The translations under genes and the position numbers were made by a program. A DNA stretch of 64,000 nt from Chondrosia reniformis (lineage: Eukaryota > Porifera > Demospongiae > Chondrillida > Chondrillidae). Below are positions 1 to 64,000 of this stretch, piece by piece (position 1 is the stretch's first letter; each line of letters opens with the position of its first letter). Location of the stretch: contig OX359191.1 in assembly GCA_947172415.1 (NCBI GenBank), forward strand, positions 6,944,001-7,008,000, given 5' to 3'. The notes beneath the pieces were generated by a model. It ran no database searches and was not told the origin of the DNA. It saw only the letters and a program-made list of their open reading frames with translations.

Positions 1-94
1 TAGCTCTTAACTTTATACTTAATGACTATGGTACGTATATGTACTATCCAACACTTGCTACAACAACACTTACTTTTTACACAGGATATCTTAC

Positions 95-3000
95 CTTGCT
101 TTTGTGGTACACATTAGCTTTACGTTCCTCTGTCAGATGTTGTACTACTTGTAACTGACCTTCCTGACAGGCTAGCAGTAGAGCTGTGAAGCCATCCTAA
201 AGTAAGAAATATGTAAACTCATTGAAATCAGTTACAACACTTCAATCACTGTACTTCAGACAAGTGATACACAGATAGATAGTTCACAATTATCATGTTG
301 TTAAACTACGTACATATTAACATAAACTACATACATTTACATTTAACAAAAATGTTAAACGTCTAACTACATTACATGATCAGCCATGGCATGACCATCA
401 TATCAACTTTGCATGTACTAACAGACTTATTGCTTATTATACGTAGCTTAAATTAATCAACACTTTACAACTATTACATATTAATACTCACATTGCTTTC
501 CTCTTCTAATTTGACAAGATGTGTATCAATTAAGCAACTGATGATGGCTTGTTTACCATACATAGCTGCCTTCATTAGAGGAGTTGTACCTTCCTGTGTA
601 CATAAGAAGGGAAATATTTTAGATTGGAAACTTCAACATACAACAAATTATAGTTAACATCATTTAATTCCAAAGCTGAACACACATTATTGGTACTATT
701 ACAATATACACTTTATCAATTAACATTGTTGCAGATCCTTATACACCTCATTGTACTTTTAATACAATTAGTACATACAACTAGTAGGTATGAGTTTCGT
801 ATTGTTACTATTACAAATACTTAATATGTAATCACACTATTTTAGTTCACCATTCCTTATACAATTACCCCAGTTACCTCACTATAGCAATATAAGAGAC
901 ACTAACTCATTTCTTACCTTAGTACTCCTTTCTTCAGGAGAGAACTTCAGTTCTTCAACAATGTGGCTCACCATTGCAGGATTGTCTTGTTCATTTCTAC
1001 TGGCAAAGTGAATTATACTGTCTCCATATACATCAACATCATGGAGTTTACCAGCTTCTATGAACTTTGGTAGTAGGAACTTCAGTAAATCCACATTGCC
1101 ACTAAAGGCAGACCAGTGTAAGGCATTTCCATCATCCTGGATTAGGAAGCATAAGAGAGAAGCTTAAAGGTTTTTGACAAAGAAATGAGTTAGACATTCA
1201 GAAACACTATACCATACACTTACACTTGTATTGTATGTTGTATTTATGCATGTGAGAACACCATACACTGGATACATATATACTCAACATTAGAAGGATA
1301 TCATGGATTATTTCATGACTATATATATGTTTTCCACTTAGTGACACTGCATTAGTTACCCAAAAATTAGTCGAACTATACATATATACATTTACATGCA
1401 CTAACACTCATCATGAGAAGGATTACAGATAGAGAGTTAATTACACAACTCCAAATGCTAAGTGACCAAAGTCTTATCTTTGTCGGGAGACTGAAGTTAA
1501 ATATCATTGAAAGACAACAATGACTATTAGACAAGTCTATTTTAACGTAGCAGTCACTTTGGCTGTACTCTACTGGTAAGGAAACCTCAATTGTTTTAAC
1601 TGCAATAGTAATTATTGGCAGGTTTGCTACTCAAAATCCATTACATGCTTTACTGATGAGCAAAACAGAATATAGTCTGCATGCATTCGACTGAGTTGTG
1701 TGGTTCAACCTTCTCCCTAAGTAACAAATCTGGTATCTACCAACACAAGTTGTATCCCTTAACACTTACCTACACTATATCTCTATACCCAATAAGTATA
1801 TGTATACTATCCAAACACTTACAGTACAACAATACTTACTTGTTATACAGAGAAGTGTCTTACCTTGTTCTTGTGGTACACGTTAGCTTTACGTTCCTCT
1901 GTCAGATGTTGTACTACTTGTAACTGACCTTCCTGACAGGCTACCAGTAGAGCTGTGTTACCTCTCTAAAGTAAGACACAATGCAAATTAAATTAATCAA
2001 ATTAATACAGTCAATTGTTAAGAACTGTATATGTACATAGATACAAATGTAATAGAAATCATTAATAATGATACAATAATTAGTCACTAAACACTACAAA
2101 TTAATTATCATTGTTAACAGCCATAGACAGCTGTTTCCTTATTAGGACTCATCAGTATGGCATACAATGGAAGTTTGAGTGGCTAGTCTGCTAATAAGTA
2201 CTCTCAAAAGCAAAAAAAGCTTGTGGTTTCCTTATCAGCAGATAAGGTGGCTAGGGGGATACTCTGGTTCCCATCAAGCGTAATTTGCTCATTGCACTCC
2301 TCAGGGGACATGAGTGGGTAGGGGTGATAGTGATGCTTTAGGATCGACGTTAGATCTTAAAGTTCCCCTATTATTTTTCCCTATGGTTTAATTGTTAGTG
2401 ACTCCTGATCAGGTAAATGCTTTAAACTTGCAGTCTTTTCTCATTATATGCACTTTCAGTATATAATTCATTTTATAATCTATAATTTATGAAGATTTTT
2501 CAATTAATAATATATTCAAATTATCTATAATCCATAGTGTTTACAAGTTTCTAATATTTTTACAAAACAACCTATGAGTTATTTATTGTACTACGTATAT
2601 TGGTTAAACTTATATACGTACAAAAATATGGCTAAAGAGTAAAAATTAATATATTTTCCATGTGTACTTTACGTAGCACAATACACTCACTACATCTTCT
2701 TCTTCCACATTATGCCCTGCATCCAACAAGAGCTTCAAGACCTCCAAATCTCCACTTCTACCAGCTTGTAGCAAAGACTATTAGTTTGGGATCAAGTAAA
2801 GAATGATATTTTATTTGAATCATGAATTGAATGTACAAAAATACAATCATGGCTGTTTAGTATGGCCTTTGATAATCCAGTTCCCTCGATATCAGGCTGA
2901 CTTTTCAGGGAAACGGGTCTAAATAGCATAATTTTATACGTGAGAAACCAGCCCTTGATTTACCTTTTGTATATCTACGTATACGAAATTGACAAGTTAA

Positions 3001-6000
3001 TCTAATGAATGTTAGCCGACCTATTGACAAATGATTTTGGTCTGCAAAGTATGCTGATTTAGTATGTGCACGGGAAATGTACCAGTCAGTGATAAAGTAT
3101 TACTTTTAAATTAGTACATGTTTTGTACTAGGAATGAGCGCTTTGTTAGTTTATTTATACAATAATCTTACAATCATGGTTATGTCATAGTGTCAGGGGT
3201 GACATTATATAGACTTTCTTAATCCAGCAGCCTCCTTAATCCAGCAATGTTTGGAGAAACCAATGCAGTCGGCTTGAAAAGTCATGACTGTATTACATAT
3301 AATCAATCAATCACACACCTGGTGAACTATATATATACTATAACAAATGTACACTTTCAATTCCTTATATGGTCAATATTTATTGTAATGGATGGGAATG
3401 GAATAGGAACTGTACATCTGCAAAACCTACTCCTTTCTTCTTCTTTCTGGACAGAGATCCTTCCTTCTTAGTAGCATAGTCCCAAAGTTCCTTCGACTGT
3501 AAAAGTAGCTTTCCAAACTTGTTTGAGACAATTTCAGAGTTAACTGTCACAGCTTTAATCACAGCATCACAAGTATATGTCTCCTTCAGTTCCTAGAAGA
3601 GGTGGAAAAGAAATTAAAATATTCTACTAGCAGGACATAAAGCCTAAATGTACACTTTAAGAAATACATTTATCACATGTTGGTACGTACGTACGTACAT
3701 GCATAAACACATTATTTCTATATAGACTACCTCAATACTGCCTTCTTCTGACTTCAGATTTTTCTTCAGATTTATCATCATTTTCAAATCTGCCAAACCT
3801 TCTGATTCACTCAAACTCTTCATTTTCTCTTCAACTTGAGATAAAATGGCTGCCTTGGGTTCAATTTGCAGCTGGTATTTGTAGAACTTGTCTTTTATCA
3901 AAGAAACCTTTCAAGTAAGATACGTATGTATGTTAAATAAATTCATAAATTACAAATTAGCATTCCAAATATTACATAAATCATTCCACAGAGGAGTGGC
4001 AGTGGTCACCATAGCAACTAGGTATAAGCTATATAATGTCTACATGCATATACAACACTATATATAAATAAGTATCAGGTTGTATATATACTATATCCAC
4101 AGACCCAAAGAATACAATTTATACATTGTGTAGTCACTACTTACAACATCCTGCTCTGATATAGTTTGCTTTTCTTCCTCTTTCTCATGACTGGATTTCT
4201 CTTCAAGTGGCCTCTTCAGTGACTCCACCTTCTCAACCAAGTCTACATCCACCAACTACAGACAAGTTAATACTTACATTGGTCTATACTTGTGATACTC
4301 GTACATCAAATGTAACAACATCTGTATACATACACAGTACATGGATGATACAGACTTGTGTGTGTGAGATGTTACATTGGTGAAGAATACAATCATTTAG
4401 AATGAGTGTGCTACTGTCAATCTCACCTCTTCCAACTGCTTCACTTCTCCTCTACATTTCAACAACTTTTCCCTTGTTCTCTTCAACTCGTTCTGTGACT
4501 GACTCAGTTCTTCTTCTTTTGCTCTCAGTTTAGTCTTTAGAGCATGAAGCTCCACCATTGTCATGTGGTGCATTCCCTCCATACTCTTCATCTCTGCCTT
4601 ATGTTTCTCTCTGGACTGAGTTGGAGTTTTCTGAGTAAAGGAAATCACATACAACAAAACCATACGACCAACAACTATGCAACTGAACTACAACTACTAT
4701 GATAAGACCTTAATTAGGATAGTCAGTATTATACAATATCAGGTTTATAATGCATGCAGTTGATAAGTATAAAAATAATGTACTGGCAAAAGCAACAGAC
4801 TAAATTGCTATAACTAATAATTCCTTGTATACCATATACAGTGAACATCACTGCTAAGACTATCACTGGGACAGAATCAAAGTGGTCCATATACTGATTT
4901 GGTGGGATAAACTACCCAATATAATATGCAAGTGGGAGGCAAGAGATACAAATATGGCACAGTCATTAATTAGCACAAATTTAATATTATGTTAATTGTC
5001 TTACACACTGTAACGATGTACTCACTGAAGGAACATGCAGAGTTCCAAGTTGAACATCAATGGCAAAGTAGCCAAACACGATTGCCTTCTCAACTCCAAA
5101 CTCTCTCAACTGACACACATGTGACAGGAGGATTGGAGCAATCATCACCGCAGCCTCCTTCATCAGTCGGAACATCACCATGGTGCAGCCTTCAGCAAAT
5201 CCCTCAAAGAGAACTCGATCGATACCCAGGATTTCTATCAAGTAGAACTGCAAGCGAAACAGCTCAGCCAACATATACCGACCTGGTTCCTGGTTGACTT
5301 TCAATCCCAAGTGGGCATGGTTGTCATCAGCAGGAAGCTCTGCTCTTTCCCTTTGAAACTTTCCAAGTGCTTCTGTGGCAAAGTTGATAACATCAAAGTT
5401 GTGGTCAGAAATGGATTCCTTGAGAGCTTCTGTTTCTCCTATAGCCTTTGCAGCATCAGCAATAAGTCGCACATCCAAGGGACTGCTCCACAAGTAGATG
5501 TAGTCGAGGATATCATCTTCTGATAATGGAATGTCTACTGGAATCTGGCTGCTGAAATGACCTCTAATTCCATTGCGGACTTCACGACGAAGGCTTTTCA
5601 ACTGCTTGTCAGAGAGGTCCGACAGACACCTTCCCAATTTCCCATTTATTGAAGTGTACTTTTCTTTAAGCTCAAATGCTCCTGGATATTTTAAGAGTTC
5701 CCTTCGATCCTCAAAGGCTTTAATGACAGGTTTCCAGGTGTCAATCTCTGAGATGTTGGAAAGTGGAGGTGTTGACTGAGCTACTGTAGCTGATGGAGGC
5801 GGGATTGGCTTGGGAGGTGTGGCATCTGAAGGGAGAAGGGCACTATTATAAAGCATACAATGCATACAAAGATATATTTGCAAGAATGTTGAGTTGGGTC
5901 CATATCATAACAATTACGTAACTTTCAGATTATTTCATGTATATATCTTCCTGGTAAATAACTCACTTGCTAAATATTTATCAATAAGTTCGGCTAGTTC

Positions 6001-6532
6001 TTTATGGTTACCACGAGAAGTGTCCTCCTTAAGTGCAGTAGACAGATGTTTTAACTTCTTCTCATTCGGATCAACAACTAAAATCTCATAGAGAGCTCTG
6101 TTAGCTGTTCCTAATTCTGGTACCAGCGAACCGACTCGCTCCAGTTCGCTAGTAGTGATAGCACCGAGTTGATGAAGACTAGTTGACACTCTACGAACAT
6201 CACAGTTGTTTACCAACTGATCGTGTAGTTGCTGGATGAAAGAGCGAATTTGGTCTGTAAGTAGCTGCGACGATTGCTCTACATATGTACAAAAAGTGTA
6301 AGTTTCAAAAGTTGAGCGAATGCACCCATACAACTGCTGTAAAACTAAAAATTACGTACGTAACGTAATTAGGATATATAGAATTACTTGTACGTACTAG
6401 CACATCTGGAAAAGGTACTACATTATTCAGGGATATCATAATCGGTTGTACGGACTCTAAAACTCATTGATACAGAGACATGATGATCTCTAGACTCACT
6501 AGCTACCTACCTGCAGACATTTTGTCAGCCAT
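95..6532 (-). CDS. CARD-like / module X / coiled-coil / ankyrin-repeat protein, gene 1 (3' end beyond window)
   Basis: Probable cytoplasmic signalling or adaptor protein. Minus-strand exons: 6511-6532, 5967-6278, 5026-5825, 4427-4630, 4145-4255, 3731-3907, 3431-3592, 2691-2777, 1864-1965, 918-1136, 492-593, 95-196 (2400 nt, 800 codons), then off the left edge. All have GT-AG borders and joining phases, with no stop seen. The start is the ATG at 6532 in a 22-nt exon. Exon 2 encodes a CARD-like helical domain. Exon 3 (800 nt) encodes a Pro-rich linker and module X, unrecognised. Exons 4-7 are charged and coiled-coil-like. Exons from 2691-2777 downward are ankyrin repeats (ALLLACQ, ALHWSAFSGNVDLLKFLL). 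The 918-1136 exon is one codon longer than its paralogues. Domain order is seen; the immune role is inferred from the family type. CARD versus another death fold is not settled. Confidence 0.8.
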
Positions 6533-6855
6533 TGCACGACCACACCTTAAAAATACCGGAAGTCATCTATTGCACAATGTATAGGGGTCTTATATCAATA
6601 TAAGATAATCCTCCTACTCACATAGATATACTACACTATGATCAAATATAATTTTAAAAAGTTACTATGGGAATGGCAATGCTTGTGACTAGCACATCTG
6701 GGAAATGTACTATTACATTATTCAGGGACATCATAATCAGTTGTGATGCAATCATGTCTATTTACCTTATACGTAGCAGACAGTAAAATCAAGTGTGTAC
6801 AAAGAATAATATTATGTTGTCTAATCTACTAGACAAAAAGATACATGTAAGTTTA
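6533..6855. promoter_or_regulatory. Upstream region of ankyrin gene 1 (presumed promoter)
   Basis: This lies between the first ATG of gene 1 and the GUF1 remnant stop. A similar stretch precedes gene 2 (24004-24344) and shares a block around the phrase ending in CAGGGACATCATAATCAG; near-copies of that block also occur inside intron 1 of both genes. I see no convincing TATA box or other named element. The promoter role rests only on position. Confidence 0.3.
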
Positions 6856-7474
6856 TCATTCTTTCCGTTTCAATACTGTTAAAAATGCGTCTTTAGGAAG
6901 TTCAATTTTTCCCAGTTGCTTCACTCTCTTTTTGCCTTCTTCTTGTTTTTCAAGGAGCTTACGTTTCCTTGTAATATCACATCCGTACTATGGGTACAGA
7001 GTAATAATATTGAGACTGAAAGATGGTCACACCTACACACACACTCTCACACACCACCCACTCTCCCTCACACATTTCATTCGCACACACAAACTAGATA
7101 GCAACCTTACATATTTAGCTGTTACATCTTTCCTGAGTGGTTTCACGCTATGTAAGAGAAGGCGGCAGCCATTACATGTCAATAAGATCAATATAACATA
7201 ATAATTACAACAGAGTGCTCACGTTTCCCTAGCAATGACCCTTCCACCAATGGAAGCCTGTATTGCTACTTCATAGAGCTGCCTGAAAGAACACAGTATT
7301 CAGTGGTAAGAATAGAGAGGTGTACGCATTAGTGACTTGCCTGTGAATCACTTCACTCAGTCTCTGACAAAGAGATTTTCCAACTTGATAGGCCTTTGAT
7401 ATGTGTACTATGATTGCCATGACATCAGCAGGCACTCCATTCAGTAGTATGTCCATCTTTTTGGTGACATCTTT
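6856..7474 (-). pseudogene. GUF1: GUF1 (mitochondrial EF4/LepA-like GTPase) C-terminal fragment, copy 1
   Basis: Four minus-strand exons encode only the C-terminal domain of the mitochondrial LepA/EF4 homologue GUF1, a ribosome-associated elongation GTPase: about 7341-7474, 7223-7282, 7111-7147 and 6856-6987 with stop TGA. Recognisable residues in order are DILLNGVPAD..IVH, EVAIQASIGGRVIARE, PLRKDVTAKY and [18 protein letters not shown], the usual LepA C-terminal signature. The reading frame is open here. The GTPase, EF2-like and most other domains are absent, and no exons precede 7474, where the truncated kinesin begins on the other strand. The first intron uses a GC donor (GCAAGT). Probably a non-functional remnant; a distant 5' half cannot be excluded. 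Confidence 0.8.
7018..7092. repeat. CA-rich low-complexity tract
   Basis: Degenerate (CA)n/(CTCACA)n tract in the last intron of the GUF1 fragment. It is also present in unit 2 around 24510-24570, so it predates that duplication. Confidence 0.7.
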
Positions 7475-7682
7475 AGAGATAAAGAAAGCATATAGGATTC
7501 TTAACTAAAAGCTGAAAAGCATTAGTTACCTTAAATATGTACTATGACTATTCTCTATAAGTGTAAATGCATGTATTGTGGAAACAGAAAAAATAGCCTA
7601 GACTTACATGTATGTAGTTTCAACTTGTAGAGTTGGATTTTACAATGAGCAGTTCCTGTTCCCTTTTCCCTACTCTGATCAG

Positions 7683-10600
7683 GTGTACAATGAGACAATC
7701 AGAGATTTGCTGCTCCCATCAGGGCCCCTGAAAATGAGGGACGACAGAGGAACCTTGGTAGTCAATGGGCTCTCATTACATAAGGTACACACTTATAGTA
7801 GTGATCGATTGCACACAGATACGTATGTATGCTACCTCCTCTCCCCCTCCTCCACCCCCAGCCTCACGATGCTAATGAGCTCCTGGGCATGCTGGAGCAT
7901 GGCAATAAGAACAGGACACAACACCCAACTAAAGCCAACGCAACCTCCTCCCGATCACATGCTGTGTTCCAAGTGCACATCCACCAGAAGCCTCGTACAG
8001 CTGGTCTGAGCACTGAAGTGAGAACTGCAAAGCTGTCCCTGATTGATCTTGCTGGATCAGAGAGGGCTACAGTCACATCTAACAAGGGAGCTCACATGAG
8101 AGAAGGAGCCAATATTAAAAGATCTTTGCTGGCACTGGGAAATTGTATCAATGCACTGGCAAACAAAAAGGTGGGCATTCTCAAGAAGATGTAGCAATCA
8201 TTTGAGTGATATTTGTATTTAATTTCTTTGCAGAAAAAACTGGTTATGTACCTTACAGAGAAAGTAAATTAACCAGACTCCTGAAGGATTCACTAGGAGG
8301 ATCATGTCAAATTGTCATGATTGCCAATATTAGGTATGTAATCGTACGTACGTGCTAATACATACACAGGTACGTTGGTATTTGAGAATTCAAATGTACA
8401 TAATATGACATGCACTTTTAAATTATATTATATTTCAACTATTGCACATTTAATCAGACATGAATTGTTTTGTACTGTTTATCAATGTTGCTTTATTTGT
8501 GTTTAATGTAGTCCGTCAGCACTGACCTTTGATGATACTTATAATACTCTGAAATATGCAGACAGAGCAAAACAGATCAAGTCACAAGTAAGAAATCTTA
8601 ACTGTGTACATCAACACAACATTGTGCATGTCAATATTTCTCCTTCCATGTTCTTCTACTCTACCTCCCTCTACCTCTCAATTGGTTTGGAATGTGGTGA
8701 GCTTGGACTATCACCTGTCAAAGTACAAGGAGATTGTGGAGGACCTTCAGAAGGAGATCATTCTTCTCAAATCAAAGCTGGCAAGTCAAAGTGGAGGCAG
8801 CCAGATTAAAGGCATTGATATCAGATATGTATGGTTGCCATGGCAATGTACGCAAGGAGCTGGCAGAGGCAGAGTGTAGTGGTGAACTGTTGAATGCAAA
8901 AAGAAAGAGAAGAGAGATTCTGTATAGAAGATGTGAAGCATTTAATACATCACAGGAAAGAAGAGATAATGTACGTATGTATGTGTTTAAAGCTACATAA
9001 AATGTACGTACGTACCTACGTATGTATGTGTATATCCTGTGTATATACATACATATTTCGTTACATTTAAAGCTACATAATTTTTTTAGCTATATACAAA
9101 CTATCAACTGTTAGCTATGAACTACATATGTACATATATACGTATATAATTGTTTAAATTTACATTTAAGTATACATGTGGCCTGTTTTACTTGTACATA
9201 TGTATATAGATGAAGTGTCGAATAGTTGATCTAGAGGAAAAGATAAGAGCCATTGCGCAGAAGGAAGATCTTAGTAAACATCTCCATGACAACCAGGATG
9301 AAATTTATAAGATGCAAAATGAAATTAAAGAAAGTCTGGCTAAGCGATTTGATTCCTTTGCACTGAGTGAGTATGTATCCATGGTAACTGAAGCTGAGAA
9401 GCATCGCATGGAAGGAGCTCACAGTAGAGTTCAAGTGAGATCTCTGAGAAAACTGGTGAAGCAGCTGCAGCAAGATATGGACAGGAGCAACAGGTTAGCT
9501 TGGAGATACAGTATAGTGTAGTTATTAACCTTACTATATGTATGCATGTACATACCAGTATGTGTGTAGGGGCACACAGTATACAGCTAAATAATGTGAT
9601 GTTTCCATTTCTCTTGCAGATTACTAGCTTGCACAATTGGGTTTATCCAGGATGTGGAACCGTGCTTCAGTCAGAACACCATTCTCCTCAACAAGTATCG
9701 TGCTCTGGTGAGGCAGCTTCAAAGTGAGAAGGGAGTAGCATGGGCAGATGAGGACCAGGAGGCCCATGAGAGCACGTTTAGATCATCAGTCCAGTTGGAT
9801 TCCCTTCCTGCACTCTCAAAGACCACATCTCCCACATCACCTGCAACTGGTGACTCAAAGACCACTCCCCCTACATCACCTGCAGCTGGTGACTCAAAGA
9901 GCACTCCCCCTACATCACCCAGTAATTCAGAGGGTTCTCCCCTTTCTTCACCTAATTTACATTTGAAGAGTACAGCTGTAAGAAGCAATACCACTCCATA
10001 TCCACTAGCTTCAAAGCAGGCTGTACCTCCTAGTGAAATGTCAACCATAGCTCCTCCTAGCTCAGTGTCAAATCTACCGCAACCTCCTCCTAGCTCAGTG
10101 TCAAATCTACCACAACCTCCTACTAGTATTATGCCACCTCCCTCCAGCAGTGTCCTCTGTACACCAGTAAGGGTGACAGCACTCACCTCTTTCAGCTCCT
10201 TCACGCCCTCTCCAGCTGTGGCACGCCTCCTCAGCTCAATGAAGACCATGGGCCACTCCTCCTTACGTAAGAAGATCCCTGAAGCAGTTAGACCTGTCAT
10301 CCAACCATTTGAGGAGAAGCAGAGAAGAGATGGCATCACACCAATTGGAAGCAGAAGTAACACTCAAAGGAAGACCACATTACGCAACAGTGAACGCTCT
10401 TTGAAGTCAAACACAGTCTCCAGTCCTGATGATCTACCAAATAGTAGAATGGACTGTGAATGAACACAAAAGTGGAGTTCTAAAGAGGTCATATGACACT
10501 CATTCAGCTAGAAGGACACCCAAGAATCACCAAAAACTTTTAAAGGTCTTAGGTATGGATTATTTAATTGTCATCTTAATGTTGTCAGTACCTTTTTCAC

Positions 10601-11671
10601 CAGAGCTTCGATCAGAAAATGTTGAAACCTGTTTAGTATCTGCTGCATTTTTACATAATAAAATATACATAGTTACCAATACGAGTAACCAATACATCAG
10701 ATATGTAGATATAATATATGTTACTGTTATATGCATATGTAAAAATAATCTAATGCACTACATGTTATGCCTATTCTTAAAAAATAAATTTAAAAGCCTA
10801 TATATAGGGAACTAAACCTGGTGAGAGCTTTGGATGAGGATACAGGAGTCTTGTCTTCCTTCTTTTGTACCACTGGGCTTTTTCTTGATCTTTTGTGAAT
10901 CTTTGGCCATCCCAGTATGTATATATGTACGTATAATAATAATAATTGCATATATCTGTACATACATGCATGATACTCTTTCTCTTGGCTTGTTTTATGT
11001 ACGAACATACATACAATATCATATGTATGATACATTTCTCTTGTTGTAGGAGACAAACCTCCAGAAAGAGTAAAGTCAAAGCAACCAAACTACTTAACTC
11101 TAACTAAAGCTGCTGCTTCAAAGAGATATGTCACTAAATCCTCTAGATATTCAAAACGGTTTGTATCACAGTATATATGTACGTATATGTATATGATAGG
11201 TTACTGTTGGCTGTCTTTAGGTATATACATACACGTACGTACATCCTGTAATGTACGTACAGTAGATATGTATGGTTGACATCAGAATAAACAATAACAG
11301 AATAAAAATAGTTCTCCTATATATTATTATTCTCACTCTTATTATTATTAAAGTGCCCATGCATGTACATACATTAATTATAAGGTGTAGATAAATGCCA
11401 ACCAGTTCTGGTTAAGGGGTACAGGGCTATACCTGGACACATATAAACCATCGCCACTTAAGGCTACCAGGCCGTCCGCCCAGGTACATAGCCCGACTGC
11501 CTTATTATTTATTAGCAAAAACCTGGATTAGGATATTTCATATTCTTTCTTTAATAATTCATATTCTTTCTTTAATAATGTACCTACTGTAGAGGTCACT
11601 TGGACAAAGAGAACTGTTACTCAATCTCATCTTCATTTCCAAGCAACAGAAGAACAGTTACAGGACATTGA
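7683..11671 (+). pseudogene. Kinesin-8 (KIF18-like) truncated pseudogene, copy 1
   Basis: Plus-strand exons: 7683-7784, 7862-8170, 8234-8333, 8512-8587, about 8682-8970, 9210-9493, 9620-10552, 11050-11158, 11593-11671, with AATAAA at 11714. The product would be the second half of a kinesin motor (VYNETIRDLL; switch [10 protein letters not shown]; switch [35 protein letters not shown]), then the kinesin-8 neck (VVSLDYHLSKYKEIVEDL), coiled coil and a Ser/Pro-rich tail. The P-loop and everything upstream are missing. Lesions against copy 3: one base lost at the start of the third exon (8234), the acceptor of the fifth exon changed from CAG to CAA (8679-8681), 26 nt lost near 8785, and 101 nt lost at about 10454, which brings a stop at 10461-10463. 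An unspliced ATG at 7608 reads into the first exon. Microtubule motor function is very unlikely. Confidence 0.85.
11422..11494. repeat. Imperfect palindrome in kinesin copies 1 and 2
   Basis: Inverted arms 11422-11436 and 11480-11494 can fold into a hairpin, in a GC-richer island within the last kinesin intron. It is also present in unit 2 (about 28283-28355) and absent from unit 3, so it is either an old small insertion or lost from unit 3. Confidence 0.55.
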
Positions 11672-11713
11672 ATAGGAGATGTTACATATATATACATACA
11701 AAAATGAATTTTA

Positions 11714-11719
11714 AATAAA
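11714..11719 (+). terminator. Polyadenylation signal, kinesin copy 1
   Basis: AATAAA 43 nt after the kinesin stop codon. It is conserved in copy 2 (28579-28584) and copy 3 (53535-53540). Confidence 0.55.
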
Positions 11720-12336
11720 TGTATTATATATAGTCTTTAGATGATTGTTTATAATACTTTCTTTTGTGTTGTACTACTGTTCTATTGTGTATAATTAAAG
11801 AATTTGAGATATCAATGTTTCGATGATTAGCTTGAAAACATGTACTATAGCTACCCATTCAAGTATAGACAATTGCAAATTGACTAAAATACAAATGCAA
11901 TTTATATGTAATTGCAAAAGATCTAGATATACATACAGGGTAAGTTGCCATGCAATATTATTTATGAAATTAATGATTTATAAATTACTTCATGATTGAT
12001 ATCAGCATGAATAATTAATACCCCAATTTTCTTACATGTACATATATATACATCTACTTTAGAGTTTAAAAGGCCTATAGAGAACTAAACCTAGGCCTAT
12101 GAGAGCTTTGCAATTGAATGAGGATATATGCAAGAGGTTAATGTTTCTCCTATTTCTACTTCTCCACTAGGCTAGACATGTACAGCTGTTTGTATGTGTT
12201 GTGAAGATTGCAATACAACTTCACTGTTTATAGAATCAACCATAATCTTGATCATTATACAATGATACAACACTTGATACAATTTATACATCATGATCAT
12301 ACACTAATATATATAGTTAAATTAAATGCTCCCTCT
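11720..12336. other. Tail-to-tail intergenic stretch, kinesin 1 / ankyrin gene 2
   Basis: The AT-rich gap between the kinesin polyadenylation signal and the stop of ankyrin gene 2 on the other strand holds no gene I can support. Counterparts lie at 28585-29199 and 53541-54148. Confidence 0.5.
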
Positions 12337-15300
12337 TCATTCAAACCCTCCTTCAGAAATAAGGTACTTCACTACATCTTTGTGTCCTTTCCTCCTAGCC
12401 AGTGTCAAGCAGTCCTCTCCATATGTATTAACATTAAACTTCCTTCTTCCAAATAAGGGCAATAGGTACTTGACAACTTGGAGATGGCCATTAAGACAGG
12501 CCCAGTGTAGAGCACTGTTTCCATACTACAAGATAATCACAATTATGAATATAAACATGAAAACAAACATATACAGTATGTTTTGGGTCAGTTGTCCAGA
12601 CAGGACTTGCAATCGATAATCGGTAAAAAGGTTTATCGCTGTATGGTTATGTTGTTCTAGTGTGAAAGTTTGTTCAAATGGTAGTCATGAGTGCTAAACA
12701 ATTACCAATTTCAATGTCCGGTAGGGACAACCGACCCAAAAAGTACTGTATAAGTAGAGATATGGTGCACTTGCAGTTAATATGTAAATCAGGACCAGTA
12801 TATCTACTTCAAATTGTTCACTAGACTATGGGGACGGCATATACTACTAATCATCCAAAATGGAGTGTAATTTACATGTTTACATAATATTGCTGATCAT
12901 GTTTATCTACAGCCAATGGGATGTATCTGAGAAGGTCACATGACTGACACTTTTTTCTTAGTTAATTCAGCCAAATAAGAGTTGGAACAAACAGGTGACC
13001 TTCCAATCAAGTCAATAGTGGCACTGGTGCCTTTGAATCAGCACAAATGTTTAGGTTGGTAGATATTGTGCTCTTCCACCTGTGGTCTAACTGTTACATA
13101 ATAATCAATACATTGCTATCAATGCAAAGTACCACTCAAACTGTAAACCAAACAAGCAATATTCCACCCCACAGTAACAACAGATCTACTTCAGAGAAAT
13201 GACAAATATTAATATTAATTTTTATATATGTGCTTTTGAAGCATCCAGCATAAAGAATAGCATGTGATGTATCCCATGATTATTATTGAAATTAAAGATT
13301 AAGAAAGTCCTTTGCAAAGTCCCATTAGGCTACACCCTTCTGAACTAAATAAACAAGTATTTTGAGTTTAAAAACTCGTGGGGCTGCCGCCCCCCCCGAA
13401 TTAACTCAAACTACTTGGCTGCATCATTGGGATTTAATATATATATTCGTAATACTAATGATTGAGGACGCTTAAGTGTCTTGAACTTTATAAATAACGA
13501 TGGAAAAGCTTCGTTAACTAAAGCTTCCTGAACGCCGCCATTTGCAAAAATGATGTATCGACGTATAAAATAAGTGTTATAATAGTTGCGTATGAACCTG
13601 TATTATATATATATATATCTTTCCATAACATGAAGCCGTACAATGTAATCGGCAAATGAAAACAATATAAGGGGCTGCCACAGGCAGCCCCTAAAAAACT
13701 CATATATAGAATTAACAAAAACTAAAGATACATTTTGACTCAGTTCTACAAATATCTGTTACCTAATCAAACTATAATAAATTGATTCTCTCTTATAAAT
13801 CATATGTGACCTTCCACAGTAAACAGGGTAATAATAAGTAATAAGTTATAAAATTATAAAGATACTTTTGCAGCGTCAACACAGTGTTCACAATTAATAT
13901 CTACCAACACAAGTTGAATCACTTAGCTCTTAACTTTATACTTAATGACTATGGTACGTATATGTACTATCCAACACTGACTACAACAACACTTACTTGT
14001 TATACAGGATATCTTACCTTGTTCTTGTGGTACACATTAGGTTTACGTTCCTCTGTCAGATGTTGTACAACTTCTAACTGACCTTCCAGACAGGCTACCA
14101 GTAGAGCTGTGTTACCATTCTAAAGTAAGAAATATGTAAACTCATTGAAATCAGTTACAACACTTCAATCACTGTATCTCAGACAAGTGATACACAGATA
14201 GATAGTTCACAATTATCATGTTGTTAAACTACGTACATATTAACATAAACTACTTACATTTACATTTAACAAAAATGTTAAACGTCTAACTACATTACAT
14301 GATCAACCATGGCATAACCATAATATCAACTTTGCATGTACTCACAGACTTATTGCTTATTATACATAGCTTAAATTAATCAACACTTTACAACTATTAC
14401 ATATTAATACTCACATTGCTTTCCTCTTCTAATTTGACACGATGTCTATCAATTAAGCAACTGATGATGGCTTGTTTACCATACTTAGCTGCCTTCATTA
14501 GAGGAGTTGCACCATCCTGTGTACATAAGAAGGGAAATATTTGAGATTGGAAACTTCAACATCCAACAAGTTATAGTTAACATCATTTAATTCCAAAGCC
14601 AAACACACATTATTGGTACTATTACAATATACACTTTATCAATTACCATTGTTGCAGATCCTTATACACCTCATTGTACTTCAATGTAATACAATTAGTA
14701 CATACAACTAGCAGGTATGAGTTTCGTATTGTTACTATTACGTACAAATACTTAATATGTAATCACACGATTTTAGTTCACCATTCCTTATACAATTACC
14801 CCAGTTACCTCACTATAGCAATATAAGAGACACTAACTCATTTCTTACCTTATTCCTTTCTTCAGGAGAGAACTTCAGTTCTTCAACAATGTGGCTCACC
14901 ATTGCAGGATTGTCTTGTTCATTTCTACTGGCATCGTGAATTAGACTGTTTCCATATACATCAACATCATGGAGTTTACCAGCTTCTATGAACTTTGGTA
15001 GTAGGAACTTCAGTAAATCCACATTGCCACTAAAGGCAGACCAGTGTAAGGCATTTCCATCATACTGGATTAGGAAGCACAAGACGGGAACTTAAAGGTT
15101 TTTGACGAAGAAGTGATATAGACATTCAGAAACATACTATATATACTATACACTTGCACTATATCAACTCCTAAACAGTATTTTTTACATGTAAATTAGT
15201 GAGACTTTGTGTCCAAACACTGAACAAAAATATACTCAACATTACAGGGATATCATGAATACTTGATTAACAATGGCCCTTATGACAGGCAAAGTGTAGA

Positions 15301-18300
15301 GCACTGTTTCCATACTACAAGATACACATAAGTAATTATGGATTTCAACATGAAAACAAACATACAAGTGTAGCAATGGTACACTTGTAGTTAATATGTA
15401 AATCAGGACCAGTATATCTACTTCAAATTGTTCACTAGACTATGGGGATGGCATATACTACTAATCATCCAAAATGGAGTGGAATTTATATGTTTACATA
15501 ATATTGCTGATCATGTGACCTTCCATCAAGTCAATAGTGGCACTGGTGCCTTTGAATCAGCACAAGTGTTTAGGTTGGTAGACGTTGTGCTCTACCACCT
15601 GTGGTCTAAATATTACATAATAATCAATACATTGCTATCAATGCAAATGTGTCACTCAAACTGTAAACCAGTCAATCAATATTCCACCCCACACTAACAA
15701 CAGATCTACTTCAGAGAAATGACAAATATTGTGCTTTTGAAGCATCCAGTAGAGCAGAGCATTTGAAATTAAAGATTAAGAAAGTCCTTTGCAAAGTCCC
15801 ATCAGGCTACACCCTTCTGAACTAAATAAATAAACTCTTATATATAATTAACAAAAACTAAAAGATGCATTAATATTTGACTAAGTTCTACAAATGTGTT
15901 ACCTAATTAAACTATAAAAATTGATTTTCTCTTATAAATCATCATATGTGACCTTCCACAGTAAACAGGGTAATCCTGTAAGTTATATAATACGTACAAA
16001 TATACTATAAAGTCCTGAGTGGCTAGGAAGGCTCATGCTGAATTTGATTTACTTGTAAATGCTAGCTGACATGAAAATGGTTCTCTTAAGGATACAAGAA
16101 CTACTATATAAGTATAAAAAGCAGACAGATAGTGATAGGTCACGTGAAATACAATAAAGCATGAAAAAGGGGGAAAATAGGAAGCACAAGTCAACAATAC
16201 ATTGTACCTTAATCTGTAAAGTGACAAGTTGGCAAAATCAAATAATAATAAGTTAAGTGTGATACCAGTCCAATAGGGTGGTATAGACTCCTGGCATTGA
16301 GCCCCTTCCCCTATTGAGAGGGGCCTGCTCATGTTGGATATGACAGGACTCCAACAGGCAATGGGTCTGTGTGTGTGTGGAGGTGGGCATCTATCACTTT
16401 GGACAAGTCCATCTGGTGATGTGAGACAAACACCTGTTCAACAAGTAATGAGGACAACACACCCTCATTCCTGAGTGCTCTCCGATGTTCTCCAAGGCGA
16501 TGATCTAATGACCTGCCAGTCTGCCCAATGTAGGATTGTTGACACTCATTGCAAGGTATGCTGTAGATCACCTCTTTCCTTTTTCCCTCTGGAACAGGGT
16601 CCTTCGGATTGACAAGTTCTTGCCTCAGAGTTCAGAAGGGACTGAACATGACATTGATGGCCAGGGGGTCAGTATCTGCGAATGGACTGTGATAGCCCAT
16701 GGATATAAGGGATGGTCACTGAGGCCCGTGCTGTCTGTTCCTCAGCATGGCTGTTGTATCTCACGTGACCTATCACTATATGTTTGCCTTTTGTACTTAT
16801 ACAGTAGATGAAGGCGGCCGTAGGTTGTCGAATCGTCTAAGAGAACCATTTTCATGTCGGCTAGCGTTTACAAGTAAATCGAATTCAGAAAGATACTTTT
16901 GCAGCGTCAACATAGTTCACAATTAATATCTACTAACATAAGTTGAATAGCTAAACTCTTACCTATACTATCTCTTTATACCTTATGACTATATATGGTA
17001 TATGTACTATCCAACACTGACTTGTTATACAGAGAAGTGTCTTACCTTGTTCTTGTGGTACACATTAGCTTTACGTTCCTCTGTCAGATGTTGTACTACT
17101 TGTAACTGACCATATTGACAGGCTAGCAGTAGAGCTGTGTTACCATTCTAAAGTAAGAAATATGTAAACTCATTAAAATCAGTTATAGCACTTCAATCAT
17201 TGAAATTCATACAAGTGCTATACTGCTATATAGTTCACAATATTATGCTGTTAAAACATAAAGTACTTAAATTTATATATAAAAATGTTAAAAGTCACAA
17301 GTAACTAATTACATGATCAGCCATGGCCCTTGCTATCTTTCAAGTGCTACATACAAACCTATATATTGCTAGCTGCTATTTCTATGATATGTTACACCAA
17401 CTAACAGAGGGTATATCAACTTCACATGTACTAGTAAGATTCAAGGGCAGGTATTTAATGCATATAGCTTTAATAAATACAACTATTACATATTAATACT
17501 CACATTGCTTTCCTCTTCTAATTTGACACGATGTGTATCAATTAAGCAACTGATGATGGCTTGCTTACCATATATAGCTGCCTTCATTAGAGGAGTTACA
17601 CCTTCCTGTGTACATAAGAAGGGAAATATTTGAGATTGGAAACTTCAACATACAACAAGTTATAGCCAACATTATTTAATTCCAAAGCCGAATACACATT
17701 CATTTATTGTTTACAATATACACTTTATTGATATAAACATTGTTACAGATCCTTACTTGTACTTCTAAATACAATTAGTACATACAAATAGTATAGTAAT
17801 GAGTTTCGTTGCACTAAGAGATGATTGGCATGTGAAGATTTAAAGGAACATTGAAATTTAAAAGTCATAATCTTTTACAGTATGTTTAACTCCTATACTT
17901 GAAATAACCCTCCCACCTTTAACTCAAAATAATGAAGCGTCTAAGTATGATTTAACAATTATAGCTTCGAAATGTCAGGGACTGCAATAATGACCAATGA
18001 GAAATTAGAGGATCCCTTTGTCGACTTGGATGAAGACAAATCCACAATGGACAAGGACCAACATGCATGTAATTAACTCAGTTGTCATTTGTTATGTCTC
18101 ACTCTTCTTTCTTAGTTGTTTTTAAATAAAATATTCTATCAGTGATTATCGTCTAATACAGTAGCAATGATAACCTCAAATAAACCTACAAGTTCTAACA
18201 AAGTCAAGATTAATAATACCCGCACGTTCTATATAAGGATATATGTTATACATACGTATGTACTAGTGGATATAGCAAATACTTAATATGTAATCACATT

Positions 18301-21300
18301 ATTGTAGTTCACAATTCCTTATACAATTACCCCAGTTACCTCACTATAACAATATAAGAGACACTAACTCATTTCTTACCTTATTCCTTTCTTCAGGAGA
18401 GAACTTCAGTTCTTTAACAATGTGGCTCACCATTGCAGGATTGTCTTGTTCATTTCTACTGGCAAAGTGAATTATACTGTCTCCATATACATCAACATCA
18501 TGGAGTTTACCAGCTTCTATGAACTTTGGTAGTAGGAACTCCAGTAAATCCACATTGCCACTAAAGGCAGACCAGTGTAAGGCATTTCCATCAGCCTGGA
18601 TTAGGAAGCATAAGACAGGAGCTGAAAGGTTTTTGATAAAGAAGTGATATAGACATTCAGAAACACACTATACCATACACTTGCACTTGTACTGTATGTT
18701 GTATTTATGCATGTGAGAACACCATACACTGGATACATATATACTCAACATTAGAAGGATTATTTCATGACTATATATATATGTATATATATATATATAT
18801 ATTTTTTCCACTGAGTGACACTGCATTAGTTACCCAAAATTACTTGAACTATAAATATATACAGTTACATGCACTAACACTCATCATGAGAAGGATTACA
18901 GATAGAGAGTTAATTACACAACTCCAAATGCTAAGTGACCAAAGTCTTATCTTTGTCGGGAGACTGAAGTTAAATATCATTGAAAGACAACAAATGACTA
19001 TTAGACAAGTCTCCCTAAGTAACAAATCTGGTATCTACCAACACAAGTTGTATCCCTTAACACTTATCTACACTATATCTCTATACCCAATAAGTATATG
19101 TATACTATCCATACACTTACAGTACAACAATACTTACTTGTTATACAGAGAAGTGTCTTACCTTGTTCTTGTGGTACACATTAGCTTTACGTTCCTCTGT
19201 CAGATGTTGTACTACTTGTAACTGACCTTCCAGACAGGCTAGCAGTAGAGCCGTGTTACCATACTAAAGTAAGACACAATGCAAATTAAATTAATCAAAT
19301 TAATAGAGTCAAACAGTCAATTCTTAAGAACTGTATATGTAAATAGATACAAATGTAATAGAAATCATTAATAATGATACAATAATTAGTCACTAAACAC
19401 TACAAATTGATTATCATTGTTAATAGCCATAGACAGCTGTTTCCTTATTAGGACTCATCAATATGGCATACAATGGAAGTTTGAGTGGCTAGTCTGCTAA
19501 TAAGTACTCTCAAAAGCAAAAAAAGCTTGTGGTTTCCTTATCAGCAGATAAGGTGGCTAGGGGGAGACTCTGGTTCCCATCAAGCGAACTTCGGTTCCAC
19601 CCATTTGCTCATTGCGCTCCTCAGTGGGCAGGGTAATATCCAGAGTTCAATGATGATACTGATGCTTTAGGATCTGCGTTAGATCTTAAAGTTCCCTTAT
19701 TATTTTTCCCTAGGGTTTAACTGTTAGTGACTCCTGATCACAGGTAAACGCTTTAAACTTGCAGTCTTTTCTCATTATATGCACTTTCAGTATATAATTC
19801 TTTTTATAATCTATACCATGTTAGAATTAATGAAGATATTATGTACTATATTGGTTAAACCTATATACGAACATATGTAGTACAATAAATATACGTATAT
19901 AGGTAACTAAAGAGTAGAAATTAATATTATTTCCATGTGTACTTAAGGTAGCACAATACACTCACTGCATTTTCTTCTTCCACATTATGCCCTGCATCCA
20001 ACAGGAGCTTCAAGACCTCCAAATCTCCACTTCTACCAGCTTGTAGCAAAGACTATTAGTTTGGGATCAAGTAAGGAATGATATTCTATCTGAATCATGA
20101 ATTGAATGTAGATTATACATAATATAAGTCTTATATACAATATGTATGCATATGAATGTACACAAATACAGTCATGGCTGTTTAGTATGGCCTTTGATAA
20201 TCCAGTTCCCTCGATATCAGGCTGACTTTTCAGCGAAACGGGTCTTAATAGTATAATTTTGTACATGTGAAACCAGCCCTCGATTTACCTTTTGTATATA
20301 TGTACATACGTATATGAAGTTGACAAGTTAATCTAATGAATATTAGCTGACCTACTGCCAAACGATTTTGGTCTGCAAAGTATGCTGATTTAGTATGTGC
20401 ACTGGAAATGTACCAGTCAGTGACAAAGTATTACTTTTAAAGTAGTGTGTGTTTTGTACTAAGAAAGAGCGCTTTGTTAGTTTATTCATACAATAATCTT
20501 ACAATCATGGTTATGTCATAGTGTCAGGGGTGACATTATATAGACTTTCTTAATCCAGCAGCCTCCTTAATCCAGCAATGTTTGGAGAAACCAATGCAGT
20601 CAGATTGAACAGTCATGACTGTATTACATATAATCAATCAATCACACACATGGTGATCTGTATACGTATATACTATAACAAATGTACACTTTCAATTCCT
20701 TATATGGTCAATATTTATTGTAATGGATGGGAATGGAATAAGACTGTACATCTGCAAAACCTACTCCTTTCTTCTTCTTTCTGGACAGAGATCCTTCCTT
20801 CCTTGTAGCATAGTCCCAAAGTTCCTTCAACTGTAAAAGTAGCTTTCCAAACTTGTTTGAGACAATTTCATAGTTAACTGTAACAGCTTTAATCACAGCA
20901 TCACAAGTATATGTCTCCTTCAGTTCCTAGAAGAGGTGGAAAAGAAATTAAAATATTCTGCTAGCTGAACATAAAGCCTAATTGTACAGTTTTAGAAATG
21001 CATTTGTCACATGTTGGTATATTGTATGCATAAACGCATTATTTCTATATAGACTACCTCAATACTGCCTTCTTCTGACTTAAGACTTTTCTTCAGATTA
21101 ATCATCATTTTAAAATCTGCCAAATCTTCTGATTCACTTAAACTCTTCATTTTCTCTTCAACTTGAGATAAAATGGCTGCCATTGGTTCAATTTGCAGCT
21201 GGTATTTGTAGAACTTGTCTTTTATCAAAGAAACCTTTCAAGTAAAGATATGTACATTAAGAAAATTCATAAATTACAAATTAGCATTTCAAATATTACT

Positions 21301-24003
21301 TAATCATTTGGTTATTATTCACATAGGTAACAGAGGAGTGGCAGTGGTCACCATAGCAACTAGGTATAAGCTATATATATAATGTCTACATGCACATACA
21401 ACAATATATAAATAAGTATCAGGTTGTATATATACTATATCCACAGACCCAAAGAATACAATTTGTACATTGTGTAGTCACTACTTACAACATCCTCCTC
21501 TGATATGGTTTGCTTTTCTTTCTCTTTCTCACGACTGGATTTCTCTTCAAGTTGCCTCTTCAGTGACTCCACCTTCTCAACCAAGTCTACATCCACCAGC
21601 TGCAAACAGACACAGACAGGTTAATACTTACATTGGTGAAGAATACAATCATTTAGAGTGAGTGTGCTACTGTCAATCTCACTTCTTCCAACTGCTTCAC
21701 TTCTCCTCTACATTTCAACAACTCTTCCCTTGTTCTCTTCAACTCATTCTGTGACTGACTCAGTTCTTCTTCTTTGGCTCTCAGTTTAGTCTTTAGAGCA
21801 TGAAGCTCCACCATAGTCATGTGGTGCATTCCCTCCATACTCTTCATCTCTGCCTTATGTTTCTCTCTGGACTGAGTTGGAGTTTTCTGAGTAAAGGCAA
21901 TCACATACGACCTAACCATACGACCAACAGCTATGCAACTAAACCACAACTACTATGATAAGACCTTAATTAGAATACAGTGGAACCCCTATAATCCGGA
22001 CACTTTGGGACATTCCTAAACTGTTGAATACAAAACCACAGACTATATTGCTATAACTAATAATTCCTTGTATACCATATACAGTGGACATCACTGCTAA
22101 GGCTATCACTGGGACAGAATCAAAGTGGTCCATACACTGATTTGGTGGGATAAACTACCCAATATAATATGCAAGTGGGAGGCAAGAGATACAAATATGG
22201 CACAGTCATTAATTAGCACAAATTTAATATTATGTTAATTGTCTTACACACTGTAACGATGTACTCACTGAAGGAACATGCAGAGTTCCAAGTTGAACAT
22301 CAATGGCAAAGTAGCCAAACACGATTGCCTTCTCAACTCCAAACTCTCTCAACTGACACACATGTGACAGGAGGATTGGAGCAATCATCACCGCAGCCTC
22401 CTTCATCAGTCGGAACATCACCATGGTGCAGCCTTCAGCAAATCCCTCAAAGAGAACTCGATCGATACCAAGGATTTCTATCAAGTAGAACTGCAAGCGA
22501 AACAGCTCAGCCAACATATACTGACCTGGTTCCTGATTGACTTTCAATCCCAAGTGGGCATGGTTGTCATCAGCAGGAAGCTCTGCTCTTTCCCTTTGAA
22601 ACTTTCCAAGTGCTTCTGTGGCAAAGTTGATAACATCAAAGTTGTGGTCAGAAATGGATTCCTTGAGAGCTTCTGTTTCTCCTATAGCCTTTGCAGCATC
22701 AGCAATAAGGCGCACATCCAAGGGACTGCTCCACAAGTAGATGTAGTCTAGGATATCATCTTCTTCCAATGGAATGTCTACTGGAATCTGGCTGCTGAAA
22801 TGACCTTTAATTCCAATGCGGACTTCACGACGAAGGCTTTTCAACTGCTTGTCAGATAGGTCTGAGAGACACCTTCCCAATTTCCCATGTATTGAAGTGT
22901 AGTTTTCTTTAAGCGTAAATGCTCCTGGATATTTTAAGAGTTCCCTTCGATCCTCAAAGGCTTTAATGACGGGTTTCCAGGTGTCAATCTCTGAGATGTC
23001 GGAAAGTGGAGGTGTTGACTGAGCTACCGTAGCTGATGGAGGCGTTACTGGCTTGGGAGGTGTGGCATCTGAATTGAATTGATTGAATTGAATTGAAATA
23101 ATTTTATCCCAAAAAGGAATGGATTACATAAAAGGCAAATGCCTATAAAAAACATGCTCCCCGGCAAAAGAAATATATATAGGAATCTAAGGATGAGTCA
23201 AGCACATACAATGCATACAATGATATATTTATATATATTTGCAAGAATATTGAGTAGTGGCATTAGAATAGTTAGGTACTGAAAGAAGCCCAAATGACTG
23301 ACCAGTTTCATGCCAATGTATATGAACCTATTCCAATAGAATACCATGCAATGGTCCATATCATAACAATCACATAACTTTGACATTATTTAATGTATAT
23401 ATCCTCCTGGTAAATAACTTACTTGCTAAATATTTATTAATTAGTTCCGCTAGCTCTTTATGGTTACCACGAGAAGTGTCCTCCTTAAGTGCAGTAGACA
23501 GATGTTTTAACTTCTTCTCATCCGGATCAACAACTAAAATCTCATAGAGAGCTTTGTTGGCTTTTCCTAATTCCGGTACCTGCGAACCGACTCGCTCCAG
23601 TTCGCCAGTAGTGATAGCACCGAGTTGATGAAGACGAGTTGACACTCTACGAACATCACAGTTGTTTACCAACTGATCGTGTATTTGCTGGATGAAAGAG
23701 CGAATTTGGTCTGTAAGTAGCTGCGACGATTGCTCTACATATGTATGTACAAACAGGAAAAGTGTAAGTTTCGAGCGAATGCAACTGCTGTAAAACTTAT
23801 GAAACTTAAAACTTAAACTAAAACGTAAAAATTACGTACGTATACGTATATAGACTATGGTTGAATTACTTGTACGTATACTAGCACATCTGGAAAAGGT
23901 ACAATTACATTATTCAGGGATATCATAATCAGTTGCACGGACTCTAAAATTCAATGATACAGAGACATGATGATCTCTAGACACACTACCTACCTGCAGA
24001 CAT
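12337..24003 (-). CDS. CARD-like / module X / coiled-coil / ankyrin-repeat protein, gene 2 (complete)
   Basis: Complete 16-exon model, 2994 nt, 997 aa: 23994-24003, 23423-23734, 22269-23068, 21683-21886, 21489-21599, 21058-21234, 20765-20926, 19966-20052, 19162-19263, 18380-18595, 17504-17605, 17046-17147, 14849-15064, 14415-14516, 14018-14119, 12337-12525. Residues 1-107 are CARD-like, about 108-374 linker plus module X, about 375-592 coiled-coil and charged, 593-997 ankyrin. The ankyrin part has an entry pair of exons, two three-exon cassettes and a terminal exon (ALHWACLNGHLQVVKYLLPLFGRR). The ATG used in gene 1 is mutated; the start is the in-frame ATG four codons later. The stop is a TGA where genes 3 and 4 read on for about five codons. 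No internal stops seen. Introns carry a hAT-like MITE and a Penelope fragment. Function inferred only. Confidence 0.85.
12574..12748. mobile_element. TA-flanked MITE (Tc1/mariner-pogo type), copy in gene 2
   Basis: A short element starts CAGTA and ends TACTG, with near-perfect inverted ends containing TTTTGGGTCRGTTGTCC, flanked by TA. It lies in the last intron of gene 2. Orthologous copies sit at the same place in gene 3 (29452-29631) and gene 4 (54401-54574), so insertion preceded the gene duplications. No coding capacity. Confidence 0.75.
12765..13200. repeat. Spacer block type I, terminal-intron copy
   Basis: Non-coding block beside the terminal exon. The same sequence recurs at about 15380-15740, 29645-29990, 54590-54900 and 60750-61095. 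It marks the boundary of the duplicated ankyrin cassettes. Confidence 0.65.
13378..13693. mobile_element. hAT-like MITE with 8-bp target duplication
   Basis: 316-bp insertion in a gene 2 intron, flanked by the 8-bp repeat AAAAACTC (13370-13377 and 13694-13701). Its 11-bp ends match inversely (left GTGGGGCTGCC, right end reversed TAGGGGCTGCC). The right end itself forms a GGGGCTGCC/GGCAGCCCC hairpin. It is absent from the paralogous introns near 15835, 30490 and 55290. The 8-bp duplication is typical of hAT elements. About 17 nt just left of it are also absent from the empty copies. Confidence 0.65.
15272..15314 (-). pseudogene. Relic of the terminal ankyrin exon between cassettes of gene 2
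   Basis: 43 nt match the first part of the gene-terminal exon (TATGGAAACAGTGCTCTACA and onward, with its acceptor) and then break off. It is followed by spacer block type I, just as the true terminal exon is. An identical relic is at 60643-60686. If spliced in, it would run into a stop soon afterwards. Confidence 0.7.
16038..16154. repeat. Inverted repeat arm (left) of the Penelope-like insertion
   Basis: Reverse complement of 16754-16888 over about 115 bp, with one interior stretch that differs and carries extra bases in the right arm. Both arms contain the TCACGTGACCTATCACTAT segment. Confidence 0.75.
16754..16888. repeat. Inverted repeat arm (right) of the Penelope-like insertion
   Basis: Partner of 16038-16154; the outer 50 bp match with few differences. 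Inverted partial terminal repeats are known from some Penelope-like elements. Confidence 0.75.
21978..22036. mobile_element. pogo/Tigger-like end fragment
   Basis: Starts CAGTGGAACCCCTATAATCC, a terminal-repeat style common in pogo-type elements, within intron 3 of gene 2. The matching intron of gene 1 has different sequence here. No second end is seen. Confidence 0.45.
23069..23175. repeat. GAATT-rich insertion in intron 2 of gene 2
   Basis: (GAATTGAATTG)-like tandem units followed by about 70 bp absent from genes 1 and 3, starting exactly at the acceptor of exon 3, whose CAG is kept. Looks like the tail of a short interspersed or miniature element; family unknown. Confidence 0.45.
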
Positions 24004-24344
24004 TTTGTCAGCCGCGGCCACACCCATAAAAATACTATTATATGATTAGCTATAGCGATAGCTACTCAATTTAACGTCTTATATGTATATCAGTAAGTTA
24101 ACCCTCCTACTCACATAGATATACCACACTATAGTTAAATATAAAACACAAGTTACTGTGGGAATGGCAGTGCTTGTTATAAGTGACTAGCACATCTGGA
24201 AAATGTACTATTACATTATTCAGGGACATCATAATCAGTTGTGATGCAATCATGTCTATTTACCTTATAAGTAGCAGATAGTAAAATCATTGTCTATTCT
24301 ACTAGACAAAAAGATAATTAATGATGTAACTTTATCATTCTTTC

Positions 24345-24951
24345 CGTTTCAATACTGTTAAAAAGGCATCTTTAGGAAGTTCAATTTTTCCCAGTTGCTT
24401 CATTCTCTTTTTGCCTTCTTTTTGTTATTCAAGTAGCTTACGTTTCCTTGTAATATCACCTCCTTACTATGGGTACAGAGTAATAATATGAGACTGAAAG
24501 ATGGCAACTCCTACACACACACACTCTCACACTCCACCCACTCTCCCTTACACATTTCATTCACACACACTAACTAGATAGCAACCTTACACATTTAGCT
24601 GTTACATCTTTCCTGAGTGGTTTCACACTATGTAAGAGAAGGTGGCAGCCATTACATGTCAATAAGATCAATATAACATAATAATTACAACAGAGTGCTC
24701 ACGTTTCCCTAGCAATGACCCTTCCACCAATGGAAGCCTGTATTGCAACTTCATAGAGCTGCCTGAAAGAACACAGTATTCAGTGGTAAGAATAAAGAAG
24801 TGTATGCATTAGAGACTTGCCTGTGAATCACTTCACTCAGTCTCTGACAAAGAGATTTTCCAACTTAATAGTCCTTTGATCTGTGTACTATGGTTGCCAT
24901 GACATCAACAGGTACTCCATTCAGTAGTATGTCCATCTTTTTGATGATATC
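24345..24951 (-). pseudogene. GUF1: GUF1 C-terminal fragment, copy 2 (two stops)
   Basis: Same four-exon remnant as in unit 1, but with TAA codons at 24865-24867 (CAA in copy 1) and 24425-24427 (AAA in copy 1). It keeps VHRSK and GGDITRK where copy 1 has VHISK and GCDITRK, so copy 1 is not simply the ancestor. It again ends abruptly at the junction with the 5'-truncated kinesin. Confidence 0.8.
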
Positions 24952-25166
24952 TTTAGAGATAAGAAAGCATATAGGCTTCTGAACTAAAAGCTGAAAAAAC
25001 GTTAGTTACCTTAAATATGGATTATGCCAATTCTCTATAAGTGTATATAAATGCATGTTTTGTGTAAACAGAAAAAATAGCCTAGACTTAAATGTATGTA
25101 GTTTCAACTTGTGGAGCTGGATTTTACAATGAGCAGTTTCTGTTTCCTTTTCCCTACTCTGATCAG

Positions 25167-28100
25167 GTGTACAATGAGACAATCAGAGATTTGTTTCTCC
25201 CATCAGGACCCCTGAAAATGAGGGACGACAGAGGAACCTTGGTAGTCAATGGGCTCTCATTACATAAGGTACACACTTATAGTAGTGATCGATTACACAC
25301 AGATACATACGTACGTATGTATGCTACCTCCATCCGCTCCCCCTCCTCCACCCCCAGCCTCTAATGAGCTCCTGGTCATGCTGGAGCATGGCAATAAGAA
25401 CAGGACACAACACCCAACTGAAGCCAATGCTACCTCATCCCGATCACATGCTGTGTTCCAAGTGCATATCCACCAGAAGCCTCGTACAGCTGGTCTGAGC
25501 ACTGAAGTGAGAACTGCAAGGCTGTCCCTGATTGATCTTGCTGGATCAGAGAGGGCTACAGTCACATCTAACAAGGGAGCTCACATGAGAGAAGGAGCCA
25601 ATATTAACAGATCTTTGCTGGCACTGGGAAATTGTATCAATGCACTGGCAAACAAAAAGGTGGGCATTCTCAAGAAGATGTAGCAATCATTTGAGTGATA
25701 TTTGTATTTAATTTCTTTGCAGAAAAAACTGGTTATGTACCTTACAGAGAAAGTAAATTAACCAGACTCCTGAAGGATTCACTAGGAGGATCATGTCAAA
25801 TTGTCATGATTGCCAATATTAGGTATGTAATCGTACGTACGTGCTAATACATACACAGGTACGTTGGTATTTGAGAATTCAAACATACATAATATGACAT
25901 GCACTTTTAAATTATATTATATTTCAACTATTGCACATTTAATCAGACATGAATTGTTTTGTACTGTTTATCAATGTTGCTTTATTTGTGTTTAATGTAG
26001 TCCGTCAGCACTGACCTTTGATGATACTTATAATACTCTGAAATATGCAGACAGAGCAAAACAGATCAAGTCACAAGTAAGAAATCTTAACTGTGTACAT
26101 CAACACAACATTGTGCATGTCAATATTTCTCCTTCCATGTTCTTCTACTCTTCCTCCCTCTACCTCTCAATTGGTTAGGAATGTGGTGAGCTTGGACTAT
26201 CACCTGTCAAAGTACAAGGAGATTGTGGAGGACCTTCAGAAGGAGATCATTCTTCTCAAATCAAAGCTGGCAAGTCAAAGTGGAGGCAGCCAGATTAAAG
26301 GCATTGATATCAGATATGTATGGTTGCCATGGCAATGTACGCAAGGAGCTGGCAGAGGCAGAGTGTAGTGGTGAACTGTTGAATGCAAAAAGAAAGAGAA
26401 GAGAGATTCTGTATAGAAGATGTGAAGCATTTAATATATCACAGGAAAGAAGAGATAATGTACGTATGTATGTGTTTAAAGCTACATAAAATGTACGTAC
26501 GTACCTACGTATATATGTATGTGTATATCCTGTGTATATACATACATATTTCGTTACATTTAAAGCTACATAATTTTTTTAGCTATATACAAACTATCAA
26601 CTGTTAGCTATGAACTACATATGTACATATATACGTATATAATTGTTTAAATTTACATTTAAGTATACATTTGGCATGTTTTACTTGTGTATACGTATAT
26701 AGATGAAGTGTCGAATAGTTAATCTAGAGGAAAAGATAAGAGCCGTTGCTGCGCAGAAGGAAGATCTTAGTAAACATCTCCATGACAACCAGGATGAAAT
26801 TTATAAGATGCAAAATGAAGTTAAAGCAAGTCTGGCTAAGCGATCTGATTCCTTTGCACTGAGTGAGTATGTATCCATGGTAACTGAAGCTGAGAAACAT
26901 CGTGTGGAAGGAGCTCACAGTAGAGTTCAAGTAAGATCTCTGAGAAAACTGGTGAAGCAGCTGCAGCAAGATATGGACAGGAGCAACAGGTTAGCTTGGA
27001 GATACAGTATAGTGTAGTTACTAACCTTACTATATGTATGCATGTACATACCAGTATGTGTGTATATAGATTCACACAGTATACAGCTAAATAATGTGAT
27101 GTTTCCATTTCTCTTGCAGATTACTAGCTTGCACAATTGGGTTTATCCAGGATGTGGAACCGTGCTTCAGTCAGAACACCATTCTCCTCAACAAGTATCG
27201 TGCTCTGGTGAGGCAGCTTCAAAGTGAGAAGGGAGTAGTATGGGCGGATGAGGACCAGGAGGCCCATGAGAGCACGTTTAGATCATCAGTCCAGTTGGAT
27301 TCCCCTCCTGCACTCTCAAAGACCACATCCCCCACATCACCTGCAGCTGGTGACTCAAAGAGCACTCCCCCTACATCACCAGCAGCTGGTGACTCAAAGA
27401 GCACTCCCCCTACATCACCAGCAGCTGGTGACTCAAAGAGCACTCCCCCTACATCACCAGCAGCTGGTGACTCAAAGACGTCATCTCCTACATCACCAGC
27501 AGCTGGTGACTCAAAGAGCACTCCCCCTACATCACCAGCAGCTGGTGACTCAAAGAGCACTCCCCCTACATCACCAGCAGCTGGTGACTCAAAGAGCACT
27601 CCCCCTACATCACCAGCAGCTGGTGACTCAAAGAGCACTCCCCCTACATCACCAGCAGCTGGTGACTCAAAGAGCACTCCCCCTACATCACCAGCAGCTG
27701 GTGACTCAAAGAGCACTCCCCCTACATCACCTGCAACTGGTGACTCAAAGACCACGACCATGCCAGTATGTATATATGTATGTACGTACGTATAATAATA
27801 ATAATTGCATATATATGTACGATACATTTCTCTTGTTGTAGGAGACAAACCTCCTGAAAGAGTAAAGTCAAAACAACCAAACTACTTAACTCTAACTAAA
27901 GCTGCTGCTTCAAAGAGATATGTCACTAAATCCTCTAGATATTCAAAACGGTTTGTATCACAGTATATATGTATATATGTATATGTATATGATAGGTTAC
28001 TGTTGGCTGTCTTTAGGTATATACATATACGTACGTATGTGCATAGTATAGTCCATAAGTATTTGATTAATAAAACACTACAGTATTTCCTGTAATATAC

Positions 28101-28538
28101 GTACAGTACGTCCTGTAATGTACGTACAGTAGATATGTATGGTTGACATCAGAATAAACAATAACAGAATAAAAATAGTTCTCCTACATATTATTATTCT
28201 TAGTCTTATTATTATTAAAGTGCCCATGCATGTACATACATTAATTATAAGATGTAGATAGATGCCAAACAGTTCTGGTTAAGGGGCACAGGGCTATACC
28301 TGGACACGTATAAACCATCGCCACTTAAGGCTACCAGGCCGTCCGCCCAGGTACATAGCCCGACTGCCTTATTATTTATTAGCAAAAACCTGGATTAGGA
28401 TATTTCATATTCTTTCTTTAATAATTAATATTATTTCTTTAATAATGTACCTACTGTAGAGGTCACTTGGACAAAGAGAACTGTTACTCAATCTCATCTT
28501 CATTTCCAAGCAACAGAAGAACAGTTACAGGACATTGA
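25167..28538 (+). pseudogene. Kinesin-8 (KIF18-like) truncated pseudogene, copy 2
   Basis: Exons: 25167-25268, 25358-25659, 25733-25822, 26001-26076, about 26171-26459, 26703-26989, 27120-about 27755, 27842-27950, 28460-28538; AATAAA at 28579. Motor motifs are as in copy 1, with [10 protein letters not shown] intact. The P-loop half is missing. It shares with copy 1 the one-base loss in exon 3, the CAG-to-CAA acceptor change and the 26-nt loss. It has its own 7-nt deletion at the start of exon 2. About 1 kb of the tail exon and following intron is gone, joining the repeat-expanded coding part directly to intron sequence near 27755. The tail carries an 11-copy 13-residue repeat. Confidence 0.85.
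27327..27752 (+). repeat. 39-bp coding minisatellite (TSPAAGDSKSTPP), about 11 copies
   Basis: Tandem 39-bp repeat encoding the 13-residue unit GDSKSTPPTSPAA, nearly identical between copies with one TSSP variant. Unit 1 has two to three copies (about 9820-9920) and unit 3 one to two (about 51405-51460), so the expansion is recent and local. Confidence 0.9.
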
Positions 28539-29199
28539 ATAGGATATGTTACATATATACATACAAAAATGAATTTTAAATAAATGTATTATATATAGTC
28601 TTTAGATGATTGTTTATAATGCTTTCTTTTGTGTTGTACTACTGTTCTATTGTGTATAATTAAAGAATTTGAGATATCAATGTTTCGATGATTAGCTTGA
28701 AAACATGTACTGTAGCTACCCATTCAAGTATAAACAATTGCGAATTGACTAAAATACAAATGCAATTTATATATATGTAATTACAAAAGATCTAGATATA
28801 CGTACATACAGGGTAAGTTGCCATGCAATATTATTTATGAAATTAATGATTTATAAATTACTTCATGATCGATATCAGCATGAATAATTAATATCCCAAT
28901 TTTCTTACATGTATATATATATACATCTACTTTAGAGTTTAAAAGGCCTATAGAGAACAAAACCTAGGCCTATGTGAGATCTAGAGCTTTGCAATTGGAT
29001 TAGGATATACAAATGCAAGAGGTTAACGTTTCTCCTATTTCTACTTCTCCACTAGGCCAGACAGCTGTTTGTATGTGTCATGAAGATTGCAATACAACTT
29101 CACTGTTTAGAATCAACCATAATCTTGTTCATTATACAATGATACAACACTTGATACAATTTATACATAATGATGCATACACTAATATGTTTAGCCAAA

Positions 29200-32100
29200 T
29201 TAAATGTTCCCTCTTCGTTCACACCCTCCTTCAGAAATAAGGTACTTCACTACATCTTTGAGTCCTTCCCTCCTAGCCAGTGTCAAGCAGTCCTCTCCAT
29301 ATGTATTAACATCAAACTTCCTTCTTCCAAATAAGGGCAATAAGTACTTGACAACTTGAAGATGGCCATCAAGACAGGCCAAGTGTAGAGCATTGTTTCC
29401 ATACTACAAGATAATCACAATTATGAATATAAACATGAAAACAAACATATACAGTATGTTTTGGGTCGGTTGTCCAGACAGGACTTGCAATCAATAATCA
29501 GTAAAAGGTTATCGTGGCATGGTTACTGTATGTTGTTCTAGTGTGAAAGTTTGTTCAAATGTAGTAGTTGTGAGTGCTAAACATTTACCAATTTCAATGT
29601 CCAGTAGGGACAACCAACCCAAAAAGTACTGTATAACTATAGATTCAGTACACTTGTAGTTAATATGTAAATCAGGACCAGTATATCTACTTCAAATTGT
29701 TCACTGGACTATGAGGACAGCATATACTGCTAATCATCCAAAATGGAGTGGAATTTATATGTTTACATAATATTGCTGATCATGTTTATCTACAGCCAAT
29801 GGGATGTATCTGAGAAGGTCACATGACTGACACTTTTTTCTTAGTTAATTCAGCCAAATAAGAGTTGGAACAAACAAGTGACCTTCCAATCAAGTCAGTA
29901 GTGGCACTGGTGGCATTGAATCAGTACAAATGTTTAGGTTGGTAGACGTTGTGCTCTACCACCTGTGGTCTAAATATTATATAACAATCACTACATACGG
30001 GTACATTAGGTAGTCAGTACATATAGGAAATCATTTTAGCATATCAGTGAGGAGATCTAACTTAAAGACAGTAGTCATAGAGACAAGCTAGTATTAGAAA
30101 CTAGTGCTTAGTTGTAAAATTGTGTGACTGCAAGTTATGCAAGATTATGTACAGTATTAAAAATAGTTATTTCAATTTTGCATCATCTCTCATCATGATG
30201 TATAAAGTTCAAATTTTGTTTCTCCATCAATTCTGGCCTAACTATTACATAATAATCACTACATTGCTATCAATGCAAATGTGCCTCACAAACTGTAAAC
30301 CAAACAAGCAATATTCCACCCCACACTAACAACAGATCTACTTCAGAGAAATGACAAATATTAATATGTGCTTTTGAAGCATCCAGCATTAAGAATAGCA
30401 TGTGATGTATCCCATTATTATTATTGAAATTAAAGAATAAGAAAGTCCTTTACAAAGTCCCATCAGGCTACACCCATCTGAACTAAATAAAAAAACTCAT
30501 ATATAGAATTAACAAAAACTAAAGATACATTATGACTAAGTTCTCCAAATGTCTGTTACCTAATCAAACTATAATAAATTGATTCTCTCTTATAAATCAT
30601 GTGTGACCTTCCACAGTTAAAAGGGTAATAATAAGTAATAATTTATAAAATTATAAAGATACCTACTTTTGCAGCGTCAACACAATGTTCACAATTAATA
30701 TCTACCAACACAAGTTGAATCACTTAGCTCTTAACTTTATACTTAATGACTATGGTACGTATATGTACTATCCAACACTTGCTACAACAACACTTACTTG
30801 TTATACAGGATATCTTACCTTGTTCTTGTGGTACACATTAGCTTTACGTTCCTCTGTCAGATGTTGTACTACTTGTAACTGACCATAATGACAGGCTACC
30901 AGTAGAGCTGTGTTACCATACTAAAGTAAGAAATATGTAAACTCATTGAAATCAGTTACAACACTTCAATCACTGTACTTCAGACAAGTGATACACATGC
31001 AGATAGATAGTTCACAATTATCATGTTGTTAAACTACGTACGGTACCAGAGAGAATAAACTGAACGTTTTGTGAGAAACGTACGGGTGTGTGAACGGGTT
31101 CGCCACGGCTTTTCGAACGCATTTGCACCGTACGTAATGTTGCATCTACGGACGCCTTCACCCGTAGACGTTTCTAGGTGTTAAACTAAAATAATTAATA
31201 CTTAATTCGATTCATTTAGGTGCGAAATTCGTTTCGTGTGATACAACCTTAGTAACAACTTTAACACCACACGTTTTTATTAACACCCTAGAAGCGCTTA
31301 CGTACGGGTAGGACCGTTGAAATTAAATACGGGTTCTAGCTACGGGTTTGCGTACGGGTTATAAACGGGTATTGATACGTACGTGTACAGTTCAATTTTT
31401 TCTGTCTGGTACCGTACATATTAACATAAACTACATACATTTACATTTAACAAAAATGTTAAACGTCTAACTACATTACATGATCAGCCATGGCATGACC
31501 ATAATATCAACTTTGCATGTACTAACAGACTTATTGCTTATTATACGTAGCTTAAATTAATCAACACTTTACAACTATTACATATTAATACTCACATTGC
31601 TTTCCTCTTCTAATTTGACATGATGTGTATCAATTAAGAAACTGATGATGGCTTGCTTACCAAATATAGCTGCCTTCATTAGAGGAGTTGCACCATCCTT
31701 TGTACATAAGAAGGGAAATATTTGAGATTGGAAACTTCAGCATACAACAAGTTATAGTTAACATCATTTAATTCCAAAGCCAAACACACATTATTGGTAC
31801 TATTACAATATACACTTTATTAATTACCATTGTTGCAGATCCTTATACACCTCATTGTACTTCAATGTAATACAATTAGTACATACAACTAGTAGGTATG
31901 AGTTTCGTATTGTTACTATTACAAATACTTAATATGTAATCACACTATTTTAGTTCACCATTCCTTATACAATTACCTTAGTTACCTCACTATAGCAATA
32001 TAAGAGACACTAACTCATTCCTTACATTATTCCTTCCTTCAGGAGAGAATTTCAGTTCTTCAACAATGTGGCTCACCATTGCAGGATTGTCTTCTTCATT

Positions 32101-35100
32101 TCTACTGGCATAGTGAATTATACTGTCTCCATATACATCAACATCATGGAGTTTACCAGCTTCTATGAACTTTGGTAGTAGGAACTTCAGTACATCCACA
32201 TTGCCACTAAAGGCAGACCAGTGTAAGGCATTTACATCATACTGGATTAGGAAGCATAAGACAGGAGCTTAAAGGTTTTTGACAAAGAAGTGATATAGAC
32301 ATTCAGAAACATACTACAGTAGAATCTCATTATAATAAAATCGCTTATAGTGAATGTCTCAGTATAGTGAAATACTTTATTATCCCCAGCAAAAGTTGTA
32401 TACTATTATATACATTCAATATAGTATATATTCAATATAAGGAACTAATTTGGTCCCCTTTGAGCTTCACCATAATGAGATTCCACTGTATATACCATAC
32501 ACTTGCACTATATCAACTCCTAAACAGTATGCTTTATATGTAAATTAGTGAGAATTTGTGTCCAAACACTGGACACTAATATACTTAACATTACAGGGAT
32601 ATCATGGATTACTTGAATAACAATGTAAAGATTTAGTGAAATAGGATTAGCTATATAAAAAGATTAGTGAGTCATTTCTATACAATGTTTTAACAAACAC
32701 ATCCTTGTTTATCTATACTTTCAAGGGGACTAGTGGTATATGCCAGATAAATGGAATATTTGATTACAATTATGTCAATTATGCAATGTCTGTTCAAAGA
32801 CTAAGTGACAAAAGTGGGAGATTAAGTAAATATTTAAAGAAGATAACACAGTCTTCTGTGGAACTTTGGAAGATTTGCCATCTCGGGTGATATACTAGTT
32901 TGCCATTTGCTGAGACATTGGTCTCACAAGTACTAAGATAAGACTTCATTGCTAAACAATTCCTCATCTACTTATCAGAGAGTATTGTAATACCAATATT
33001 AACTAATACTTTAAAGAACCGGACTTAAAGCAATAATGATCTATACATAAATTAACAAGCTCCCTGTCACTAGTAAAGCTAGGTTGTCTGTAGTGATGAC
33101 AGATCAGCTCACTCTCCCCCAGCTGTGTTCTAAGAGGTGAGTAGACTAGCACCACTGACAACAGAGCAGTTAAGGTTTTGTTTACTAGCTAGTTAGGTAC
33201 TTAAAAGGAACTTGTAGTTAATACTCTCTACGGTTGCAGTTAATATACACATTAGAGGCAACTTTAACTTACACTTGTAGAATAAATAATTATGTTGTAT
33301 AAAACTAATGTCATGTTCAGGACACATATAATATATACTATATACACTTATAGAAATTGTGTTTTTCCTTCAAATCATTATATAGTCTTTATTATAACCA
33401 TTTCCACAGTTATTTTGATCGCCTTCATGTGATAAATCCCTTTTCAAAAACAGAGACTACCGTAAATATGCCATGTTGTTCAATATACAGAACCATAAAT
33501 TATATACTGTATTGCCATTGCGTAGACTATAATGACGTCATTGATATACAGACCTAACAGAAGTACAAACTGATCACATGAATTAACTGTATAGTTAATA
33601 GGTACAGTGTTTAGAAGGACATTATATAACATGTGTTTAGATTGTGAAAGTTAGGTAATCAAAGAGAATTAATTGTTTATTTACTAGTTCTCTATATCTA
33701 ATAAGTATAAACGTACGACTCATACACTTCCTATAATACCACACTTAACTGACTAGAACTAGAATGATATAACTGGTACTGTAGAATTGAAATCAATGTC
33801 CAACTAATGATATTTAAATGTACATTTTAAACACACCTGTTACACAATTAATTGCAACCAATGCCAATTATAATTGTAATCAATATAACTCACAATATCC
33901 ACCAACACAAGTTGAATCCCTTAACACTTACCCTCTATACCTCTAAACCCGATAAGTATATGTACTATCCAACATTTGCTACAACAATACTTACTTGTTA
34001 TACAGAGAAGTGTCTTACCTTGTTCTTGTGGTACACATTAGCTTTACGTTCCTCTGTCAGATGTTGTACTACTTGTAACTGACCTTTCCCACAGGCTACC
34101 AGTAGAGCTGTGTCACCATACTAAAGTAAGAAATACGTATGTAAACTCATTAAAATCAGTTATAACACTTCAATCATTGAAATTCATACAAGTGCTATAC
34201 TGATGCTGTTAAAACATAAAGTACTTAAATTTATATATAAAAATGTTAAAAGTCACAAGTAACTACACTGTACATTACATGATTAGCCATGGCCCTCATT
34301 TGTTGTTAATACTCACATTACTTTCCTCTTCTAATTTGACACGATGTGTATCAATTAAGCAACTGATGATGGCTTGCTTACCAAACATAGCTGCTCTCAT
34401 TAGAGGAGTCACACCTTCCTGTGTACATAAGAAGGGAAATATTTGAGATTGGAATTTTACAACAAGTTATTGTTAACATCATTTAATTCCAAAGCCAAAC
34501 ACACATTCATTTATTGTTTACAATATACACTTTATTGATATAAACATTGTTACAGATCCTTATACACATCATTGTACTTCTAAATACAATTAGTACGTAC
34601 AACTAGTACATACAAATAGTAGTTATGAGTTTCATTGCACTAAGAGATAATTGGCATGTAAAGATTTAAAGGAACATTGAAATTTAAAAGTCATAATCTT
34701 TTACAGTATGTCTAACCCTCCCCCCACCTTTAACTCAACAAATATGAAGTGTCAAAGTATGATTTAACAATTATAGCTTCAGAAATGTCAGGGACTGGAA
34801 TAATGACCAATGAGAAAATAGAGGATCTCTTTGTCGACTTGGATGAGGACAAAATTAATCCACAATGGACAAGGACCAACATGCATGTAATTAACTTAGT
34901 TATCATTTGTTATGTCTCACTCTTCTTTCTTAGTTGTTTTTATAATAAAATATTCTATCAGTGATTATCGTCTAATACAGTAGCAATGATAACCTCAAAT
35001 AAACCTACAAGTTCTAACAAAGTCAATATTAATAATACCCGCACGTCCTATATAAGGATATATGTTATACATACGTATGTACTGGTGCAAATACTTAACA

Positions 35101-38100
35101 TGTAATCACACTACTGTAGTTCACAATTCCTTATACAATTACCCCAGTTACCTCACTATAGCAATATAAGAGACACTAACTCATTTCTTACCTTACTCCT
35201 TTCTTCAGGAGAGAACTTCAGTTCTTCAACAATGTGGCTCACCATTGCAGGATTATCTTGTTTATTTCTACTGGCATAATGAATTAGACTGTCTCCATAT
35301 ACATCAACATCATGGAGTTTACCAGCTTCTATGAACCTTGGTAGTAGGAACTTCAGCAAATCCACATTGCCACTAAAGGCAGAGCAGCGTAAGGCATTTT
35401 CATTACCCTGGATTAGGAAGCATAAGACAGGAACTTAAAGGTTTTTAACAAAGAAGTGATATAGACATTCAGAAACACACTATATGCCATACACTTGCAC
35501 TATATCAACTCCTAAACAGTATTTTTTACATGTAAATTAGTGAGAATTTGTGTCCAAACACTGGACACAAATATACTCAACATTACAGGGATATCATGGA
35601 TTACTTGAATAACAATGTAAAGATTTAGTGAAATAGGATTAGCTATATAAAAAGGTTAGCAAGTCATGTCTATACGAAGTTTATCTATAGTTTCAAGGGG
35701 ACTAGTGGTACATATATGTCAGATAAATGGAATATTTTGACTATAATTACGTATGTCAATTTCACAATGTCTGTTCAAAGGCTAAGCGACCAAAGTCCTA
35801 TCTTGTTTGGGAGATTATAGTCTTATTAAGTAAATATTTAAAGAAAGTAACACAGTCTTCTGTGGAACTTTGGATGATTTGCCATCTTGGGTGATATACT
35901 GTTTGCCATTTGTTGAGATATTGATCTCACAAGTACTAAGATAAGACTTCATTGCTAAACAATTCCTCATCTACTCATCAGAGTGTATTGTAATACATAT
36001 ATGAACTTTATACTTGATACTTTAAAGAACTGGACTTAATGCAATAATGATCAGTACATAAATTAACAAGCTTCCTGTCACTAGTAAAGCTAGGTTGCCT
36101 GTAGTGATGACAGATCAACTCACTCTCCCCCAGCTGCTGTGTTCTAAGAGGTGAGTAGACTAGCACCTCTGACTACAGAGCAGTTAAGGTTTTGTTTACT
36201 AGCTAGTTAGGTACTTAAAAGGAACTTGTAGTTACTCTCTACGGTTGCAGTTAATATACACATTAGAGGCAACTTTAACTTACACTTGTAGAATAAATAA
36301 TTACAATTGTTGTATAAAACTAATGTCATGTCCAGGACACATATAATATATACCATATACACTTATGGAAAATGCATGTTTCACTTAAAATCATTATATA
36401 GTCTTTGTTATAACCATTTCCACTGTAACAGTTATTTTGATTGCCTTCATATGATAAATCCCTTTTCAAAAACAGAGGCTACTGTAAATATGTCATGCTG
36501 TTCAATATACAGAACCATGAATTATTACTGTATTGCCATTGCGTAGACTATAATGAGGTCATATATATACAGAGCTAACAGAAGTATATACAAACTGATC
36601 ACATGAATTAACTGTATGGTTAATAGCTACAGTGTTTAGAAGGACATTAACATGTGTTTAGGTTGTGAAAATTAGGTAATCAAAGAGAATTAATTGTTTA
36701 TTTACTAGTTCTCTATATCTAATAAGTAAACATACTATTTATACACTTCCTATAATACCACACTTAACTGACTAGAACTAGAATGATATAACTGATACTG
36801 TAGAATTGAAATCAATGTCCAACTAATGATATTTAAATGTACATTTTAAAACACACCAGTTACACAATTAATTGCAACCAATGCCAATTATAATTGTAAT
36901 CAATATAACTCACAATATCCACCAACACAAGTTGAATCCCTTAACTCTTACCTACACTATCTTTCATACCTAATGACTACTATCCAAACACCTGCTACAA
37001 CAATACTTACTTGTTATACAGAGAAGTGTCTTACCTTGTTCTTGTGGTACACATTAGCTTTACGTTCCTCTGTCAGATGTTGTACTACTTGTAACTGACC
37101 TTCCAGACAGGCTAGCAGTAGAGCTGTGGTACCATCCTAAAGTAAGAAATATGTAAACTCATTAAAATCAGTTATAAACCTACAATCATTGAAATTCATA
37201 CAAGTGCTATACTGATATATAGTTCACAATATTATGCTGTTAAAACATAAAGTACTTAAATTTATATATAAAAATGTTAAAAGTCACAAGAAACTACATT
37301 ACGGCCCTTGCTTGTTGGATATCTTTCAAGTGCTACATACAAACTTTATATCCTCACTAGTTGCTATTTCTATGATATGTTACACCAACTAACATATGAT
37401 ATATCAACTTCACATGTACTAGTAAGATTCATTGGCAGTTATTTAATGTATATACAGTACAAGTTACAATATACTAAGGTAATCTAATATAAATAAATAA
37501 ATAAATAATATAATTAATTAATTAATTAAATAATTCATATGGCTCCAAGAAAGGACCTAGAAACAAAATGGGCATATCATCATAAAGTTTAGGGTATAAA
37601 ACTCATTTTAAATTAAGGGATTTTTAATTTAGGCCTCCGTTTGTTAGAAAACAGAGGACAAAATCTGCATATAAAAGGCCATAGGACTATAGAAAACCTA
37701 TGGGAAATTTATATGCAAACAATGTGTTATATTGATAAAAAATTTCAATTTGTCAGATAACTGTGAAATCAACATATATCATGGTACATGTGTATAAGAA
37801 ACGTCTGACGAAGTTTTGCTTAATGAAATGAGCAAAATAATCAAGATATAATGAAGAATTCAAAGTTACGATTGCGCAAGTTGGTGATGTATTGTGATGT
37901 TTTTCTAATGCGTCACCAACACCTTCGTATGTCGCTCCGTACACACATTTTGTGAATCATGTGACGTTGCGTAAACGTCACCGACTCGTTGCTAAAGAAG
38001 ATCATCCTTCGAGAACGGCTATGACAAGTCGACGCTCTCCTACGAGAAGGAGCTACCGAACAGGCGAGTTGTAGCGAAGGTTAGATAAAGCGTTTTTGTA

Positions 38101-41100
38101 TACATTCCCATCAAGTTTGAGGCAGAGTTGTTCCTATATTGATGCGAAAGACTGGATTCGTTTGGTCGATCGTATTACTTTGGCAATTTAAGCTATGTCT
38201 TCTCTTCTTACGTTATCTGTTAATATTTTTACCTGTCCATGTGTAGGAATTAGGAGTGTTTGTAGCGATCATTACGAGAATAAAGCTTTGTTGAGTGTCA
38301 GCAACATGAATTTACTAATTTCCTATTTATACTGAATTGTATTCCCACTCCTCATATATTGCTGATGCATGAAGACCTCTGGGTCGAAACGTCCAGAATT
38401 AGTAAATTCATATTGCTGACTTTCAACTAGGCTTTATTCTTATCCATGTTAGTACGTTTTCCATGTGTACTACATACAGTAACGAAATTGCTTATAGCGA
38501 ATGTCTATAAGTATAGTGAAATACTTTGTTAGCTAATTACACTCAAGTACACTACACAGTGCAAGTTACTAGCAAATATATAAAATATTAAATTACAATC
38601 AAGTACTACACAGTACAAGTTACAAATTTAAGAGATCCAAGTGACTATGTAATATTAAAATTACAATCAAGTACTAGCTACACAGTGCAAGTTACAAATT
38701 TAAAGAGATCCAAGTGACCCCTAGGATAATCATTATTTTAAACAGTACAAGACTTTAGTCACACTAGTACTGTTGCAGGCTTTGAAATCCTCAACTACTG
38801 CATAGAGAGTAGTAGTTGATACAGATCATCCAATTGCAAGGTAGAACACATGGCCTACCAATTACCTTTTCACACTTTAGTATAGACTGAAGATGATGCA
38901 TCTGCATGCCATATATCAACAAAGGCTCCAGTATTAAAGGGGTCTCAGCTAATAACCACAGCAGATTTGATTTGCCTTGTGAGGGAGCTAAGAACACCGA
39001 CGGTTGGTTGCATGCATTGGCATAATCAACAGGGTTAGAGACCATTTTGTAACTTGTACACAAGGGACATAAAAGACCAAGGCCTTTATATACGTATCTC
39101 TATGCAGTAGTTGAGGATTTCAAAGCCTGCAACAGTACTAGTGTGACTATAGCTTTAATAAATACAACTATTACATATTAATACTCACATTGCTTTCCTC
39201 TTCTAATTTGACACAATGTGTATCAATTAGGCAACTAATGATGGCTTGCTTACCATACATGGCTGCCTTCATTAGAGGAGTTGCACCTTCCTGTGTACAT
39301 AAGAAGGAAAATATTTGAGATTGGAAACTTCAACATACAACAAGTTATAGTTAACATTATTAAATTCCAAAGCCAAACACACATTCATTTATTGTTTACA
39401 ATATACACTTTATTGATATAAACATTGTTACAGATCCTTATACACACCATTGTACTTCTAAAATTATAACTAGTACATACATTTAGTACATACAACTAGT
39501 ACATACAACTAGTACATAAAACTAGTACATACAAATAGTACATGCAAATAGTAGTTACGTATGAGTTTTGTTGCATTAAGAGATGATTGGCATGTAAAGA
39601 TTTAAAGGAACATTGAAATTTAAAAGTCATAATCTTTTACAGTATGTCTAACCCTCCCTCCCACCTTTAACTCAAAGTAATGAAGTGTCTAAGAATGATT
39701 TAACAATTATAGCTTCAGAAATGTCAGGGACTGGAATAATGACCAATGAGAAAATAGAGGATCTCTTTGCCGACTTGGATGAAGACAAACCCACAATGGA
39801 CAAGGACCAACATGTAATTAACTTAGTTATCACTTGTTATGTCTCACTCTTCTTTCTTAGTTGTTTTTATAATAAAATATTTTATCAGTGATTATCATCT
39901 AATACAGTAGCAATGATAACCTCAAATAAACCTACAAGTTCTAACAAAGTCAATATTAATAACACCCACACGTCCTATTTTAAGGAAATATGGTATATAC
40001 TGGTGGATATAGCAAATACTTAATATGTAACCACACTATTTTAATTCACAATTCCTTATACAATTACCCCAGTTACCTCACTATAGCAATATAAGAGACA
40101 CTAACTCATTTCTTACCTTATTCCTTTCTTCAGGAGAGAACTTCAGTTCTTTAACAATGTGGCTCACCATTGCAGGATTGTCTTGTTTATTTTTGCTGGC
40201 ATAGTGAATTATACTGTCTCCATATACATCAACATCATGGAGTTTACCAGCTTCTATGAACTTTGGTAGTAGGAACTTCAGTAAATCCAAATTGCCACTA
40301 AAGGCAGACCAGTGTAAGGCATTTACATCATACTGGATTAGGAAGCATAAGAGAGAAGCTTAAAGGTTTTTGACAAAGAAATGAGTTAAGACATTCAGAA
40401 ACATACTATATAACATACACTTACACTTGTACTGTATGTTGTATTTATGCATGTGAGAATATCATACACATATATACTCAATATTAGAAGGATTATTTCA
40501 TGACTATTGTACTGTATCATTATCACACTGTTATTATGGGTTTTGTAAGTGATATAATTTCATGAGATTAGGACCTCGTGTCCAGAGTGTGCTCCAAGAG
40601 ATTTGCTACTGTATTAGTAATCGTGAACTATAACTCGTAGTAGGATACTACATCATTGGCGACGGGGCGGGATTGTTTCCTAAAGAATACTATTGGATTA
40701 CAAGACCATTGAATTGCGCGGAATGGCGACATTTGGTACGATTGGAGAATTCGTTGCAGAGAACGAATCCATCACCGCCTATCTAGAAAGAGTGGGGCTG
40801 TTTATGGACGCAAATGGAGTGAAAGACAAGAAGCAAGTGTCAACTCTCCTAAGCGTGATCGGCGGCAAAACTTACGGGTTGTTGCGTAGCTTATTGTCCC
40901 CTGACGCTCCGAGTAGCAAAGATTTTGGCACGTTAGTCGGAACGCTCAAAGCTCATTTCGAACCTAAGCCAATCTTAATTGCAGAACGCTTTCACTTTCA
41001 TAAAAGGAATCAAGCGCCTGGTGAGTCAATAGGCGATTATATTGCCGAATTAAAAAGAATGTCTGCTACTTGTGATTTCCGTGGATATTTGGAAGAGGCA

Positions 41101-44100
41101 CTGAGGGATCGTTTTGTCTGTGGGCTTAAGAGCCAGGCCATACAGAAACGGCTGTTAGCTGAGGCAGACCTTACCTTCAGGAGAGCAGCAGAAATTGCAT
41201 TAGGAATTGAGGCTGCAGAAAGGAATTCCCAGCAACTAAAAGGGGTGGCTGACACTGGAAGTATTCAACAACTGAATAAGTCCAGTTTTTCCCACAAGTA
41301 CAGTAAGTATCGAAAGTCACAAAAGAGTCACTCTGAAGGATCTTGTTTCAGGTGTGGGAAGGCTGGGCATCAAGCTAAGCAATGCTGTCACAAAGATACT
41401 ATTTGTCATAAGTGTAAGAAGAAAGGACATCTGGCCAAGGTGTGTAGGTCAAAGGTTGGCAACACACATCAAGTCACTACAGTTGCAGAGGTGGACAACT
41501 CTGGTACCTCAGAGGAAGAGCTTGCACTCTTCAAGGTTAGTAGTCACCCCAATGGTCCAATGTATATTAAGGTCACATTGGATGGTAAGTCTGTGGACAT
41601 GGAGCTAGATACTGGGGCAGCCGTCTCGGTAATATCAGAGGAACAGAAAAAGGCTATTTTTCCTGAGGCTCCGCTGTGTCCTACTAATATGGTTTTGCGT
41701 ACATACACTGCCGAACGAATGCCAGTCTTGGGTGAATTGTCAGTTTGTGTGACTTATGACAACCAGACTAGACAACTACCCTTGGTTGTGGTCAAAGGGA
41801 GTGGTCCTGCCTTATTTGGTCGAAACTGGTTATCCAGCATTAGGTTAAATTGGAAAACCATAGCCTACTCGTGTGCCCAGGATGTCAAGTGTACCCTACA
41901 GGACATTCTTCAGCGATTCAATGGGGTTTTTAAGGAAGGCCTAGGTACCTTTACATTGGGCAAGGCCCATCTTTCAGTGAGGGAAGGTGTTACACCTGTT
42001 TTTCACAGGCCTAGACCTGTTCCTTTTGCTATTAGGGATGCAATTGAGCAGGAGATTAACTCTCTTGTAGCCGCAGGAATTCTGGAAAAGGTATCACATA
42101 GTGACTGGGCTGCACCCATTGTCCCAGTGCCCAAGAAAGATGGTAGGTTCCGCATATGTGGTGATTATAAGGTGACCATCAATGCTATGCTGGAAGTGGA
42201 CCAGCATCCCTTACCTAAGCCAGAGGAGCTGTTTGCTACACTTGCAGGTGGTAAGCAGTTTACAAAACTCGACTTGTCTCAAGCATATCAGCAGCTTCTA
42301 TTGGATGAGGAGTCAAAGCAGTATCTGACAGTCAATACTCATCTAGGATTGTACAGGTATACCCGTCTTCCATTTGGTATATCGTCAGCCCTTGCAATCT
42401 TCCAGAGAACCATGGACTCCCTATTGCAAGGCATTCCTGGTGTTATATGCTACATAGATGATATCCTGATTACGGGAAGAGATACTGCAGATCATTTAAA
42501 GTCCTTAGCCGAGGTACTCTCTAGGCTTGAGAAAAGTGGGCTGAGAGTCAAGAAGAAGAAATGTGAATTTATGGCAGACTCGGTGGAGTTCTTAGGACAT
42601 GGTGTGGATGCAGCAGGCTTACACACCACACCCAGCAAGCTGGAGGCCATTAAGGAAGCACCCAAACCAACCAATGTTCAAGAACTACGGTCTTTCCTAG
42701 GCATACTTAATTATTATGGCAAGTTTATTCCAAACTTAGCCACCATCTTGACCCCTCTGAATGCATTATTACAACATAAGGCAGTGTGGAGTTGGAGCAA
42801 TGACTGTCAGCAAGCCTTTCAGAAAGCTAAGGATGCCTTAACTTCCTCATGTGTGCTAACTCACTACGATGTTACCCTGCCACCATCGATATACTAGAAG
42901 TAGGGATCGATGCGCCCAAACATAGAAGTGATGTGTATAGTTAAGTTTCAGTATGCCACTTCTGCAATGTTAGCCTTACCATATGATCACTTTCTTGTTT
43001 CGTTACTTTTTCTAAATGTACAAATCACTGTTATAGTGCCATCCCTACTTTTAACTTCATTTTTGAATGTTTTTATTTAACTTGTATTGCTCCTTTTTTC
43101 TTGTTAATATTTGTTTTGAAAGTTTTCTTGGCGAAAACTTGAAATAAAGTAGCAGAATAGACGATATAATAGAGAGCTCTAAATTAAAAAATGGCGTCCG
43201 AAAAGATCCCAAATTTGATAAGATGTTTTCTACCGTTCTTTAACATTCAGTTTAGGATATTAAAGGGTCCATAATCGTTAAGAATACGACTGTATATAGG
43301 CCCTGCAAAGCGACTAAGAAATCCGATCAACGTAAGGTAGAGTAACGGCAGTACCACAAATATTACTCATTCGGGTTACTTATTTTATATACAGAGAACT
43401 TAACAGAGAACGACTGCAAACACACGAATGCAACCGAAAATCTGAACGTTGTTGATTTATGAGGTGTTAATTGATAATACATTGAATAGGGCGGCCATGT
43501 TTTTTTTCGGCCATCCCTACTTATAGAGTACTACCGTACTCTATGATACAGTTACATGCACTAACACTCGATCATCATGAGAAGGATTACAAATAGAGAG
43601 TTAATTACACAACTCCAAATGCTAAGTGACCAAAGTCTTATCTTTGTCGGGAGACTGAAGTTAAATATCATTGAAAGACAACAAATGACTATTAGACAAG
43701 TCTATTTTAACGTAGCAGTCACTTTGGCTGTACTCTACTGGTAAGGAAACCTCTTAACCGCAATAGTAATTATTGGCAGGTTTGCTGCTCAAAATCCATT
43801 ACATGCTGTACTGATGAGCAAAAGAGAATATAGTCTGCATGCATTCGACTGAGTTGTGTAGCTCAACCTTCTCCCTGAGTAACAAATCTGGTATCTACCA
43901 ACACGAGTTGTATCCCTTAACACTTACCTACACTATATCTCTATACCCAATAAGTATATGTATACTATCCAAACACTTACAGTACAACAATACTTACTTG
44001 TTATACAGAGAAGTGTCTTACCTTGTTCTTGTGGTACACATTAGCTTTACCTTCCTCTGTTAGATGTTGTACTACTTGTAACTGACCTTCCTGACAGGCT

Positions 44101-47100
44101 AGCAGTAGAGCTGTGCTACCTCTCTAAAGTAAGACACAATGCAAATTAAATTAATCAAATTAATAGAGTCAAACAGTCAATTGTTAAGAACTGTATATGT
44201 ACATGATGTAATAGAAATCATTAATAATGATACAATAATTAGTCACTAAACACTACAAATTGATTATCATTGTTAACAGCCATAGACAGCTGTTTCCTTA
44301 TTAGGACTCATCAATATGGCATACAATGGAAGTTTGAGTGGCTAGTCTGCTCAAGTACTCTCAAAAGCAAAAAAAGCTTGTGGTTTCCTTATCAGCAGTT
44401 AAGGTGGCTAGGGGGATACTCTGGTTCCCATCAAGCGAAATTTGCTCATTGCGCTCCTCAGGGGACATGAGTGGGTAGGAGTGATAATGATGCTTTAGGA
44501 TTGACGTTAGATCTTAAAGTTCCCCTATTATTTTTCCCTATGGTTTAATTGTTAGTGACTCCTGATCAGGTAAATGCTTTAAACTTGCAGTCTTTTCTCA
44601 TTATATGCACTTTCAGTATATAATTCATTTTTTTTAATCTATACCATGTTAGAATTAATGAAGATATTTCAATTAATACAAATTATCTATAATCCATAGT
44701 GTTTACAAGTTTCAAATATTTTGACAAAACAACCTACGAGTTATTTATTGCACAATATATGGGTTAAACTGATACTTATATACCTATACAGCACAATATA
44801 TATAGCTAAGGAGTAGAAATTAATATACGTAATATATTTTCCATGTGTTCTTAACGTAGCACAATAACACTCACTGCATTTTCTTCTTCCACATTGTGCC
44901 CTGTATCCAACAGGAGCTTCAAGACCTCCAAATCTCCACTTCTACCAGCTTGTAGCAAAGACTATTAGTTTGGGATCAAGTAAGGAATGATATTCTATCT
45001 GAATTATGAATTGAATGTAGATTACACATAATATAAGTCTTATATACAATATGTATGTATGCATGTACACAAATACAGTCATGGCTGTTTAGTATGACCT
45101 TTGATAATCCAGTTCCCTCGATATCAGGTTGATTTTTCAGGGAAACGGGTCTTAATAGTATAATTATTTTGTACATGTGAAACCAGCCCTTAGTTTACCT
45201 TTTGTATATCTACGTACGTATATGAAGTTGACAAGTTAATCTAATGAATATTAGCTGACCTACTGCCAAACGATTTTGGTCTGCAAAGTATGCTGATTTA
45301 GTATGTGCACTGGAAATGTACCAGTCAGTGATAAAGTATTACTTTTAAAGTAGTGTGTCTTTTGTATTAGGAAAGAGCGCTTTGTTAGTTTATTCATACA
45401 ATAATCTTACAATCATGGTTATGTCATAGTGTCAGGGGTGACATTATATAGACTTTCTTAATCCAGCAGCCTCCTTAATCCAGCAATGTTTGGAGAAACC
45501 AATGCAGTCGGATTGAACAGTCACGACTGTATTACGTATAATCAATCAACCACACATGGTGATCTGTATATGTACTTTAACAAATGTACACTTTCAATTC
45601 CTTATATGGTCAATATTTATTGTAATGGATGGGAATGGAATAAGAACTGTACATCTGTAAAACCTACTCCTTTCTTCTTCTTTCTGGACAGAGACCTTTC
45701 CTTCTTTGTAGCATAGTCCCAAAGTTCCTTCAACTGTAAAAGTAGCTTTCCAAACTTGTTTGAGACAATTTCAGAGTTAACTATCACAGCTTTAATCACA
45801 GCATCACAAGTATATGTCTCCTTCAGTTCCTAGAAGAGGTGGAAAAGAAATTAAAATATTCTACTAGCAGGACATAAAGCCTAAATGTACAGTTAAGAAA
45901 TACATTTATCACATGTTGGTATATTGTATGCATAAACGCATTATTTATATATAGACTACCTCAATACTGCCTTCTTCTGACTTCAGACTTTTCTTCAGAT
46001 TAATCATCATTTTCAAATTTGCCAAATCTTCTGATTCACTTAAACTCTTCATTTTCTCTTCTACTTGAGATAAAATGGCTGCCTTGGGTTCAATTTGCAG
46101 CTGGTATTTGTAGAACTTGTCTTTTATCAAAGAAACCTTTCAAGAAAAGATATATGTATGTTAAGTAAATTCATAAATAATTACAAATTAGCATTCCAAA
46201 TATTATGTAAATCATTTGGTTATTATTCACATAGGTAACAGAGGAGTGGCAGTGGTCACCATAGCAACTAGGTATAAGCTATATAATGTCTACATACACA
46301 TTCAACACTATATAAATATGTATCAGGTTGTATATATACTATATCCACAGACCCAAGAATACAATTTGTACATTGTGTAGTCACTACTTACAACATCCTG
46401 CTCTGATAAAGTTTGCTTTTCTTCCTCTTTCTCACGACTGGATTTCTCTTCAAGTTGCCTCTTCAGTGACTCCACCTTCTCAACCAAGTCTACATCCACC
46501 AGCTACAAACAGACACAGACAGGTTAATACTTACATTGGTGAAGAATACAATCATTTAGAGTGAGTGTGCTACTGTCAATCTCACTTCTTCCAACTGCTT
46601 CACTTCTCCTCTACATTTCAACAACTTTTCCCTTGTTCTCTTCAACTCGTTCTGTGACTGACTCAGTTCTTCTTCTTTGGCTCTCAGTTTAGTCTTTAGA
46701 GCATGAAGCTCCACCATTGTCATGTGGTGCATTCCCTCCATATTCTTCATCTCTGCCTTATGTTTCTCTCTGGACTGAGTTGGAGTTTTCTGAGTAAAGG
46801 AAATCACATACAACCTAACCATATGACCAACAGCTACGCAACTGAACCACAACTACTATGATAAGACCTTATTTAGAATAGTCAGTATTATTATACAATA
46901 TCAGGTTTATAATGCATGCAGTTGAGAAGAATAAAAATAATATTAAATAAGCCAGATATATAGATAATATATACACATAGTTATGACATACACATGGATT
47001 GAATACATTAATACAAAATGTACTGGCAAAAGCAACAGACACAATTGCTATAACTAATAATTCCTTGTATATCATATACTGTGGACATCACTGCTAAAGC

Positions 47101-48673
47101 TATCACTGGAACAGAATCAAAGTGGTCCATACACTGATTTGGTGGGATAAACTACCCAATATAATATGCAAGTGGGAGGTAAGAGATACAAATACGGCAC
47201 AGTCATTAATTGGCACAAATTTAATATGATGTTAATTGCCTTACACACATGTAATGATGTACTCACTGAAGGAACATGTAGAGTTCCAAGCTGAACATCA
47301 ATGGCAAAGTAGCCAAACACGATTGCCTTCTCAACTCCAAACTCTCTCAGCTGACACACATGTGACAGGAGGATTGGAGCAATCATCACCGCAGCCTCCT
47401 TCATCAGTCGGAACATCACCATGGTGCAGCCTTCAGCAAATCCCTCAAAGAGAACTCGATTGATACCAAGGATTTCTATCAAGTAGAACTGCAAGCGAAA
47501 CAGCTCAGCCAACATGTAGTCATCGGGATCCCGGTTGACCTTAATCCCCAAGTGGGTGTGGTTGTCATCAACAGGAAGCTCTGCTCTTTCCTTTGGAAGA
47601 TTTCCAAGTAATTCTGTGGCAAACTTGACCACATTAAATTTGTGGTCAGAAAGGAATTCATTGAGAGCTTCTGTTTCTCCTATAGCTTCTGCAGCTTCAG
47701 AAATCAGTCGCACATCCAAGGGACTGCTCCATTCAAAAATGTATTTGAGGATATCATCTACAGATAGTGTAATGTCTACTGAAATCTGCTTGCTGAAATG
47801 ACCTTTAATTCCATAGTGGACTGCACGATGAAGACTTTTCAACTGCTTGTCAGATAGGTCTGAGAGACACTTTCTCAATTTCTCATGTATTGAAGTGTAG
47901 TTTTCTTTAAGCATAAATGCTCCTGGATATTTTAAGAGTTCCCTTCGATCCTCAAAGGCTTTAATGACAGGTTTCCAGGTGTCAATCTCTGAGATGTCGG
48001 AAAGTGGAGGTGTTGACTGAGCTTCTGTAGCTGGTGGGGGTGGGGTTGGCTTAGGAGGTGTGGCATCTGAAGGGAGAAAGCCACCCAGTATATATTATAT
48101 ATCATATTTGAGTGAGGCTTTAAGCAAATAAGTAAACTTTCGGCCTTACACTATGCACATGTCTACGTATACAGTTTCTAAAGTAGGCAAGTTGCCTTTT
48201 GTAGGCTTTTAATTGTCAATTACCGGCTGCCCTCTAAAACTTACTTGCTAAATATTTATCAATCATCTCCGCTAGTTCCAGATGATTACCGTGAGAAGAG
48301 TCTTCTTTGAGCACAGCTGAGAGATTTCTCAGCTTCTTCTCGCTCGGGTCAGTAACCAAGATCTGGTACAGAGCGCTGTTAGCCACTCTTGCCTCCTGTG
48401 TCCGCGAACCTATTCGCTGCAGTTCGCTATCTGAGATAGCCCCACGGTGGTGGAGTGAGGTGGATATTCTACCCACATCGCTGTACTTTACCAACTGATC
48501 GTGAATACTCTTAACAAAAGATCTAATTTGTTGGGGAAGCAGCTTTCTAGGAGACAGATCTACACAAAACCATCAAATCAAAGGAAATTAGGAAAGTAGA
48601 AGGCGGAGTAAGGTAGATTACAAGTGTACTGATTAAAATTACTGAATGAAACCATTAACTCACCTTCGGCCAT
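29200..48673 (-). CDS. CARD-like / module X / coiled-coil / ankyrin-repeat protein, gene 3 (complete)
   Basis: Complete 19-exon model, 3432 nt, 1143 aa: 48664-48673, 48245-48559, 47267-48066, 46586-46789, 46392-46502, 45960-46136, 45668-45829, 44875-44961, 44022-44123, 40117-40332, 39189-39290, 37035-37136, 35192-35407, 34317-34418, 34019-34120, 32026-32241, 31596-31697, 30819-30920, 29200-29403. The start is an ATG in a 10-nt exon. The CARD-like part and first half of module X differ clearly from genes 1 and 2, while the last third of module X is almost identical. There are three ankyrin cassettes, the largest number here. The 35192-35407 exon has RC where the other copies have HW in the ALHW motif. 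Introns host a gypsy element in opposite orientation, a composite insertion and two MITEs. No stop seen. Role inferred. Confidence 0.85.
29452..29631. mobile_element. TA-flanked MITE, copy in gene 3
   Basis: Same element and position as 12574-12748, in the last intron. The ends keep the TTTTGGGTCGGTTGTCC inverted repeat. Confidence 0.75.
31042..31413. mobile_element. 372-bp MITE with GTAC target duplication
   Basis: Insertion in a gene 3 intron. Ends GGTACCAGAGAG... and ...CTGTCTGGTACC form about 24-bp imperfect inverted repeats; flanks are GTAC on both sides (31038-31041, 31414-31417). Paralogous introns (for example near 14230) show the empty site ACTACGTACATATT. The interior is rich in ACGGGT motifs and has no ORF. 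Superfamily not identified. Confidence 0.8.
32317..32488. mobile_element. 172-bp TA-flanked MITE (pogo-like), copy 1
   Basis: Starts CAGTAGAATCTCATTATAA, ends with its near reverse complement (ATAATGAGATTCCACTG), flanked by TA. Absent from the paralogous introns at about 15135 and 35480; present at 57022-57193. No coding capacity. Confidence 0.8.
32490..33840. repeat. Spacer type II between ankyrin cassettes
   Basis: About 1.35 kb of non-coding intron sequence. It recurs between cassettes at about 35480-36860 and 57195-58560, while other cassette boundaries carry spacer type I. The short conserved ORFs in it (for example 32705-32890 and 57410-57595) share their frame only because the sequence is duplicated. 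Confidence 0.65.
38276..38441. repeat. Inverted repeat with hammerhead-ribozyme-like core
   Basis: Arms 38276-38320 and 38397-38441 are inverted over 45 bp with few mismatches. Between them lies CTGATG...GACC-TCTG-GGTCGAAACGTC (38362-38393), resembling the core of minimal hammerhead ribozymes reported in terminal repeats of Penelope-like elements. The first core box is not canonical: extra or changed bases precede stem II. A degenerate copy is likely. Confidence 0.45.
38537..38728. repeat. Minisatellite, about three diverged copies
   Basis: Repeats of a unit containing ATTACAATCAAGTACTACAC, AGTRCAAGTTACAAATTTAA and GAGATCCAAGTGAC. The phrase CAGTACAAGTTACAA also occurs at the left edge of the insertion (about 37455), so this may be one element interrupted by others. 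Confidence 0.6.
38757..39148. mobile_element. 392-bp MITE with 52-bp perfect inverted repeats
   Basis: Arms 38757-38808 and 39097-39148 are reverse complements without mismatch in my reading. The right end joins native intron sequence, giving the insertion edge. An internal 90-codon minus-strand ORF (38791-39063) has no recognisable domain and begins and ends within the element. Family unknown. Confidence 0.8.
40506..42890 (+). mobile_element. Ty3/gypsy LTR retrotransposon, 3'-truncated
   Basis: Inserted in the intron between gene 3 exons 44022-44123 and 40117-40332, opposite to the gene. A probable short 5' LTR begins TGTACTG near 40507 and ends near 40656; a TGGCGACGGGGCGG primer-binding-site-like sequence follows at 40659. 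The open gag-pol frame then stops abruptly in the connection to RNase H. Integrase, most of RNase H and a 3' LTR are missing. With no second LTR, the limits of the first cannot be checked. Confidence 0.8.
40723..42897 (+). CDS. Gag-Pol of gypsy-type retrotransposon (gag, CCHC x2, protease, RT)
   Basis: 724 codons from the ATG at 40723; the frame is open 10 codons further upstream without an ATG. Order: gag capsid-like region, two zinc knuckles (CFRCGKAGHQAKQC, CHKCKKKGHLAKVC), aspartic protease (LDTGAAVSVI), reverse transcriptase with KLDLSQAYQQ, LPFGI and the catalytic YIDD, then the FLG..V..G thumb/connection and the start of the RNase H linker. It ends in a few unrelated residues after the junction near 42885. 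It is closest in style to the metazoan K02A2.6-type gypsy lineage. The open frame suggests a fairly young copy. It cannot transpose on its own, lacking integrase. Confidence 0.9.
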   Translation: MATFGTIGEFVAENESITAYLERVGLFMDANGVKDKKQVSTLLSVIGGKTYGLLRSLLSPDAPSSKDFGTLVGTLKAHFEPKPILIAERFHFHKRNQAPGESIGDYIAELKRMSATCDFRGYLEEALRDRFVCGLKSQAIQKRLLAEADLTFRRAAEIALGIEAAERNSQQLKGVADTGSIQQLNKSSFSHKYSKYRKSQKSHSEGSCFRCGKAGHQAKQCCHKDTICHKCKKKGHLAKVCRSKVGNTHQVTTVAEVDNSGTSEEELALFKVSSHPNGPMYIKVTLDGKSVDMELDTGAAVSVISEEQKKAIFPEAPLCPTNMVLRTYTAERMPVLGELSVCVTYDNQTRQLPLVVVKGSGPALFGRNWLSSIRLNWKTIAYSCAQDVKCTLQDILQRFNGVFKEGLGTFTLGKAHLSVREGVTPVFHRPRPVPFAIRDAIEQEINSLVAAGILEKVSHSDWAAPIVPVPKKDGRFRICGDYKVTINAMLEVDQHPLPKPEELFATLAGGKQFTKLDLSQAYQQLLLDEESKQYLTVNTHLGLYRYTRLPFGISSALAIFQRTMDSLLQGIPGVICYIDDILITGRDTADHLKSLAEVLSRLEKSGLRVKKKKCEFMADSVEFLGHGVDAAGLHTTPSKLEAIKEAPKPTNVQELRSFLGILNYYGKFIPNLATILTPLNALLQHKAVWSWSNDCQQAFQKAKDALTSSCVLTHYDVTLPPSIY
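42896..43523. mobile_element. Inverted-repeat element fused to the gypsy fragment
   Basis: Ends AAGTAGGGAT (about 42897) and ATCCCTACTT (about 43522) are inverted; a further internal GCCATCCCTACT lies near 43040. No ORF of note. Native intron sequence resumes at about 43547 (compare 18850 and 1385). It may have captured or replaced the 3' half of the retrotransposon. Family unknown. Confidence 0.6.
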
Positions 48674-48965
48674 CTCTTATATCTTAAGCGTGCTACTGCC
48701 GTTTAGGTATAATCTATGTAAACACCGAGAGATCTATATATAGAAGCTGGACATAAGTGGATAGATATGGATAGACCTTATTACGTACATTATTGAATGT
48801 TTGTTTACTCGCTTTAGCCAGCTTTGAATGTCATCTCTTTTCTTTCTTCAGCAGGCACTGATCATGACAAAGTGTTGTGGAGCATGTGAGCATCAGCTGT
48901 ACATTAACCAGTCATTGAAGATATCTTTTTACTGTGTACAGAGATTGTCAGAGATTGCTGCACTA

Positions 48966-49004
48966 TACCCAATGGAAGCCTGTATGGCAACTTCATAGAG
49001 CTGC
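48966..49004 (-). pseudogene. GUF1: GUF1 exon scrap, copy 3
   Basis: About 40 nt match the 7223-7282 exon of copy 1 (AMINO signature EVAxQAS) together with its acceptor. The other GUF1 exons are gone. This is the last trace of the passenger gene in unit 3. Confidence 0.65.
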
Positions 49005-51587
49005 CTGAAATAAACAATATTCAGTGGTAAGTCACTTAGAATAGTGAAGTGTATATATACATTACAGACTTGCCTGTGATTCACTTAGAATTGTATGCAC
49101 GCAGACACAATATTCAATGGTATTCAATCATTTCACTCAGTGCATGTATTGTGTAAACAGAAAAAAATAGCCTATAATTACAGGTATGTAGTTTCAACTT
49201 GTAGAGTCGGATTTTACAATGAGCAGTTTCTGTTTTCTTTTCACTTTCTGACCAGGTGTACAATGAGACAATCAGAGATTTGTTGCTCCCATCAGGGACC
49301 CTGAAAATGAGGGACGACAGAGGAACCTTGGTAGTCAATGGGCTCTCATTACACAAGGTACACACTTTACTAGTATCGATTGCACATAGATACATATGTG
49401 TGCTACCTCCATCCTCTCCCCCTCCTCCACCCCCAGCCTCACAATGCTAATGAGCTGTGTTCCAAGTGCACATCCACCAGAAGCCTCGTACAGCTGGTCT
49501 GAGCACTGAAGTGAGAACTGCAAAGCTGTCCCTGATTGATCTTGCTGGATCAGAGAGGGCTACAGTCACATCTAACAAGGGAGCTCGCATGAGAGAAGAA
49601 ACTAATATTAACAGATCTTTGCTGGCACTGGGAAATTGTATCAATGCACTGGCAAACAAAAAGGTGGGCATTTCTCAAGAATTTATAATAGCAACATACG
49701 TATGTATGTATGATGTAGCAATCATTTGAGTGATATTTGTATTTAATTTCTTTGCAGAACAAAACTGGTTATGTACCTTACAGAGAAAGTAAATTAACCA
49801 GACTCCTGAAGGATTCACTAGGAGGATCATGTCAAACTGTCATGATTGCATGCCAATATTAGGTATTACATATGTACGTACACACTAATACGTATACACA
49901 TGGAAATACATATAGTTTACGTGTATATGAGAATTCATACATACTTAAATATGGCATTAATGAAAATACAATTTAAGTCATATACGTAAACATGTTTACA
50001 TATTAAAATCCTTTATTATAATAATTAGGATTATAAATGTAAATCATTTATTGCACATTTAATCAGACATGAATTGTTTTGTATATCAGTGTTGTTGCTT
50101 TGTTTGTGTTTAATGTAGTCCATCAGCACTGACATTTGATGATACTTATAATACTCTGAAATATACAGACAGAGCAAAACAGATCAAGTCACAAGTAGGA
50201 AATCTTAACTGTGTACATCAACACAACATTGTGCAAGTCAATATTTTACTTCCATGTTCTTCTACTCTCCCTCCCTCTACCACTCAGTTGGTTAGGAATG
50301 TGGTGAGTGCGGACTATCACCTGTCAAAGTACAAGGAGATCGTGGAGGACCTTCAGAAGGAGATCACTCATCTCAAATCAAAGCTGGCAAGTCATGGTCC
50401 CATTAAAGGAGCATTTGATAAAGTGGAGGCAGCCAGATTAAAGGCATTGATATCAGATGTATATGGTTGCCCTGGCAATGTACGCAAGTAGCTGGCAGAG
50501 GCAGAGTGTAGTGGTGAACTGTTGAATGCAAAAAGAAAGAGAAGAGAGATTCTGTATAGAAGATGTGAAGCATTTAATATATCACAGGAAAGAAGAGATA
50601 ATGTACGTATGTGTATTATATATGTGTGTATACATATTTCTTGGTGTTATATATATATGTATTATGTTTAATTCTTTAGCTACAAACTACATACATATGT
50701 ACATATATACATATATAATTGTTTAATTTTACATTTTTAAGTATACATGTGACATATTTTACTTGTACATACGTATATAGATGAAGTGTCGAATAGTTGA
50801 TCTAGAGGAAAAGATAAGAGCCATTGCTGCGCAGAAGGAAGATCTTAGTAAACATCTCCATGACAACCAGGATGAAATTTATAAGATGCAAAATGAAATT
50901 AAAGCAAGTCTGGCTAAGCGATTTGATTCCTTTGCACTGAGTGAGTATGTATCCATGGTAACTGAAGCTGAGAAACATCGCGTGGAAGGAGCTCACAGTA
51001 GAGTTCAAGTGAGATCTCTGAGAAAACTGGTGAAGCAGCTGCAGCAAGATATGGACAGGAGCAACAGGTTAGCTTGGAGATACAGTATAGTGTAGTTACT
51101 AACCTTACTATATGTATGCATGTACATGCAGTATGTGTGTATATAGATTCACACAGTATACAGCTAAATAATGTGATGTTTCCATTTCTCTTGCAGATTA
51201 CTAGCTTGCACAATTGGGTTTATCCAGGATGTGGAACCGTGCTTCAGTCAGAACACCATTCTCCTCAACAAGTATCGTGCTCTGGTGAGGCAGCTTCAAA
51301 GTGAGAAGGGAGTAGCATGGGCGGATGAGGACCAGGAGGCCCATGAGAGCACGTTTAGATCATCAGTCCAGTTGGATTCCCCTCCTGCACTCTCAAAGAC
51401 CACATCCCCCACATCACCTGCAGCTGGTGACTCAAAGACCACTCCCCCTACATCACCCAGTAATTCAGAGGGTTCTCCCCTTTCTTCACCTAATTTACAT
51501 TTGAAGAGTACAGCTGTAAGAAGCAATACCACTCCATATCCACTAGCTTCAAAGCAGGCTGTACCTCCTAGTGAAATGTCAACCATA

Positions 51588-51752
51588 GCTCCTCCTAGCT
51601 CAGTGTCAAATCTACCGCAACCTCCTCCTAGCTCAGTGTCAAATCTACCGCAACCTCCTCCTAGCTCAGTGTCAAGTCTACTGCAACCTCCTCCTAGCTC
51701 AGTGTCAAATCTACCGCAACCTCCTCCTAGCTCAGTGTCAAATCTACCATGC
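51588..51752 (+). repeat. 33-bp coding minisatellite (PPPSSVSNLPQ), five copies
   Basis: Tandem 33-bp unit in the kinesin tail exon. Unit 1 has two copies (about 10050-10120), and in unit 2 the region is deleted. Independent of the 39-bp expansion in unit 2. Confidence 0.85.
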
Positions 51753-52550
51753 ACAACCTCCTACTAGTATTATGCCACCTCCCTCCAGCGATGTCCTCTG
51801 TACACCAGTAAGGGTGACAGCACTCACCTCTTTCAGCTCCTTCACGCCCTCTCCAGCTGTGGCACGCCTCCTCAGCTCAATGAAGACCATGGGCCACTCC
51901 TCCTTACGTAAGAAGGTCCCTGAAGCAGTTAGACCTGTCATCCAACCATTTGAGGAGAGGCAGAGAAGAGATGGCATCACACCGGTACCAATTGGAAGCA
52001 GAAGTAACACTCAAAGGAAGACCACATTATGCAACAGTGAACACTCTTTGAAGTCAAACACAGTCTCCAGTCCTGATGATCTACCAAATAGTAGAATGGA
52101 CCTTAGAAGCATGCCCATCCCAAAGCTGGCATTTGAGGACAACTTTTGCTCTCCAGATCCTCCTCCTTGTAAATCAGGGGACCCACTGAATGAGACATTT
52201 ACTGTGAATGAACACAACAGTGGAGTTCTAAAGAGGTCACATGACACTCATTCAGCTAGAAGAACACCCAAGAAACTTTTAAAGGTCTTAGGTATGGATT
52301 ATTTAATTGTCATTTTAATGTTGTCAGTATCTTTTTCACCAGAGCTTCGATCAGAATTTACCATCTGCCATTTATACATATTAATAAATTATACATAGTT
52401 ACCAATACATTATAATTAGATTATGTAGATATAATATGTGTTACTCTTATATGCATATGTAAAAATACCACTTTCCTACATGTTATGCCTTACCAATAAA
52501 TTAAAAAGCCTAGCCTGTTTAGAGCTTTGGATGAGGATACAGGAGACTTC

Positions 52551-52873
52551 GCTTCGTTTCTGAGAATTCCACCCTTCACCAGTGACCCTATACGTTAGTC
52601 AACGGGACTGGTAGATCTGGAGGTAAATCACGCGAAGGAGCGTAGTGGTTGTTGCTACCTTCAGCCATGTTAGCTGGTCTCCGTTCATTGTCAGTTTCCT
52701 GTGAAAGCGATATCCTGTTATTTTGCATGCTATTGCAAAAGTTCAGTGTCCTGTACATCGGAGCAAACTGTGTTTGCCCCATAGTGTACTGGTTGTCTGC
52801 AATGTTGACTGCTTTCAACTTTGTTGTCAAGGTTGCAAAGATTCCCTATATACTCTTTGTCATTCCTTGGTCA
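52551..52873 (-). other. Unit-3-specific intronic segment with an 80-codon ORF
   Basis: Within the kinesin intron, a GC-richer stretch replaces the sequence found in unit 1. The minus strand is open for 80 codons (52588-52830), with coding-like composition but no domain I recognise. It could be a captured exon or transposon fragment. No splice support. Confidence 0.35.
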
Positions 52874-54148
52874 TGCCAGTACATATGTATACGTATACAT
52901 ATAATAATAATAATAATTGCATATACATGCACGATACTCTTTCTCTTGGCTTGTTTTATGTACGAACATACATACAATATCATATGTATGATACATTTCT
53001 CTTGTTGTAGGAGACAAACCTCCAGAAAGAGTAAAGTCAAAACAACCAAACTACTTAACTCTAACTAAAGCTGCTGCTTCAAAGAGATATGTCACTAAAT
53101 CCTCTAGATATTCAAAACGGTTTGTATCACAGTATATATGTATGTACGTATATGATAGGTTACTGTTGGCTGTCTTTAGGTATATTGTAACTCATTAATA
53201 TTATTGTTATAGCCTTATATGCATGTAGTACAGTCAATATAGAATAATGTCTACATGTATATGATTAATAAAACATTTCAGTATTTCCTGTATATATGGT
53301 TGACATCAAAAGAATGAATAGTTCTCCAATATAAGACTTAATTATTAACAATAATCTGACAGTGTATAGTTTTGGATTAGGATATTCTTTCTTTAATAAT
53401 GTACCTACTGTAGAGGTCACTTGGACAAAGAGAACTGTTACTCAATCTCATCTTCATTTCCAAGCAACAGAAGAACAGTTACAGGACATTGACTAAGAGA
53501 TGTTACATATATATACATACAAAAATGAATTTTAAATAAATGTATTATATATAGTCTTTAGATGATTGTTTATAATACTTTCTTTTGTGTTGTACTACTA
53601 TTCTATTGTGTATATATAATTAAAGAATTTGAGATATCAATGTTTCGATGATTAGCTTGAAAACATGTACTGTAGCTATAGTGCGTACGTACGTATATAT
53701 ATATATATTATACCCATTCAAGTATAGAGAAACTGACTGCAATTTATACATAATTGCAAAAGATCCATGTACGTAGATAAACTATTATCTTTTGTGTACA
53801 TACGTATATATATAATACATGAAATGCCATGTAATTATATATTAAATGATTTATAAACTAATTCAGTTAATACACCAATTTTCTTATACATACACATCTA
53901 CATTTATATTTTAGAATCTAGAGTAAAAAGAGGTTACTCCTTTACATTTCTTCTTTAATGGGCCATCCGTTTACTATTCTTCTATATATTATACACTGGG
54001 CCTGATAGCAATTTGTAAAGTGTTGCATGTGAAGATTGCAATACAACTTCCACTGTTTAGAATCAACCATAATCTTGTTCATTATACAATGATACAACAC
54101 TTGATACAATTTATACATCATGATCATACACTAATATGTATAACCAAA

Positions 54149-57100
54149 TTAAATGTTCCCTCTTGATCCAAACCCTCCTTCAGAAATAAGGTACTTCACT
54201 ACATGTTTGTGTCCTTTCCTCCTAGCCACTGTCAAGCAGTCCTCTCCACTTGTATTAACATCAAACTTCCTTCTTCCAAATAAGGGCAATAAGTACTTGA
54301 TAACTTGGAGATGGCCCTTAAGACAGGCCAAGTGTAGAGCACTGTATCCATACTACAAGATAATCATAATTACGAATATAAACATGAAAACAAACATATA
54401 CAGTATGTTTTGGGTCAGTTGTCCAGACAGGACTTGCAATCGATAATCGGTAAAAAGGTTATCGCTGCATGGTTATGTCATTCTAGTGGGAAAGTTTGTT
54501 CAAATGATAGTCGTGAGTGCTAACTAATTACCTATTTCAATGTCCGGTTTGGACAACCGACCCAAAAAGTACTGTATAAGTATAGATATGGTACACTTGT
54601 AGTTAATATGTAAATCAACATTATCTACTTCAAATTGTTCACTAGACTATGGGGACAGCATATACTACTAATCATCCAAAATGGAGTGGAATTTACTTGT
54701 TTACATAATATTGCTGATCATGTGACCTCCAGCCAATGGGATCCATCTGAGAAGGTCACATGACTGACACGTTTTCTTAGTTAATTCAGCCAAATAAGAG
54801 TTGGAACAAACAGGCGACCTTCCAATCAGGTCAAGGAATACCTCATCCACCTGTATGTAGTGATTATTATAGAGTGACCTAAACATTTGTGCTGATTCAA
54901 AGGCACCAGTGCCACTATTCAGTACCTATATATAGGAAATTATTTTAGCATATCAGTGAGAAGACCTAACTTAAAGACAGTAGTCACAGAGACAAGCTAG
55001 TATTAGAAACTAGTGTTTAGTTGTAAAATTGTGTCACTGCAAGCTTTGTAAGATTATGAATTTAAAATACGTATTCCCTTATCAAAATAATGTATTTCAA
55101 TTTTGTATCATCTCTGTGATGTATATAGTTCAAATGTTGTTGCTCTACTAATTCTGGTCTAACTATTACATAATAATCAATAATAATATTTTATGTGCTT
55201 TTGAAGCATCCATTTGATTATAATTGAAATTAAAGATTAAGAAAGTCCTTTGCAAAGTCCCATCAGGCTACACCCTTCTGAACTAAATAAATAAACAGTC
55301 ATATAGAATTAACGAAAACTAAAAGATTTTCAAATTGATTTGTTCTACAAATGTCTATTATCTAATCAAATCAAAAAAATGACTTTCTCTTATAAATCAT
55401 CATATGTGACCTTCCACAGTAATCCTGTAAGTTATATAATTATACAAAGATACTTTTGCAGCGTCAATACAGCATTCACAATTAATATCTACCAACACAA
55501 GTTGAATAGCTTAATTCTTACCTATGTATGTACACTATTTCTTTATACTCAATGACTGTGGTATATGTACTATCCAACACTGACTACAACAGCACTTACT
55601 TGTTATACAGAGAAGTGTCTTACCTTGTTCTTGTGGTACACATTAGCTTTACGTTCCTCTGTCAGATGTTGTACTACTTGTAACTGACCATATTGACAGG
55701 CTAGCAGTAGAGCTGTGGTACCATACTAAAGTAAGAAATATGTAAATTCATTGAAATCAGTTATAACACTTCAATCACTGCACTTCAGACAAGTGCTAAA
55801 CAGATAGATACGTAGTTCACAATATTATACTGTTAAACTACATATTAACATAAACTACTTAAATTTACATATAACATAAATGCTTAAAGTCATAAGTAAC
55901 TACATTACATGATCAGTCATGGCATGATCATTTATGGGATATCTTACAAATGCTACATACAAACTTTTATATCATCACTAGTTGCTATTTCTATGATATA
56001 TTACACCAAATAACAGTGTCAACCATATGATATATCAACTTCAAATGTACAGTTCTATATACTAAAAGATTTATTTAATGTATAGCTTTAATTAATCAAC
56101 ACTTTTACAAGTTAATACTTACATTGCTTTCCTCTTCTAAATTAACACCATATCTATCAATTAAGCAAATGATGATGGTTTGTTTACCATACATAGCTGC
56201 CTTCATTAGAGGAGTCACACCTTCCTGTGTACATAAGAAGGGAAATATTTGAGATTGGAAACTTCAACGTATAACAAGTTATAGTTAACATCATTTATTC
56301 CAAACCAAACACATTATTATATACAATATACACTTTATAGGTACAAACATTGTTACAAATCCTTATACACTATTGTACTTCTAAAATTATAATTAGTACA
56401 TATAACTAGTACATACAACTAGTACATACAACTAGAACTGTTTATGAGCATTTTGTATCTCACTCTTCTTTCTTAGTTGTTTTCATAATAAAATATTCTA
56501 TCAGTGATTATCATCTAATACAGATACCCTCAAATAAACCTACAAGTTCTCACAAAGTCAATTAATAATACCAGCGGATCCTATTTTTAAGAATATATAT
56601 ATATACGTATGTACTGGTGGATATAGCAAATACTTAACATGTAATCACACTATTGTAGTTCACCATTCCTTATACAATTACCCCAGTTACCTCACTATAG
56701 CAATATAAGAGACACTAACTCATTTCTTACCTTATTCCTTTCTTCAGGAGAGAACTTCAGTTCTTCAACAATGAGGCTCACCATTACAGGATTGTCTTGT
56801 ATATTTGTACTGGCAAAGTGAATTAGACTGTCTCCATATACTTCAACATCCTGGAATTTACCAGCTTCTATGAACTTTGGTAGTAGGAACTCCAGCAAAT
56901 CCACATTGCCACTAAAGGCAGACCAGTGTAAGGCATTTACATTATCCTGGATTAGGAAGCATAAGACAGGAGCTTAAAGGTTTTTGATAAAGACGAGATA
57001 TAGACATTTAGAAACATACTACAGTAGAATCTCATTATAACGAAATTGCTTATAGTGAATGTCTCAGTATAGTGAAGTACTTTGTTAGCCCCAGCAAAAG

Positions 57101-60100
57101 TTGTATACTATTATATTCATTCAATATAGTATATATTCAATATAAGGAACTAATTTGGTCCCCTTTGAGCTTCACTATAATGAGATTCCACTGTATATAC
57201 CATACACTTGCACTATATCAACTCCTAAACAGTATGTTTTATATGCAAATTAGTGAGAATTTGTGTCCAAACACTGGACACTAATATACTCAACATTACA
57301 GGGATATCATGGATTACTTGAATAACAATGTAAAGATTTAGTGAAATAGGATTAGCTATATAAAAAGATTAGTGAGTCATTTCTATACAATGTTTTAACA
57401 AACACATCCTTGTTTATCTATACTTTCAAGGGGACTAGTGGTATATGCCAGATAAATGGAATATTTGATTACAATTATGTCAATTATGCAATGTCTGTTC
57501 AAAGGCTAAGTGACAAAAGTGGGAGATTAAGTAAATATTTAAAGAAGATAACACAGTCTTCTGTGGAACTTTGGAGGATTTGCCATCTCGGGTGATATAC
57601 TAGTTTGCCATTTGCTGAGACATTGGTCTCACAAGTACTAAGATAAGACTTCATTGCTAAACAATTCCTCATCTACTTATCAGAGAGTATTGTAATACCA
57701 ATATTAACTAATACATACTTTAAAGAACCGGACTTAAAGCAATAATGATCTATACATAAATTAACAAGCTCCCTGTCACTAGTAAAGCTAGGTTGCCTGT
57801 AGTGATGACAGATCAGCTCACTCTCCCCCAGCTGCTGTGTTCTAAGAGGTGAGTAGACTAGCACCTCTGACTACAGAGCAGTTAAGGTTTTGTTTACTGT
57901 AATTACTTAAAAGGAACTTGTAGTTACTCTCTACAGTTGTAGTTAATATACGTACACATTAGAGGCAACTTTAACTTACACTTGTAGAATAAATAATTAT
58001 GTTGTATAAATCTAATGTCACGTTCAGGACACATATAGTATATACTATATACACTTATGGAAAATGCATTTTTCACTTCAAATCATTATATAGTCTTTAT
58101 TATAACCATTTCCACTGTAACAGTTATTTTGATTGCCTTCATGTGATAAATCCCTTTTCAAAAACAGAGACTACCGTAAATATGCCATGTTGTTCAATAA
58201 TATACAGAACCATAAATTATATACTGTATTGCCATTGCGTAGACTATAATGAAGTCATTGATATACAGAGCTAACAGAAGTACAAACTGATCACATGAAT
58301 TAACTGTATGGTTAATAGCTACAGTGTTTAGAAGGACATTAACATGTGTTTAGGTTGTGAAAATTAGGTAATCAAAGAGAATTAATTGTTTATTTACTAG
58401 TTCTCTATATCTAATAAGTAAACATACTATTCATACACTTCCTATAATACCACACTTAACTGACTAGAACTATATAGAATGATATAACTGATACTGTAGA
58501 ATTGAAATCACTGTCCAACTAATGATAATTAAATGTACATTTTAAACACACCAGTTACACAATTAATTGCAACCAATGCCAATTATAATTGTAATCAATA
58601 TAACTCACAATATCCACCAACACAAGTTGAATCCCTTAACTCTTACCTACACTATCTTTCATACCTAATGACTACTATCCAAACACTTGCTACAACAATA
58701 CTTACTTGTTATACAGAGAAGTGTCTTACCTTGTTCTTGTGGTACACATTAGCTTTACGTTCCACTGTCAGATGTTGTACTACTTGTAACTGACCTTCCA
58801 GACAGGCTAGCAGTAGAGCTGTGGTACCATCCTAAAGTAAGAAATATGTAAACTCATTAAAATCAGTTATAAACCTACAATCATTGAAATTCATACAAGT
58901 GCTATACTGATATATAGTTCACAATATTATGTTGTTAAAACATAAAGTACTTAAATTTATATATAAAAATGTTAAAATCACAAGTAACTACATTACATGA
59001 TCAGCCATGGCCCTCGCTATCTTTCAAGTGCTACATACAAACTTTTATATCATCACTAGTTGATATTTCTATGATATGTTACACCAACTAACAGAGTCAA
59101 CCGTATGGTATATCAACTTCACATGTACTAGTAAGATTCAAGGGCAGTTATTTAATGTATATAGCTTTAATAAATACAACTATTACATATTAATACTCAC
59201 ATTGCTTTCCTCTTCTAATTTGACACAATGTGTATCAATTAAGCAACTAATGATGGCTTGCTTACCATACATGGCTGCCTTCATTAGAGGAGTTGCACCT
59301 CCCTGTGTACATAAGAAGGGAAATATTTGAGATTGGAAACTTCAACATACAACAAGTTATAGCTAACATCATTTAATTCCAAAGCCAAACACACATTCAT
59401 TTATTGTTTACAATATACACTTTATTGATATAAACATTGTTACAGATCCTTATACACACCATTGTACTTCTAAAATTATAACTAGTACTGTACATACAAT
59501 TAGTACATACAACTAGTACATACAACTAGTACATACAACTAGTACATACAACTAGTACATACAACTAGTACATACAACTAGTACATACAACTAGTACATA
59601 CAACTAGTACATACAACTAGTACATGCAAATAGTAGTTATGAGTTTTGTTGCATTAAGAGATGATTGGCATGTAAAGATTTAAAGGAACATTGAAATTTA
59701 AAACTCGTAATCTTTTACAGTATGTTTAACTCCTATACTTGAAATAACCCCCCACCTTTAACTCAAAATAATGAAGCGTCTAAGTATGATTTAACAATTA
59801 TAGCTTCGAAATGTCAGGGACTGGAATAATGACCAATGAGAAATTAGAGGATCCCTTTGCTGACTTGGATGAAGACAAATCCACAATGGACAAGGACCAA
59901 CATGCATGTAATTAACTTAGTTATCATTTGTTATGTCTCACTCTTCTTTCTTAGTTGTTTTTATAATAAAATATTCTATCAGTGATTATCATCTAATACA
60001 GAAGCAATGATAACCTCAAATAAACCTACAAGTTCTAACAAAGTCAAGATTAAAAATACCCATACATCCTATATAAGTATATATGTTATACATATGTATG

Positions 60101-63100
60101 TACTGGTGGATGTAGCAAATACTTAACATGTAATCACACTACTGTAGTTTACCATTCCTTATACAATTACCCCAGTTACCTCACTATAGCAATATAAGAG
60201 ACACTAACTCATTTCTTACCTTATTCCTTTCTTCAGGAGAGAACTTCAGTTCTTCAACAATGTGGCTCACCATTGCAGGATTGTCTTGTTCATTTCTACT
60301 GGCATAGTGAATTATACTGTCTCCATATACATCAACATCATGGAGTTTACCAGCTTCTATGAACTTTGGTAGTAGGAACTTCAGTAAATCCACATTGCCA
60401 CTACAGGCAGACCAGTGTAAGGCATTTCCATCATACTGGATTAGGAAGCATAAGACAGGAGCTTAAAGGTTTTTGACAAAGAAGTGATAAAGACATTCAG
60501 AAACATATACTATATACTATACACTTGCACTATACCAACTCCTAAACAGTATTTTTTTACATGTAAATTAGGGAGAATTTGTGTCCAAACACTGGACACT
60601 AATATACTCAACGTTACAGGGATATCATGGATACTTGATTAACAATGGCCCTTATGACAGGCAAAGTGTGGAGCACTGTTTCCATACTACAAGATACACA
60701 TACGTAATTATGGATTTCAACATGAAAACAAACATACAAGTGTAGCAATGGTACACTTGTAGTTAATATGTAAATCAGCACTAGTATCTAATTCAAATTG
60801 TTCACTAGACTATGGGGATGGCATATACTACTAATCATCCAAAATGGAGTGGAATTTATATGTTTACATAATATTGCTGATCATGTGACCTTCTGATCAA
60901 GTCAATAGTGGCACTGGTGCCTTTGAATCAGCACAAATGTTTAGGTTGGTAGACGTTGTGCTCTACCACCTGTGGTCCAAATATTACATAATAATCAATA
61001 CATTGCTATCAATGCAAATGTGCCACTCAAACTGTAAACCAATCAATCAATATTCCACCCCATACTAACAACAAATCTACTTCAGAGAAATGACATATAT
61101 TGTACTTTTGAAGAAAATTATTTGAACTATACATATATACAGTTACATGCACTAACACTCATCATGAAAAAGATTACAGAGAGAGAGTTAATGACACAAC
61201 TCCAAATGCTAAGTGACCAAAGTCTTATCTTTGTCGGGAGACTGAAGTTAAGTATCATTGAAAGACAACAAATGACAAGTCTATTTTAATGTAGCAGTCA
61301 CTTTACTGGTACTCTACTGGTAAGGAAACCTCAATTGTTTAACTGCAATAGTAATTATTGGCAGGTTTGCTTCTCAAAATCCATTACATGCTTTATTGAT
61401 GAGCAAAACAGAATATAGTCTGCATGCATTCAACTGAGTTGTGTGCCTCAACCTTCTCCCTAAGTAACAAATCTGGTATCTACCAACACAAGTTGTATCC
61501 CTTAACACTTACCTACACTGTATCTCTATACCCAATAAGTATATGTATACTATCCTTAAAGTATAAGTATATGTATACTATCCGTATACTGGATGGATGG
61601 ATGGATGGATATTGATGCTTTAGGATTGACGTTCCCCTATTATTTTTCCCTAGGGTTTAGATCTTAAAGTTCCCCTATTATTATCCCCTAGGGTTTAGAT
61701 CTTAAAGTTCCCCTATTATTTTTCCCTAGGGTTTAGATCTTAAAGTTCCCCTATTATTTTCCCCTAGGGTTTAGATCTTAAAGTTCCCCTATTATTTTCC
61801 CCTAGGGTTTAGATCTTAAAGTTCCCCTATTATTTTCCCCTAGGGTTTAGATCTTAAAGTTCCCATATTATTTTTCCCTAGGGTTTAGATCTTAAAGTTC
61901 CCCTATTATTTTTCCCTAGGGTTTAGATCTTAAAGTTCCCCTATTATTTTTCCCTAGGGTTTAAGTGTTAGTGACTCCTGATCAGGTAAATGCTTTTAAA
62001 CTTGCAGTCTTTTCTCATTATATGCACTTTCAGTATGATTCAGTTTATAATCTAATATATAATGTCAGAATTAATGAAGATATTTCAATTAATAATAATA
62101 TTCAAATTATCTTTAATCCATAGTGTTTACAAGTTTCAAATATTTTTATAAAACAACCTACGTATGAGTTATTTATTGTAAAATATATGGGTTAAACTTA
62201 TACATATATACGTATATAGTACAATAAATATAGCTAAAGAGTAGAAATTAATATTATTTCCATGTGTACTTTACGTAGCACAATACACTCACGGCATCTT
62301 CTTCTTCCACATTATGCCCTGCATCCAACAAGAGCTTCAAGACCTCCATATCTCCACTTCTACCAGCTTGTAGCAAAGACTATTAGTTTGGGATCAAATA
62401 AAGAATGATATTTTATTTGAATCATGCATTGAATGTTGATTATACATAATATAAGTCTTATATACAATATGTATGCATATGAATGTACACAAATACAGTC
62501 ATGGCTGTTTAGTATGGCCTTTGATAATCCAGTTCCCTCGATATCAGGATGACTTTTCAGGGAAACAGGTCTTAATAGTATAATTATTTTGTACATGAGA
62601 AACCAGCCCTTAGTTTACCTTTTGTATATCTACATATACGAATCAATCACACATATGGTGATCTGTATATATAAAAAATGTACACTTTCAATTCCTTATA
62701 TGGTCAATATTTATTGTAATGGATGGGAATGGAATAAGAACTGTACATCTGCAAAACCTACTCCTTTCTTCTTCTTTCTGGACAGAGATCTTTCCTTCTT
62801 TGTAGCATAGTCCCAAAGTTCCTTCAACTGTAAATGTAGCTTTCCAAACATGTTTGAGACAATTTCAGAGTTAACTCTCACAGCTTTAATCACAGCATCA
62901 CAAGTATATGTCTCCTTCAGTTCCTAGAAGAGGTGGAAAAGAAATTAAAATATTCTACTAGCAGGACACAAAGCCTAAATGTACAGTTTTAGAAATGCAT
63001 TTGTCACATGTTGGTATATTGTATGCATAAACGCATTATTTCTATATAGACTACCTCAATACTGCCTTCTTCTGACTTCAGACTTTTCTTCAGATTAATC

Positions 63101-63972
63101 ATCATTTTCAAATCTGCCAAATCTTCTGATTCACTCAAACTCTTCATTTTCTCTTCTACTTGAGATAAAATGGCTGCCTTGGGTTCAATTTGCAGCTGGT
63201 ATTTGTAGAACTTGTCTTTTATCAAAGAAACCTTTCAAGTAAAGATATGTACGTTAAGTAAATTCATAAATTACAAATTAGCATTCCAAATATTATGTAA
63301 ATCATTCGGTTATTATTCACATAGGTAACAGAGGAGTGGCAGTGGTCACCATAGCAACTAGGTATAAGCTATATATATAATGTCTACATGCACATACAAC
63401 ACTATATAAATAAGTATCAGGTTGTATATATACTATATCCACAGACCCAAAGAATACAATTTGTACATTGTGTAGTCACTACTTACAACATCCTCCTCTA
63501 ATATAGTTTGCTTTTCTTCCTCTTTCTCACGACTGGATTTCTCTTCAAGTTGCCTCTTCAGTGACTCCACCTTCTCAACCAAGTCTACATCCACCAACTA
63601 CAGACAAGTTAATACTTACATTGGTCTATACTTGTGATACTTGTACATCAAATGTAACAACATCTGTATACATACACAGTACATGGATGATACAAACTTG
63701 TGCTAGTGAGATGTTACATTGGTGAAGAATACAATCATTTAGAATGAGTGTGCTACTGTCAATCTCACCTCTTCCAACTGCTTCACTTCTCCTCTACATT
63801 TCAACAACTTTTCCCTTGTTCTCTTCAACTCGTTCTGTGACTGACTCAGTTCTTCTTCTTTGGCTCTCAGTTTAGTCTTTAGAGCATGAAGCTCCACCAT
63901 TGTCATGTGGTGCATTCCCTCCATACTCTTCATCTCTGCCTTATGTTTCTCTCTGGAATGACTTGGAGTTTT
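54149..63972 (-). CDS. CARD/ankyrin family gene 4 (5' end beyond window)
   Basis: Minus-strand exons: 63769-63972, 63487-63597, 63055-63231, 62762-62923, 62293-62379, 60220-60435, 59201-59302, 58730-58831, 56731-56946, 56123-56224, 55624-55725, 54149-54352 (1785 nt, 594 codons plus stop). This covers the coiled-coil region, the entry ankyrin exon, two cassettes and the terminal exon. The CARD and module X exons lie beyond the right edge and are assumed from the paralogues. The second ankyrin exon (1864-1965 in gene 1) is deleted at a GGAT microsatellite near 61590; because it is 102 nt and phase 0 the frame survives. No stops seen. Confidence 0.8.
54401..54574. mobile_element. TA-flanked MITE, copy in gene 4
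   Basis: Third copy of the 12574-12748 element, at the same intron position. Confidence 0.75.
57022..57193. mobile_element. 172-bp TA-flanked MITE (pogo-like), copy 2
   Basis: Same element as 32317-32488, in the same place relative to the neighbouring ankyrin exon, so it was copied with the cassette rather than inserted twice. Confidence 0.8.
59483..59633. repeat. 13-bp minisatellite (TAGTACATACAAC), about 11-12 copies
   Basis: Near-perfect tandem array in a gene 4 intron. Shorter versions lie at about 39470-39545 and 56393-56435 in the paralogous introns. Confidence 0.85.
60643..60686 (-). pseudogene. Relic of the terminal ankyrin exon in gene 4
   Basis: Same truncated exon relic as 15272-15314, again followed by spacer block type I. 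Confidence 0.7.
61594..61612. repeat. (GGAT)n at a deletion junction
   Basis: Four to five GGAT units where units 1-3 have an ankyrin exon and its flanks. Marks the deletion breakpoint in gene 4. Confidence 0.7.
61650..61965. repeat. 38-bp tandem repeat, about 8 copies
   Basis: Unit contains TTAGATCTTAAAGTTCCCCT and ATTATTTTTCCCTAGGGT. Present once in units 1-3 (for example 2350-2392), amplified only in gene 4 next to the exon deletion. Confidence 0.9.
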
Positions 63973-64000
63973 CTGAGCAAAGGAAATCACATACAACCTA

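Follow-up and report, generated by a model that had tools for sequence, protein, structure and literature searches.

A tandem array of CARD/TRADD-N-like/ankyrin genes with position-specific repeat variation in the sponge Chondrosia reniformis

Sponges house dense microbial communities and discriminate self from non-self without adaptive immunity. A stretch of the genome of Chondrosia reniformis, in which genes with a death-fold head and an ankyrin tail follow one another, raises the question of whether such a family serves recognition. If a head that signals death is joined to a tail whose variable residues are known codon by codon, the question of what is recognised can be approached directly. 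The window, i.e. the whole stretch of DNA that was analysed, comprises 64,000 nucleotides (C3:6944001-7008000 of a contig of 9,415,654 bases), and the genome searched comprised 117,379,552 bases in 15 contigs. The assembly is described as 117.37 Mb in 14 chromosomes plus the mitochondrion, with a chromosome 3 of 9.42 Mb (PMC12181767). No open-access paper on this array was found by title or abstract opening.

Sequence comparison revealed four minus-strand copies (A-D) that lie in or overlap the window and share a single exon order, and peptides of copy A led to the same minus-strand order at four further places within 104 kb of contiguous sequence. An earlier note on this DNA had described four same-strand copies. 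Exon order and strand agree with that description, but the window holds three CARD exons instead of four, since the CARD and module-X exons of copy D (65636-64431) lie to its right, and copies A and D both run past its edges. The limits given there for the family, 95 and 63972, fit exons of copy A (ankyrin, 196-95) and copy D (coiled coil, 63972-63769). The features are as follows, in window positions:

6511..6532, minus: copy A exon 1 with start codon, ending in phase 1 (splice model; similar first exons lie upstream of the CARD exon in B-E)
5967..6278, minus: copy A CARD exon, type I
5026..5825, minus: copy A module X, with a death-fold-like helical bundle (residues ~46-148) and a TRADD-N-like domain (~165-252)
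3431..4630, minus: copy A, four spacer exons with coiled coil, 4630-4427, 4255-4145, 3907-3731, 3592-3431 (splice model; weak coiled-coil-type Pfam matches below cut-off in the first)
95..2777, minus: copy A ankyrin exons A1 2777-2691, A2 1965-1864, A3 1136-918, A4 593-492, A2 196-95; last exon -1339 to -1527, left of the window (splice model; Pfam Ank_4 on A3)
23994..24027, minus: copy B exon 1 (splice model)
23423..23734, minus: copy B CARD exon, type I (splice model; 92% identity to A)
22269..23068, minus: copy B module X (splice model; 96% identity to A)
20765..21886, minus: copy B coiled-coil and spacer exons 21886-21683, 21599-21489, 21234-21058, 20926-20765 (splice model)
12337..20052, minus: copy B ankyrin exons A1 20052-19966; module A2 19263-19162, A3 18595-18380, A4 17605-17504; module A2 17147-17046, A3 15064-14849, A4 14516-14415; A2 14119-14018; last 12525-12337 (splice model)
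48664..48673, minus: copy C exon 1 (splice model)
48245..48559, minus: copy C CARD exon, type II (splice model; 62% identity to A over the exon; dS 1.1-1.2 to type I)
47267..48066, minus: copy C module X (splice model; 83% identity to A)
45668..46789, minus: copy C coiled-coil and spacer exons 46789-46586, 46502-46392, 46136-45960, 45829-45668 (splice model)
29200..44961, minus: copy C ankyrin exons A1 44961-44875; three A2-A3-A4 modules 44123..39189, 37136..34317, 34120..31596; A2 30920-30819; last 29403-29200 (splice model)
within 54149..63972, minus: copy D in-window coiled-coil and spacer exons 63972-63769, 63597-63487, 63231-63055, 62923-62762 (splice model)
within 54149..63972, minus: copy D in-window ankyrin exons 62379-62293, 60435-60220, 59302-59201, 58831-58730, 56946-56731, 56224-56123, 55725-55624, 54352-54149 (splice model; no clean first A2 found)
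7602..10463, plus: kinesin-8-like gene between A and B, exonic ORFs, separate from the ankyrin gene; copies at ~25092-27795 and 49454-52398 (Pfam Kinesin 2.5e-33; best solved relative KIF18A, 2.2e-36)

The model of copy A runs from 6532 to -1527 (13 exons, 862 amino acids) and thus ends left of the window. Copies B (24027-12337, 16 exons, 1005 amino acids) and C (48673-29200, 19 exons, 1143 amino acids) are open throughout, which confirms the claim of at least two fully open copies of 16-19 exons. Copy D (65840-54149, 15 exons, 968 amino acids) is also open, with one ankyrin exon missing and with exon 1 modelled from a downstream ATG, the donor being unchanged. All predicted splice joints carry GT-AG. 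The first two introns split codons, and from the coiled-coil exon onward all exon lengths are divisible by three, so that gain or loss of an exon leaves the frame intact.

The array continues beyond the window: module X matches C3 at 17 places from 6.949 to 7.247 Mb. A false duplication of haplotypes is an unlikely source of these copies, because they lie in tandem, differ by 4-38% at the protein level depending on the module, and haplotypic duplications were reportedly removed from the assembly (PMC12181767). It could also be that part of the array is nonfunctional and consists of decaying duplicates with few expressed members. In copy E, which lies beyond the right edge of the window, A3 is frameshifted, one of the 17 array matches contains a TGA and two are partial, a copy on C9 contains stops, and a retroelement ORF lies within an intron of copy C. 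The other 14 matches in the array, however, retain an open frame at nearly full length, and dN/dS stays under 0.5 in 26 of 30 pairwise comparisons over the CARD (9/10), the TRADD-N part (9/10) and the first coiled-coil exon (8/10); we regard decay as very improbable.

The array units seen also carry the plus-strand kinesin-8-like gene, i.e. the whole two-gene unit has been duplicated. The tail of the kinesin-8-like protein has a short Pro/Ser/Thr repeat, which is expanded in the copy at ~27219-27795. At the left array end (-19999 to -4618; loci L001 and L002) there is a kinesin copy with no CARD-ankyrin partner upstream in the stretch examined. In copy C, the intron 44022-40332 contains an LTR-type retroelement ORF with Gag, protease and reverse transcriptase on the plus strand (40684-42897), which may partly explain the wider spacing of this copy. 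A short minus-strand ORF in a copy B intron (16329-16631) is taken by us to resemble a retroelement GIY-YIG endonuclease. That the entire unit was duplicated and not the ankyrin gene alone would suit an explanation in which the proteins are signalling adaptors with a housekeeping partner, unequal crossing over enlarged the array from an unstable pair of genes, and the ankyrin differences reflect drift at exposed positions under relaxed constraint.

The N-terminal head has, by computation, a CARD fold: a six-helix death fold with a kinked helix 1. The reading of the genes as a death-fold/ankyrin family is supported. The profile search proposed in the earlier note gave a divided result, with Ank_4 matching and no match to Pfam CARD, Death or DED in the window (150 of 220 candidates were scored in one of these scans). 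Two of 32 family members match the Pfam CARD profile, at best with 2.7e-4, and comparison of the family profile with DED gave nothing. A profile search of the family against the PDB had CARD8 as its sole finding (E 0.012 at best). When the copy B CARD alone was compared with PDB sequences, a designed TIM barrel ranked first (E 2.8e-4, with no stretch passing by itself), followed by a protein designed on template 1cy5, matched over the full length at E 0.042. A protein homologue search with the CARD alignment yielded 48 sequences at E 0.001 from ENA contigs, some of which may represent the other haplotype of this genome; another species may be the source of those relatives that lie on a 10.53 Mb contig and are 22-26% identical.

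Two types of CARD occur in the array: A, B and D share type I, C and E type II. Between type I (6278-5967, 23734-23423) and type II (48559-48245) exons, dS is near-saturated at 1.1-1.2, compared with 0.14-0.20 in the TRADD-N part, 0.06-0.19 in the helical half of module X and 0.03-0.09 in the first coiled-coil exon. Within a type, TRADD-N dS reaches 0.30 (A-D, B-D). Near-saturated CARD divergence on otherwise similar bodies indicates that the genes are mosaics of two old heads and homogenised bodies.

The second half of module X is strongly suggested to be a TRADD-N-like domain of the RRM type. It has the RRM-like beta-alpha-beta-beta-alpha-beta fold of TRADD-N and stands, like TRADD-N, after one or more Death-like domains and before a variable tail, which in the window genes are the CARD and the ankyrin repeats. 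A tiny residue followed by Ser or Cys at the beta2-beta3 turn was found strictly in 17 of 22 sequences (GC 7, GS 4, SS 6; NS in three, absent in two), 4 of the 26 alignment rows stopping short of the turn. The PF13820 profile had no match in this genome and was also silent in control genomes; single sequences matched weakly (1/26 at E 0.042, 1/11 at 0.021). The first half may be a second death-fold bundle. Profile comparisons of module X to DED and to CARD gave nothing, PDB sequences gave no meaningful match, and residues 8-380 of copy B had no homologous proteins at E 0.001; with the module-X alignment, 16 were found at E 0.01 in ENA contigs, some perhaps from the other haplotype. In the helical half (residues ~1-160, e.g. 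47585-48064), dN/dS is below 0.5 in just 1 of 10 pairs and reaches 1.55 (C-D) and 1.39 (C-E), so this part may be diversifying too. For one spacer exon, E6, two of ten pairs lie above 1. The tail is therefore not the sole fast-evolving part, and the fast helical half also fits drift under relaxed constraint.

Ankyrin membership of the tail is clear from Ank_4 on the A3 exon of copy A (4.7e-8; 33.5 bits against a cut-off of 22.7). The ankyrin part consists of A1, n copies of A2-A3-A4, a further A2 and the last exon, with n = 1 in A, 2 in B and 3 in C. The variable repeat number claimed for the family thus changes by whole three-exon modules (102 + 216 or 219 + 102 nucleotides), giving ~8, ~12 and ~16 repeats by our count of one per short exon and two per 216- or 189-base exon; unequal exchange, as drift would have it, can also change module number. 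Copy D resembles B minus the first A2; a 34-base stretch in the intron (76%, E 0.003) is perhaps what is left of that exon.

The A2 exon has 59 matches in the genome (44 on C3, 12 on C11, 3 on C12), of which 57 were used, the two omitted ones lying on C12. The 13 copies seen first differ mainly at positions 1, 3, 11 and 12. Six surface positions of the exon (1, 3, 11, 12, 24, 31), which we take from DARPin numbering with its position 2 omitted, were fixed before newly fetched copies were read. In DARPin design, six surface positions per internal repeat are randomised, as far as the consulted parts of the sources describe it (PMC6590788, PMC8683736, PMC4132713). The 44 new A2 copies are all open with AG and GT ends and encode 44 distinct proteins, in which 19 of 34 positions are invariant. 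Mean entropy is 1.45 at the six preset positions and 0.22 elsewhere (permutation p 0.0008); unexpectedly, 24 and 31 are constant throughout, and 8 and 33 vary. At the four varying positions, pN is 0.400 and pS 0.145, compared with 0.038 and 0.053 at the remaining 30; bootstrapping over copies places pN minus pS at 0.185 to 0.318, or 0.133 to 0.307 for the 31 copies on C3. The 21 new A4 copies (of 33 matches in total; three off C3 were unused) are likewise open and vary at the same four positions (entropy 1.54 against 0.28, p 0.0005). In ten A3 exons, a set excluding the longer form of copy A, the broken exon of copy E and 20 more, variation is greatest at positions 1 and 3 and small at 11 and 12. 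Position in the array was rejected as the cause of these differences: among the copies examined first, the first A2 exons differ between genes, and the last ones likewise.

Drift at exposed positions would account for A4, where pN (0.288) approximates pS (0.297; bootstrap -0.079 to 0.061), and for a homogenised exon scaffold, third positions of conserved codons differing by a mean of 0.041 among C3 A2 copies against 0.17-0.27 in flanking introns. It is harder to reconcile with A2, whose pN at binding-face positions exceeds both pS and the intron differences, and with open frames and intact splice ends in all 65 newly fetched A2 and A4 exons, and we consider it unlikely. All four combinations occur in 73 of 120 pairs of common sites among the 57 A2 copies, which carry 45 distinct four-residue combinations. 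The A2 exons seem to have been exchanged and homogenised while their face positions were driven apart.

The genome-wide count of loci called for in the earlier note gave 48 module X matches, 17 of them in the C3 array. CARD query matches lie upstream of module X at 6 of 17 non-array loci (L006, L007, L010, L012, L013, L024). The tails after module X contain, by Pfam, kinase and Kelch (L005), TRAF (L006), Kelch (L010), AIG1 (L016, L017) or ankyrin (L019) and, below the cut-off, Roc/COR (L008, L024); in L006, module X is followed by RING, zf-TRAF and MATH domains. The predicted gene at L014 has, by eye only, death-domain-like and caspase-like segments besides module X; none of 19 Peptidase_C14 matches lies there. 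Ankyrin exons cluster a second time at C11:5449850-5494713 (12 A2 and 8 A3 at least) with no module-X match nearby, and these modules may sit behind a different head. In the same genome, mainly on C7, a related CARD lies directly upstream of NACHT matches on the same strand.

The predicted order of N-terminal CARD, possible second death-fold bundle, RRM-type TRADD-N-like domain, coiled-coil spacer and ankyrin repeats suggests a path from sensor via hinge to assembly head. The protein, presumably cytosolic, would sense with its ankyrin solenoid, a near-fixed scaffold in which the usual binding-face residues at the beta-hairpin tip and the inner-helix end differ between most copies. Target binding would release or cluster the molecules via the TRADD-N hinge and the coiled coil, after which the CARDs could meet one another or those of NACHT proteins and elicit a death or inflammatory signal. 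As a whole, this sensor-to-death-signal reading is probably correct. More tentatively, and with somewhat more doubt than trust, the genes may form a germline repertoire resembling a natural binder library, in which one ankyrin scaffold is copied as exons within and between genes, exchange keeps the copies alike, selection diversifies mainly the binding face, and two ancient CARD types wire it to two death or immune outputs shared with NACHT receptors.

A tandem array, a fixed scaffold with a variable face and a death-fold head would also be expected if the ankyrin faces marked or read individual identity and triggered rejection or cell death between colonies instead of sensing microbes, and sponge allo-incompatibility via cell death is named in PMC8195603. 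The models show by eye no signal peptide or membrane segment, and an intracellular protein would require a second component for this role, which gives such allorecognition a small chance of being right. On the sensor-to-death-signal reading, the array seems to encode recognition proteins that signal into cell death or immunity. Further work is best directed at the position-specific variation and at the two types of CARD; the locus allows one to ask how fast the face changes between individuals and whether animals share the repeat-diversification scheme of fungal NLRs.

The array genes are CARD/TRADD-N-like/ankyrin proteins and as such of an already known kind. They resemble the C7 NACHT genes of the same sponge in their related CARD, but those carry NACHT where the array has module X. 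Of 139 NACHT candidates, 101 were scored and none of the matches lies in the array, nor do the models leave a stretch for one; on this NACHT evidence, membership of the NLRs was rejected. A TRADD-N-like domain coupled to a death fold recalls TRADD, which to our knowledge lacks ankyrin repeats. In TRADD, the death domain is C-terminal and TRADD-N binds the MATH domain of TRAF2 (PMC8195603), whereas the array death fold is N-terminal; a MATH domain, with RING and zf-TRAF, also follows the module in the relative L006. The closest description concerns the Amphimedon expansion of the NCOA6 clade of TRADD-N, with one to three Death-like domains, TRADD-N and a variable, often fast-evolving tail, ankyrin being among the commonest tails beside kinase and MATH; TRADD-N was proposed to keep its neighbours inactive until a signal arrives (Kaur et al. 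2021, PMC8195603). The domain order is the same in Chondrosia, and kinase and MATH tails also occur in its relatives L005 and L006. Relative to that description, as far as the consulted parts of it go, the tight tandem array with intervening kinesin gene, the coiled-coil block, ankyrin length changes by whole modules, two CARD types and position-specific repeat variation are found only in Chondrosia. Fungal NLRs with highly conserved ANK, TPR or WD repeats are reported to have near-identical repeats that change in number, with positive selection at the concave face of the ankyrin repeats, i.e. the inner helix and beta-hairpin (Dyrka et al. 2014, PMC4986451). Near-identical repeats, number changes and diversified concave-face positions are shared with the Chondrosia array, whereas the fungal proteins, as described there, have a NACHT or NB-ARC centre and the array is without NACHT among the scored matches. 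The likeness is one of working, not of descent, and the array genes look like the fungal NLR repeat scheme carried by an animal TRADD-N protein.
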